Of a stretch of 64,000 nt of DNA, positions 1 to 64,000 are shown one piece after another. The DNA lies in the NCBI GenBank assembly GCA_021234155.1, contig JAJEKV010000024.1, positions 17,073,030 to 17,137,029 on the forward strand. Reading direction: 5' to 3'. The position numbers and the translations under genes were made by a program. Positions within the stretch are counted from its first letter, which is position 1; each line of letters opens with the position of its first letter. This DNA comes from Isoetes taiwanensis. Lineage: Eukaryota; Streptophyta; Lycopodiopsida; Isoetales; Isoetaceae. Under the pieces are notes generated by a model, which worked only from the letters and a program-made list of their open reading frames with translations, ran no database searches and was not told the origin of the DNA.

Positions 1-1567
1 GAATACCAGATCACCCGCTCGAAGCATTCCATGTGCAAAGGACAACAATGAAAGCATAACGTACGACCCGTAGCTTAAGGCTCTAAAATAGAAGTGGACA
101 AAATTTGAGTTCTATAGATGTTGAGAACCTATAAAGAAAACCCTAAATATGTCGAATGAAAGGTCTAAAATAGAAATGGACAAAATTTGCCAACTGCATC
201 TCACATTAGTTGTTTTATGGTATTTCGAGCCTTTTTTTCTTATATGGTATTCTAGGCCTTTTCTTTGTAAGAAATTACTTGGAATGAACATCGGCTTTTT
301 GCTCATATTGCTACAATTAAAATCTCATATTTTACTTGATTATTTCTTTTCTTTTCAATTGTTTTAATTTTGTCAGACATTATGACTGCATTATACCAAT
401 GATATATCACCCAGATATATAATTCTAAGTCCAAGCTATGTTAGAAAAGCGCACACTTTAGTAGTGGACAAACATTCAATACAAACCATAAATATGGGCC
501 TAGCATAGTGACTCTCCTGTTATTATTTTCAATCCAAGGGATCTTACTATTAAAGCACATTATATAATAAAACATTGTTCTTATTGGAAATTTCCATATC
601 ATGCAACATGTTCAAAATATGGATGTAAAAGCACTCCCAGAATGCAAATTGTACTTATCAAAAGACAAATCACATAATCATTCATCAAATGGTGGGACAC
701 ATGAGGCATAAATAGAATGCTTATGCCACCAAACCTAAAAGACATAAATTTTGCAATGAGTTGTATTTCCTGTGCATTATGTTTTTCAGTAACCATTAGA
801 AACGTACGTCGGAAAACATGATCTGTGTTTCCTGTATAGTTGGGAAGCATGAGTTGCATTCCTGTAAATGGTTTCAAGGTACTTCAAGCTTAGAATGTCT
901 GCATAAGACACACCCACTTACCCATCAGCAGGTTTATTATGCCAAGAAAAAAACTTCAAAAGTTGCAGTATTGTAAGGAAAAGAAGGAATCGTTAAGAAA
1001 AATATGAATGATAGACCTGAGCTTATTCTATAGCTATCAGAGAAATGAACTACTAACATGATCCAAAAGAAATTAGAAGTTTTAAAACTTGTGTAGCACA
1101 GAATGCAACGTTCATCCTTATTGCCCCATTTATTCTAAGAAAAAAACTTCAAAAGTTGCGGTATTGTAAAATAAGCATGGTTTCATATCGTAATTATCCG
1201 TGTCACACTGTCTTAGAGTATGCAAAGACACTACAGCTATAAAGTGAGCTAATGCTTCCAGGTTGTTTGTTAATCTTTATCTCCATTTCTATCTAATTAC
1301 CTATAGATCATCTTCCTGAAATAAAAAACAAATGGAAGAAGTCGATGTCACACTTGCTAGCTAGAATAAAAAACGTGTACCTGTCACTTGCATAGCGACC
1401 TTGCATGTAATGATTCTCTCGCATCTATATAATTCGGATCGTTCAGCCAAGTATCGACTATCTAAATTCACAGCTTCCTTGATGGAAAGAAATCTCTTTA
1501 GAATATTCAAGCATCCTCATGTTCATCCAATTTTGTAGGCGATCGTTAGAGCGGCTGGTCGTTTCGT
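1..1567. other. AT-rich intergenic DNA, no gene seen
   Basis: I see no supported gene. There are small internal repeats: a 25-30 bp block containing GTGGACAAAATTTG or its variant occurs near 85-110 and 164-190, and a block containing AAAAAAACTTCAAAAGTTGC occurs near 946-975 and 1139-1168. The longest open frames are short and look like chance. The last 50 bases may be the 5' UTR of the LINE that follows. Confidence 0.5.
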
Positions 1568-2263
1568 ATGACCAGAAGCAAGAAGGCTGGGTCTCCCTCC
1601 CAGGGTGACCCTAGCGATGCCGATGAGGTATTTCTGCTGTTGAAGGAGATCAGGGCGGAAATGGTCCAACTAAGAAGTTTGGTGCTGGATCTGAGTTCTC
1701 AGAACAGGGAATTGAAAGCGGAGCTCAAAGCTCTCCAACCCAGGACTGAAGAATCATCCGTTAATCTGCAAGAAACCATAAATGATTTGCAAACCCAACT
1801 TGCTGATTTGGTAGCCAATGCCACTAAAACACAAATGGATTTGCACCATGAACGTCTCTCAGCAGAAAGGTTGGAGGAACAAACCAGAGCAACAAATCTG
1901 AAAATCTCTGGTCTGATAGAACGGGATGGTGAAGATGTCAACCAAGTTATTGCACATTTCTTTAAGGAGATCATGCATTTACATGAGCCTCAAGCCATTC
2001 ACTGCAGAAGACTTGGTAAGCCAGCAAACTACAATAGACCAATTCTAGTCAAATTCAGCACAGAGGAAGCTCGAAACAGGGTTTTGCAAAATAGAAGTGC
2101 ACTGAAAGGTCAGAAAATCTGGATAGACATGGACCTAACTCCTGCACAGTTGGAAGTTAGGAAAAGAGAATGGGCAAAAGTAAAAGATGCCAGATCAGAG
2201 GGGTTTGTTGCATATCTGGATAGAAATGGAAAGGCAGTAGTAACCAAAAGGAAGAAAGAATAG
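1568..2263 (+). CDS. LINE ORF1 protein (RNA-binding, L1 ORF1-like)
   Basis: 231 aa, intact. The N-terminus is basic (MTRSKKAG). Residues about 20-115 are heptad-rich and Leu/Glu/Gln-rich, as expected for the trimerising coiled coil of L1 ORF1 proteins. Residues about 120-230 fit the RRM-like plus C-terminal domain pair: LKISGL, then HFFKEIMHL, CRRLGKP and RPILVKFS, then a tail rich in Arg and Lys. In this family the protein coats the element RNA and chaperones its reverse transcription. ORF2 follows after 12 bases. The other ORF1-like gene in this window, at 62665-63528, also begins MTR and has the same C-terminal order but a different coiled-coil part, so it is another family. Confidence 0.85.
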   Translation: MTRSKKAGSPSQGDPSDADEVFLLLKEIRAEMVQLRSLVLDLSSQNRELKAELKALQPRTEESSVNLQETINDLQTQLADLVANATKTQMDLHHERLSAERLEEQTRATNLKISGLIERDGEDVNQVIAHFFKEIMHLHEPQAIHCRRLGKPANYNRPILVKFSTEEARNRVLQNRSALKGQKIWIDMDLTPAQLEVRKREWAKVKDARSEGFVAYLDRNGKAVVTKRKKE

Positions 2264-2275
2264 GAAATTGGGACC

Positions 2276-5200
2276 TTGAGGCTGCTGTCATGGAACATGC
2301 ACGGGCTTTCTCAAGAGAAAATAATGGCAAACATGGATATGCTGAGCACAATTGACGTACTTCTCTTCCTTGAAACATGGGAGCATCAAACGAGACCTCT
2401 TCCAGACATACCAAATTTCATTACAGTTGGTTCTGTATGGAACAGAAAGGAGCATGGTGTGGGACGAGGTTATGGTGGACTGGCAGCATATGCTAGAAAG
2501 GGCATTGCTGATCGCATCAAAGTTATAGCAGAGTATGAATTTAAACAGCACATGTGGCTGCAAATAGAACTGGAAAATCAATTTGTATATGTCGCAGCGT
2601 GCTATTATGCCCCTTTAAACATGGCTGTTTATAATCAAGCAGGGATGGATAGGGACAATCCACTTCACAACCTCAGTAAGGAAGTGCTTACGTACAAAGA
2701 TCAGGGAGCAGTCATAATTGTAGGTGATTTTAATGCTAGAACTAAAGGGATGCAGACTGTTTCTTACATGCAAGAAGGTGACCCGTTCCTATTGGAAGAA
2801 GACGATGGGAGCTTCAAATGCCAATCCACGGATCAGATAAGGAATACCATGGGAGATAAGCTGTTAGACTTTGGTACAGCTTGTGGCCTGAAAATCATGA
2901 ACGGAATAGAGAAATTCAAGCACACAAATACCAGTACTTGCATTACACCGATGGGGAAAAGTATTGTAGACTATTTGCTCATATCACCTGATGATAGCAG
3001 CATACTAAAACGATTGGAATTCCGAGACAAAGTACCAGAATCAGATCATGTAAGCATATGTTTTGATTTGAAGGTAGAACTGCATGAAACAAGAGCACCC
3101 ATCTGTTTCAGACCCAGGCTAAAGTTAGACCACACGAAGCAGAAGGTTTTTCAGAGATGCTTATCTCAGGCATTAGATAGCATCACATGGAGTGGGGAAC
3201 TAGCTGCTGATTCTACCCTGCTCACGGATACCATAAAGAGAGAAGCAGAACATTGTTTTGGATACACCAGACAGAGGAAGGTAGGAGTACCGTGTAACTC
3301 ATGGTGGGATGCCGAATGTTCTGCAGCAAGAGCCAAATTGCCTGCAAGAATTAAGGTGAAGCCAAAATGGTATAAACAGCTCTTAAGAAGCAAGAAGAGG
3401 GCTTATGAATCGAAAAGGCAATCGGATCTTGGATACTGGCTCCACAAGCACCCTAAAACTTTCTGGAATAAACTCAGAGGTCACACTGAACACCAACTGT
3501 TGAATGAAAGAGATCTCCTGCAACTAGTACGGTCCCTGTATCACTGCGAAAATGCACCAAAGATGGATCTTACAGCGGTGCGGGAAGATCTTTTCACAAT
3601 AACAGAGGTAAGCTTTGCCTTGGAGCATATGCAGAATGGGAAGGCTGCGGATCTTGAAGGGATGTGCGCAGAGCTGCTGAAGTGGGGCGATGAAAAACTC
3701 CTCCAGATCCTAACCAATCACATGAATGCTGCTGCCAAGGAAGGTTTGCCAAGGTCCTGGCAATTAAACAAGGTCGTCCCAGTGCACAAATCAGGTACAA
3801 AAACAGATGTTTGCAATTACCGTACAATCATGGTAGGAAGTGTTTATTCTAAATTGCTAGGCTGCCTTCTAGAGCAGAAACTAAGCACATGGGCAGATGC
3901 CACTGGTGCAAGAGCTACATGCCAAGCAGGGTTTCGGAGAATGCACAGTACTTTGGATCACGCCCTTGCTTTGAAGGTGCTCATTGAACAGGCTAAGAAA
4001 CCGAATAAGGCTTTGTTCTTTGCTTTCATTGACTTCTCAAAAGCCTTTGATACTGTTCCAAGAAATGAATTGGGCAATCGGATGAAAGAGATTGGTGTCC
4101 CCATCTCACTTATGGGTGCAGTGTCTCAACTCTACAAAGAAGTTAGAGTTCGGTTAGCAGATAACCCAACAGAGATCCAAAGCACAATAGGAGTTAGGCA
4201 GGGCTGCCCGTTGTCGCCCACGCTCTTTGGATTGTACATAGATGAATTGCAATCATGGCTGGAACAGAAAGGGCTTATAGGGACTCGTCTTGGAGACTAT
4301 GTAATCCAATTGTTACTCTATGCAGATGATGTGGTGCTGCTGGCAGCCACACCTAATGAGCTCCAGGAACATTTAGTAACACTGAGCGAGTTTTGCGTGG
4401 AGAAGAAAATGAAAGTTAATCTATCTAGATCCAAGATCATGATCTGCAGAACAGTAAACAGACCGCTTTTCACCTACAATGGAGAAGTTTTAGAAACTGT
4501 AAGTCATTATAAGTATCTTGGTCTTGAGTTCAGTGCGAAATACAAATGGAAAGAGTGTATTAGGAAACGTGCAGCTGGAGGGAAAACGGCTTTGTACGGC
4601 ATGCTCAGACGCTGCCGCAAAGCATCGTTACAAGACTGGGGTTTGAAGAGAATGCTTTTCAAAACATTGGTCCAAACGGTATTACTGTACGGTGCCCCAA
4701 TCTGGGGGCCTACTTTGTCTAAAGGCTTATGGAAACAGATCGAGAATGTTCAGAAGATATTTTTACAAGAGGAGATGGGCATCAAATAGCAAATACCCTA
4801 TCCTATTATGCTAGCAGAAGCAGGTTTATTACCTCTGGAAGCGGAGGCATTGATCCAGACTATAACTTTTGTCAACAGGGTACGCAGGATGGATGATGAT
4901 CGGATCCCGAAGAAAGCCATGGAAGCCTCCACAAGTATGGGCTGGTATAAAGATGGCGGAAAGTTGGGGGCTGAACAGCACAAGCTGGCCAGACTCAGAA
5001 ATAGGGGTGCGAGACATGGTGCAGTCACTAGTATTGCAACGGATTTGGGCTGATCCTGGCACAAAAATGGCTTACTGTATGAAGGAGGTGAATATGATGC
5101 TTGTGTATTCTGATCAATCATATCTTCATGCAGATATCTCGCGACACTTGAAGCAAACCATTGCAAGATACCGCACGGGCTCACATAAGCTTCAAATAGA

Positions 5201-5453
5201 GATGGGTAGATGGTCTGGCATTCCAAGGGAAGAACGTATTTGCTCGTTGTGCACAAACGAGGATATTGAAGACGAAGAGCATGTGTTCTTAACATGCATA
5301 GCATACGCAGAACTCAGGGACAAATTTGATATTAATTTTTGTAATTTCCATACTCTCTTAGATTTGGATCCACAAAAGCTAGGTTGTTATCTCAAGACAG
5401 TGGAGTCACATAGACTATTTTTAATTCATCTACAATCAAACAGAAATATGTAA
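2276..5453 (+). pseudogene. LINE ORF2 endonuclease/reverse transcriptase, broken
   Basis: The first 837 codons are open (2276-4789). They hold an AP-type endonuclease (LLSWNMHG at the start, VGDFNAR near residue 150, SDHVS near 256) and a reverse transcriptase (FIDFSKAFDTV, GVRQGCPLSPTLF, YADDVVLL near residue 682). A TAG at 4787-4789 interrupts the frame, which resumes at once and runs to 5053. A shift between about 4960 and 5050 moves the rest to another frame, ending at 5453. That tail carries a CCHC-like cluster (ICSLC, then HVFLTC, 5240-5300). The first codon is TTG; the first in-frame ATG lies within NMHG. So either the original ATG was lost or translation is coupled to ORF1. A full protein would be about 1,060 aa, normal for the family. 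Confidence 0.88.
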
Positions 5454-5497
5454 TTTGTTGCTCTATGACCTCAAGGTCCTAAAGGGCATGATCAATA

Positions 5498-5498
<1 letters not shown>

Positions 5499-5543
<45 letters not shown>
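5499..5543 (+). repeat. (TTA)n microsatellite, LINE tail
   Basis: About 15 TTA units directly follow the LINE 3' UTR. Position and orientation make this the 3' tail of the element rather than an independent microsatellite. Confidence 0.85.
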
Positions 5544-5546
<3 letters not shown>

Positions 5547-6273
5547 TTCTTCATGAAAGATAAGTCCTATCAAATATATAATCTGCACAAAAAGAGTAAA
5601 TGTTTTGCCAAAGCATATCTATGTTGTATTTTATTTCTGTCATATATTTCAACTTATGTTTCTGCAGTATGGACACTTAACTTTTGTCTGCAAACAAACT
5701 GAAATAGTTTATCAGAATCAGGCTTTTTACCTTCACCAATGTCCATATTTTTAAATATGCAACGCCCATATAAACAATCAGTAAAGTAATGCAAGTTTGT
5801 CATCTCCAACTGCAAATCCGGCAGGTTCAGTTTCAACTGGAAATCGCCAATGAGTCATCAGACACAAATGAAGCAAACAAAAATTCTTGAGTAGCAGTTG
5901 AGCTGTTACAGACTAACCTGTGCATAATATGAGGCAGGTAAAAATTTAGGAATGTCTAAATCTCACTATTAAAACGTCATGTAGCAGTGGCCACTTGCTC
6001 AGCAAAAATGATTCCTGTAAAATAAAGAGCTCTTTTAAAGAACAATTGTGAGCGCATGAAACTGGGACAACGTGTACAACGGAAGGATGTACAAAAAAGG
6101 CTGTCTATAGCTCTGCAACGCTTACCAGTAGACCTATTCCGGTTATGTGTGATGACATCAGAAAGAAACATCTCTTTGCAGTTCTTTGGCCAGTTGATCA
6201 TCAGAACGTGATCTTTTTTAGATCTCGAATTCATTCTGGAAAAAAAAAGGGAGATGAAGGAAGGTAAAAGAAG
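5544..6273. other. Intergenic, nothing recognised
   Basis: AT-rich sequence with only short open frames. I see no repeat structure, RNA gene or coding similarity. Confidence 0.5.
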
Positions 6274-6702
6274 GGAAAATTACCAAAATACCATTAAAGT
6301 TTCCCAAAATTACCAAAATGCCACTAAACCCAATGGTATTTTGAGAAAATTGGCAATAACGTTTTTCCAATGATCTGAACGCAAATGTGCCTTTCAGAAG
6401 AATTGTAGATTAAGCTGAGATCTTTTCAACAAGCATAAGATCATTCAATTCTAAGACCACAATCTCAAGTTATGAGACTTTTCATTTCTCAAATTCTGAA
6501 GAACTCAAGAGCTTATAACTTGAAATTTTCAATTCCAATCAAGACGATCTTATGCTTGTTGGAAAGATCTCAGCTTAATCTACAATTCATCTGAAAGGCA
6601 CATTTATGGGAAAAACGTTCTTGCCAATTTTCCCAAAATACCACTGGGTTTAGTGGCATTTTGGTAATTTTGGCAAGCTTTAATGGTATTTTAGTAATTT
6701 TC
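6274..6702. mobile_element. Fold-back (hairpin) MITE-like element
   Basis: The segment begins GGAAAATTACCAAAATACC and ends with the reverse complement of a close variant. The pairing continues inward for most of each half, for example GTAGATTAAGCTGAGATC on the left with GATCTCAGCTTAATCTAC on the right, and CAAGCATAAGATC with GATCTTATGCTTG. Arms of roughly 170-190 bases flank a short AT-rich centre. There is no coding capacity. This is the architecture of fold-back or MITE elements, and an RNA copy would form a long hairpin. Target duplication was not resolved. Arm divergence suggests moderate age. Confidence 0.8.
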
Positions 6703-6861
6703 CATTGTAATTTTCCATTTTAGTAAGCTGGCCCGGTGCTAATCTGCCATTGCCAAAATGTCAATCCTCTCTTCTGCTCGTTGACTCTTCTTCTCTGTTC
6801 GTTGCAGGAAAAAGAGGGAAAAAATATGGTTTTCAAAGGAGCATCGCCATTTATAACCCAG

Positions 6862-7069
6862 TTCCGGAATCACTCGCTGTCTACGAATTTAAAGAAGCTT
6901 CCAGAACTTGCAAGAGAGCTTCTAGATAGAACGAACGGAAGCTTCTCGATGCTTCCTACAAATTCCAGAACGGACGGACGAACGGAAGCTTTCGCCATCC
7001 GAGGGTCAGAGACATGCCACGTGGCACTTTCTTGGCCGACAGAGAGGCTATTTTTTTTTATTATATAGG
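6862..7069 (+). promoter_or_regulatory. Cluster of heat-shock elements with downstream TATA-like box
   Basis: Pairs of inverted GAA/TTC units, the binding units of heat-shock factors, are dense here: TTCCGGAA (6862-6869), GAAGCTTCCAGAA (6894-6906, three units), GAAGCTTC (6938-6945) and TTCCAGAA (6963-6970), with a further GAAGCTTT near 6985. TTATATAG follows at about 7062-7069. No convincing plus-strand gene starts downstream, where a (TTA)n tract begins. It may be an orphan promoter, part of a mobile element, or chance enrichment. Confidence 0.4.
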
Positions 7070-7072
7070 AGG

Positions 7073-7074
<2 letters not shown>

Positions 7075-7120
<46 letters not shown>
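7075..7120. repeat. (TTA)n microsatellite
   Basis: About 15 perfect TTA units. It resembles the LINE tail at 5499-5543 but no LINE 3' UTR is recognisable before it, so it may be an independent microsatellite. Confidence 0.8.
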
Positions 7121-7122
<2 letters not shown>

Positions 7123-7851
7123 ATGTGACAAGTCTGATATCAGAGGGTCAAGATTTTGAATGCATTTGAGACCTCTATGTTTGTGTTGATCAATGTGCTT
7201 GGAGTTCTTTTCTAATGCAATATGACAGTCTGTTGTGAGAAGATAGTGGCGCACATGTTCAACTTTGTCGCCATTCCTCATGTATTGCTCCTTCAAATTC
7301 AAGTATTTTTCATGTAATGTATAAATCCTAAGTATCTACACTGTTGACTGTTTGACCCCATCTTTTTTGGGGTTGAAAGTAGAGCATCTCCTTTGGCATA
7401 TTCCATGAATGAAGGGCTAGGATTAGGACGAGGTAGTATGGATCCACCAGTTTCTTTAGATTCTTGAAACCCAAAAAGTGGTAGGTAGTTAGAAAATGGT
7501 GTTTTCAACTAATAGACATGGCAGGCACTGTGGTAGACGTGGCAGACAACAGAAGCACCTTGTTATTCGTTATCCTGAAGAAAATAACAAGCAGGAGCAT
7601 ACCAATATGCAGCAAAATATTGTTTGATCTAACTTACCATTCCACAAACACAAGTTTGAATACTTTTATAACTCTAGACTAGAAATTCCAACTTGGAAAA
7701 AGCAAATTACTTTGTTTAAGAAACATGGTCAAAATCATATGGCGCTAATTGCGCAGCAGGTATCATATGCTCAAAATTAAGTACATTTCATTCTAAGAAC
7801 CTTCAGCTAACTCTGGATAGCAAATACCACAACCGCAAACACCAAATGACT
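7121..7851. other. RPL11 3' flank and probable 3' UTR
   Basis: This lies downstream of the minus-strand RPL11 stop codon. The part nearest the gene is probably its 3' UTR. No other coding signal is evident. Confidence 0.4.
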
Positions 7852-8860
<1,009 letters not shown>

Positions 8861-8940
8861 CGCTGAATCTCCTCCGGCGTCCGCGAGGGCACAACCTAGG
8901 GTTAGTTTTTGGAATAGGGTTAGGTTTTTGGAAGAGGTAA

Positions 8941-9011
8941 TTTCTGGCGGCCGCCAGGAGAGCGGGCGGGCCGCGAGCGGCGCCGCCCGCGAGCCTGGCG
9001 GCCGCCAGAAA
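8941..9011. repeat. GC-rich hairpin upstream of RPL11
   Basis: TTTCTGGCGGCCGCCAGG (8941-8958) and its exact reverse complement (8994-9011) flank a GC-rich loop that can itself pair (GCGGGCGG with CCGCCCGC). Each arm contains the self-palindrome CTGGCGGCCGCCAG. It lies 80-150 bases upstream of the RPL11 ATG, so in its promoter or 5' leader. Confidence 0.85.
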
Positions 9012-9052
9012 ATTTCTCCCGAAATTTTCAATCCCTTAAAATTCCTTGACGA

Positions 9053-9468
9053 AATTTTGATCAGCTTCAGATTTAGCCCGTTCGTGAGCAGATCTTCATA
9101 TCTATAGCAGTTTCTAGCCTTCAATTTTGTTTCTTGAGTTTCGTCACTGATTTTCCCTTTCGATTCAGGCCTTGTCTATGCAGCCAGATGCACAAAACAA
9201 GCCTGGCTATGGCCTCCAGTTCTCTGTATGCCCTTGTCTATGCCTGTTCTTATGAATGGTGGCTTGCCATGTGCTGGCCCTCCGGAAAAATAGACATAAA
9301 AGCATCGATTCGACCACGTCTAACGGGTTCTGGCTGATGCATTTTTTAGGGCCTCTGCAGTGAGGAGGCGGCGCCGCCCAAAAACCCCGACACTACGTCG
9401 ACAGGAAATTTCGTTGTTTAAAAACCTGTTGAAACAGGGCGAAATCTGAAGGTGATCAAAATTTCGTT
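9053..9468. repeat. Inverted repeat pair, about 30-bp arms
   Basis: The sequence from CGAAATTTTGATCA through TTCAGATTT to GCCC (from 9053) recurs inverted just before 9468, with two mismatches. Between the arms are GC-rich palindromic bases (GGCGGCGCCGCC near 9370). It could be the remnant of a small inverted-repeat transposon; the ends are not defined. Confidence 0.5.
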
Positions 9469-10848
9469 TTGTATAAATATTATACAATGATTCTTCAGCA
9501 TATTCGTGTCACCGGGGCACTTATCGTGGCCGTCGATTTTGCAAGGTGTTCGATTGAGTTGAGAAGCTTTCGTTCGAAGCAACCAAGGATTCATGAGCGC
9601 ATGTTGCTTGAAAGGCAAGCAAGTGGAACAGCCACTCATTGTTTTTGCGGTCGGATTGAAGGTTTGCGACCACGCGACCCTAATCTCCGCCGCTCATAAG
9701 CTCGACTCCGTCATGTATTACTCACCGAAACAATGTTTTCTTCGCAGACACTGCGCCTATGATTTGAGATGCTTGATACTGAAGCAAACGGTTCCTGTAG
9801 ATTTCTTCGGCGAACATTCGTCAAGGTTTGCATCTTTGGATCAGAACACAGGGCGCATAGGTGCATAAGATGTTTGGGGCGAGTACTTTGTGAGCAATAC
9901 AAGTAAGTGCGCCTACAGAATCCGATCTATGGAGGCGTTGCAACAATCTTTGCATTTCAGGAGCAGGTTTGGCTTTTGCCTTTTAAGTCCAAGAAGGCCC
10001 ACGAATGCAATCTCTTTCTGCCAAAACTAAATCTATATGGCTAGATTGTTGCTATTAGATTCTAATACTGGGTTCTTGATCAACTTACGGGTTGCAAGCT
10101 TGCAAAGCGGACATATCTGAGAGAACCGTTGTGGATGTGATTGAGGAATATACGGGTAGGCTTAAAAGGCGGTTTAAAAAGGTGCGTTTTTGTTAAGCTT
10201 GTTACAATGCACGTAAGCTTTCTTCAAATTCAATGTTATAACTTTGTGGTTTTATTTTCTTGCACGAATTGCTTATGAGAAACTTCTAATGACCGGGCTT
10301 GCAAGGGAGAGCCATTGGAGATGTTCAAGCCGAGTCCGACGCGTCTGCAGAGTCACGAGTTTTAACAAAATAAACATAGATTTATTTAGATAGTTAGCCT
10401 ATTTCAATAGTTAGCTAATTGTTACGCCTTTGAAACTTCTAATAAAGGGAATCTAACCCAAAAATTTATGTTCAAGACTATATTTGAAATGAAGAAGATG
10501 GAGTTCGGTTCTTTGCAAAGGTTGGGATCTATAAGCGTGCTAAAGTAGTCATTGAAAAATCGGGGATGCGTTTGAGAGAGCTTAGCTTCGACCTCGAATT
10601 CAAAACATGCGAGAAAGAGCTAAATCATTTTAACAAACAATTTGCTTGATTTAAATGCCTCCTCTAAGAGTCATGTTGAAGATGTTTTACATAATGCAAA
10701 GTTCTCTATCGGGTATGTCGACAAAGTTCAAAGTTTTATGGTCGTGAATGTTCCAACATCATCCCTTAATGTCCACCATACCACAGTCCCCTCATTACGG
10801 CATTAACCATCCGCCTTATAGTGAATATGGTCAAGGTTACTGCGACAA
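9469..10848. other. Decayed sequence, possibly upstream exons of the poly(A) polymerase pseudogene
   Basis: Short open frames occur (for example 9593-9868, 91 codons), but none matches a family I recognise and they are broken by stops and shifts. They lie directly upstream of the TRF4-like pseudogene and may be its degenerate 5' part. Confidence 0.3.
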
Positions 10849-12064
10849 ATGAAGTTGTCAATGAAGGACAAATATTCCCTCTACCATGGGTTCTTCTTTG
10901 AAGGAGAAACTGGACTATTTAACCCTATCTGGCCAGGGAAGTTGGGGAGAGACATTATTAGTTCATGCTTTTCTTTCTTCCGGATCTGCAAGCTTATCAT
11001 TACCTTCCCGGCATTGTCGGAAAATTTTGAAGCACTTCATTACGAAATCTTGGAGCTTGCAAAGACAAAGACGCGTCAAAAAGTCATGCGAACTTCGGTC
11101 AAAGGCGGTGTCAATTGTATCACAAAAGCGATAAAAGCAACTTTGGCTTATTCTTGGCGTAGAGGTAAGTCGACAAGTCAATGATTGAAGCGATGATTGT
11201 ATTTTGTTTTACTCGACTTGTGCATTTAAGTTCATAATCAATGCCATCCGATTGTTTTCTTTCCTTTTATCTTGTAATCGCTTTTAATTGTCGACCTAGA
11301 ACCTTTTCAAGGCTAATAGGCTCTTAATTGAGGATTTCCTAATAATTTGTTACATCAAGGTTTGATGGCTTCACATGGGCGGTATGTGATTACATACTAT
11401 GTATTAAGAATATCTAGGTTTCTCTTTCGTGTTTTTGGTTCTTTTGCTCTTGGCTTGTGTCTCCCACATAGTGAAGTAGATGTTGTGGTAGTGGATGCAC
11501 CATCTTCCTCGGGGATACAAATGGTTTCCCCAATTAGCATGCTTGCGGCTTCCTTCAAAGGCTATGAGTGGTGTGAATATATATCTTCAATAGAAACGGC
11601 ATTCATGCCTCGTTATCAAGCTTCTGATCACCGGACCACGATTGCCGGCGGTTGAGGCTTTATCCGCTTTGCCGCCGTCTGCGTTTGCTATTGATGTTAC
11701 ATTAGGATCCAAATCGGGCTTTCTACCGATTCACGCAAGTCATCGAATAAAGATCTTGATTCCACAAGACGCCTGCATTACAATGGTGTTGTCGCGAGGG
11801 AATATGTCATTGGGAAGCTTCCCCAACTTCCAGCGTTGGCACCTTTGGTGGGTAGTTGTTATGTAAATGGCTTCTATTGTTACGCAAGAAGCTAAATGTG
11901 TTTTTATTGCTTATCTAAAACAGGTTCTATTGATGAAGGCATATCTGCATCATCGGGGGCTCAATGATGTCTATTGCGGAGGGCTTGGTTCTTATTCACT
12001 AACTTTGATGTTTGGTGTTCTATTTAGAGGTCCCTCCCTCCCTCCCTCCCTCCCTCCATCTTGA
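10849..12064 (+). pseudogene. TRF4-like non-canonical poly(A) polymerase, decayed
   Basis: Pieces appear in the order expected for a DNA polymerase beta-type nucleotidyltransferase. First EALHYEILELAKTK (11023-11064), the helix before the catalytic fold. Then FGSFALGLCLPHSEVDVVVV (about 11423-11490), the GS-x-LP-x-S-[DE]-[IV]-D signature; the first acidic residue is Glu where Asp is usual. Then VIKLLITG and AIDVTLGSKSG (about 11605-11720), then VVAREYVIGKLPQLPALAPL (about 11790-11850), then MKAYLHHRGLNDVYCGGLG (11932-11990), the PAP-associated domain. Two introns are still visible: GTAAGT at about 11165, and one ending AAAACAG at 11921. One-base shifts near 11607 and between 11720 and 11790 break the frame. 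Retained introns mean it is not a retrocopy. TRF4 enzymes tag nuclear RNAs for exosome decay. Confidence 0.7.
12033..12058. repeat. (TCCC)n simple repeat
   Basis: Six consecutive TCCC units directly follow the conserved PAP-associated segment of the pseudogene. Confidence 0.8.
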
Positions 12065-13314
12065 CATTGTTACGATTTTGGTTTTTGCATCCAAAAACGT
12101 AAATTAACGAGAAAATAATGTGGCTTAGCTTTTTGAAAGGTTGTATAGTGAACGAGAAAATATGAGATCATAATGCATACAAGTGTCCTTATTAGACTCT
12201 TGCAAGATAAAAAGTAATCAAATTTGGAATGGAAATTCTACCGCTTAATAAAGAGAATTGACTATGACTTGTTGAAAATCTTTTTTGTGTTTAATGGCTT
12301 CGTGTTGAAAAAAAACGCACCTAGGTGAAGATATTTTGTAGAAAAATAGTTTTGCAATTTTCAATTGCTACACCTGAAACAGGGGAGGATTTGAAAACAT
12401 GCTACCAACATGATATAATTGAAGGTTTTTCAAGTCTCAAGCATTTCATTCAGTCCACGAAGTTACAACGCTTTCTCAGGGATATGTCCATGGGATATAT
12501 GCCCGTCCTAGGTTACGTATTCATTGTCTAAAGGTGTTTTTATAGAGATATATATGTCGTTATATTAATTTGAAGTTTGTCTTTGGTCATCAAAATTAGA
12601 GGTTCTTTAGAACCATTAAATGGTCTGATTTCTTTTTTTTTTCGATTACTTTGCGACTTGCAAACAACGCCTAGGACTTACGTGGATGCTATTGTTTTGG
12701 CTATCTATCTTTGCACCACTGTCTTTGAGACATTGTGGATGCCATTGTTTACGGCTATCTATTTTTGCACCTTGTCTTTGAGATATTCTCGAGACAAGCA
12801 TGCACCTCTATATGTTCTCGTAAACCAAAAGTAACATTAAGCAAGACGCTTCCTTTTTAGAAGCATTCGGTAGCTTCTTAACCATAGATGGTTAGATTAT
12901 CTTTGAGTTTGTCAATTTATCTTTGTAGCTTCCTAATCATTTAATTTGTTTATCAAGTTAATACATACTATTTTTATATGAAGTCGTCATCCCGGTTTGA
13001 GAAGCATCACCTAGAGCTTGCCATTTGGAGCTACAGATTTGTGACAAGCTGCAACTTTTTTGTAGATCTTCATTTTGTTTGATCTTTCCAACACATCTCA
13101 TCCATTATTTTTGTCTTTTTCTATTACTCACTTGGCAGCATTTCAAAGGTGTGGATCATGCAGAAGAAATAATAGAAAGTCTTATTTTTAATCCTTTCTA
13201 AGATACTTTTATTATGGAGACTTAGTACCAGTTACAGGATGGACATGACATATACCTGGTTGTTCTTTCAATCCATGATGATCAAGATTTTGCTGTCAAA
13301 GTCTTTGGTGCATG
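12065..13314. other. T-rich intergenic DNA with a 53-bp tandem duplication
   Basis: No gene is recognised. A block of about 53 bases (GTGGATGC, then ATTGTTT, GGCTATCTAT, TTGCACC) is duplicated in tandem at about 12681-12733 and 12734-12787. Confidence 0.5.
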
Positions 13315-13346
13315 CATTAGGGCAGATTTGGGGTCTCAAAATGGCC
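13315..13346 (+). repeat. Left terminal inverted repeat of the large element
   Basis: 32 bases matching the reverse complement of 34623-34654 at 31 positions, including GATTTGGGGTCTCAAAATGG. The mismatch is A versus G at the tenth base. Confidence 0.85.
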
Positions 13347-13785
13347 TCCTATCAACCATTCCACGTCATATTTCCGCTCCTTTTTTCCCATGCCACCTAG
13401 GATACCAAACTCTCATAATTACAGGTTTGCTTGGAATATTCTCCCGGAATAAGGGGGATCGCATTATAGCATACCGGCAACTCATGACGGTGTCTCTTGG
13501 TTTGTCAGATACCAAGCATGCGCGTCACCGATACTTGTCTTGCGCTATTTTCATTTAGAGGCCATGGCCATACAAGCTTCCCGCCTTCTACATTTCAAAA
13601 TTTGAATGTGTAGGTTGAAGCTTTGTATCAGACTTTCATTTCGGCGCCGATTAGCCTTAAAAGTTAAATGTAGGGATCTTTACTTCATCCCAATACAGGC
13701 TTCCCGCCCCCCTACAATTCGAATTTTGAATTTGCTTAATGTATAAAAGCATGGATTGTAGGAGAATGGACTTTTCGATTTCCAT

Positions 13786-14001
13786 ATGCACATTGCAAAT
13801 TTCAAAAACGAGGTTAGTACGGATGTTCGGCTCACACGAAGCGAATTGTGCTGGGGCATACAAATTGTACACCTTCATTTCGCGACGTGCGATCCACGCA
13901 GTATGGAAGCTCCAAATGATGTGTGGATAAGGATCCAACTGACTCACGAATATGCTCCAGTCTTCAATCGCAAAAAAGGAGGTCTAAAAATAAGAACTTA
14001 G
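13786..14001 (+). CDS. Small hypothetical protein in the large element
   Basis: 71-aa ORF beginning MHIANFKNEVSTDV. TATAAAAG lies about 45 bases upstream (13741-13748), in the place expected for a core promoter. I recognise no family. An overlapping minus-strand frame of 96 codons (13657-13947) is an alternative. The plus strand is preferred because of the TATA box and because the next gene also reads plus. Confidence 0.35.
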   Translation: MHIANFKNEVSTDVRLTRSELCWGIQIVHLHFATCDPRSMEAPNDVWIRIQLTHEYAPVFNRKKGGLKIRT

Positions 14002-14296
14002 ACCTCGGCGTGTTGCGCCTTGCGTGCTCAAAAAGTGTTGACATCCGGCGGATGGCGGTTTATATCCATTGGATCCGTTGAGTGGCAAGAAACCGTCATT
14101 TCGGGACGTTTCAAGTTTAGTCCGATTTTTTGGTGACGGTAACTCTGGCCTCCTGGGATATTGTGAGAGATTGAGAGAGGATGAAGGCATTCAGATCGAA
14201 TACAGTTCCTTGAGATGAGCTGCTTTCGATTGTCACAAGAGAATTATAACTTAAACCAAAGAACTCTTTTTCTCTCGCTTCATTACTCCAATCAGA

Positions 14297-15418
14297 ATGA
14301 AGGAAAGGAATGACGGCTTGGGGAGGGAAACTTCTTTGAGATACGAAGTGGACAAGTCCAAATTGGTGATAGGGCAGCTGCAAAAAAAGATCCAAGAGCT
14401 CGAAAGAGCAAAGTTTGGGCTTCAATGTAGGTTAAAGAATTTGAAGAAAACACCCCTTGGCTTGCGAGAAAGGAAGAAGCACTTTCGACCGATAGAGGAA
14501 CTGAAGTTTGGATCAGGTGCATTCAGACGCAGGGTCACGGCCACAAGGTCCGTTTACAACACTAGCAAAGGCCAATTAAGATCCGGGAAAACTAGAAGCA
14601 ATCTTGGTTACGTAGTGAAGAACCTAGCGACAAACAGGGAGATAGTGGACATGATTTGTCAGCCCTACAACTCTTCTCTCAAGAAGATGGTATTGGAAAT
14701 GGTACTAGGAGAGATCTACAAGAAGCTAGAAGCGACAGATGTACAGACTGTTTGTGATGATGTAGGCATCAGTAGGCTTGGTTACCGTTCTCTATTCAAG
14801 CCATTCCACGAAGCGTTGAAAAGAATGGGCACAAAAAAAGTATTCGCTCCACGTCCACAAATTGTCGAGAATACAAGGGTTACTAGGACAAAGATGATGT
14901 ATGTCATATTAGGAGAGATGCACCACGTTGAATGTGCTGGTCCTGCCATAGCCATAAAAGATAAGAATGGCAAGGATTATTGTGATATAGTTGGAATGAA
15001 TGAACGCAATAATCTTTGGGTTGACCTGGTTACTCTCTTACAATTTCTTGTCAAATATTATGACTTAACAGTTGCAGAAACTAATGGTGAGATTGAAGTT
15101 TGCATAAAATTGGATGAAATGGAACTGACCAAGTTTGAGAAGTATGAAAGGGTATCCATTGTCATCATGAATAGAATTGAAAATGCAATTGCACATGCTA
15201 AATCAAAGAGCAACAAGAATATTAAAAAAGATGTAGAGGTGACGGACGAGGAGAAGAAGCGTGCCGAAAAATGGTTCTCATGTCAATCTGAAGATGACAC
15301 CTGGTGGTTAGGTCTCTTTAAAGTTCAGAAAGAAACCCACGAGGTATTGAAATGGGTGTTCAATCAAACTGACATCCCGAACGGAAAGTTGCTTGGCAAA
15401 ATTCTAGGGCCCTACTAG
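14297..15418 (+). CDS. 373-aa protein of unknown function, intact
   Basis: The longest intact frame of the large element. Residues about 15-60 are a charged, probably coiled-coil segment (IGQLQKKIQELERAK), followed by a basic stretch to about residue 100 (Arg/Lys-rich, which would suit nucleic-acid binding). Residues about 125-185 are helical (LEMVLGEIYKKLEATDVQTV, DDVGISRLGYRSLFKPF). The C-terminal half is acidic and basic mixed (KSNKNIKKDVEVTDEEKKRA) and ends GKILGPY. I do not recognise the family. It lacks the DDE, HUH, tyrosine recombinase or serine recombinase patterns I looked for. Two shared-stem hairpins follow its stop within 200 bases. The absence of introns and damage contrasts with the decayed genes at the right end. 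Confidence 0.7.
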   Translation: MKERNDGLGRETSLRYEVDKSKLVIGQLQKKIQELERAKFGLQCRLKNLKKTPLGLRERKKHFRPIEELKFGSGAFRRRVTATRSVYNTSKGQLRSGKTRSNLGYVVKNLATNREIVDMICQPYNSSLKKMVLEMVLGEIYKKLEATDVQTVCDDVGISRLGYRSLFKPFHEALKRMGTKKVFAPRPQIVENTRVTRTKMMYVILGEMHHVECAGPAIAIKDKNGKDYCDIVGMNERNNLWVDLVTLLQFLVKYYDLTVAETNGEIEVCIKLDEMELTKFEKYERVSIVIMNRIENAIAHAKSKSNKNIKKDVEVTDEEKKRAEKWFSCQSEDDTWWLGLFKVQKETHEVLKWVFNQTDIPNGKLLGKILGPY

Positions 15419-15483
15419 CATCGCAACAGTGGAGGTCTAAGAGACAAAGAATCAGTAAAGTATACTTGTAATGTGTAGCATGT

Positions 15484-15546
15484 TCACACGACGCGAAGTA
15501 CTTGCCTCCAACCTTGTTTGCACAATTGTAGCTTCGCGTCGTGTGA
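15484..15546. repeat. Shared-stem hairpin 1
   Basis: TCACACGACGCGAAG pairs with its reverse complement at 15532-15546 across a loop of about 33 bases. It lies 65 bases after the stop of the 373-aa gene and before the convergent coiled-coil gene, as a 3'-end or intergenic signal would. Confidence 0.9.
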
Positions 15547-15558
15547 CCTTATTTGTAT

Positions 15559-15618
15559 CATACGGCGCGAACAGTGGAGTTCGCTATTGCTTGCATTTAT
15601 GTGGCTTCGCGTCGTGTG
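15559..15618. repeat. Shared-stem hairpin 2 (slightly decayed)
   Basis: CATACGGCGCGAA (15559-15571) against TTCGCGTCGTGTG (15606-15618), with two substitutions in the left arm. It sits in tandem with hairpin 1 between two convergent genes, so there may be one hairpin per gene. Confidence 0.8.
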
Positions 15619-15702
15619 AAGCTTTACAAGATAATAATAAAAAAAGGTTACTTTTGATTAAAGTTGTGAAAAATGTTACATTGAAAAACAAAATACAACG
15701 AC

Positions 15703-16167
15703 TCATTGTTGCTCCAGTGCGAGCTCTTCTTCATTATCTTCATCATCATCATCAGCTCCGTCCTCGTCTTCATCTCTTCTCCTCAAGTGAGCAATCACCC
15801 TATCCAAACGTTCCTCCAATCTGTCCACCATCTCTTTGTACATGTCCCGCTCCTGTCCCAATAGCACAACATGTTCTTCTGCTTGAATTAGCAACCTCGT
15901 TGCCGTCATAACCACCTCAGTGCAGTTGTTGGGGCATCCCCTCCTGTCCAGCCTTCTATTCAACCGCCTGATTTGCCTCTCCTGGCTACGAAGCATGAGA
16001 AGGTTGAATTCATTCTCTTCTTCTTTCTGCTGAATCGTAACGGCATTTTCCTTTAGAAGATCATCTTGCTCCTTCAACCTCTTCATTAGAACACCCAACA
16101 CTATGTCAGAAGGGAGTTCTATCCTCTGGCGTTTTCCCTTATCAGCGGTTGAGGATGTGGAGGCCAT
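15703..16167 (-). CDS. Coiled-coil protein with a D-I-x-L-x-V-x-M-K-R motif
   Basis: About 154 aa starting MASTSSTADKGKRQ; an ATG three codons upstream (16176) is also possible. I prefer the inner one because the two related genes start MASSSS. The motif ELPSDIVLGVLMKRLKEQ near residue 20 is shared with the genes at 17680 and 29028 (ELPVDITLAVVMKRFKEI and close variants). The rest is predicted long helix with heptads, ending in an acidic tail (DEDGADDDDEDNEEE). A TATA-like box lies upstream on the same strand (TATAAATT, 16253-16260). Function unknown; an oligomerising or scaffold role is only inference from the coiled coil. Confidence 0.65.
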   Translation of the reverse strand: MASTSSTADKGKRQRIELPSDIVLGVLMKRLKEQDDLLKENAVTIQQKEEENEFNLLMLRSQERQIRRLNRRLDRRGCPNNCTEVVMTATRLLIQAEEHVVLLGQERDMYKEMVDRLEERLDRVIAHLRRRDEDEDGADDDDEDNEEELALEQQ

Positions 16168-16252
16168 AGATGACAAATGGGAGGGACGTTAAGATTATAG
16201 AAGTGAGGAGCAAAGACTCTAACCGGCGGAAGGAGCACAATGCAAGGACCTC

Positions 16253-16260
16253 AATTTATA
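16253..16260 (-). promoter_or_regulatory. TATA-like box for the 15703-16167 gene
   Basis: TATAAATT on the minus strand, about 86 bases upstream of the chosen start codon. Confidence 0.5.
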
Positions 16261-16395
16261 CATATTAGCGCTTGAACATATTAAACACAGTCGGCTGCTG
16301 TCGCACATGTTGAGTGGATTCTGTCGGTTGTTCGCTAGAACACATTAATGGTACTGTCCGCTGGAACACATTAATAACAATTCTAACTATACTGT

Positions 16396-16449
16396 ATCAC
16401 ACCACGCGAAATCTGCACACGCGCTTTAAAACGTTTCGCTTCGTGTGAT
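16396..16449. repeat. Shared-stem hairpin 3
   Basis: ATCACACCACGCGAAA pairs with TTTCGCTTCGTGTGAT with one mismatched position. The loop is 22 bases, the shortest of the set. It lies between the promoter of the 15703 gene and the 3' end of the 16598 gene. Confidence 0.85.
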
Positions 16450-16597
16450 TTGTCTTGTCATTCTCTCTACCCGGATATTGAAAATTAAAAATAGGAAACG
16501 TAATATTCGGCACATTTTTCAAAAACTTTTCCCATTGAGAAACAAAATAATTATAAACATTAAAAAAAAACGGGCCCCTCTAGGAGGAGCCCGATGC

Positions 16598-17020
16598 CTA
16601 TGATCGCCGGGCAAGCTCTTCCTGGAGGGCAGTGATAATCTTTTTCTGCTCCTCCAACATGATTGCCTGCCCCGCAACCACATTCTCATACTCTGCAACC
16701 TTATCTTCCCGCTCATCGAGTTGAGCTCGGGCAGCCTTGCCCGCTTCGATTGCGGCCCTAAGCCTCTCTTGGAGGTTAGATCTCGTGGCGCGCAATTCGC
16801 GGTCTATGGCAGCCTGCTGATTGTCGCGCACTAAAATCACCTCCCTATAGAAGGCGGCCTTGTCCTCTGCCGCAACCAGCTTGGCGACGTCTTCATCATT
16901 CTTTTTCTTTTCGGAAAAGGCCCGGATCCGTTCCTCCGCTTCAAAGACGAATGTTCTTAATTTCCTTGACCCGAACTTGAGACAAGATCTCGGCAGGGGA
17001 TGGAACTGAGCCGAGGCCAT
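16598..17020 (-). CDS. Coiled-coil protein, unknown function
   Basis: 140 aa starting MASAQFHPLPRSCLKFG. From about residue 25 onward it is continuous heptad-rich helix (EAEERIRAFSEKKK, then RSNLQERLRAAIEAGKAARA and EEQKKIITALQEELA). It lacks the D-I-x-L-x-V-x-M-K-R motif of its neighbours but has the same size, orientation and layout. TATATAAA lies upstream (17111-17118). The intact frame and clean start support a real gene. Confidence 0.6.
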   Translation of the reverse strand: MASAQFHPLPRSCLKFGSRKLRTFVFEAEERIRAFSEKKKNDEDVAKLVAAEDKAAFYREVILVRDNQQAAIDRELRATRSNLQERLRAAIEAGKAARAQLDEREDKVAEYENVVAGQAIMLEEQKKIITALQEELARRS

Positions 17021-17110
17021 TTAAAGTGATGGGAGAACAGGAGAGATGGCTGAGGGCGGATGTGGTAGAACAGGAGATGGCGGATAGGAGAAGACAAAGG
17101 CCTCCGACGT

Positions 17111-17118
17111 TTTATATA
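17111..17118 (-). promoter_or_regulatory. TATA box for the 16598-17020 gene
   Basis: TATATAAA on the minus strand, about 90 bases upstream of the ATG, the same spacing as for the neighbouring genes. Confidence 0.5.
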
Positions 17119-17525
17119 GAAACTAGAGATACGTTGGAATATACGGTTGCGAGTACCGATAAAGTTGTCTAATAATCCTACGAGGCGAAATTATAGCATG
17201 CAATCAGGCAACGGTAGCCTATGTTCGCATCATGGGATCCGTCATATCCTAGCCGTACTGTATGCAGGTCGTACAAAAGACAGTGTTATTGTGGCAGCGC
17301 ATGCCACGTCCTTGGCATGACGTTGTCATCCACATGCCACGTATGTGAGTAGACGTTGTCATCCACATGCCACGTGCTTTGAGTGCTGGCGCTTGCCAAA
17401 CCTAGATATGACTAATTCGCATTTACCTGCAAGTTATCACATAATCTAGCTAGATATTTGTGTTACATATAGTTTTCCATTAATAAATTAGGAAATTGTA
17501 CATACAACGAGGTGTACGTTATGGC

Positions 17526-17592
17526 GATCATACCACGCGAAATCCATTGATTGCTACCTAATTGCAAGCATGGCATTTCGCGTCGTGTGATC
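17526..17592. repeat. Shared-stem hairpin 4
   Basis: GATCATACCACGCGAAAT pairs with ATTTCGCGTCGTGTGATC with two mismatched positions. It lies about 90 bases after the stop of the 17680-18057 gene. Its loop is nearly the same as that of hairpin 7 (ATTGATTGCTA, then CTAATTGCAAGCA), because the two lie in duplicated segments. Confidence 0.9.
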
Positions 17593-17679
17593 TTTTAATA
17601 AAACAAAACAAGAGAACAGATAGAAGCAAAAAATAGAGAAAACTTTTCTTTGAAACAAAAAAATATATAGATACAATGG

Positions 17680-18057
17680 CTAGGGATCTTCATGATCCTG
17701 TAGCTGATTTTGATGATCCTGTAGCAGAAGCCGTAAAGCTGCGTTCTCATCCTCCGCAGCTCGGAGCCTCTTCTCCCTATCTTTTAACGCCTGCAAAATA
17801 TTGTGGGCAGTTAAAACTGCCTCGGCCCTACGGCTATTGGCCTCTCGGTACCTGGTGAATGTTGCCGCGAGCTCAATGTCTCGCTCATGCAGCAGCCCCC
17901 TCGTGAATTCTAATCTGTCGATCGCCTCGATCCTCTCGGCGACGAGACGGTTGTTTTCGTTGTGAATCTCCTTGAATCTCTTCATCACCACTGCAAGGGT
18001 GATGTCCACGGGCAGCTCTGGGCGCGGTTGCTTGCTAGAGGAAGATGAAGATGCCAT
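17680..18057 (-). CDS. Coiled-coil protein, copy A of a duplicated gene
   Basis: 125 aa starting MASSSSSSKQPRPELPVDI. The ELPVDITLAVVMKRFKEI motif lies near residue 14, then a long coiled coil (RLVAERIEAIDRLEF, then DREKRLRAAEDENAALRLLL), then a short Gln/His tail ending HEDP. It is strongly similar to the gene at 29028-29450 along the whole length, and the similarity extends into the upstream TATA region and the downstream hairpin. The pair therefore arose by tandem duplication and was later separated by the 10.4-kb insertion. Function unknown. Confidence 0.7.
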   Translation of the reverse strand: MASSSSSSKQPRPELPVDITLAVVMKRFKEIHNENNRLVAERIEAIDRLEFTRGLLHERDIELAATFTRYREANSRRAEAVLTAHNILQALKDREKRLRAAEDENAALRLLLQDHQNQLQDHEDP

Positions 18058-18147
18058 CGGAGCAGAAGGCCGAAGGCGAAAGTAGAAGATGAGCAGAAGG
18101 CGGAAGGCGGAAGAGGATCGGAGGTCGAATGCAAGATAGAAGGTCTT

Positions 18148-18156
18148 CTATTTATA
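18148..18156 (-). promoter_or_regulatory. TATA box, copy A coiled-coil gene
   Basis: TATAAATAG on the minus strand, about 90 bases upstream of the ATG. The same box within a conserved block stands before copy B (29539-29547). Conservation through the duplication supports function. Confidence 0.65.
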
Positions 18157-18180
18157 ACATAGATTTCGTAGTAGCTTGAG

Positions 18181-18242
18181 TCACACGACGCGAAGGATGC
18201 CGTCGGTCAGGAAAATGGACCGTTACTTCTCGCGTCGTGTGA
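18181..18242. repeat. Shared-stem hairpin 5, upstream of copy A
   Basis: TCACACGACGCGAAG against CTTCTCGCGTCGTGTGA, near-perfect. It lies just upstream of the copy A TATA box rather than at a 3' end. The counterpart before copy B is hairpin 8. Confidence 0.85.
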
Positions 18243-18290
18243 GGAAAAAGGGCCGTTACTTCTTCTCGCGTCTTTTCTTCCAGAGAAATA

Positions 18291-18315
18291 TCACACGACG
18301 CGAAAGCTCGTGTGA
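18291..18315. repeat. Truncated shared-stem hairpin at the insertion edge
   Basis: TCACACGA (18291-18298) pairs with TCGTGTGA (18308-18315) around CGCGAAAGC. The left arm carries the full 14-base motif, so the right arm was shortened. The 10.4-kb insertion begins exactly here. Confidence 0.6.
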
Positions 18316-18470
18316 GTATGATTTATCTGCGTTTCAAGATTAGCAGATAAATTCGCTTCTTGAGGCTAGTTGAGGGAGTTCCCTTAGAGTATTTATAGCC
18401 TTTTCCAGCTCTTTCATTTTCATCAGCCGTCTTTGAGCCTCTCCCTTTGTGGTCGCCTATCCTACCCCCT
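18315..18470 (+). repeat. Start block of unit 1
   Basis: Direct repeat of 27784-27940, nearly identical over about 156 bases, containing the inverted repeat and the TATA-like box. A 21-bp tandem duplication follows at about 18501-18542. Confidence 0.85.
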
Positions 18471-21400
18471 CCCCTGCCCGTTAGTTTTATCTTAAATCCG
18501 TTCGAGCTAGTTTATTGATGTTCGAGCTAGTTTATTGATGTCTTTATGCGCTTCCCTCCATGGCGGTCTCTCTGCCTATAGAGTTCCGGCCGAGGGCTTA
18601 ATGGAGTTATGTCGTTTATTTTATCTCCAGCTATCTAGTTTCGGCCGAGGGGTTATTTCGTTTATTTTGTTTTATTGTGTTGCATGTTTTCTTCTCGGTT
18701 TTCTCTGTTGCTAGGTTAACCTCTGATGCCTTTTCGGATGAGAAGTCTGGAACTCAAGGGTTCGCTTGCTGGATAGGGCTAACCGTGCCAGGCTCTGTTG
18801 CTGGATGGGTTTCTCTGGGGTGTCATTTTGGATGTCTTCTGGATGGTTTCTAATGTTCTGGGCTGTGCTTGTGGCGTAGAGTTTAGAGTTTTGTAGCCAT
18901 TTGATGTTTTTCCAGACTGAATGCGTGTTGGATGGAGTATTAGATTGGGCCGTAAATTTCGCTTTTTTGGACCATGATTCGCTTCAGGGTTTTCCCCATT
19001 CAGTGTGCCTGCAGTAGTGATGCAGATTGGATGTTCTGGAATGTGTAGTTATTTACAGAAGCGGGTGCATGGCAGCCTATTTTGATTGTAGAGTTCGTGC
19101 TAGCATTTTTGGGCGGTTGATTTTCTCGGGCGTTCTGCACAGTTCGTGGCCATCATATGGTGCTACAGTTTTGGAAGCGAGAGTATGCTTGTCGCCGATG
19201 TATAGTAGGATTGCAGCTGGTTCTTGTTGTTGGTGAGTTTTTTCCCTTCCTTGTTGTGTAGATCTGGGTTCGACTGCGTTTCAGTCCTTAGAATTTCATG
19301 TGGGCACGGTCTGTGCACTGCAAGCCCACAATTTTAACGTGATGTTTGTAGAACCAGTATGCAGTGGCGTACGATCAGGGCATGTTCTTCCTAGGGAAGC
19401 ATCTTGACCACCTATTTGCCATGTGACTGCCTCCATTCAACCACAATTATGCTTTTATCTAAGAGATGCGTTGTTGCTTGCTACTTTGATACTTTAGTGC
19501 AGTTTTGATTTCCTTATTCTTGTTCTTCCGCTTGTGACCTATGACTTGTAAATTAGTTTTTTGTATTTTATGTTGGTAGACCCAAGTTTAAATCCTAGCT
19601 TTGCCAAATCTTGGCTTTGTCTTACTCTCCACTATGTCACCCTTTGGATTCAAATGGTAGCTCTGTCAAATTTTGGCTTTGTTTTGGTTTTCGACTATAT
19701 CGTTTAGGGTTCCCACTCTAGCTCTATTAAAGTTTTCTATATTTTTCTCATAGTTGTTGGTCAATAACATCTCTGTCAAACCCTCGCTTTGTTTGGACTC
19801 TGCTATCTTGTGTTCCAAGTTCAAATTTTAGCACTATGCAATTGCAATTACCTTTCTCGCTCTTGTGCAGTTACAAGTCCTTATTTTTTCTCATGATAGT
19901 TGGTCGAGGGCTCTTGTTTTCCTCAGTCATGGTAGTCCTAGATTAGCCATGGCCTTACGTCTAAAGCCTTTGAGAAACCGTGTTTCTTTGTGAACTTGGT
20001 GGAGAATGCCTGTTGTATTGTTTACGACTTATCTTGGAACTTCCTTGAAAGGCATAGGATTCGGATGCTATATATTTGAGCTCTGTTCTACTCATTTCTG
20101 AAGCTAATGCGAGGTGCACATGCAGAGGATCGCGATTCATAGTGCAGTGACAGGGATTTGACCGTTTGAAGGTATTGGTATTAAGGTTTCTGTTTGGAAG
20201 TTTACCTTTGTGTGATTCTACGCTTGACCTTCCAGTTTACTGCTGTGTATGCTAGCCACCCTTTACCAACTTTCTATAGTTCTTTCTTTGCCTAGTCATC
20301 TTGTGTTCTTGTTTTGACAGCTGGTCTCCCTCAAAATCATTTGCTTGTTGACAATATTCTGGTATTTTCTTACTACATTTTCTCTTATACAGCCATTTGG
20401 TGCAGCAACTAGCCTTTTGCATGATCTCTAGTTGTCTTGTAAGCTCCTATGTCTGGGTGATTCTATTCCTGCGCGATGTCTTGTGATGTAGTATTCATTG
20501 TATGTCTAAAGCCTTTGCGCCTGTTTTGCTTGTGGACTTGGTGGGTGGTTCCTTTGTATTTGTTGTACCATTTACTACTTAGATGGGTGATTCTCTACAA
20601 GTCGATCGTAGATGAGTCTAATCAATTATGGAGGTAAGTCTAATCAAATCTTGGAGCATCCTTTATTTCGTATATCAATTTTGGTTCTCACTTTGCGGAT
20701 TGCAAATCATGTATTAACAAGAGTGGATCTAACCGGTCTAACTGTAAACTTAGACGGTTGTTAAAGACTTTTCAACAGGTTATTTGATGGAGGTCGGAGG
20801 TCTTCATTATTTGGTCTTGATCATTCATTTGCCACTATACGCTACCAGACTGCCAGATAGTGGATATAGTTGCAGCATATAGGTGTTGCAGCTGAGGTGT
20901 TGCAGCTCTTAGTTCTATGGGTTAACGCAAGTCTTTACAAGTTCAGCCACTATACTAATCAATTGTCTGGATCTGTTACAGAAGCTTCTAAAAAGGTTTT
21001 AGGCGTTGAATCCGATGGTCTTGTTGTTGTTGGCAATTTAGATAACAATTGAAACGGTTGGACATCATATTGCTCATGAAATGATTGAACATCTTTCTAG
21101 CATTTAGATAACTATTAAAACAGTTGCACATCTTTCTAATTGCACATCTTTCTGCTCATGAAATGGTTGGAAATCTGTTTGCTCGTGAGTCCACGCAGGG
21201 GTATGACTTCTAAGTCCTTGGACAGCTTTAAGGAAGCTCGGTGCCATTTGGTGCCATTTTGTCGTGAACCAGTTTTTTGCTTTCTGGCTACCTTTATGGA
21301 CATCTTTATGGAAGCCCGGTCTATTGTCGTGAACCAGGTTTTGCCTTCTTGCTACCTTAAGACGTTGACAGTGGGACGCTGGAGAGTAGTTGGCAGTGTT

Positions 21401-22307
21401 TCTTGCTTTTGGCAATTTCATTTTCAGCATTTAAAGTTTTAGAGTAGTGCATTGTATATGTTCTTTCAAGAGCAGGGAGCATGCAGGACCCGAGTTGTAT
21501 TCAGTGTGTTTTCATGAAAGGACCCGAGTTGTATTCAGTGTGTTTTCATGAATTGTTAGTTGTGAAATGGCATATGTTCCTAGACATTAGGCTTGCTTGT
21601 GGATAAAAATTAATAAGCAACATACATTTTGGGGTGGTTTGGTCTCCTTGGTCAATTTTTGTCCTTTTCCTTAGGTCCATTCCAGGTTTTGCTTTTCTAG
21701 TCGATTCCTTTTCTTACATTTTAGTCTCTTTCTTAAATCTCCTTTAGGTTGTCATGTGAGTTATTTTAGTATTGCTCATTCAAGTCGTTTTCCAATTAAG
21801 TTAGGTCCTTGTCTTCAAATGTGCATCTTATTGCAACGTTACCATGTGCATCTTATTGCAATGTTAGTTGTTTTATTTTGCACCATGTTTGTGTAATTTT
21901 GGGGACTTTTTTACCCTTATAGGTGGCTTGCACCATAAGTTTATGTTTTTGTCTATGGGAGAACCGTCCCCAAGTTGAGCTTCCCTTCTTTGGTCACTTG
22001 GTCTACCCTTCTTTGGTCACTTGGTCTACCGCTTTCTATCATGGGTAGCTGCACCCAATTAGGACCATTTTATAGGCATACTAGATGTGGTCTAAGGTTA
22101 TGGCATTTTCTTGACCACGTTAAGAGCTGGTTCAAATTGCTACGTCGTATCGCCCACAAGTGTCCATATTGTAAGAGTGTGAAGTATGTGTATAGTAACA
22201 CAATTTACTGCATGTGTGTGGTCTTAATGGGCAGGGCAACAAGTTAGGGAGCCTATTTATTTTAGGTTGACAGGATTTTAACCCTTTTAATTCTCCACTC
22301 TAGTTGA
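18471..22307. other. T-rich non-coding body of unit 1
   Basis: No gene recognised. Short tandem duplications are present: a 35-bp unit containing GACCCGAGTTGTATTCAG twice (about 21485-21551), and a 23-bp unit containing TCTTTGGTCACTTGGTCTAC twice (about 21985-22030). Confidence 0.5.
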
Positions 22308-22312
22308 TCAAG

Positions 22313-22762
22313 TGTTAGCCCTTTGGGCTAAACATATGTATGAGTGGCATAGGCCACATGTATTTATCACATTGGACCACTTGATCTAGGGCCCAGATTT
22401 AGCCCACATATGTGGTAGGTGGCATAGGCCACATGTATTTGTCATATTGGACCCCACAATCTATGGCCCAGATTTAGCCTAGATCTGTGGACGGTGAGAT
22501 GTCAGTTAGGGTTAGGGTTTTGCTCTACTATTTAGAGAGAGCATTTCCTCTCATTGTTTAGGCTTTTGCTCACGTTTTGGAGCACCTCCTTTTGGAGCAT
22601 CAATATGATTCTGTTTTGTTCATTCTTTGCTTTGTTCTTGTTCTTGGAGTTTCTTCCCACCTTCTTTTGTTGATCCATGAGCATTTGTGGCAGCCTTGTG
22701 GCATCCGGCAGATCATGGATTTCTTTGCTGCAAGGTGATGCCAAGAACCCCAAACATCAACA
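22313..22762 (+). repeat. 5' LTR
   Basis: 450 bases, starting TGTTAGCCCTTTGGGC and ending CATCAACA. Target duplication TCAAG lies directly before it. Confidence 0.92.
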
Positions 22763-25700
22763 CTGGCGCCTCATGCCGGGGTCTCTTGGGCTCATGATCA
22801 TCCTCTTTGTTTTTATTTCAAGTATCTCCAAAAGTTTTTTTCAACAAAAATTTGATTTTACATCGACATTTGGGTTCTCATCTCTGTAATTGCCTGGTGT
22901 TCCGAAAGGGGCAAACCTGGTTTTTGGCGAGAATAAAGTAAGCGTTACATTTTTTTCGGTGCCAATCTTTGCCGCAAACTCGCATCATTTGCAAGGCATT
23001 TATTCTTCATCGACTTATATTCTCCCTCGACAATCGTTTTTGGCACAATACAGTTTTCTTTATGGAAATAAAGCTCGTTCTTGAGCAACCCTTAAGCCTC
23101 AAGCACAGTATTTTGAGGTGGAGATACCCTCTGGTCTCCCCGTCTGCACATTTCCGACCAATCGGCAAGGGCGCTCACATCTTACGCATCTGAAATTCTT
23201 AGAAGATTATTGTTGATTATTTCTGAGAAGGTCGATGGTTCGGCTAGCCTCCATCTATCGCCAAGCAAATAAAAAAAGGACCGTCATTCTCGGTATTTAT
23301 CGCTACTCAGGAAACATTTACACATACGGCTCAATTTTCTTTCCATACGGGATGCATCACAACCGCCTTCCGGTCGGCGAGATCTGCACAAGGCTTACAA
23401 ATTTTTTGTGCAACATCAAAGTTCTTTAGAAAAAGCTTCCTTACGCTCTCTTATTATTCGGACCGATATTTCACCAAGCTTCTTCTTCAGATATTTCTTT
23501 CCTCTGTTCATATCTTACGCTCTCATTCCACACCGCCAATCGGTTTTCTTCGTTGAGGTCTTTTCCTTCCCTCCTGTCACGGGGGTCTATTGTTACAACC
23601 TGATTTGGCTCCACGACCTTGGCGTTATCTCTCAGTAAAAACAAGGGCATTAATTAGCCCTTTGGTTCAAACCGACACCATGGCGTTCTTACCTTTGTCG
23701 GCCCATACACGATCGCTACTAGGCGGCTTCAAACGTTTCGATCCGGTAATGGGCAGTTTCAAGGATGTTTGAGATTTTTTCCTTAGCCACGACAAACAAC
23801 CGAGCCACAAAAACAAAGGAGGCCCAACGGCTCTTTCGAATTTCACGGGCTCAAATACAAGGTCTCAGACCATATTCCAGTGAATCGAATCCACCATCCC
23901 TTCTACTGCAAAAGCACCGGAGGAATTTTTTAGCTCATTACGAACTCCATCCATGAGCAAACCCACGAATTAAGCGATTACGGGGCGGATAAATTCTTCA
24001 GCTCAAGATCCTTTACGGCATTTTCGAACCATTCGGGCACAAGAAGCCCGGCAATCATGGCCACCGCAGCGCTTGAAATTGTAGAGACAATTTTTGAGCT
24101 CAAGGTCCTCGGTTCCGCTCAACACAAGGAGATTTTTCAGCTATGCTTTCGGACCAGGCGGACCACATTCATATTTTCGGTTCCACTTTCGCGACATGAT
24201 AGACATAGGGGCAAATCGTTACGCCTGCCCAAATTCCATTAACAACACCAGGCGAGTCTATGTTTTCGGTTCCATATCAAATCGTCAAAGAAACAAGGCT
24301 GCTTTCGATCATTGCCGTCAAGAACATTCAGGCCATAAGCTTTTGCTTGCGGCCATAGCTGCACCATCAAGCCTTGCCCAATATCGTATCAAATCACGCA
24401 GGCATATTTGACCCATTGCTTCCACGGCGTGGAAGGCATTTTCTCAAAATATGGTGGCCTTCATGGCAAATCCAACAAGCTGCTACCTCCACGGCCATCA
24501 CGGCGTGGCACAAATTCTCTCTTCATGTCTCTATCGTCACTCTATTCACATCCCTGTTGTAGAACTTCGCCCGCGGGCGTGTCCACGGCCCCCACGGCGG
24601 CGTGCACCCCCTTCCTCCACGGCCTCCCACGGCATGTCCACGGCCCCCGGCGTGGGTCAAGACCACACGGCGTGGGTCAAGACCGAGCCCACGGCCCATC
24701 ACGGGGCGTGGCACCACTTCACTGCGTGGGGCGCGGGCACGGGATGGCATCCATAGTATTCACCACGGCCTTTTGGCGTGGCATTTTTTCTCGGAGAAAA
24801 TTTCGCATCTAAGGCCATTTATAATGGACAACATTTTTGGTATATTCCACCTCATCTTATATTGAAGAAGGTTCTTTTCTCTACCATCTATCACGTCTTT
24901 TATTATGTATATGGCAAATGGCGTGAAGATGCATTTTGCCTTCCGCCCTCTTCCAACATCAACCTTACATGGCCCAACGGCATGTTAAGGCCATTCTTGA
25001 GCTATGCATGCACAAATTGATCACGGCCACTTGGCGTGATTTTTTAATGGTGACTTTTTGCCTCTTTGTCCAATTTTTGCGGCATCCTGCCTTTGAGGTA
25101 CAATTTCATCAACCCATGATTCCATACCCATCAATACAACAACATCACGACCCAACGGCGTGAGTTCATCACAACTGTCATGGCCCCTCACGGCGTGACT
25201 TCAAGCACAACTTTCAATCCACTTTTGACACAAGCAGCATCTGGAGCATATTTTTGGCACATTTTGGGGGACGCCTCATCTTTTGTCCGATTCTTCGATC
25301 TGCTTTGCACCTTTGTACCAATAAATTTCAAGTTCCTACAATGGCGTGAAGATGAATTCTGCCTTCCGCCCCTTCGTACATCAACCTCACACGGCCACAT
25401 GGCGTGTCAACTTTTCAAGTTCAACATTTTGCTCAACCTCATCCGTCCATAATACATGGCGGTTGAGCCTCTTTCAAGATCAACAAATGGCGTGAAGATG
25501 AATTCTGCCTTCCGCCCCTTCCATTTCAACTCCTTCAAGTTCAACTATTTGCTCAAACTCCTTCAAGTTCAACAAATGGCGTGACGCTGACTTGCCTTCC
25601 GCCCCTTCAATCACTTATGTTTCAACTCCTTGTTTCAACTTTTCAAGTTCAACACTGGCGTGAAGATGACTTAGGACCTTTCCGCCCCTTCAATCACTTA

Positions 25701-26092
25701 TGTTTCAACTCCTTGTTTCCACTTTTCAAGTTCAACACTTAGGACCTTTCGCCCCTTCAACAATGTTTCTTTCCAAATTTTTGTTCCACTCATTACAAGA
25801 CACTTTGATTGGCGCATGTATTCGGAGCTAAGTGGCAAGCTCTATGAGAAGTGGTGACAGCCTTCTCAACATTAGATTCGACTTCTATGGAATTAAAGGA
25901 GCTTGTGGCAAGCTCAAGAGAAGTGGTGACAGCCTTCTCAACCTCTCATGATTTTTGTACTTCATCGATATTGGCATTTTTGGGTCAAGACTTCGGCGAC
26001 ATTCTCATTATTTCCCCTCACTTTGGACACTGTTGTAAATGTTTAACCTGCTGTTATAAAGGTTCTACATAGTTTGGTGTGGTGGGGGGGAG

Positions 26093-26539
26093 TGTTAGCC
26101 CTTTGGGCTAAACATATGTATGAGTGGCATAGGCCACATGTATTTATCACATTGGACCACTTGATCTAGGGCCCAGATTTAGCCCACATATGTGGTAGGT
26201 GGCATAGGCCACATGTATTTGTCATATTGGACCCCACAATCTATGGCCCAGATTTAGCCTAGATCTGTGGACGGTGAGATGTCAGTTAGGGTTAGGGTTT
26301 TGCTCTACTATTTAGAGAGAGCATTTCCTCTCATTGTTTAGGCTTTTGCTCACGTTTTGGAGCACCTCCTTTTGGAGCATCAATATGATTCTGTTTTGTT
26401 CATTCTTTGCTTTGTTCTTGTTCTTGGAGTTTCTTCCCACCTTCTTTTGTTGATCCATGAGCATTTGTGGCAGCCTTGTGGCATCCGGCAGTCATGGACT
26501 GCTGCTGCAAGGTGATGCCAAGAACCCCAAACATCAACA
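26093..26539 (+). repeat. 3' LTR
   Basis: 447 bases, near-identical to the 5' LTR, preceded by a polypurine tract and followed by TCAAG. Confidence 0.92.
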
Positions 26540-26544
26540 TCAAG

Positions 26545-27133
26545 TAACCATTTTGGGATGGGAGTTGCTGTCTTTGGTTTTCACATCGTTTAGTTTGGTT
26601 GCACCGTAGCGATCTTGAAGCTTTGATAATTTGGTGTGGTATGCCCTTTTAAGGTTTATCAGTTCGTTCTTGTGTGATTCTCACGTTGGTTTGCAATGTT
26701 TTTAATTGTTAGTTCACTGCTTATTGACCTTTCCAGCTTGCTCGTCTGTTTCTTTGGGAGTTGATAGTTACACGCTTTATACAGGAGGCATCTTCATTTG
26801 GGTCAGTTTGTTGGGCTTTGGGGGAATGATTTGCATCTTGTCATGCATTTTTAGATGGTGTTTTATGACAGTTGGAGCTTCGTCTATGCGTCACATTTTA
26901 TTTTTGATACTATAGCCTAGCTTTTTCCAATATCTGCTAATGGTAATATGGTCCTTTAAGCTTACGTTGCTCGCATAGTATGTGGCTTTGTGCTTGTTAA
27001 TTACGAGTTGCGTCTATGTTCCCTCGTGCGGTTCTTGTGCCAATCTTGTGGTGGTTCATGTAAGATTGTTCAAACTAGTTGTCTTTTGAGCCTTATGTCC
27101 ACCTTTAGCATAGTCACATGCCTTCATCCCTTT
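26545..27133. other. Continuation of unit 1, non-coding
   Basis: T-rich sequence between the LTR element and the hAT-like MITE. No coding or RNA feature recognised. Confidence 0.5.
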
Positions 27134-27141
27134 GTAGAGTT

Positions 27142-27380
27142 CCCGGGGGATTCACCTTTATCACATGAGCATATGCCACCTGCGTGCTTAAGGTGAGAAG
27201 AAACACCCCTATATACGTACGCAAACGTGTTGGAAAAACACCCCTTCCATAGAGAAAATACACTAGAATGTCAGTAAGAGGGGGATTTAAACCCCTAGTA
27301 TACGTACGAAAACATCGAGAAAAAACCCCCTTCCATACACTCACTAGGTTTATACGGGTCTTCTGGGTGAATCCCCCGGG
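27142..27380. mobile_element. hAT-like MITE with perfect 15-bp TIRs and 8-bp target duplication
   Basis: CCCGGGGGATTCACC (27142-27156) and its exact reverse complement (27366-27380) bound a 239-bp non-coding element. GTAGAGTT flanks it on both sides (27134-27141 and 27381-27388). An 8-bp duplication is characteristic of the hAT superfamily. The interior holds two related AC-rich blocks, each with a TACGTACG core. Confidence 0.9.
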
Positions 27381-27783
27381 GTAGAGTTGTGTACATGTCA
27401 TATCATTTGAGTCCTTAACTCTTATACTTTTGTTTTTTAGAGTTTGTAATTGTTAGTCCACTTCTTGTTAGTCCTTTCAACTCACGCTTCCTATTTTTGC
27501 TCTAGAGTTGTTCCTTACATGCTTGACGTGAGAGGCATCTTTAGTTGGTGGCCCGTCGGGTTTTGTTACGTGAATTGCATTTGTAGTGCTCCGTTGGAGG
27601 GTCTCTTACAGTTATTTGCATGCTTGTGTTGGACCTTGTAGTTATGTAGTTATGCGGTTCGTCATTTTTTCGTTGCCTCTTTTCTTTTTAAGCGATGACA
27701 TGATACCCTTAGTCATTCGATTTCCTAATTTTCTGCCTCTTTTTTCAGCTTGGTTGTTTGGTTGAGTGCAACTAGGCTCTAGA

Positions 27784-28756
27784 AGTATGATTTATCTGCG
27801 TTTCAAGATTAGCAGATAAATCCGCTTCTTGAGGCTAGTTGAGGGAGTTCCCTTAGAGTATTTATAGCCTTTTCCAGCTCTTTCATTTTCATCAGCCGTC
27901 TTTGAGCCTCTCCCTTTGTGGTCGCCTATCCTACCCCCCTACCCCCTTCTCATTTAAGCTGTTTAGTCCTGCACTATTGAAGTTTCTTTTAGTCGATGTC
28001 TTAGTTTGCTCATGTTGATTGTTTTGTTGTTGTCTTCTTGATCTTGTTATGCTATCTTGCGCAACGGGTTTGGGGCTCTCATGCCAAGCAACGTGGTTGT
28101 GGCAAGTCTCAAGTCTTGAGTCTTGGGTTTTAAGTGGATGACAATGTTAATGGCTCCTGCGCTGTGGTGGTTGGCCCGCATGTGTTAAAGATGTGGTGGT
28201 CCTTGTGCCAAGATTGAGGTCCTCATGCCAGGTGTTTCATTTCCTCGTGCCAGGTGTTCTGTTGTTTTCTTTCTGCAGATGTGCTCGAGATGGATGTGGA
28301 TTTGGACTTGTGACTGTGTTGGTGTTCATAAAGATTCCTTGTGGGCCAAGCATTGGAGGATCGGCCCTCGTGCCAGTGGATGTTGGATTGGTGGTTTTTG
28401 CAGGTTACAGATCGAGATTTGTTAGCTTGGATGCACTTATTCCTCACTCTGGGTGTGGCCTCTTGTGCAAGGTTGAGGTCGTCGTTGCAAATGATGGAGA
28501 TGAAGGTTTACAAATCTTCATTGTAACTTTGTTGTTATCAATTATTATACAAATTTGTCTAATGGTAGCTGATTATTCCTGTACATCTGAAAAGGTTATT
28601 CTTGTACACCCAAAAAGGCTGGTGGGCATGAGGGTTTTTGTTGGAAGTATTTTAACATTATGTTGTATCTTTTTATTTGGTAATAAAGAGAAGGGCTCCT
28701 ATGGCTCATTCATTCATTCAGCTTGGTTGTTTGGTTGAGTGCAACTAGGCTCTAGA
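27784..28756 (+). mobile_element. Unit 2, short internally deleted copy
   Basis: Begins with the 156-base start block and ends with the 39-base end block. AATAAAG at about 28682 could act as a poly(A) signal. One plus-strand frame of 181 codons (28193-28738) crosses it but is low-complexity and hydrophobic with no recognisable domain, so I do not call it a gene. Confidence 0.5.
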
Positions 28757-28862
28757 ATAATTTTTATTGATAATTTCGGTGATACAATCTATACATAAGT
28801 AATTTTACTGATACATAACTAAAGATAGAACTTCTCATTGAAGCAAAATAGAACGGCATGGA

Positions 28863-28929
28863 GATCACACGACGCGAAATCCATTGATTGCTATCTAATT
28901 GCAAGCAAGGCATTTCGCGTCGTGTGATC
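28863..28929. repeat. Shared-stem hairpin 7
   Basis: GATCACACGACGCGAAAT pairs perfectly with ATTTCGCGTCGTGTGATC (18 bp). It stands about 100 bases after the stop of copy B, matching hairpin 4 after copy A. Confidence 0.93.
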
Positions 28930-29027
28930 TTTTAATAAAACAGAACATACATTGGAATAAGAGGATAGATAGAAGCAAAAAATAGAGAAAACTTTTCTTT
29001 GAAGCAAAAAATAGATAGATACAACGG

Positions 29028-29450
29028 CTAGGGATCTTCACGATCCTCTAGCTGATTTTCATCATCGTCTAGCTGATTTTCATGGTCCTGCAGCTGAAGC
29101 CGTAAGGCTGCGTTTTCATCCTCCGCAGCTCGGAGCTTCTTCTCCATATCTTCTAAGGCCTGCGAAATACTGTGAGCAGTTTCAACTGCCTCGGCCCTGC
29201 GGCTAGTCGCCTCTTGGTACATGGCGAATGTTTCCGCGAGCTCAATGTCTCGCTCATGCAGCAGCGCCCTCATGAAGGCTAATCTGTCGACCGCCTCCAT
29301 ATTCTCGGCGACGAGACGACTGTTTTCATCGTGGATCTCCTTGAATCTCTTCATCACCACTGCAAGGGTGATGTCCGCGGCGCGATTCCGGGCACTTTCG
29401 GGAGTGCTATCTTGGCGTGGTAAACTGCGAGAGGAAGATGAAGATGCCAT
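29028..29450 (-). CDS. Coiled-coil protein, copy B of the duplicated gene
   Basis: 140 aa from MASSSSSRSLPRQ. An upstream in-frame ATG would add 27 residues, but the copy A start and the position of the TATA box favour the inner one. It has the same DITLAVVMKRFKEI motif and coiled coil as copy A. The tail is expanded by repeats of a D-x-E-N-Q-L unit and ends REDP. The frame is intact. The flanks are duplicated too: TATA box and hairpin 8 upstream, hairpin 7 downstream, and an AATAATTTTTATT block on each side of the gene (28757 and 29764). Confidence 0.7.
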   Translation of the reverse strand: MASSSSSRSLPRQDSTPESARNRAADITLAVVMKRFKEIHDENSRLVAENMEAVDRLAFMRALLHERDIELAETFAMYQEATSRRAEAVETAHSISQALEDMEKKLRAAEDENAALRLQLQDHENQLDDDENQLEDREDP

Positions 29451-29538
29451 CGGAGGCGAGGAAGGTGGAAGGCGGAAGCCGGAAGTAAAGATGAGCGAAA
29501 GGCGGAAGGCGTCGGAGGTCAAAGTGGACATAGGTCTT

Positions 29539-29547
29539 CTATTTATA
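29539..29547 (-). promoter_or_regulatory. TATA box, copy B coiled-coil gene
   Basis: TATAAATAG on the minus strand about 90 bases upstream of the copy B start, in the same block as in copy A. Confidence 0.65.
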
Positions 29548-29571
29548 ACATAGATTTAAGTAGTAACCCGG

Positions 29572-29635
29572 TCCACACGGCCGAAGGATGCCGTCGGTCG
29601 AGGAAAATGGACCGTTGCTTCTCGCGTCGTATGAG
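29572..29635. repeat. Shared-stem hairpin 8 (decayed)
   Basis: CCACACGGCCGAAGG against CTTCTCGCGTCGTATG: recognisably the counterpart of hairpin 5 but with several arm substitutions, so pairing is weakened. Confidence 0.65.
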
Positions 29636-29851
29636 GAATAAATAAATTAATTATTTTTTTCCAATAATATTTCATTTCTTGAGAGAAATATCACGAGCGA
29701 AAACCTAGATATGACAGAAAATCGACCGATGTATTTCAAGGTGATGTGAATAAATACAAATAAAATAATTTTTATTAGTAATTTCGGTAATACAATCTAT
29801 ACATAAATAATTTTCTTGATACAAGTTGGAAAATATATAACTTCCAATTTT

Positions 29852-31590
29852 TCAAGCTTCATCGTCAATTTCATGCTCTTTCAATCCCCACCCGCCTTGA
29901 TCCAACAAGGCAATGACTTCCATGTTATCGACCCCGACTTCCAACCTTGGGTGAGTCAAGCCGCCAGCTAAAAATTTAACATATTGCTTTCGCCTTGAGA
30001 CCGGCTTGTTAGTCAAAATATTGTAACATAACATCCCATCCGAATTTCTATCACCCTTTAGGTGTTTGATGCCAATTGGGAATGGTTCCCGACATGCATA
30101 ATGCACGGATGTAATAGACAAACTCTGCACCTTTTGGACTGAAAGTTCTCAAAAGCGATTATCTCCCTATTAACGAATCTTGAGATATATCGTAACAATG
30201 TGGAGTCCTTCAATCTTTCCTGTCCCCCGCGTGCATGTCGGCAAGAAAAATCATCTAACAAATAAGAACCCTCAAGCTTATCTTCTTCACATTTCTCCTC
30301 TCTATGAGGCTTATCTTTGCCGATTGATTGACTGAAGGGCACACGCCAAACACAGATCCTATTGGCAGCTTTGCACGGAGACGCTGGAATTCTTCTTCCG
30401 TTGGTAGATTCGCCTCCTCTTGAGCAAATCGAGACTCCAGCCTCTCATAGGCTTCTTTAAGCTTTATAGCATTGCCGGTATAAGAAGACACTTCAAACAT
30501 CTCTTTGTCCAAATCCTCTTCAAAATCTAGGCCCAGATTTCCCCATTCGGCCAAGATACTGATAAGCTCGTCTTCCCTAGCACACATTCGTAACAAAGAC
30601 GGGTTCCTCAGTATATCACTTAGCAATAAGTATTCTTTGCCTTCCACTAAAATTGGCGTTATGTCAGACAACTTCTTTTCATCCTCATCCTCATCCTCAT
30701 CCTCATGGGTAAAAGCATGTTAGGGTGTACCACTTTTGGAACCTGCAAAAGTACATACACTAGGTACTTCAGAACTGGGTACTTTCTCATTTTTATTTTC
30801 ATCTAGTACAAAAGTCCAAAATAAAAGTCAAGGACGCATTAATAGTCAAAGCTAAGATAAAGATAATGCTACCGGAGAGCAAAATATATATAAAAGTTCT
30901 AAAATGTACCTTTTATTGAGATATTACACAGGTACCCAGTACCCAGTCTTGGGTACCTTTTTAGGTACTTTTTTGGTCACTAAATAATACTTTTTAAGGG
31001 ACACCCTAACATGCTTTTACCCTCATCCTCATCCTCATCCTCATCACCTTCAGAATCATCTTCCTCCTCTGGTTCACCCAAGGCCAGTGCATCGAAGATA
31101 AAACTCCTACATTCTTGCTCTTCTTCTTGTAGACGTCATAGTCAGCATCATCACACATAACTGACCCCCCCTGGCTTAAAGATTTCATTGTTTCCAGTGT
31201 ATCTTCGGTTTGGCCGAGCAGAATGCAATAACTAGCAAATGCAAACGGCAAAGAGAAATAAGTTACCTTCTTAAGTACAAGGACGCAGCCAGGAGGAGCC
31301 CGTTGCGCAGCATTCTTGAAAAACATCTTCGCTGTTTGCAAATGGGAAGCCGCTTCCTCTAGAGATGGTTTTGGAATCCACGAGCCAGGGACATCTGCAA
31401 AGGACGTGCGCTGAGACCAAGCGGTCCGGCTGAAAGCTAAAGCAACCTCGCGATAGCATCCAAGCTCGCTACTGTTTGCCATGATGTCCAACTCCTTGCA
31501 ATAGAACGGATAAATCGCAGTCGGCGCAACTTCCTCGTTGTCATGTGGGGCAGATGCATATCATTCCAGGAACTTCACATAACAATCCAT
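29852..31590 (-). pseudogene. Acidic helical protein gene broken by a MITE, frameshifts and a stop
   Basis: The reading runs from an ATG at 31590 (MDCYVKFLE), through a TGA at 31561-31563, then an open frame of about 150 codons (MANSSELGCYREVALAF, then SLEEAASHLQTAKMFFKNAA). A shift between about 31130 and 31180 moves it into a frame reading GEPEEEDDSEGDEDEDED. The acidic run is cut by the 316-bp MITE at 30707-31022, then resumes as DEDEDEDEKK and continues (ITPILVEGKEYLLLSDIL) with two more frame changes near 30335 and 30125, ending at 29852. I recognise no family; the N-terminal half is TPR-like in helix spacing only. Flanked by hairpins 8 and 9. It is clearly dead. Confidence 0.65.
30707..31022. 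mobile_element. 316-bp MITE inserted in a coding acidic repeat
   Basis: The ends are inverted repeats of about 25 bases starting GGGTAAAAGCATGTTAGG, with few mismatches. The interior is non-coding, rich in GGTAC and GTACC words. It lies inside a (TCATCC)n-like tract that encodes Asp/Glu, so the target duplication (TCAT at least) cannot be told from the repeat. A TIR starting GGG with no coding capacity fits a small class II element of unresolved superfamily. Confidence 0.85.
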
Positions 31591-31731
31591 GGCGAAGCAG
31601 ATGACGAAAGCAAGAAGATGTTTAGGAGCGGTAAGGCGCTGTCACTTCTGAACTCAAGTAGCTGTTGTCGATTATGAAAGGGGACACAGCTGTTGTGGGG
31701 AAATTTGTCCGTACATTTTAGGGTTAGGGTT

Positions 31732-31801
31732 GGATCACACGACGCGAAAACTACTATGTGCAAAAAAAAAAGCACAATGCTTTCTGCGCGTCGTGTGATC
31801 C
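31732..31801. repeat. Shared-stem hairpin 9
   Basis: GGATCACACGACGCG pairs perfectly with CGCGTCGTGTGATCC. The loop holds an A10 run and a second small inverted repeat (TGTGC with GCACA). It lies between the 5' end of the acidic gene and the 3' end of the histone-like gene. Confidence 0.92.
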
Positions 31802-31937
31802 TCACGGATAACATTAAAAAAAAAAAATATACAAAGTGCGAACCTAGGCTTCTAAGAAAGAAATGGACTAAGAGATTAAGCTTATAAAGCCATTACATTA
31901 AAGAATATTATACATATGAAAAAAACACAAAGGCACT

Positions 31938-32775
31938 TCATGACCTTTTTTCTGGGGGATCTTTCTTCTTGTTGTATTCAGCCATACAATTTTGACCATA
32001 GTACTCGGGATCCCTTATGCGTAAGACCAGGTGCATGTCCTTGGGCATGACAGTCACCCGCTTGGCATGTATTGCTGCAAGCTGCGAGTCCTCGAACAGG
32101 CCAGACACCAACCGCCCGGAAGCCATTTGAAGAGCATTTAAGGCAGTTGCTTGAATTATGAATGGTATGATGTATCGCACCACACTCTTGCGAGAATCTC
32201 TTTCACGAGCACGGCAAATGGGAGACGCGAAATGACCATCTCGGTGCTCTTGATACTTCTTAATCTCGCGGCTCACTTTAATACCGAGGGCTTAGTCTTA
32301 CGCTTCCGGCCACTACCCTCACCCACCCGGCATTTGCGGGGCTCGGCCGGGTTTGTTGCTTGGCGACTCTTCCGGCCGTCTCCTCACATTTCTGGTCGCC
32401 TTCCCCTTTACGGCGTTGGGCCTCCTCCTTTGATTTGAAGGTCTGGCGCATTCCACGGGAGGAGCGGGAGGAGGGAAGAGCAAGAAAGAAGAGGCGGCTG
32501 CCCAATAATTAATCGGCGTCATATTCTGCTTTCGCGGGTCTCTCACATTTTCATCCTCCTCCTTGAACCGGAGTGCACCTCCCTACTTACTCCCGAGCTT
32601 CTCCCACCGGCCATCATCTGCATTTCTTTTCCTGGATCTTACATTAGGCATGGTGGGAGGAGGAGAATCTCTATCGAGACTTGATTCAGGATGTGGATGA
32701 AGGAGGCGGACCAATGTAATCACCTGGCCTTACACCCCCTGGATGGATCCTTGCGGTTTGCTTAGTTCTTGCCAT
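31938..32775 (-). pseudogene. Histone H3-like gene with long N-terminal tail, broken
   Basis: The start reads MARTKQTAR (ATG at 32775), identical to the H3 N-terminus. It is followed by a Pro-, Arg- and Lys-rich tail (for example RRPEESPSNKPGRAPQMPGG) of about 150 residues, far longer than in H3. A histone fold follows: REIKKYQE, then [20 protein letters not shown] and [13 protein letters not shown], matching helices alpha-N, alpha-2 and alpha-3 of H3. The fold diverges most at alpha-1. A C-terminal extension ends PPEKRS. The tail holds frame changes and a stop (near 32690, 32595, 32300), so the gene is dead as read, but the fold frame is intact. Centromeric (CENP-A type) and viral H3 variants both show long tails and divergence; I cannot choose between them. 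Confidence 0.75.
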
Positions 32776-32794
32776 GGCTTCTCAGCGGATGGCG

Positions 32795-32801
32795 CTTTAT
32801 A
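32795..32801 (-). promoter_or_regulatory. TATA-like box for the H3-like gene
   Basis: TATAAAG on the minus strand, about 20 bases upstream of the ATG, closer than in the other genes of this element. Confidence 0.4.
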
Positions 32802-32975
32802 CTACGAACACTGACAAAAATAGACAACTGGCAAGAGAGTAAAAAATAGAAGTTAAAGTAAAATATGATGGTAACTTTTAAAAATAATTGTGCGGAACCC
32901 TAAAAATATCGGACAAAATAACGGAACCCTAAAAACATTGGACAAAAACACAAATAAAAACCGAGATTCAAAGCG

Positions 32976-33188
32976 CTAGGCGATAGACAATTTCTTGTTG
33001 ATCGCGAACTCACTAAACTTTACATTTCCCTCTTGCCTGTAACCAACCCTAATGCCATCAATGAAATAATGGAAGTCGTTAGCAATCTCCTCTGTCTCCA
33101 TTAGCACTCTTAGCTCTGATAATGGCCATTCGATTTCCATGGTGGCTGTATAAATGACTTCCTCCCCTCGCCATACTCGAATATCCAC
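32976..33188 (-). CDS. Small hypothetical protein, possibly partial
   Basis: About 70 codons with no ATG at the start: the frame opens after a stop at about 33204 and the first candidate start is GTG at 33188. The protein begins VDIRVWRGEEVIYTATMEIE and ends INKKLSIA. Alternating hydrophobic and charged segments suggest beta strands. I recognise no family. An ATG-initiated version would need an upstream exon or repair of a frameshift, so it may be a remnant. Confidence 0.3.
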   Translation of the reverse strand: MDIRVWRGEEVIYTATMEIEWPLSELRVLMETEEIANDFHYFIDGIRVGYRQEGNVKFSEFAINKKLSIA

Positions 33189-33263
33189 CGCGTCGAGTGT
33201 GTCTCATTTATGGTCCTCAAACGGCTCCCAAAAAGTTGTGCAGCCTCTCTTTTTCTGTTTCCT

Positions 33264-34364
33264 TCATTCTAGTTGACAATTAACGTATAAATATTGTTTT
33301 GGAAGAAAGTACCTGAACTTAAAGGAGGACTTAACTACTCGGCACTCTGTTAGTTGACCGGATGATTCGTGGAATCGAACATCCCAGGTCGGAACCAAAA
33401 ATAAGCCATCCACAAAATTGGCAGGGGGGAGAAAGCACGTATATGTCTTTGGAGCTTTTCGAACTTCCTGCGCCATCTGGAATATGTTAGCAAATACCTC
33501 AAACGGTGTGAAGATTTTGAAACTCATCCTCACGCCTCCGTTTTCAGACATTCCCGCTTGCACCTCGTCAGCCAGGTATTTCTTCATTGCAATTACATTG
33601 TTCTCATTAGTCTGTGGCTTACAAAGTTCACTTAAAGGGGGCAATTCAACCGGCCTCAAGCTCGGTTTCCTGACCTTTACATTATAATCATGTCTGTAAA
33701 ACCAGATGCCTATACCCCGCAAGGTCACGACATCCATACCTTGGAAAAGGACTATTCCGATGTCTATGTGATACACGACAAGTACACTACTAATACTTTC
33801 GGCCGGAATGACATCCACGACGTCTGATAAAAATAAACCTGCACAATAAATTTGTTTGTAAACACGTGTCAACGAAAGAAATGAAAAGATAAGGAGATCA
33901 CACGACGCGAAACCTACGCAGTTAAGTAGTTGACAGATAGCTTCGCGTCGTGTGATCCGATTAAGGTGGTTACCATTTGTGGGCAATTTTGGGAAGCTGT
34001 TTTTGGTGGAGATTAGCTCTTTGGCCATATCAGAAGGGGTATATGCATGTCGTATTGTTATACTTTCCACTTTCCGGCCGCTAGAATTCAACTTGAACTC
34101 TTTTATCCTACCTATCCAATGTGTCCGCACGTCTGATCACCTTTGTCGCTTAACTCTATGCTCGCCCCTCGTTGATGGCAGCATACTCACCCACGAACCT
34201 ATTGAGACAAAACCTCCCACTTCTTCACCTTGGGAGTTCTGTAAATGAGGCAAGAACACAGAAATTATAGGAGACATGGATTGCAGATGAGGAGTGAAGG
34301 CGGAGAGGATGCACGTAGAGGCGCCAGAGTGACAGTACAAAAGTTTGGCGCCAAAATTTGACAA
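33264..34364 (-). pseudogene. BAH-domain-like protein gene with one premature stop
   Basis: The frame from 34364 contains VGGFVSIGSWVSMLPSTRGE, then a TGA at 34137-34139, then in the same frame THWIGRIKEFKLNSSGRKVE, AYTPSDM, LFLSDVVDVIPAESISSVLV and IGIWFYRHDYNVKV. The order W-V-x-x-L-P, then W-I-G-R-I-K-E, then LFLSDVVDVIPAESI resembles BAH domains of plant chromatin readers of the EBS/SHL type, which bind methylated H3 tails. No PHD finger is seen. A phase-1 intron is possible (33839-33973, GTAACC to TGTGCAG). It is also open in frame, and it holds hairpin 10. The C-terminal 120 residues are not recognised. The start codon is uncertain. Confidence 0.55.
33896..33957. repeat. Shared-stem hairpin 10
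   Basis: GATCACACGACGCGAA pairs perfectly with TTCGCGTCGTGTGATC. Unlike the others it lies inside a gene, within the candidate intron of the BAH-like gene. Confidence 0.92.
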
Positions 34365-34622
34365 GGGAGTTGGTGACGCTGACAGTAGGCGGTCAAAGTC
34401 GCCATTATTTTGGGCGGCGAAGTGACTCCCGAAAAATATGGGCCATTAAAATGGTTGCAACAAAAGCGCAGGCATCCCCTATGAAAATACGCCATGTGGA
34501 TGCCAAGTAAGCCTGCTCATCCTTCTACCTGCCAACTAATACTGACTTTCGTAAAAAAGGCGCAAACCTGATTCAATTTGGTCGTGGCGAATCTGACGTG
34601 GAAATCTTTAACCCAAGATATG

Positions 34623-34654
34623 GGCCATTTTGAGACCCCAAATCCGCCCTAATG
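34623..34654 (-). repeat. Right terminal inverted repeat of the large element
   Basis: Reverse complement of 13315-13346 with one mismatch in 32 bases, ending at the outer edge in CCCTAATG. Confidence 0.85.
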
Positions 34655-36248
34655 ATTATTGTTAATTATCTTTCGCATTATATACCATGAAGGATGCAAT
34701 TGGCAGTTTTTATGCAAATTTTAGTCAGGCATGTGCATTTGCCCAATGTCCAAATATTTCTCTTCTTTTGATCACCAGTTTAGCAAGACACCATTAGAAT
34801 AGGAGAGCATGCAATCATTAGGTTTTATGGTTGCAATAGGTCATGATGTCTATACCATCTAAATGGCTTTGATTCTTTCTGTGAATAACGTATTTTTGCA
34901 GCTAGCATGTCTGTGTGGCCTAGGATGAAGACTATGTCAGGCATGTGCATTCAATGTCCAAATATTTCTCTTCTTTTGATCACCAGTTTAGCAAGACATC
35001 ATTAGAATAGGAGAGCATGAAATCATTAGGTCTTATAGTTGCAATGGATCATGATGTCTATAACCATCTAAATGGCTTTGATTATTTCTGTGAATAACGT
35101 ATTTTTGCAGCTAGCATGTCGGATGGCCTAGGATGAAGACCATGGCGGCCAATAATATTTAGGCCTTGACAGACCCTATGCTTATGCAGATTCAAACTGA
35201 GCAAATTCTTGGTCGACGTGCTGTCTCAAAACAATTTCCAAGATGTCAATATAAACTTGGGAATTCGAATTTTAATGGACGTGTAGAATGGACGTTCTGT
35301 GTTCTCGACGTATTGATATCTACCATATCTGATAGAGACAAACCAACATTGACACCATCTTACTTGGCATAGAACACTTCGCCATTATTTTCATATAACA
35401 TTGCCATGTCAGTAGCTGTGCACAAATGCAGTGGCTGTGCACAAATGCAATCCCCCCTCAACAACTGTTTGGAGTGCAGAGTCAAGAAACACAGATGGCG
35501 GTGCATACAAATCAAGATCAACCTGATGACAATCCAGCAAAAGTAAAAAAAAAAAGGCCAACCATGTTTATCACCAACTGTAATAGTTTTCCAAACCCTT
35601 AACGTAAAAAGCATATGGGCAAAACAGGTTCCCATAACCATAATTTTGACACTTAATACATCAAACTCCTTTTCATGAGTAAGCAAGTAGACCCCTGCAT
35701 CAGCTTGATTCCCTTTGATATTTAACATAGCTACATAACCATTCAACTTAATGATGTGAATGCTTGATTCCCTTTGATATTTAACATAGCTACAGAACCA
35801 TTCAACTTAATGATGTGAATGCATGCTTCCAGAGCAACTGCAAAAAAATGAATTCCTCAATACTTGACTGTCAAACGAGCAAAATGGGCAGGACAAAAAG
35901 CCCAATGAAATCAGAAGTTATTAATCTATCTCACATTAAAGCAGTGCTCAAGGTGTTGATTTGCCTCAAATTTTGCTTCTAAAAGTGTCAAATATGAATA
36001 CGCGATTGATCGTTTAAAAGAACCATTGCTAAAAATTTTAAACAGATATTTTGTTGCACATAAAGGTACCAAATTCATTACATGATGCTGTAATGGAAGG
36101 CCATTGACACTTTGAGCAAATATAAAGTACAATAAAGACAAATATAATCTTCGGTAATCAAATAACTCTTAACCAATTTTGTGTAAGATTAAAATTGATT
36201 CGAGCTTGACCAAGTGTTCAAATTGTCCAGCGAGTCAATTTGAAAAAG
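34655..36248. other. Intergenic with two tandem duplications
   Basis: A block of about 210 bases is duplicated in tandem (about 34724-34936 and 34937-35143; both copies contain TTTAGCAAGACA and GTATTTTTGCAGCTAGCATG). A block of about 59 bases (TTGATTCCCTTTGATATTTA, then TTCAACTTAATGATGTGAAT) is duplicated at about 35704-35761 and 35762-35821. No gene recognised. Confidence 0.6.
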
Positions 36249-36253
36249 GATAT

Positions 36254-36892
36254 TGTTACGGCTCACTGCCGGCTAGGGGGAGCGGCTCGGGTTCATGCAT
36301 CGGGAAACCACATAACTCTAAGGCTTGTAAATTCCTTTATGTACCTAGGGTCTTGGTTAGATAGTTTAAATTGGCTTAGAGTTTTAAAACCATTAGCATT
36401 GTTAAATTTAAATGTTAAAGGGCGGCTGATAACGGGTCGCGAACCCGTTACAGCAGAAACCAAGCGAAATAATATCAGAGACGGCCGGATCTGTGCAAAA
36501 AGGGTCCGATCTATCCGTAAAAAGGTTGAGCCAGAGATATTTCTGGCCGATCTTTAGTTTATTGAGATTCTTCTACCTTTTAGATAGATATTTGAGCAAT
36601 AAAGGGCTATCCGGAAATAGCTTGATCCAGCCTATAAAATAACGGCTTTCATTCAATCTAAGGGAGTAGATCAGCTGTAAGCTTAGACTTGAACCTCCTG
36701 CCCGGTCATAGCTATTCCTGTCTGAGTCTGCCTTCTTAGATTTGAAGTTCTGATTGCATTTCTTATATCAGGATAACGACTTCCTGTTGAAAGTCTGAGC
36801 CCGGTTGGGTGGATAATCTCTTCTAAAGACTGAAGAGGAGTTTTCGTTAGTACTTAGTTGTTTGAATTGGATAAATTTCCTACATTGTATCA
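36254..36892 (+). repeat. 5' LTR of the Ty3/Gypsy element
   Basis: 639 bases from TGTTACGGCTCACTGCC to CATTGTATCA. A TATA-like TATAAAATAACGG near 36636 probably marks the promoter. Confidence 0.95.
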
Positions 36893-36937
36893 ATTTGGTA
36901 TCAGAGCCAGTCCGCTCTTGAACCTGTGACTGTGACG

Positions 36938-39900
36938 ATGGCGCACTGTTACAATATCTCTGAAGAACAATATCAGCAGGCCCTAAGAACTGCTGATTTC
37001 ATCGCTACCCAGATAGCATTGCCACAACCTACATCCCCTGAGGATTACCAGTACAAATTAGAGCAGATTGCCCTACTCTATGGCTTCCTTCCCAGTAATG
37101 CCCAGCCACCTCCATTACCTAGAGATCCTCCACCTGCTCATCCACCACCACCTGAAAATCCACCGCCAGAGACCGCCAACCCAGATCCTTTGATGACTGT
37201 TGAAACTGATACGCCAACTAAAAGGAATAAGGCTCCTAAATGGTTGGAAAAAGTTGATCTGCCATACTTTACTGGCGGAGCGTCTGTTAAGCCAATGCAA
37301 GTAATAAGCTTCCTGGGGATATGAGAAAAGTTCTTTGAGAGAGTTAACGCGACCGAGCAAGAGAAACTGCAAGCCATGGACACATATTTAGATGAACAAG
37401 CTCAAGTTTGGTGGCAAGGTCGCAGATTGATGCAGCCTGAAGTTAACTCATGGGCAGTTTTTCGTAGTGCATTTGAAGCTCATTACCTGCCTGCAAATTA
37501 TTATAGGATATTGCAAAAAGAATGGGACCTTGTTAAACAGGATGATGGTGAAACAGTGTCCGAATATTATATGAAATTTAGTCATCTAGGTTCACAAGTT
37601 AGGAACTTGGGTGAACACGAACTTTTAAGAAAGTTTGTGAATGGGTTAAGAGAGGACATATTTGCAGAATTAGATCTTATTGAACCAGTCAACATGGAAG
37701 ATGCAATTAAGAAAGCAGGAGCTGCAGAACGAAAGTTGAACCCCAAGGCTTGTAAGTTGGTTATATGGGAAGTAGCGCCTTCTCGTGAACAGAAAAGACC
37801 AAAGCGAGAAAAATTTGAAAATAGAAGAGATAAGAAAAATAAAAGGGGCCGTGAAGAGCGTAAAACCAGGTTTAATGGGAGAAATGGAGAACGCTCTAAT
37901 AACGGACAGAAGTCCAAACAGGAGCAGAGTAAAGGGCCAAAGACTGGATGTTATAATTATGGGGGTCCACATTATCAATCCAACTGCCCGAAGAATACAG
38001 CCCCGGCAGATAAAAATACGAAGAAAGTGCAGTTTAAAGAGCCGCCGCCTAAGGAAAGGCAAGTTGCTCAATCTCACCATGTGGAAGATAGACCCGAAAC
38101 TTCTAGGGAAGGAGAGGAAAGAAATAAAGAAAAGCTTGCAGCCATTGAGCAGGAAAAAGGGGGACTGCAAATTGCATACCTAAAGAATTTGTCAGAAGAC
38201 GATACAGGGTCTTCAGAAGCATGGCTGTTTAAAATGAAAGGTTCAGTAAAAGGTCAAGATGTGACTGTTTTACTTGATGATGGTTCAACACATGATTTTA
38301 TCTCGCAGGACTTGGTGTACAAATTAGGATTACCTATCTGTGATTTGCAAACAAAAATCACAGTGGTGCAGGGTTTGAAAGGTTCTAGGAACCAGTGTGA
38401 TAAATATGTAGTAGCTCCCATCCAAATAGGGCAGTATTTCGAAAAAAGAGTTTTGATTATGGCCCCTCTAGGAACTATGGATGTGATATTGGGAATTGGA
38501 TGGCGAGAACAGTATGATGCCCGGCCTAATTATAGGGAAAAGACAGTAACTATAATGGTTGAAGGGCAACCCTTGAAGCTGTGTACAGATTCCACATCTC
38601 AAGCTGAACCCTTACTGACATACTCAGAAGCTAAGAAGTTAATACAGGGCGAAGCTGAATCATACTTTATTTACTTGAGAAATTATGATCCGCCATCACA
38701 GGTGCCTCTCGAGTTGTACAGTTTTCTGAGACAATTCGACGATCTCTTCAAAGATGAGGAAACTTTAGATCTACCTCCTCATCGTCCAGAGGATCATGCT
38801 ATACAGTTGCAAGAAAACGCTAAACCTCCAAACAGGGCGCCTTATAGAGTCAGCCATTTTGAGAAATTAGAGCTTGAGAAACAGATAGCAGAGATGTTAG
38901 AACGACAGCTAATACGGCCAAGCTGTTCCCCTTTTGGCACACCTGTTATTCTTATCAAAAAGAAAGATAAGGGATATAGAATGTGTGTGGATTATAGAGC
39001 CCTTAATAAGTTGACTATTAAGGATAAATTTCCAGTGCCCAGAGCAGATGACCTATTTGATGAATTACGAGGTGCTTGCATATTTAGCAAAATTGATTTG
39101 AAATCAGGATATCACCAGATCTGAATAAAGGAAGAAGACATTGGTAAAACGACATTCAGAACAACTTTTGGTCATTATGAGTTCCGTGTAATGCCTTTTG
39201 GTCTGACCAATGCTCCGGCAACTTTTTGCCGTCTTATGGGGAGAGTTCTAGCATCCGTCTTAGGGAAAAGTGTTGTAGTCTTCTTTGACGATATACTTAT
39301 ATATAGTAGAACTATTGAGGAGCATAAGCAACACCTTCAACAGGTTTTTGACCTTTTGAGGCAAAATAAGTTGTTTGTTAATGAGTCCAAAAGCAGGTTC
39401 TTTATGCAAGAAGTTGGATATTTAGGTCATATCATATCCAAAGAAGGCATACGGATGGATCCCGAAAAGATTGGGGTTATTATTGATTGGCCACGGCCTG
39501 AAAACCTCAAAGACTTACGATCTTTTGTGCAGTTATGCAGTTACTATCGAAGATTTGTGAAGGATTTTGCAAAAATAACCCTTCCTCTTAGCAGGTTTTT
39601 AAAGAAAGATACCCCCTTTGTTTGGAATCTGGAAGCTGAGGAAGCTTTCCGAATTCTGAAAGAGAACATGGCAACAGAACCAGTATTAGTGCTACCTGAT
39701 TGGAATAAGCCTTTTACAGTTTGTTCGGATGCAAGTGGAAATGCTATTGGTGCAGTATTGATGCAAGATGGACATCCATTAGCTTATGTCAGCCGAATGC
39801 TCAAACCATTAGAGCAAAAGTATAGCACTTATGAAAAGGAATTGATTGCCTTAGTTCATGCCCTTAAGAAATGGAGGCATTATCTTATGGGATCTAAGTT

Positions 39901-41540
39901 TGTAGCTCACTTTGATCAGCAAAGTTTGAAACATATACAAACGCAGGATATTATCAATGTGCGGCAATTAAAACTCATTGACACTATAAAGGATTTTGAA
40001 GGGATGCAGCTTGAATATAAGCCTGGGAAGGAGAACCAGGTTGCAGATGCATTAAGTCGGATAAGTATTCAAGCTATATCTGTAGCAGAATTTGTTGATT
40101 TGGAACCTATGAAAAAAGAATATGTGAGTGATCCCTCCTTTGCTACTCCATATGCACAGGTACAAAAGGATGGAAGAGATCCTTTGGCAGAATATAGAAT
40201 TTATAATGGGTTATTACTCTACCGAAATCGTACTTGTGTTACACAAGCATACAGGTTGAAGGTTATACAGGAATGTCATGAACCTCCATATTCTGGTCAT
40301 AGAGGAATTCAAGCTACTTTGGCAACCGTTAAAAGACGTTTCTTTTGGCCAAAGCTTGAAAGGGATGTAAGAAAATATGTCGAAGCATGTCTTATTTGTC
40401 AACAAACAAAAGCTTCTACTGGTAAGCCTGCCGGATTAGTACAGCCTTTGCCTATTCCAGAAAAACCATGGAAGCATATCACCATGGATTTTATTCAAGG
40501 GTTACCAAAGACTGTTCATAAGAATGATCAAATTTGGACAGTAGTAGACAGGTTATCTAAACAGGCTCATTTTATTCCTTGTAAATCTAGCATGACTGCT
40601 CCGCAAGCAAGCAAGATTTTCTTAAAGGAAATATTTAAGGTCCATGGGATACCAGATGCAATTATAACAGATAGGGATCCCCTATTCTGTAGCAAATTTT
40701 GGGGTGGACTTATGAAAAACTTAGGCACGACTCTAAAGTTTTCCACTGCATATCATCCCCAAACGGATGGTCAGACTGAGGTTGTTAATCGAGTTATTGA
40801 AGATATGCTGAGATCTTATGTTGCTGAAAGGAAAAGCCAGTGGGGAGAATATCTTTATCTATTGGAGTTTGCCTATAATAACACGGTGCACTCAGTTACC
40901 CAAAGAACTCCTTTTGAAGTAGTATATAGATATTCTTTGGAATCTCCAATTGCGAAACTAGGTGGAGAAGTACCTGCTTCCGATGAAGCCGCTACAGACT
41001 TTGCAGATATCTTGCGAGAGGTAAAGGCGCGAATCCAGAAAAGTCAGGAATTGATGGCTTCCAAACTTGCAAAAAAACGAAAAAGGATTGCTTACAAAAA
41101 AGATCAGTGGGTTTGGATCCATCTTCCAAAGAAGCGTCTACGGAAGATGGGTAATCGGTATGTAAAACTGGCCCCTAGGTATTATGGTCCATTCCAAGTT
41201 GACGACAAAGTTGGTGAGAATGCTTATCGTTTACATTTATATGGGAAATGGAGTTTTTAATGTGGGAATACTGAAACCCTATAAGGGAAGTGAAATTTCT
41301 CCTGAGATTTTGCAGAGAATGGAGCAATCGGAACCTCCCAACATTAAAGATGATGAAGAGGTGTTGGAACCGGAGAAAATATTGACACATCAAGATAAGG
41401 AGACTAGGAGTTCCTCTTATCGAAGGTATCTCGTGAAATTTAAATTTCATCCATCCACCGATGCGGTATGGTATTCTAAGACTCAATTAAAAGAATACAA
41501 TTCCTTGGTGGAAGAATATGAGAGAACTTTGCAAGAATAA
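36938..41540 (+). pseudogene. Ty3/Gypsy Gag-Pol polyprotein, broken
   Basis: The ATG at 36938 opens Gag. A TGA at 37322-37324 and another at 39122-39124 interrupt one frame that runs to 41260. A one-base shift near 41240 places the last about 95 codons in another frame, ending at 41540. Zinc knuckle near residue 340: [13 protein letters not shown], where the second Cys is Tyr. Protease: [12 protein letters not shown] near 445. [22 protein letters not shown] and catalytic FFDDILIYS near 780. RNase H: FTVCSDASGNAIGAVL. Integrase: HHCC (GHRGIQ to CLICQQT) and DDE residues in TMDFIQG, ITDRDPLF and QTEVVNR. A chromodomain-like end (RRYLVKFKFHP) suggests a chromovirus. Both stops could derive from CGA by C-to-T change. 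Confidence 0.92.
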
Positions 41541-41886
41541 TAGGCAAAAGTTTACAGACCTTCAAACATTATATTTGGAATTCCATATTATTATATTTGC
41601 AATTACTTTATTTAAATACGCAAGTATTGCTATGCATAGTATTGTTAAATCCTTTACCAACGATTGTAAAGATGTTAAGACCTCTAACTGAATTGAGGTC
41701 ATCCCTAACGGAAAAGGGAACGAAAATCCTCTAAAGGAATTGAGGTCATTTCTAACTGAATTGAAATGAGAAAATCCGAACCTCTAAAGGAACTGAGGTT
41801 ATCGAATTAAATATCCTTAGACGAATAAGGATAGACAATTTTTCCTCGAGGTTAACGCGGACGTTTAACCTCGGGAAGGGAAGGAT

Positions 41887-42526
41887 TGTTACGGCTCACT
41901 GCCGGCTAGGGGGAGCGGCTCGGGTTCATGCATCGGGAAACCACATAACTCTAAGGCTTGTAAATTCCTTTATGTACCTAGGGTCTTGGTTAGATAGTTT
42001 AAATTGGCTTAGAGTTTTAAAACCATTAGCATTGTTAAATTTAAATGTTAAAGGGCGACTGATAACGGGTCGCGAACCCGTTACAGCAGAAACCAAGCGA
42101 AATAATATCAGAGACGGCCGGATCTGTGCAAAAAGGGTCTGATCTATCCGGAAAAAGGTTGAGCCAGAGATATTTCTGGCCGATCTTTAGTTTATTGAGA
42201 TTCTTCTACCTTTTAGATAGATATTTGTGGCAATAAAGGGCTATCCAGAAATAGCTTGATCCAGCCTATAAAATAACGGCTTTCATTCAATCTAAGGGAG
42301 TAGATCAGCTGTAAGCTTAGACTTGAACCTCCTGCCCAGTCATAGCTATTCATGTCTGAGTCTGCCTTCTTAGATTTGAAGTTCTGATTGCATTTCTTAT
42401 AACAGGATAACGACTTCCTGTTGAAAGTCCGAGCCCGGTTGGGTGGATAATCTCTTCTAAAGACTGAAGAGGAGTTTTCGTTAGTACTTAGTTGTTTGAA
42501 TTGGCTAAATTTCCTACATTGTATCA
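41887..42526 (+). repeat. 3' LTR of the Ty3/Gypsy element
   Basis: 640 bases, near-identical to the 5' LTR, followed by GATAT. Confidence 0.95.
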
Positions 42527-42531
42527 GATAT

Positions 42532-44122
42532 GTTAAGAAGAATGCTCACCAACATCACGCATGGACCACTTTGACCACAAAGAAGAAGGTTGTAACCTCA
42601 AGAGCAACGCCCGTTTGAAGGTTTGACATAGTCTCCTACGTTTACTTTGAAGCCCAAACAAAGTCTATGTTTAGATCCTCGACCACATACAAATATATAG
42701 ATCCATTTGAGAAATGCTACAGACTGTTCATTTTTCTCAAAAACAAAAAATAATGGAACAAATGGAGATTTAGCTAGGTAAACGAAGAGCTTTAACTAGA
42801 TAACATATTGACTACTTACATATTGTCGGGAATAGTGAGAAAAAAAATTGAAACTCAAAGATAGGCGCTACAGTGATGAGAATGATGGCATTTATAGGTC
42901 CATTATTAGAGTAGATTTTTTTATTGATAATCGTTAAAAGTTTAGCTTGGAAGAGTTGTTACATTCTCACTCTACACCCTGACCAGATGTTTTCATTTGT
43001 ACAGCTATGCTCTTACATTCAGAAACAGAGTTTGAAAATATGAAATTCAAGGTAAGTTTGTAGACCATCATAAAATGGATCTCCAGCGTGGTTCACCAGT
43101 GTTGTTTAATATGAAGTCAAGTTCATCATATTGAATAGATCAATTTCAAAAATATATTAAATAGAATCTTTAAGAATATAATAGTATCTCAATGGTTCTA
43201 AAAAGAGTTTGAGTACCAGCTAGAAGTAAACAATAGTTCTCTTTGATATGGTTCCAATTTCACATAAATCGGTTTTGCAGTCCGTGGCATCTGCACTTAT
43301 GACATATTCAACAAAATTTGGACTTATTCAGATTTAATAGATTACACTTCAAGAACACCATTATAAGAACATATGTATTGTGTGATTCTTCTTGATTGTT
43401 TAAGTTTTAACTATATAAGTTTTATCTTTCAATTAAAACTAATGGTTATGAAAGAATAAACTTGATTTCCAAACTAATTTTCATTTGAATCTATTTAGAA
43501 TTAGACATTTCAAGAATATAAAATTTTTAATTTGTAGTGATTTAACAGATTCAAAATTTAGCAATCATAATAATTAAATAAAATCTGATGGTTTGATAAG
43601 TGATTGACTTAAAACTATTATTAGAATTTCACAATTTACAAACTTTTACACTTTTAAGAATACTTTAAGAAAGGCTTTAAGTTGAAATTAAAAGTATATA
43701 AAGTTATTGGCTTAATAATAACTATTGAATAATTTATTATTCACGAAAGAAAATATATTGATATTTAATCAATAATAAACTATTCATTTTTTTTATTAAA
43801 CATATAAACATAATCATTTAATTAATTTCAATTTAAAACTTTCTTATTTTGAAAAGAATAGCATTTTAATTATACAGAGTTATCTTAGATAAAAATTTAA
43901 TTCTAAATAGACGAAATCGAGAATTAGCTTAAAAAGCAACTTTAAACTTTAGTAAGTATCACATTTTTTATCTAAAGATAAACAGAACAAATTATTAAAA
44001 TCAATAAGAGCTAAAAATATATATATAATATTATCATGGCATCCGTGAAATACATTTATTAGATTTAAATAAGTCTAAATTTTGTTAAATTTATCATACT
44101 TTTAGATATTCTGGCACATCCT
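42532..44122. other. Very AT-rich intergenic DNA
   Basis: No gene, RNA gene or repeat with clear ends is visible. A+T content is conspicuously high from about 43400 to 44110. Confidence 0.5.
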
Positions 44123-44189
44123 TCACGAACTCACCATCGTTGAATCTCCTCCGGCGTCCGCGAGGGCACAACCTAGGGTTAGGTTTTTG
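44123..44189 (-). pseudogene. Duplicated 5' end of RPL11, including its first coding exon
   Basis: The sequence matches 8846-8907 and on into the RPL11 leader with a few changes, in the same orientation. It carries the leader block CTCCTCCGGCGTCCGCGAGG, the ATG (44137-44135 on the minus strand) and the GTGAGT donor. The rest of the gene is absent: downstream on the minus strand is AT-rich DNA. The GC hairpin of the true locus is not copied. Its presence 35 kb away implies capture or ectopic duplication of a promoter-proximal fragment. Confidence 0.85.
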
Positions 44190-46497
44190 TTTGGAGCATG
44201 TAATGTTTAGGGATAGGGTTTGCTTTAGGTGATAGAAAAGAAATACCTTTCGACGTGTATTTTTCTTAGGAAATTTGTAAAATACCCTTTTATATTTATG
44301 AAATTGTGAAAATACCCCTGTTTTAGGGGTCTTGTTCTGGACATGACCGTGACTTTTTTATGAAGTATCATATGGGAATGTGTCTTCCGCATCAAATGAG
44401 TATGATATCTTCCCATCGAAACTACAATCACCTGAATCAAAGTCCAGGTTTTTGGCATGGAATAGGTTTTTATGCACAAATCTTCGCATGAGAATATCTT
44501 CCTTTCAGTTGAGTTAGTCCAACATGGCACCGGCAACCTCAAAAAATTCAGATGCTCCAAGGACCTTTTTGAAAAAACTCAAATCGTTTTGCTAGGATTG
44601 CTTTGTCTTTTAGTGATGATGTTTTGTCTTCTTGGAAATTTTTAGGTAAAGAGTTCATTTGGAGCATTGAAAGTGCCTACCTTGATTTAGGGTGATATGT
44701 AAAACCTAGAAAATGGGAGAACATTGTGATGAGGATCCGCCTTAAGGTTGTGCGAATGTGGAAAGGTATTTTTTGAATAGAAGTGCAATTCTAGCCCGAC
44801 TTTCAATCACAATAAAGTTTCAAACTCAGAACAATTATATTCTTATTATAGTTTGCTCCCAGGATTACACATATTTTCTTTTCTTTTTAAAGAAAAGGGG
44901 GTACCATACTCTATTTTTGAAACAAACTCGAGTCCATACACGTGGGGTGAACCACATGGATGAGAAGGATGTGTCTTTGACCCATTCATTATCCAAAGAG
45001 AGATACATATAGGCTAGAGAAAAGAGTGACGGTTAGACTATCTTATATTCAGAGTGCACTAATGTATGCTCTAGCTTATAGGAGGAGTTTGGATACTAGT
45101 CTCTGAGCCTTTTGTAAGACTGAAATGTATACTGATTGGTTGGCAAGATATATGCAATAAGGCTATAGCTTCACTTCCATCCGCCCCTTTCCCAAACCAT
45201 GTGAGGATAGGGTCAACCATGAATGCCAGAGGCGAAACCTAGAGCTTAGAAACTACAACGCCCATGAAATGACTCTAATACTCCAAGAGCTCGTTAAAGC
45301 ATACTCTTCAACGATCCAGCTGAGCAATGACCTAAGTGCCGCATGCAAAACTATAAATTTATGTCAATAGAACTAAAGCCTAGACACAAATTACAAGGCA
45401 CAAAGAAAGAGGATCCCTTCCAATTCATCGGGGGAACCATCCATCTCTGTCCTTCATTCTATTCCCAATTGCTGAGCCTGCCTCACCGACGTCTGATTGA
45501 ACTAGCTCATGCTAGTGCTTCTACTCAGCTTGTGGCAGCGCCGCGGTTGGTCCATGAAGATCACGGGTGGGCTTAACTTGAGAGCTGAAATAGGTTCAAG
45601 GCCTATAGAAGTAGGAGCATACTAACAATTGCACACTATTCTTTAGGCTGGGATTTAACTATGAGAGATAGTTCATTTTCATGATATGCAATGTGTGGAA
45701 CTAGATCATTCATCAAGATCATCCATAGATCATATATCAAGATCACCCATTCAACAAGAACATATTTAAAGGTCATCAAGATCATACATCAGACTCAATA
45801 TAGTTCCATCACAAAGAGAACTCATAACTAGTAACGTCTGGGATAACCGAATCTTTAAAGAGAAGCCGATAAAGTTTAGGCTCTAGATCCAAGTTGAGAG
45901 GAGCCAAAAAGGGTGACACAACAATCTAGGTATATATAAAGAGTGTCAATGTCATAAAGCTGACTTTAATGGTGGGCTAGTGAGTTTACAACGTTAATGT
46001 TCACTATTGGGGTAACTTTAATAGGAATAGAATAAAATGATTTTTATCGTCTACGGAGACCAATTGGCCTATAAGGAAAGTCACTTTAATGACTATACCA
46101 TGCTCCATTATCCCCCCAATATAGGTGATATGGGGTATTAGTGATGTGGAGGATGTCCGCATGGATGCCGACACAGGCGAGGTGACGTAACAATCACGAG
46201 CTGTACATTGAGAGTGTTACACTCTCCTCCTTTTAAAGAAGACGAACATCGCATTGTTGTTAATCTACAAGACTAACTAAGTTATTATAATCAAACAAAA
46301 AGGCATAAGGTTTATGGTTTTGTCAAAACCTTATAAAAAACACGAGGTTTCAAACGTTCACATGCAGTCTCATCGCTTATCTACAAGCTTATTATCCAGA
46401 TTGCACGCTTCCTTCGTATAGGAATTCAGAAAGAGGGATAGTCCCTCTCAAGTCCATTTCCTTGTCCCAAAAAGCTTCCTCACAAATTTCCACTTGA
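44190..46497. other. Intergenic; LINE 3'-end signature near 46041
   Basis: No gene is supported. At 46041-46060 the minus strand carries a LINE 3'-end-like signature (GTAGACGATAAAAA) followed by an A/T tail, similar to 47292-47311 and 63680-63697. Confidence 0.4.
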
Positions 46498-46967
46498 TTA
46501 ATGCTCTTTGCACGCCGTCCTCCTTGTAACTGCGGAATCTCGTGAATGGAGTACCTTCCCAAGTTTCATGGGGAGTTCCCCATCTTTGAGCTCAAGAAGA
46601 TTGTGATTTTGCAAAAGAACTGCTCCATTAGGAACACAATACTTAAGCAAGCCAAAATGAAAGACTCTATAGAGTCTTAAGTGTGGAGGAAGCTCTAGCT
46701 CATGAGATAAATTTCCCACTTTCTTAAGTATCTTAAACGGCCATGCACATCTTGGTCCTAGCTTCTTTATTGTTCTGATCATAAATTAGCTTTTCTTAAT
46801 TGCAATCTTGGACCAAACATTGTCATCTTTTTCAAGAATCCGATATGTGTGATGCTTATCTGATAAGCCTTTTCCCTTGCTTTTGCTTTGATTATACATT
46901 CACATGCTTCCTTGATGCTAGGTTCCTTACCTATTCCATGTGGCCAAGAAGTTGACCATTCAAACAA
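46498..46967 (-). pseudogene. Ty3/Gypsy integrase C-terminus fragment
   Basis: Two adjoining minus-strand frames (46779-46967, then 46498-46782) read as one decayed segment: EACECIIKAKAREKAYQ, then KLGPRCAWPFKILKKVGNLS, HELELPPHLRLYRVFHFGLL and GELPMKLGKVL. This is the usual post-integrase part of Gypsy polyproteins. No LTR or other domain is nearby. It is a different element from the one at 36254-42526. Confidence 0.8.
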
Positions 46968-47282
46968 TGACCTTGTAAGATCAAGTGGCCAGGGAGTTGG
47001 GGGTACTCAAGTTAATGGCTCTATAAGTCCATTTGGTCAGAATGATCCAGCTGGTCAGAGAGTGAGTGGGTTTCAATCCAAGGACCCTACAAGTCCACTT
47101 AGCCAAGGTGTTATTAGAAAAGGGAAGGAAGCTATGAATAATGAGTTGACAATTACTCCTGCACATTTGATGAGGGGTAAAAACTAGTTTCATGGAATCT
47201 ACACCCCCTCCCATAAATAGCTATCTTGAATCATCTGACTCAGATTTATCTATAGGGGGTACCCTTTTAATTAAGAATAGAA

Positions 47283-47311
47283 TAGAATAGATTTTTTATC
47301 GTCCACGGAGA
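47283..47311 (-). repeat. LINE 3'-end signature with A/T tail
   Basis: On the minus strand TCCGTGGACGATAAAAA is followed by a run built from TCTAT units, like the tail region at 63680-63720. Probably a 5'-truncated LINE or derivative. Confidence 0.4.
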
Positions 47312-47773
47312 GAGGGATAAAAATCTGTCCAATCTCCAACCATTCCAAATAAATTTAACTTTGTCACCTCTTATAAGGAGTTGGTTTCGAGCATGCTGGA
47401 TATATGTCAAATAGCTGACATGCATGAGGTTCTTTTGAAAATAATTGAGAAAGATAGAGCAGTTGGCAAAGGGTATTGGTAGTCCTAGGAACTCCAATGT
47501 TCATATGGTCCCCTACACACCAATGGAAGCTTTTCAAACCCCTACCAACAATGGACAAGGAGAATATGAATTCAAATTTTTTACTAGGTCTCCTATGGAA
47601 GATTTATGTTCTGAGGGATTTAATGAGAGTGTACTGTGTGCTAGATAGGTTCTATCTATGCAATAAAACTCTCGATTCAGAGATAATATAATACTTGCCG
47701 GTGACGCTAAGGAGTCTCAGATCTTGGAAAAAATGGAATTATCTCAAAATAGTGGAGATAATATTCCATTAAG

Positions 47774-48747
47774 TTGAACATGGACTTGCATAAGATTAAA
47801 ACCTTTTGTGATGATTTCGAGGAGTTTTACAACTCGCTACCTTTGATCAAATCAATAGAATCCATGAAGAGGTTGCTTGAAAAAATGAAAAAAAGTCAAG
47901 GCTTGGATAAACAGTGGGGGATTGGCTGGTACTTGGGAAATAAAAAGGAGAAACAAGCCATTTATACAGGAATGAAAGCAGTCAGTAAAGATCTATTTAT
48001 GGACAAAAATAACTCAGTCTTGCAAGAGAAGGAATCAAGACTTGAACTTCAAGTAAAAAGTATAGAAGATGATAAGATTAAAGCTATGGCAGTGAGAAGA
48101 AAATGTACCTATATAAATAGCATGGATAAAGGTAGTTCAACCTTTTTCTTCAGAGCAGCTAAAAGAAGGTTATTAAATGATGATTTTGTCAGGGTTAAGT
48201 TGTCTGAAATTAATCAGATTGAAGGTCAAAAGGAGATAGAGTGAATATTCCAAATTGTTTGTTGAACAACCATTGAACCAAAGTAAACTTCATGCCTTTT
48301 TTGAGAAGATCCCAAGGACTACCAAGGAAATAGATGAAGACGACATTTTAATGATTCCCTCAGAAGGACAGATAAGGACACACTCAAGTCCATCGCCAAA
48401 GGAAAAAGCCCTGGACTTGGTGGTTTTCAACCAAAATTTTACATGGAATTCTGGGAGGATATGAAAGCTGATCTGGCCATTTTCTTTCGAGATGCTTGGA
48501 AGGCCAATAAATTGAACCTTGCCATCAATGATGGTCATACACATTGATTCTTAAAGTGGAGAACCCAGAGTCGCTTGGAGATTGGCATTCCATCTCTCTT
48601 ACCAATACAACATACAAAGTTTTGGCTAAGAGACTCAAATGTGCACTTCAGGCAGTAAATGGTCCATGTAAGTCATTCGTTCTTCCCAATAGGAATATTT
48701 TGGATAATTACACAAATGCAACTAAAGGTCTAAATTGGAATATGTAG
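47774..48747 (+). pseudogene. LINE ORF2 fragment (linker and N-terminal RT), part 1 of a split element
   Basis: The first frame (47774-48244) reads DDKIKAMAVRRKCTYINSMD then STFFFRAAKRR, a typical linker before the LINE reverse transcriptase. After shifts it continues as IAKGKSPGLGGFQPKFYMEF (about 48390-48450) and then KVENPESLGDWHSISLTNTT, YKVLAKRLK and NRNILDN (48556-48720). These are RT motifs 0 to 2. The next expected RT block appears only at about 51100, after a Copia insertion. It is decayed by several frameshifts and stops. Confidence 0.8.
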
Positions 48748-48869
48748 CAAAATAACAGGGGGTTCCAGGGGGATTTGATATAGATATAATTCTTGAAACC
48801 ATAGACCATATCCTTAAAACAATTCAATGGGTTATCATAAAAAAAAACAGAGATTTAAGATAAAAAATA

Positions 48870-48960
48870 ATCACATTAGCTGACTGGTTAGATTGGTTAA
48901 AGTAGTCTTATTAGGATATTGAGTTATTTTGGTAAAGGTTCGAATCCTCGTATTTCATAT
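48870..48960 (+). ncRNA. tRNA-like / SINE-head candidate with A and B boxes
   Basis: TAGCTGACTGG (about 48878-48888) resembles a pol III A box and GGTTCGAATCC (about 48938-48948) is an exact B box, about 60 bases apart. The arms do not form a convincing cloverleaf, so a functional tRNA is unlikely. A tRNA-derived SINE head or tRNA pseudogene fits better. Confidence 0.4.
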
Positions 48961-49451
48961 TCTAAAAGCTTAAGCGAAAACGTATAGAGGCTCGATATAC
49001 CATCAAAACCTTAGGCAAACTCGTATTCGACATCTTAAAATCATAGGCGTCCCCAATCATAATTGAGCATAATCGAAACGAGAGGTGTCCAGAGGCTCCA
49101 ACATACAGTCTGGGCCGTAGGATTGACAGATCCGACGACTGTGGTAGTCCAGGGTGCACCTCGTTTAGAATTTAAGGGTCATGGCAAATATAGTATTGGA
49201 GCAGAAATTAAATGAAAAGTTCTGAGATCCTAAGTTTCAGTTCTTGGTGGACACAAAAACTATGAAATATTCAAAAAAGGAGACAGTAGAGCAAGTCGGA
49301 TTAGCAGAAGATATATGCAAGCGATCTGTTGCAGGTCAGAACTGATTCGTTTGTGAACTGCTTGGGCTCTCGGCTATAAGGTAAGCATCTAGGGTGGTCG
49401 CATCTAGGTAAGGAACTAGGTAAGCATCTAGGTAAGGAACTTATATATATA

Positions 49452-50607
49452 TTGAAACCTGACAATGGATATTGCATTCTTGCTTTATATGTTGATGATT
49501 GTGTACTAGTAGCAAATAATGGCAAAGTTCTGGAATTGTGCAAGAGAATCTTGAAACAGAAGTTTAAGATGACATACTTGGGGGCACTGAAACAATTCCT
49601 GGGAATGGAGGTCTTCAGAGACAGAAAGCAGAAATATCAGTAACACCTTGAAAAGGTTCAACATGGAAAATGCAAACAGTGTAAGTACTCCAATGGTACC
49701 AAGACAGAAGCTCTCACTAGAACAATGCCCTACTACTCTAGAGGAAAAGCTAGAAATGGAGGAAAGACCTTATAGAGAATTAATCGTATGTTTGCTGTAT
49801 ATATCACAATAACACGAGGCCTAATATTGCCTTTAGTGTAAACATGCTGAGTAGATTCTGCAACAGTCTAGGCAAAGCTCATTGGGCAGCTGCCAAACGA
49901 GTCCTAAGGTATTTAAAAGGCACTCCAGATCAGGGTTTTTCTGTGAGTTTGTTGTGGAGTGTCGAGGTATCGCTGTCTCTTTGGGGCAGTTCTCTTTCCT
50001 CCTCACTTGCTTTGTAACATTACCATTCTTTTAATATATTGATGACACAGTTCTTCAAAAAAAAAAAAAAAAGGATCAGGGTTTGACATACAGATCTGAT
50101 GATGGAGATAAGTTAGAACTGCACGCATATTCAGATGCGGACTGGGGAGGGGATATAGACAGTAGAAAATCAACGTCCGGTTATGTTGTAATGCTTGACA
50201 ATAATGTTCTATCTTGGAGGAGTAAAAAGCAAAATTCACTAGCAATGTCCTCTGCGGAGGCTGAATATGCAGCAGCATCTATAGCATCAAGGAAAATTAT
50301 GTGGCTGAGGAGATTACTAGAAGAAATTGGAATTTCTCAGGATCAATCTACCATATTGTGTACTGACAGCATGAGCTGTATGGCAATAGCCAAGAATCCG
50401 GTGTTTCATGAGCGAACAAAGCATATCGAAATGAATATGCACTTTATCCGAAATATGGTTGAAGACAAGACACTACAGCTGAAATACATACATATTGCAG
50501 AACAAGTAGCTGACATACTCACAAAAGCTTTACCAGTGTCACAATTTATATATTTAAAGTCAAGGCTGTTAGTTGAAGGGAAAACTGAGAACACAGGCAA
50601 TAGGTAG
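49452..50607 (+). pseudogene. Copia RT C-terminus and RNase H, interrupted by a retroinsert
   Basis: The frame 49452-49643 reads YCILALYVDDCVLVA, which holds the YVDD catalytic motif of Copia RT, then KMTYLGALKQFLGMEV. After shifts come LSRFCNSLGKAHW-like codons (about 49845) and LRYLKGTPDQ (about 49905). A 135-bp insert then breaks it. RNase H follows intact from 50083 to 50607: AYSDADWGGDIDSRKSTSGY, then MSSAEAEYAA, TKHIEMNMHFIR and VADILTKALP. Confidence 0.88.
49939..50073 (+). mobile_element. Short poly(A) retroinsert with 11-bp target duplication
   Basis: The insert ends TTCTTC followed by A16-17 and is flanked by GATCAGGGTTT (49928-49938 and 50074-50084). Two other LINE fragments in the window also end in TTCTTC plus poly(A) (52494 and 55473), so this is probably the extreme 3' end of the same LINE family, or a SINE using its tail. 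Confidence 0.85.
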
Positions 50608-51084
50608 AGAATTTGCCATGAAGGGGAGTGTTAGAATTTAAGGGTCATGGCAAATATAGTATTGGAGCAGAAATTAAATGAAAAGTTCCAAGGTTGCATA
50701 TTGAGTATATGGGAAGACAATGCAAAAATTGGAAAAACAAGTGGTATATAAGGAAAGCACCGAGATCCTAAGTTTCAGTTCTCGGTGGACACAAAAACTA
50801 TGAAATAATTTAAAAAGGAGACAGTAGAGCAAGTCGGATTAGCAAAAGATATATGCAGGCGATCTGTTGCAGGTCGGAACTGATTCGTTTGTGAACTGCT
50901 TGGGCTCTCGGCTATAAGGTAAACATCTAGGGTGGTCGCCATGGTGCAGATAAGGACAATTGATAAAAGTTCAGTATAAAAGTCATTTGATAAGACCTTG
51001 GTATTCATCGTTTTGCTGTATATCAGTTATTGTGATTGGAAAATAAAGCAAAGCTAGAAATAGCCAGAAATAAAGATATTGTTG

Positions 51085-51600
51085 TTGGAAGTTTTTATTA
51101 ACATTACTTAAATTAGACTTCAAATGAGCATATGACACCATACATTGGGGGTTCTTGAAGAAAGCAATGAACCATTTGGAATTCTTAGGCCAGGTGTACA
51201 ACAAGATTTGGAGAATGAACATCACATCTTCCTCTGCTCTTCTAATCAATGACACTCCCACAAAATTGTTTGATTCTAGAATGGGAGTAAGATAAAGCTA
51301 TTCTCTACCACCTTATCTATTTTTTATTGTTGCGGAAATGGTGGTAAATCTGGGTTACCAGTCTATGTGAAAGCCAAAAGATTAATTGCCTAAAGCTACC
51401 AAAGGATGTAGGTTTGTTTGCCATCATTCAATATGCTGATGACACCTCTGTTTTTCTCAAAGATGATGATGATAGTCTAAGTAGTTATATTGAAGCACTA
51501 AGGCTATTTAGTGAAGTTTCTGGGGTAGTTCTCAACAAAGCAAAACGTGCAATAATTTTAAAGCACCAATTCATTAATTTGAGAAAAAACAGCTAATTTG
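51085..51600 (+). pseudogene. LINE RT fragment, part 2 of the split element
   Basis: The reading resumes after the Copia element with LKLDF and AYDTIHWGFLKKAMNHL, then SSALLINDTPTKLF, SLPPYLFFIVAEMV and IQYADDTSVFLKDDDDS (the YADD catalytic motif, about 51432). Several stops and shifts are present. The order continues exactly where 47774-48747 stopped, so both belonged to one ORF2. Confidence 0.8.
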
Positions 51601-51720
51601 AGAATTTAAAGCTAGCAGGCATGACACATTTAGCTCAATAGTAAGCTAGCAAGCATGGCACATTTAGCTCATTTTAAGCTAGCTAGCAAGACCATTTTTA
51701 CAGCTCTTAAACAACCAAGC
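51600..51720 (+). repeat. Short tandem repeats with AAGCTAGC cores
   Basis: Three related units contain AGCTAGCAGGCATGACACAT or close variants and TTTAGCTCA. Confidence 0.6.
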
Positions 51721-51889
51721 AGAACACATTTCACTCAGGTCGAAACACAAGTTTATTCTTCATCATTATCATCATCTTTATCCTCATTAGCAAACATGTC
51801 TCTTAATTGAGAGGCCATGTTGCTTGGGATCAACATTCGAGGCAATGCAGAAAAATAGCAAATGGTGAAGCCGCAGATACATCATGACT

Positions 51890-52495
51890 TAGAGCTAAAC
51901 TGTGTAAATGGGCTACGGGTCAAATGGTTATTGAACTAGCTAGTTTTATGGCATTAGGGTTTCTTGATTGGCAAATTAATCGAATTGTCCCCATCCACAA
52001 AGGAGAGAATAAATAGATTGTAAATAAGTGTCGCACAGTAATGATAAGCAATATCATGCAAAATTATTGGCGAAATGGTTGGAAAGTACAGAGCAGTGCA
52101 CAAGCAGGTCGTTCGTGGTTATTCTATCATTGATCATTTATCCGGATGCTTGGAATAAGTTGCAGAGCCAAGCATTTCATTTAGCATCAGGATGGTTGTT
52201 GTGGTCCATCTAGAAGCGCAGAAGACTGTGTATCTTTCAGGGTTTGGATATTCCTCCTGCAGTTGTCCTCCAGGATGCACAAGCTAGAATCGCTAAGGCA
52301 TACCATTGTTCTTCGCTTGCTCCTACCAAGCGACAGTTGATATTTGATTCCTATTTGAGTGTGCTGTCGTATGCATAGGCCGATGGTTTTACTCAGTGGA
52401 TCATGATTATCCTCTGAGACTTTATCCCCGCCTCTGCATTTGTATTTTGCTTTTGGCTTGGAGTTTCAATAAAGTTTGTCGTTCTTCAAAAAAAA
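51890..52495 (+). mobile_element. Decayed LINE 3' fragment with TTCTTC-poly(A) end
   Basis: Codons resembling RT (FMALGFLDWQINRIVPIHKG at about 51940-51998, then ISNIM) are followed by a C-terminal tail (AFHLASGWLLWSI, about 52166-52210) and a 3' UTR with AATAAAG (52468) ending GTTCTTC plus A14-15 at about 52495. The RT part is close to the 1568-5543 family while the 3' end is poly(A), so two different LINEs may be joined here. Confidence 0.6.
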
Positions 52496-55037
52496 AAAAA
52501 AACTATTTGGAATGCAGACAAAATGTCACAAAATTTTCATTGTGGGATTGGATTATGCGTTGTATAGAGCATTCATGCAACTAGTGGTTTTGTACGATTG
52601 CCATAGCTATCATGCAAGAAATGGGAAAGCATTGGATAAGTTAAAAAAACATTTCTTGATATACGAGCTTGGAGTTAAATAACTCCAAACACCATACCCA
52701 ATGTTCCTACAAGAAGTAGGAATGTTTGCCTTTTATTTTCTCCCCTTTTTTTTTTTTTTTTTGGGGCCAATTAATAGGTATGTGCTTAGAGTTCAATATC
52801 TAATGCCAGACATATTGCCATATAAAGTATTAGAAGAAAGTCGTGATAATGGTTTGGTATCGTAAATGAATTGCATGGTTGAAAACCAGATGGGAACTGA
52901 AAATCGGTGACGATGAGAGTTATTTATAAATTATGGGCAAATGTGCAAAGATAAATGGAATTCTATAAGAAAGACATATAGACCTTAGTCACCTACCTCG
53001 GGGATATCACCACTGTAAGTCGTATGTACCATGTGCGTGGATGATAAGGGGTTTTTTTTGTTGTCCACGTATCGATACGTACGAGTAAAATAAGGTTATT
53101 TGGTTTTGAATTCATATCCGTACGACTAGGATCGTTGTTGGCGAGATAGAACTTCTCGTATGGCACAAGATGGAGTTAATCTTCTAATTTCTAGCTAGGA
53201 AGGAGTGGGTCTTAGAATATGATAGATTCATAGTTTACCCACAAAAGTATTTGAGTTATATGTATTCTTAGGATCATGAAAACCTTTTCAATACATACTC
53301 ATACTGAACAAATAATTCTTTAACTCTTTAGTTCACTTTAATCTATTATCCACAATTCGTTTGCAATATTTATACGATAAGGTATATGTCATATGTTAAG
53401 ATGTGTTTTGTATTTATACGAGAAGGATCATTGGTACTACAAAAAAAATATCATATAATTATGATATGGGGTAGACAAAAGTTGGAAACAATAGAACGCA
53501 TCATATAGGGTTTTCTTAGAGAACTTTCGTATATGAAGGAGTTTTCTTGGATCCTAGTAATGCACATGGCGTATCCATATATAGAGAGCTAACACCCCCG
53601 GGTCACCTACACATTGCAGCAGTATCTCCTTGATCATTTACCTATAGAGCAGACCAACACTTGATTTGTCGAATGAGGTTAGCTCCCATCACTAGCGAAT
53701 TGAGTGAGGATGGAGTTAAATTCCCAGAGCTAAGAGAACACGTGAAACATGAAACTCATAGAAAGTTGAAGATGAACACCATTTCCTTATCACTTGTCCA
53801 ATGTATGTGGTAAAAGATCGTCATCAGGGCCTGATTTGGGAAATGGATATATAATTTTTTTAGTTATGCACATAGTTACTTGCATCCTTCCTCTGGGAGA
53901 TATGGATAGTCCATGAGGTTTTCTTTGCATAGATGGACTGACCTGTCGCTCATTTCGTAGCATCTTTTTTTTTTCTGTTTTTTGGTAATTCTATTAAGTT
54001 TCCATGGTAAAGGTCATATATCTGGTATATGCAATGGCTACATTCCTACATGAGATTTATGTTTAGCTACAAAATTTGATCATGCTTCTTACATGAATGG
54101 TAACTTTAGTTAAAAAAAAAAAATTGGGCAAAGCGCCTATACCTAGCCCATCTTGCAATTACTATCATTATCCATACGTATGTTGTTTATGTAGAAGAGG
54201 TTATATATCCATTTTTATAAGAGTATGAGGCTCTAATGGGTCACCTTAACTTCTTGGTGGTCAGACATAGAGCAAATTATAAAGATATTGAAGAACAAAT
54301 CCATCTCTTCAACTTATGAGCGAATACAATTGCTCAATTCCTCTCACGCTGTCTCCTGATGGCTGCCCCAATATGCCCATGGTTGGCTAAGTGTTTGTTG
54401 ATGTTATCTACTATTTGGTTGCAAACAAGTATAAGAACTTCCCAACTGGTATTTGAAAACTTCTCTGTCTCAAGGGTTTGCCTACAGAGAGAGAGGTTAA
54501 ACGAATTAGGAGAGTTTACTGTATACATCCCAACTCATAATAGATAGTCATATTATAACTTCATAAATAGTTTGTTCAATTAAATGCTGAGTTGTACAAT
54601 CATCTTATGGCGAAGCCATTCGATAAATCAATTTCTAACAGAAACTATGTCACCGGTGCACTCCATAATTATTCTTTAAAAGAAAAGAATACAAATATTA
54701 TTTGCTAAGTCCATCATTGCAGAGAAATTTCAATATTTTAGCTTCTTCAAAGCTTTTTTGGGAGTTGTGTTCCCTACCCTTCTTCAACGTGCCCGAGTCT
54801 CTTCAATGTTGATATATGATTGCTTGAAGGTGTTGCTGATTCCATTATTGGTATGGGCTCATCTATTGCTACTATTGCTGCTGTCAATAGCTTGAAATTC
54901 ACCCACATTCCTCTTTGGGATCCAAAGAAAGTGAAGATTGAGGATTTTCTTAACCAAAACTGTTGGTCCAGTGTTGGCCTATATTTTTCTAAATCCTCCC
55001 AAGCACGTCAGTGCTTGAAGTGCATGGCCATATCAAG
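52496..55037. other. Intergenic, nothing recognised
   Basis: AT-rich DNA with homopolymer runs. A frame at 52476-52682 and another at 54359-54547 show no family features. No RNA gene seen. Confidence 0.45.
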
Positions 55038-55048
55038 ATTGTGCCTGG

Positions 55049-55473
55049 GCAGTTTGAGACCATTGAGCACTGCTTTGTCCTATGCACAGAGGTAGGGGCA
55101 GCTTGGTCCTGGGTGAGAGCCCTCTTTGGGACTTCACTATGCAGTCAGAAGATTCTCTTGGGAGTCCTTCCTAGCAGGTGGGCAGTGGCCAAGTGGCAGG
55201 CGTTTCATTTATGTAGAGCTTGGCTTTTGTGGCTGATTTGGAAAAGACGGAGAGCGAAGGTCTTTCAAAATGCAGTGCTTAGCCCTTTTCGGTTATAAGT
55301 TGTGGCAGGCTTACCAAGTCTTAAGCTTGTCTGGCACAGTTAAGCGGGAAATTTGGTCGACATTCCTACAGAATGTGGATCATGATGGGCGCTTCATTTC
55401 TTAGCACCACACTTATCATTGTACTTGATCGCATTCTAGTGATTTAATATATTCTTATATTCTTCAAAAAAAA
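55049..55473 (+). mobile_element. 5'-truncated LINE with 11-bp target duplication
   Basis: ATTGTGCCTGG flanks the insert (55038-55048 and 55474-55484). The insert starts inside the C-terminal zinc-binding region (FETIEHCFVLCTEV), continues WSWVRALFG and WQAFHLCRAWLLWLIWKRRR, and ends TTCTTC plus A9. Truncation at the 5' end with a target duplication is the signature of target-primed reverse transcription. Confidence 0.88.
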
Positions 55474-55484
55474 ATTGTGCCTGG

Positions 55485-58400
55485 CCTTTTTTGTGAGGTC
55501 TTGGATGTTGTAAGCTTCGAATGGGTATACATCTGAGCCCTCATGTACTTCCTAATTTGCCTCTTCCAATTCTCTCATTTCGTGTGAGATTCCTAGGTAA
55601 TGCTTTCGCTTCTTCTTGTTCTTCTTCTTCACTTGCCACGTCCTGTGCTTGTACTCCATAGAAGCTTGCTTTTGCGGCATCTAGAACCATTTGTTTTGAT
55701 TGACCAAGATTCGTCTTCAATGGCAGGTATTACTTCTTAGGCATTTCAAGAAATTGCGTCATGTGTCTCTTTGTAATTGTGAAAATACACATGTACTTCA
55801 TAATTAGTGGCATGCCTAATTTAAAAGCAGTAAAGATTCATTTTGATGCAATGTGATGCTTGATGCTATTCGTATAGGGCAAGAAACCTTCTTGATAAAG
55901 AATTAGAAAACCATGGTATTGGAGTTTATTGGAGCAGTAATTCGAGCCATTTCCATTTGATTTCACTTACGGAGAACTCATCAAACTCAACAAATTTGAA
56001 CAAAAAATCGCTCCATGTCCAGATCGACCTACAAGCCTAAAAATGGAATAAAGCAAGCCTAAAAATGGATCCAGCTAAGCTACCAAGCTCAAGTTCAGGC
56101 AATTTCACCTCCGTCATTGGCTTCTTTTGCCAATAAGAACATCAGAGTATTTCCACTAGCACTAGAGTTGTCTCTTCATGAACCCGAATGGGTCCATTTG
56201 TACACTTGTTTTTAAAATCTATTAGAGCTCTAAGGGCCATTCTAACTAGAAAAAAATTCTAGTTTTCCATTGAGGTGGTTAAATTAGAACTAACTTAAGG
56301 AAGCATGGAAATTTGCATTCCCATCATGCCCGTTAAGTTAAAAATAAAAAATTAAATCAAATTTTGTGTTGATGATTCACACTAGTAGTTAAAGTGGTAA
56401 GTTAGGTTAGCGTTAACTATACTTATTTCACATTGCCAGTTAAGAATTTATGTTAAATTAAAGAGAGTTTTGTTTGAATTTTTTTTTTTTTTTTGCCAAC
56501 TACCAATGATGCACACTAATTAGAAAGTATATGCACCTAAGGTTAACACAAAGTGCTAGACTTTACAACCAATTTGTTAGAAATGATCGGTCCTTCCATC
56601 ATGAAAAACCCTAAAACAATTATTGAAAGAACTATAAAACAGAATATAACTCTACACTGAATATTATGAAAATGCATATTCCTAGATATTGAAAGAGGCA
56701 ACAAGAAATATGCATTTTCATATAAACATAAATAACTTGACTATATTGTTACCCTTTCGCACTTAACAGTTATGTTAAGTTAGTGCTTAACTGAGCTAAG
56801 TGTACCTCTCCTAGGTCACTTAACTTCTAGTTTAAAATAAGGGGACCAGTTAAAGTTTTAACTAAAATTAACTTAACTATTGTCAGTATGAAAGTGACCT
56901 TGTTAAGTTAACCATAGTTAAAATTTAACCAAATCCTAACTTAACTGATAGTAACTTAAGTGCTAGTGTGAAAGCAAGTTTCCATTATTTGCCACATTTA
57001 ACCTAACCTAACCGCCAGTGGGAATTGACCCTAAGATGAAGAATTTGCCAACATGCTCGGACCACGTTGTTCTCTATGAGTGTACAAATAAGAAAAAATA
57101 GTGCAAAATATAGAAAGCTTCCCATACTAAGCACAATATAGAGTCAAATGCAAAGGGGCCAAGTTTATTCTAACATTATTTACATTATTTTGCAAATTTG
57201 ATTTTTTCCTCCAACTTCTAAACTAGGAAATAACTAGCAAAAAGACACGCCAAAGGTAGTTTAGAAATTCCTTTTGAGGTGACAACAAAATTATTGCCGT
57301 AATCTTCATTGGCTTTGTATGTGTTGCAATTTTAAAATCAATCTTCTAGAACATTAGAAGGGGTTGACCGATATGTGTTGCAATTTAATGTCCAATAAGC
57401 ATGTTCTCTCAATCAAATTATTCTTTTGCCCCTAGAAGAATGAATTTGTACTTGGCTTTGACATTGCTATCTGTAAACCAAAAGTAGGTCAATACTACAT
57501 CAACATATCTCCTGTTGGACACTCTGCAATAAATAGATTCAAAAAAATCCTACTAATTGCAAACCAAAAGTAAGTCAATACTACAACATCATATCTCCCG
57601 TTGAACACTCTGCAATAAATAGATTCAAGAAATTCATGCAACACCAATTATTTTTTGTTGCAAAAGAAATAAACTATTCATTGGAATATTAAAGAGATTA
57701 ATCTATATCTCGTGATGGATATAAACTTGAAACATGATTTTAGCATGAAATTGCTTGAATGCACTTATAAAATGTCATGAAATATAGAGAAACTTTTTAC
57801 AGAGAGAAACATGTAACTAATATTCACTTAGTATAAAACAATTTTGTATTCCACAGCACTAGAAGGACCTATTCTGCTACAAGGTCAGGCGTTCAACAAT
57901 GACAAAAATCTAGATTCGATATCATAACAGTAAGCTTTGTAATTTTAAAGGAAGGATGAGCTCTTGGCCATCTCTACATCGTTACTTTATAATATTATTC
58001 ATGTAGATTGGAGAAGCTTTTTAAACAATGGAATGAGTTAGGATGTCCAAATAACAAATTGCTCTTAAAGGAAAGGGAGAAGTATATAGAGGAATATATT
58101 TAGGCTTATGAGGAATATATTTAGGCTTATGCAACATATACTGATTACAAGTGATGTAGCAGTAATTTCTATCCGAGTTATAAAACCCTATTCATGCATG
58201 TATCAATAACGGCAATATATATATTTTCAATTTTCTCTAGATGCTCTCATTCCCCAGATTTAGCAAGACATGAGAGACATTATCGATGTAACAAGTAGAC
58301 TCTTAGTGATATTTAAATAACAAATTAAGGGGGGAAGTACAATTTAAGACTGCAAATGGATTGAGATTGTCTTCGAAGTTATAGTAGGCTATTGTTCGAT

Positions 58401-58700
58401 AATGTCAATCAAGTAAATTTGGAGTAATCAGAATCGAGCAACACAAACTCACAAATTTATAAATTCAAGAGCCAATCATGCAATCTACCCCAAGAGGCAT
58501 GCTTTCCTCATTACATGAAAAATCCATAAGATGGTGCATGTAGTCCCCACATTTGTAAGCAATTGGAACTAATTCAGAACTTGAAAGGCGAGTTTCAAAG
58601 GTGACATATACTCTGCAAAATCATGCACAAATTCTAGTTTTGAACATCAAGTTCATGAAAATAAAATCAGACTTAAGTTTACTTACAGGCATCGCGTCCT
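55485..58700. other. AT-rich intergenic DNA with a tandem duplication
   Basis: No gene seen. A block of about 74 bases containing CACTCTGCAATAAATAGATT is duplicated at about 57477-57551 and 57559-57631. A smaller tandem copy (AGGAATATATTTAGGCTTAT) lies at about 58092-58131. From 56230 to about 57033 runs an (A)GTTAA-rich stretch with weakly inverted ends (see findings). Confidence 0.5.
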
Positions 58701-59680
58701 TGTGCATTGCAAACTTTCCACTTTCTTTCCCCAGGTTTCATTGAATCCATGTCTAAATCCCCAGGTTTCATTGCACGGTCTCAGATCGGCGCAGCTTCTG
58801 CAGGGCATACCAAAAGATCCAGCATCCCAATTACGAGTACAGGCAGGTCACAATTACTTCTGGGTCACAAGTACAGGCAATATCATATGCTATAGCGGCT
58901 TTTTCTGCAGTTGGATAAGAACCCAATCAAAGGCGAAGTTTTTTGCTGGTATCTGCTGAAATAGGCGCCATGTAGAAAGACATGCTGCAAAACCCACAAA
59001 ATCAAGCCTAATCGCTCCTTATTCCATTCAAAAATTAAACTAAATTGACATTCTAACCTGCTGTCACCAGCAGTGGTGAGATCAATCTGCATCTTGGTGC
59101 ATTTTCCGCAGCTGCATACGTTAACAACTTCCATTAACATCCTCATTGATAGCCTATTACCTGAAAATGAAAGAGCAGGAAATATTGAGATTCCATCAAG
59201 GAATCTTACTTGCAGTTGTCGCAAACATTGTGGAGTGAATTGATGAAGAAATTCTGTGGAATCTGGGTTGTTGTTCTTCCCGTCCTTGAGACGTTTATAA
59301 AGAAACCATAAACCACTCCTGTGCTGCCACATCAGCAACACTTATTTAGGTTGAAAAAGGAAGCATTTGGTGGTCCATATATTTTGGCAAAGCCTTTATC
59401 CCTAGGTGTCTCTGCATTGTATCAATTTTGAGTTGCTTGTTGATTCGGCCTGTCACAACATCAAACAAAGCTCAGCCAGCACAAATCAAGCATACTTCGT
59501 TCCAGCTCCAGCTCACGCGCGAATCAGGCAGCTCGGCTTCATCTCAGATCGGACCTACGCTGATGTTGAATCAAGGCGCCACAGCCATGCATGGGCCTCG
59601 GATTGGGTGGACGCCAGCCTCTCACGCAGACAGCCTCCAGTAGGTTTTCTGTTTTGTTCCAAATAACCCAGCCAAGGTAC
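58701..59680. other. Unresolved region, possible gene remnants
   Basis: Open frames exist on both strands (for example minus 58883-59341, 152 codons, with VNVCSCGKCTKMQID). One exon-like minus piece near 58880-58945 reads GSYPTAEKAAIAYDIA, reminiscent of part of an AP2 domain, but it is only 16 residues with a stop just before it. I do not call a gene. Confidence 0.3.
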
Positions 59681-59752
59681 AGATTGCTTTTGCCAGATTT
59701 TAGATTTTAGATTGCTTCGCCCTGTAGATTGCTTTTGCCAGATTTTAGATTT
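59681..59752 (+). repeat. Direct repeats beside the palindrome
   Basis: GATTGCTTTTGCCAGATTTT occurs twice (from about 59682 and 59727), the second copy running directly into the palindrome. Confidence 0.8.
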
Positions 59753-59828
59753 GCTCTTTGCGGGCCCAGATCGGATCGCCCCACCCAGATCTGGGTGGGG
59801 CGATCCGATCTGGGCCGGCAAAGAGCAA
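59751..59828. repeat. 78-bp near-perfect palindrome
   Basis: Arms of 39 bases with no loop, centred on AGATCT at 59789/59790; a single position pair fails to match (GCGGG versus GCCGG). The inner part is GC-rich (GATCGCCCCACCCAGATCTG). It directly abuts the broken end of the glycosidase gene. Confidence 0.95.
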
Positions 59829-59863
59829 ACTCTGGTAATTTTTTTTCTGCTCATGATACAGAC

Positions 59864-60354
59864 CTGGTAAAATTCTAGTCCAAGATAAGGAGAGCTTAAA
59901 AGCATCAACACCCAAGTCATCTAAGAGATCTACATCTTCCTGCATCAAAAAAATTCTATGACAACCACCTTCAAAACTACCATTGAAATATTCATAAACC
60001 TTATAGAGGTGATATCCGTCGTCTGCTATTCCGGGATTGATACTGCTTGTGCTCCCTGAGGCACAGAATTAGCATTTGCACTATGAAAGTATTTAGATGG
60101 GGATAATTGCAGCTAACCTTTGATACATCCATCCACAATTGTGATGCCTTTGCCGCTCTCTTGCAGAGCTCCTTCAATCTGCACGCACAATTTTAACAAG
60201 TTTTAACTGAAATTCCTTATATGTAAACGCCTGCAATTCATTTATTGCAATTCATTTATGCCTGATATGCTGATGAAGCAACGCCAAAGACGAAATCCTC
60301 AGGGAAAACTGTGCGAGTTATAGCATTGCCACCCAGTTGTCCACACCTGGACAT
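59864..60354 (-). pseudogene. Family 1 glycosidase (beta-glucosidase-like), first four exons only
   Basis: Exons on the minus strand: 60262-60354 (ATG at 60354, then TVFPEDFVFGVASSAYQ), 60118-60178 (IEGALQESGKGITIVDG), 60000-60055 (NPGIADDGYHLYK) and 59864-59939 (EDVDLLDDLGVDAFKLSLSW, TRILP). These are the first blocks of the GH1 barrel. Phases are kept and match across all four exons. The first intron would start GC rather than GT (CAG|GCATAA). The usual S-I-W-D motif after block 2 reads TIVDG. No later exon, and neither catalytic Glu motif (TFNEP, ITENG), is in the window; the gene stops 36 bases before the palindrome. The upstream flank has three copies of a CATACCTGGAATAAGAGAGA repeat (60352-60440). 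Probably a truncated gene. Confidence 0.78.
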
Positions 60355-60848
60355 ACCTGGAATAAGAGAGAACTAGTCCATACCTGGAATAAGAGAGAGT
60401 TTATGTCCATACCTGGAACAAGAGAGAACTAGTTTATGTCCATACGCACCAGACCTTCCACACCAAACCCCGCCTTTTTAACCAGTGCCCAATCCAATAA
60501 AGCATTTAGGAGTATGGAAGCCATGCTGATTAGGAATAAATATTAAATAAATATTAAATGAGTCATACCTACCATGTGCCTATCTATCTGTATCTCATTC
60601 ATTTATATATGAAACATCTTTTCTTTTCTACGAGTCCTCTCTCTTATATCCTGCAGTTACTATCATGTGAAGACCATTCCAATTTTTTGACCTACGTCCA
60701 GAAAATTGGAACAACGAAAATAGAAACATGATCCAAACGAAGGAATCATGACCTTTTTGTGGAGTTAGGAGTGGATGCGCATTGCTCTGTGCAGCAAATT
60801 TTGAAGAGAGATGCAGTGGAATTTATCAAATCTGAGCCAGATTTGAGC
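60355..60848. other. Intergenic with a short tandem repeat
   Basis: Three imperfect copies of CCATACCTGGAAYAAGAGAG (60352-60440) lie beside the glycosidase start; otherwise nothing is recognised. Confidence 0.6.
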
Positions 60849-61998
60849 TCATCGTGTTAGATCTGAAACATTAATAAGCACTTAAAAGCAGTTCTTATTA
60901 ATATACCTTGAAACATTAATAAGTTACCTATGGTATCAGCTTGAGGCACGAATTGGCGTGCAAATGCAGTCACAATATAATCAGCAGCTATATGTATTAG
61001 AGCTACAGTCACCAGCTTGATCCTAAAGTGCCATGTTCCAAGTTGCTCTTGTCCAAGTGCTTCGCTTACTAGTGGATATAGAGGACCTAAAATTATGCTG
61101 ATATATGCCAAGGCAAATGCCTTTACTAATCTGGTATTAAACTTAATCTTGAAACCTTAATATTAAGACCTTGAAACATTAATAAGTTAGCTATGGTATC
61201 AGCTTGAGGCACGAATTGGCATGCAAATGCAGTCACAATATAATCAGCAGCTATATGTATTAGAGCTACAGTCACCAGCTTGATCCTAAAGTGCCATGTT
61301 CCAAGTTCCAGCTTGATCCTACGTGATTGAATATAAAAATGACAGAGTGTACCTGACGACACTGCAATGGCAGCTTTCATCTTAAAAGATTTGGCATTTT
61401 TGGATGCAGCTTGGATTAATAATCCACCTATAAACATTGATGACATGAACGATGAAGCTGTGGAAATTGGATTTCCCTTTACTGCATGAAGCATAAAACT
61501 GCCATGCAAATAATGAGTGAGCCTGTAGCACCAGGCAATGATCTGTACAGAATACAGAGGAAAAGTTTCCAGAGATAAGCTCAATTGTGTAAACAGAGAA
61601 TTCTTCTCTTCCAGTTGAAAATCCAAAAACCTACAAACAGAAATCCAGGCATAGATTAATGAATAAGGAATGCATTATGCAACGAAAACATGAAGGGTAC
61701 AAACATAGCTATGAATGCAATATATATACCCTTTGCAGCTCCAAGACTCCTTAAAAAGGTTCAAGAGCCTCCATAACTGCATTAATGGCAAGAAATATGC
61801 AGATATCAAGGGGGCATCCCCCTTATCAAATTTGAAAGCAAACATCTGGAGGATTTGGATGACCTGTTCAATGCGAGCGCCGGTCGTCAATGCAATCCGT
61901 CGGGCACAGCTTCGCCAATCCGCCGTAGCTTCTGCGCCAATCCGTCGTCCGTCGTCAATGTTAAACCCTAAAATATTACTAAGTCCGATGTCGTACAT
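60849..61998 (-). CDS. Unknown 239-aa protein, four exons, possible membrane protein
   Basis: Exons on the minus strand: 61730-61998 (ATG at 61998), 61353-61630, 60928-61086 and 60849-60862. All have GT-AG junctions with matching phases (2, 1, 1) and sum to 240 codons including TGA. Stretches: DWRSCARRIALTTGARIEQV, FDKGDAPLISAYFLPLMQLW, SVQIIAWCYRLTHYLHGSFM, SSFMSSMFIGGLLIQAASKN and RIKLVTVALIHIAADYIVTA. Several hydrophobic helices of 15-20 residues suggest a membrane protein. I do not recognise the family. A duplicate of exon 3 lies in the intron before it (about 61171-61310). That copy has CT in place of the GT donor, so it should be skipped. The frame is clean, so the gene may be active. 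Confidence 0.6.
61171..61315 (-). repeat. Dead duplicate of exon 3
   Basis: About 140 bases near-identical to 60909-61050. It retains the codons for RIKLVTVALIHIAADYIVTA, but its donor reads ATAG|CT where the real exon has ATAG|GT. Confidence 0.85.
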
Positions 61999-62604
61999 GA
62001 ATTTAATTAACCTGAAACATTGTCCAATAATAGGTCCCCGTACAATTAACGTTTATTCTCCACCCTTTACCCTATATTCTCCACGTGGAAAATGCGTGGA
62101 GATAGGGAGGGAGAATGCTATTTTTTTTCCAGTGCAGACCCCAGCTCCCAGCGAGATTTGCTCTAGGCCTACAACCGCCTGCCCAAGCTCCATAGCACCG
62201 CCGATGTCATCCAGGTTAAGGCATCCGTGTTGACATTTTGTCTGCTTCAAGATTTGCCAGCCCTTGCTTCCGCATAATTCTGCTCAAGACAACTTGCTTC
62301 TGTCCCTTTTAGCCCACCCAGGTCAGCCAGCCTCAGCAGTTTCGATTTTTCACCCTTTTGGCTTCTTGTTCTATCTGTTGGGTCTTTTCCCATCTATTCT
62401 GCATTAGGTCAGGGGTTTCTTTCTGGTTCCTTCTGCTCTGGCAGCGCATCTCTCCATCTAGGCCCATATCTCTCTGCTGGTATTAACCCAGCGGCTGCAC
62501 AGTTCTTCCACACCAGCTGCAATTCCATATACCTTAGGCCAGCTACTGATGTCCGCCCAGCCTATAAGTTCCAGTCCTCTTACCATATCCAGCTCTATCT
62601 CTTC
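61999..62604. other. Intergenic; probable 5' UTR of the LINE derivative
   Basis: The second half (about 62270-62604) is pyrimidine-rich with repeated CCAGC/CAGCC words and may be the 5' UTR of the element that follows. No gene seen. Confidence 0.4.
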
Positions 62605-62664
62605 TTGCCTGGTCCAGCTGCTTTGACCTGCCTCTGCCTCTGTCTAGCAACTTCGCCTTCTCCC

Positions 62665-63528
62665 ATGACCCGCAAAGCCAGAGAAATGGCAAGGCAGCAA
62701 ATGAAACACCATACCACGCATGACGAATTGCTTGATATTCAGCATCGTGTGGTCTCTTGCTTCGAGTCGGAATCGGACCAGGATGTGATCAGACAGTTTT
62801 GGGGCAAGGGATACTTTAACGGGCGGGAGGTCTGTGTTGAGCGGACTTACATGTATGACCACCTTCATTTGCTTTACGCAACTATTTTGAAGCAGTTAGG
62901 TTCACAGACACCTCGGGCTGTTGATGGGCCATTACGCACTGATGCTAGTATACAGACTGAGGATCCATTTCATGTGCCATCATGTGCTGATGCTAGTGTC
63001 CAGACTGCAGAGCCCCTGCATGTTCACACTGCGGTACAAACCGAGATATATGAGGGGACGGATACACAGCAGGAAGAGGGGCCACGCCATTTGGTTGCAG
63101 ATCCAGCCACAGACGCACAAGACCGAGCTTTGAATTTACGTATTATAGGGGTAGAGGAGACAGACACCGAGGGTCAGACAGATTTGGAGGTCGCTAAGCA
63201 GTTCTTCTGTGAGGTTATGCATGTCCCAGCTCTTGGACTTGTGTCTGCAGCTAGGGTGGGGGCTGCGCGTCCTGATCGACCTCGACACCTTCTAATTCGC
63301 TTTCGGGATGTGTTGAGTCGTCTAAGTGTTCTTCAGCACGGAAATCATTTGAGGGGCACTACTTTTTCTTTACAGGAAGATCTCTCTCCCATACAGCTAT
63401 GCAATCGCCGGAATGAGTTGTGCAAGGTTAGGGAAGCCCGTCAACACAAGAAATGGGCGGTATACCGAGGAGGAGCAGCAATTATCCTAGACCATTGGCC
63501 GTCTAATCCGTGGACAGGCTATGTCTAG
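62665..63528 (+). CDS. LINE ORF1 protein, intact
   Basis: 287 aa from MTRKAREMARQQM. An ATG 20 codons upstream (62605) is also open, but the inner start parallels MTRSKK of the other LINE. Residues about 90-160 hold repeated acidic units of the form A-S-x-Q-T-x-x-P. Then comes the RRM-like domain (NLRIIGVEETDTEGQTDLEV, QFFCEVMHVPAL, ARVGAARPDRPRHLLIRFRD) and the C-terminal domain (SLQEDLSPIQLCNRRNELCK, then KWAVYRGGAAI), the same order as L1 ORF1. It lacks the long coiled coil seen at 1568-2263. The role would be RNA binding for retrotransposition. Confidence 0.82.
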   Translation: MTRKAREMARQQMKHHTTHDELLDIQHRVVSCFESESDQDVIRQFWGKGYFNGREVCVERTYMYDHLHLLYATILKQLGSQTPRAVDGPLRTDASIQTEDPFHVPSCADASVQTAEPLHVHTAVQTEIYEGTDTQQEEGPRHLVADPATDAQDRALNLRIIGVEETDTEGQTDLEVAKQFFCEVMHVPALGLVSAARVGAARPDRPRHLLIRFRDVLSRLSVLQHGNHLRGTTFSLQEDLSPIQLCNRRNELCKVREARQHKKWAVYRGGAAIILDHWPSNPWTGYV

Positions 63529-63720
63529 GGTCTCTCAGCAGTACCATAGAACAAATAGCTTTTTTATTATGGGGCTTTGTCTCCATGTTGTGCTTTGTTT
63601 AGGCTTATGCCTTTTTGTTCTGTAGGGGGCTCACGCCCTCTTTTCTTTCTTTGTTTGGGTCCCATAACCCGATAGGGTTCTCGTGGACGATAAAAACTTA
63701 TCTTTATCTTTATCTTTATC
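62665..63720 (+). mobile_element. ORF1-only LINE derivative (HAL1-like layout)
   Basis: A single intact ORF1-type gene is followed directly by a 190-bp 3' UTR that ends CTCGTGGACGATAAAAAC and a (TATCTT)n tail at about 63697-63721. No ORF2 is present although the 3' end is complete. Mammalian HAL1 elements have the same layout and depend on other LINEs for reverse transcriptase. The 5' end and target duplication are undetermined. Confidence 0.7.
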
Positions 63721-63721
63721 T

Positions 63722-64000
63722 TTTGACCCACACCCTCCATTATAGCTCTACCCTATACCTCATTTGAAGGTGCTGTAGTGCATAAAATAACCATACACCA
63801 TTCCCAAATCATCATTCCCTCGCCACAGGTTGCACTGGAGCTCTCCCAACATCTTTCCCATTTGTCTTTTTCTTCTTCTATATAACTTACCTTGTTAATG
63901 CAATAGCCTGCGCATTGTACTATTGTGGAATTATTGTTATTCCCATCGCATACTTGTTGCCTGCATAGACGTTACGATGCTGACAACATTCATAGTTTGA
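63722..64000. other. Intergenic, nothing recognised
   Basis: AT-rich sequence up to the window edge, with no coding or RNA feature. Confidence 0.4.

Follow-up and report, generated by a model that had tools for sequence, protein, structure and literature searches.

An interrupted 10.9-kb element with terminal inverted repeats in Isoetes taiwanensis, its H3-like gene and its paired 14-bp word

Described elements that resemble the locus

In the VANDAL/VANC system of Arabidopsis, the motifs of VANC21 are dense in non-coding DNA, both upstream and intronic, and most of them belong to their own element; these 9-base motifs have the same orientation and lie in tandem repeats, according to the parts of the source consulted here (PMC5735166). 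VANDALs are presented, in the excerpted text, as non-TIR Mutator-like elements (PMC13317346). The locus that we describe, in a 64-kb window (the whole stretch of DNA analysed) from the lycophyte Isoetes taiwanensis, resembles what those excerpts tell of this system: a short word is concentrated in the upstream and intron DNA of its own element, which has several ORFs (PMC5735166, PMC10398659). Within the window, the non-coding motif is confined to the element; it differs from VANC motifs in orientation and length: here, unlike in VANDALs, a 14-base word forms inverted pairs in an element with terminal inverted repeats (TIRs), and the Pfam scans found no VANC or Mutator domain. Because the VANC motifs are shorter, similarly oriented and in tandem, the likeness is one of logic only.

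H3-like genes are found inside hAT TIR transposons of Dothideomycete fungi, with forms of 5.6 kb and 2.3 kb in one species and of 9.5–9.9 kb in another, one such element also having a further ORF with no known function (in the consulted passages of PMC6710886 and PMC3538342). Our locus is likewise a TIR DNA element with an H3-like gene; unlike the fungal ones, to which these passages ascribe a hAT transposase or domain and 8-bp duplications, it yielded neither. Pack-MULEs and other gene-carrying plant transposons also hold genes or pieces of genes between inverted ends (PMC1947982, PMC3538342, again in part), whereas here there is no 8–11 bp duplication and the gene set goes with one common, putatively regulatory word. 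The element is smaller than Polintons, whose size the portion of the source at hand gives as 14–40 kb (PMC12220804). As in Polintons and Polinton-like viruses, several genes lie in one DNA element with inverted ends. Those elements possess capsid, ATPase, polymerase and integrase genes, and ends far longer than 32 bp; the ends seen here are far shorter, and Pfam recognised none of these four genes.

Ends, later insertions and genes

The arms of the terminal inverted repeat match at 31 of 32 positions and bound 21.3 kb (Table 1), just as the first-pass annotation of this DNA had it (32 bp, 31/32, 21 kb apart); the match can be extended to 39 columns at 92%, and a search of the window with a floor of 21/32 matches showed no third copy. 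Once the 10.4-kb later insertion is subtracted, the net size is about 10,897 bp (insertion edges being good to a few bases), which agrees with the 10.9 kb first proposed. The larger insertion consists of two head-to-tail units with a common 155-bp head (99.4%) and 41-bp tail (100%), and the LTR retrotransposon-like element nested in it has an LTR repeat of 98.9%, TG..CA ends and TCAAG flanking each side. From the window alone, a TIR-bounded element of about 10.9 kb broken up by later insertions is well supported, and we infer its mobility.

Table 1. Features located in the 64-kb window (positions counted from its first letter)
Feature	Position	Strand	Remarks
Left terminal inverted repeat	13315..13346	+	32 bp; begins CATTAGGGC; TA adjoins GGGC
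Right terminal inverted repeat	34623..34654	-	inverted match to left end
Later insertion	18315..28757		10.4 kb; outside element proper; edges good to few bases
LTR retrotransposon-like element	22313..26539		nested in 10.4-kb insertion
MITE-like insert	30707..31022		316 bp, in gene 5; 25-bp inverted ends, 96%; outside element proper
373-aa ORF	14297..15418	+	intact; no homologue found
G1	15703..16167	-	154 aa, coiled-coil; N-terminal stretch common to G3 and G4
G2	16598..17020	-	140 aa, coiled-coil
G3	17680..18057	-	125 aa, coiled-coil
G4	29028..29450	-	coiled-coil; G3 paralogue, CDS 88% DNA identity
Gene 5 (broken)	29852..31482	-	acidic tract; frame changes and 316-bp MITE-like insert; six-frame reading
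H3-like gene	31938..32775	-	MARTKQTAR start 32775; long divergent tail in shifting frames; core 31941-32276
Gene 7	33264..34028	-	open through inferred GT..AG intron 33839-33973 (read from sequence only)
Motif pair 1	13832..13892		arms with 1 and 2 mismatches; upstream of 373-aa ORF and TTTATA at 14059
Motif pair 2	15484..15546		perfect; between convergent 3' ends
Motif pair 3	15558..15619		between convergent 3' ends
Motif pair 4	16397..16448		38 bp apart; upstream of G1 TATA (16255)
Motif pair 5	17176..17237		degenerate, 3 and 3 mismatches; upstream of G2 TATA (17111)
Motif pair 6	17528..17590		3' of G3
Motif pair 7	18181..18242		upstream of G3 TATA (18151)
Single motif arm	18291		further arm near pair 7
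Motif pair 8	28865..28927		perfect; 3' of G4
Motif pair 9	29571..29634		left arm decayed; upstream of G4 TATA; hand-added
Motif pair 10	31735..31798		between H3-like gene 3' end and gene 5 5' end
Motif pair 11	33898..33955		perfect; inside inferred intron of gene 7

Aligning the ends in search of target duplications, as had been proposed, gave no convincing one, only TA or an asymmetric ATTA. In a scan of 30 x 30 offsets around the ends (exact for 4–7 bp, one mismatch allowed for 8–12 bp) the longest match was 5 bp, away from the ends, and neither the 8-bp duplication of hAT elements nor, up to one mismatch, the 8–11 bp duplication of Mutator/VANDAL elements turned up. TA stands on both sides of GGGC...GCCC once the outermost 5 bp are excluded from the repeat, recalling Tc1/mariner, a weak sign, as TA is short and palindromic. 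TTA on the left and TAA on the right are inverted and not direct, as PIF/Harbinger duplications would be, and the ends begin with CATTAGGGC rather than with CACTA or CACTG, as for CACTA elements.

Among the proteins, the Pfam scans of ORFs and pieces found no transposase or other mobility domain: no hAT transposase or dimerisation domain (in the part of the six frames covered), no MULE transposase, and no VANC domain, for which Pfam may hold no model. A regular-expression look through the frames for a second transposase-like motif gave nothing convincing, and Rfam returned no match at gathering score. The histone apart, no tested ORF or piece rose above a curated family cut-off, and nothing viral, no transposase and no replication gene came to light. 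The profile searches which had been advised thus gave a histone and no viral or transposon family, in line with the initial remark that replication, packaging and integration genes could not be recognised.

The two element pieces hold eight ORFs of at least 120 aa, against a mean of 0.54 and a maximum of 4 after shuffling, and at 373 aa the longest surpasses every ORF from 300 shuffles (maximum 246 aa), so that the intact 373-aa ORF and single-exon coiled-coil ORFs noticed at the outset belong to an ORF content above that of shuffled DNA. One of the eight, of 146 aa, is antisense to another, and one of 254 aa crosses an inferred intron. At E<=1, the 373-aa protein matched in Pfam only ATG5_UblA (0.16), and two parts of it matched ATG5_UblA (0.032) and FN3_7 (0.07), each time under the cut-off; 3,109 word-sharing proteins compared with it gave none at E<=1, and no relative appeared in PDB or, in a scan that reaches close relatives only, among viral contigs. 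Single-sequence structure models were too poor (mean pLDDT 38.8, and 34.3 for gene 7). A likeness of this protein to RNase-H-like proteins encoded by repeats of cnidarians and mosses may exist, and plays no part in our reading.

TATA boxes had been reported about 90 bp upstream of three to four starts: indeed, TTTATA lies 88, 91, 94 and 92 bp upstream of the starts of G1 to G4 (TATA at 16255, 17111, 18151 and 29542). The start of G4 is likely at 29450 and not at 29531, where a 167-aa ORF begins, because the latter position sits beside the TATA box at 29542. The paralogues G3 and G4 are 88.1% identical in coding sequence, 88.8% in the 5′ flank and 93.0% in the 3′ flank (dN/dS 0.57); coding DNA being no better kept than its flanks, there is little sign of purifying selection, which was looked for in this pair and not demonstrated. 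HAUS1 (8.8e-5) and ATG16 (0.0014) matched G4 under their Pfam cut-offs, models of the kind that coiled coils attract; G1, G2 and G3 gave weaker models of the same kind, all under cut-off, and a phage scaffold model on G2 (E 0.13) fell far under its own.

Comparison of sequences confirms that the H3-like gene, degenerate as it is, encodes a predicted H3 histone fold: its core matches Pfam Histone PF00125 at 1.2e-15 (58.3 bits, cut-off 26.4) and H3 in PDB at 1.9e-12, H3 heading the best 60 of 174 PDB matches. The core is divergent, the top match being 44% identical over 77% of the query and the second 64% over 47%, and the gene is, on the reading favoured below, probably a captured, diverged host histone. 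A BAH-like gene, also named at first, had to be given up, no Pfam family appearing at E<=1. Pieces of gene 5 gave weak sub-cut-off matches or none in Pfam, none in PDB, and no homologue; for gene 7, none of 56 candidates reached E<=1, the best PDB match stood at 0.98, and no homologue was found. Other weak, sub-cut-off Pfam matches among the stretches scanned were Glyco_hydro_2_N, Imm43 and Cryptochrome_C.

A 14-bp word in inverted pairs

About ten copies of a hairpin stem had been counted initially. The repeated stem is real: it is a 14-bp word, TCACACGACGCGAA, present in 11 inverted pairs, 10 of them spaced 44–50 bp. Ten distinct pairs were found by script and the eleventh (29571/29621, with a decayed left arm) was added by hand. 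Allowing up to three mismatches, there are 22 matches in 64 kb where 2.03 are expected (sd 1.21). All 22 lie within the element, between 13832 and 33955, with none in the 42.7 kb outside used for comparison (p 3e-11 on the assumption of independent matches, which pairs and duplicated copies violate). The word occurs in front of promoters and their TATA boxes, in the 3′ regions of genes, and within one inferred intron.

In nine pairs, the two paralogous copies being dropped, loops are 46% alike, as are shuffled loops (45 +- 6%), while arms are 88% alike, a figure partly obtained by construction since arms were chosen for their likeness to the word, so that 22 against 2.03 is the fairer one. Arms alike with loops unrelated mean that a word was kept, not that a 62-bp unit was copied, and the idea of a 62-bp mini-transposon was rejected accordingly. 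Partner arms do not co-vary (permutation p 0.14), and of seven copies folded among the eleven, three folded much more strongly than their shuffled versions (z -5.3 to -10.2), the other four weakly so (z -1.7 to -2.7). Loops resembling shuffled DNA and arms without co-variation make it likely that TCACACGACGCGAA acts as DNA, as a putative binding site for a protein, and not as an RNA hairpin. As an RNA element the hairpin is not well supported, and an RNA 3′-end hairpin was set aside, the arms showing no co-variation and the word lying upstream of promoters as well; perfect copies might yet have that role. The first-pass annotation had likened the copies to the 3′ palindromes of large DNA viruses, which is a poor fit for a word that also precedes promoters and occurs within an inferred intron.

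What the element may be

At a probability of about 0.45, our favoured reading is that of a decayed, unclassified TIR DNA transposon of about 10.9 kb, controlling its own genes via the paired 14-bp word. In a repeat-rich host genome, between 32-bp inverted ends, word pairs about 48 bp apart would tie the genes of the element together; most likely a dimeric element-encoded protein would bind them, the candidates being the 373-aa protein and the coiled-coil family. Binding might then switch on or un-silence the genes of the element only, by analogy with VANC, and the H3-like protein would perhaps serve to alter its chromatin. What speaks against this reading is that neither a mobility domain nor a convincing target-site duplication turned up, that G3 and G4 show little purifying selection, and that three of the seven copies folded form strong RNA hairpins. 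A much bolder version, which we consider a long shot, would see here a new superfamily of large eukaryotic DNA elements, with its own gene set, a dedicated H3 variant, a coiled-coil family and paired 14-bp sites that mark its own DNA, keeping chromatin open and genes coordinated, perhaps via an element-coded nucleosome variant.

The lack of any transposase found inside the element also suits a non-autonomous carrier, that is, a TIR element packing host genes (H3, coiled-coil) and moved by an outside transposase, the word being a regulatory site of those genes; in fungi, hAT elements are known to have captured H3, as the consulted parts of the sources tell (PMC6710886, PMC3538342). This is unlikely without being far-fetched: a word common to unrelated genes, on both strands, and absent from the 42.7 kb outside is easier to reconcile with a unit that co-evolved than with captures at random. 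The duplicates G3 and G4 and the absence of a target-site duplication would also be accounted for if coiled-coil genes of the host, clustered in tandem and with common promoters, lay by chance between two copies of an unrelated repeat; this we find distinctly improbable, given an inverted repeat lying about 490 bp outside the first motif pair and 670 bp outside the last, several broken genes, and no known host family recognised except H3.

Even more doubtful is the integrated genome of an unrecognised virus, with the word as promoter or terminator signal, which compact genes, TATA boxes, a histone gene, inverted ends and the missing transposase would suit; compact TATA-driven genes fit a transposon too. 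Against it, no family for viral replication, packaging or capsids passed its Pfam cut-off in the stretches scanned, nor was there any match to the capsid, packaging ATPase, DNA polymerase B or integrase of Polintons and Polinton-like viruses (decayed genes could have escaped), nor any Nucleocytoviricota hallmark gene. PHROGs had no match at E<=0.01 for six proteins, and IMG/VR, in a scan that reaches close relatives only, none for four encoded proteins or pieces. Viral contigs held no exact match to a 20-base TIR stretch, and neither they nor a prokaryote genome collection held one to a perfect motif pair. Furthermore, an intron is inferred in gene 7 and ends of 32 bp are short. Of the virus-like genome or giant transposon between which the first reading hesitated, the second is therefore likelier, the first being left without positive support.

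Should other copies confirm the transposon with its paired word, it would be another transposon addressing its own chromatin via a private DNA word, as VANDAL/VANC does, in an apparently VANDAL-unrelated element and combined with an H3-like gene. This would provide a testable second system for the escape of mobile DNA from silencing, and annotation would gain a new family of large elements. The CpG content makes a weak argument for our favoured reading. Its observed/expected ratio in the two element pieces is 0.92 and 0.89, against 0.49 in a Gypsy element, 0.42 in a LINE and 0.62 in the insert, as expected for DNA less exposed to methylation; yet the left flank (0.85) and part of the insertion (1.1 and 0.95 in the kb windows at 23–25 kb) have high values too.

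The element, its genes and its later inserts

The terminal inverted repeat of the element, a putative decayed DNA transposon, encloses 21,340 bp, and no third copy of the repeat lies within the window, even with matches down to 21/32 allowed. Without the later insertion (edges accurate to a few bases) the element comes to about 10,897 bp. This insertion is made of two head-to-tail units of 9.5 kb and 1 kb with a common 155-bp head and 41-bp tail, a layout that we take to resemble rolling-circle elements in tandem; the head carries a short inverted repeat, ATTTATCTGC..GCAGATAAAT. Nested in the insertion is an LTR retrotransposon-like element, its LTR repeats 98.9% alike and flanked on both sides by TCAAG. 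A MITE-like insert sits within the TCATCC microsatellite that encodes the acidic tract of a broken gene (gene 5). Domains of a LINE and a Gypsy-type retrotransposon elsewhere in the window suggest a repeat-rich eukaryotic genome.

Coordinates of features in the element and its surroundings
Feature	Position	Strand	Remarks
LINE, largely intact	1568-5453		endonuclease and reverse transcriptase, by Pfam
Terminal inverted repeat	13315-13346 and 34623-34654		32 bp, 31 matches
373-aa ORF	14297-15418	+	intact
Later insertion	18315-28757		two head-to-tail units
MITE-like insert	30707-31022		316 bp, 25-bp inverted ends
Gypsy-type retrotransposon, largely intact	36938-41540		gag, protease, RT, RNase H, integrase; two main ORFs, by Pfam
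Word pair upstream of 373-aa ORF	13832		n=1
Word pairs upstream of G1-G4 TATA boxes	16397, 17176, 18181, 29571		n=4
Word pairs 3' of genes	15484, 15558, 17528, 28865		n=4
Word pair between H3-like gene 3' end and gene 5	31735		n=1
Word pair within inferred intron of gene 7	33898		n=1

The element holds eight ORFs of at least 120 aa, against a shuffle mean of 0.54 and a maximum of 4, and its longest ORF, of 373 aa, exceeds the longest in all 300 shuffles. Four coiled-coil genes (G1 to G4), gene 5, the H3-like gene and gene 7, the last with an inferred intron, all lie on the minus strand. G1, G3 and G4 have an N-terminal stretch in common, G3 and G4 being 88% alike in coding DNA, and TATA boxes stand 88 to 94 bp upstream of the G1 to G4 starts. 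The H3-like gene opens with MARTKQTAR; a long, divergent tail follows, its reading frame shifting along the way, and an H3 core closes the gene (Pfam 1.2e-15; PDB H3 1.9e-12). In the protein search with this core, 51 of 59 candidates are at E≤0.001. No Pfam family rises above cut-off for the 373-aa protein, gene 7, the pieces of gene 5 or the coiled-coil genes, and of these the two compared with the protein collection, the 373-aa protein and gene 7, had no match there. Of the anatomy given in the first-pass annotation, the 32-bp ends some 21 kb apart, the length of about 10.9 kb before later insertions, the intact 373-aa ORF, the H3-like gene and the TATA boxes about 90 bp above three to four starts are all there.

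A 14-bp word set in inverted pairs

The word TCACACGACGCGAA, with up to three mismatches, occurs 22 times in the window where 2.03 are expected, and all 22 occurrences are inside the element. A script groups them into 10 distinct inverted pairs, 38 to 50 bp from start to start, to which one more pair, whose left arm has decayed, was joined manually as the eleventh. Right where the later insertion begins, at 18291-18315, there is also a lone arm together with a tight 8-bp inverted repeat, TCACACGACGCGAAAGCTCGTGTGA.

What kind of signal might this be? In nine pairs, two paralogous copies having been dropped, the arms agree at 88% – a figure owed in part to the method, which picked arms for their resemblance to the word – while the loops, at 46%, do not differ from shuffled loops (45 ± 6%). 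Because the loops are unlike one another, the word pair as a copied unit is rejected. On sequence grounds, this is what would be expected of a DNA word that selection maintains in inverted pairs, a layout suited to binding by a dimer. Perfect copies of the pair may instead work as RNA hairpins: of seven copies folded among the 11, three greatly outdo their shuffles, with z from -5.3 to -10.2, and four fold weakly (z -1.7 to -2.7). Such a role is not clearly indicated, because the arms do not clearly co-vary as an RNA hairpin would have them do: mismatches are 1.56 to an arm's own partner against 1.81 to other arms (p 0.14), with no clear partner preference. Of the roughly ten copies of a hairpin stem noticed at first, the inverted pairs stand, as 11, and an RNA hairpin is not well supported.

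No viral genes recognized in the scans and no clear transposon class

The first-pass annotation proposed an integrated virus-like genome or giant transposon, while remarking that no replication, packaging or integration gene was recognised. The remark holds for what was scanned, and the viral half of the proposal gains no positive support. Profile scans of ORFs and open stretches, among them 20 out of 91 that run without a stop for at least 50 aa, show no family of transposases, integrases, polymerases, capsids or packaging proteins; six proteins have no PHROG match at E≤0.01, and IMG/VR has no close relative for any of four proteins or pieces encoded here. At the ends, where target duplications were to be sought, nothing is visible beyond TA or an asymmetric ATTA. 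The element therefore does not qualify as hAT, Mutator, CACTA, PIF/Harbinger or Polinton, falling short on at least one tested feature of each. A Tc1/mariner-like TA insertion may be a candidate; the mobility of the element is deduced from the anatomy of one locus.

A TIR transposon with an H3-like gene is not without precedent. Two papers describe a hAT element of this kind in Pseudocercospora fijiensis, and another, in Pyrenophora tritici-repentis, in which an H3-like gene is joined by a second ORF whose function is not known (PMC6710886, PMC3538342). Among the matches listed from the literature searched, which leaves out most subscription journals, there is no plant case of a transposon-encoded H3 or of a similar unclassified TIR element.

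Likeness to VANDAL elements and a possible mode of working

By analogy, the closest logic is that of the Arabidopsis VANDAL elements with their VANC proteins, which bind short words concentrated in VANDAL non-coding regions and remove silencing marks there (PMC5735166; PMC10398659). Here too the word is dense and, in this window, confined to the element, where it occurs next to promoters, in 3' regions and in the inferred intron of gene 7. A putative word-binding protein would be sought among the coiled-coil proteins or in the 373-aa protein, candidates by exclusion only, and would act at the words by VANC-like anti-silencing. The element has lost few of its CpGs by comparison with its neighbours (0.92 and 0.89, against 0.49 in the Gypsy-type retrotransposon and 0.42 in the LINE), an argument that is weak because the left flank (0.85) and part of the later insertion (1.1 and 0.95) are likewise high.

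Other sites lie towards the ends. The sole TTTGGCGCCAAA palindrome of the window, which we take to be an E2F-type site, is at 34344-34355, near the right end and above the outermost gene; two of the window's TTCCCGCC sites, at 13578 and 13701, are near the left end, above the outermost gene there. Looser TTSSCGSS sites are present elsewhere too.
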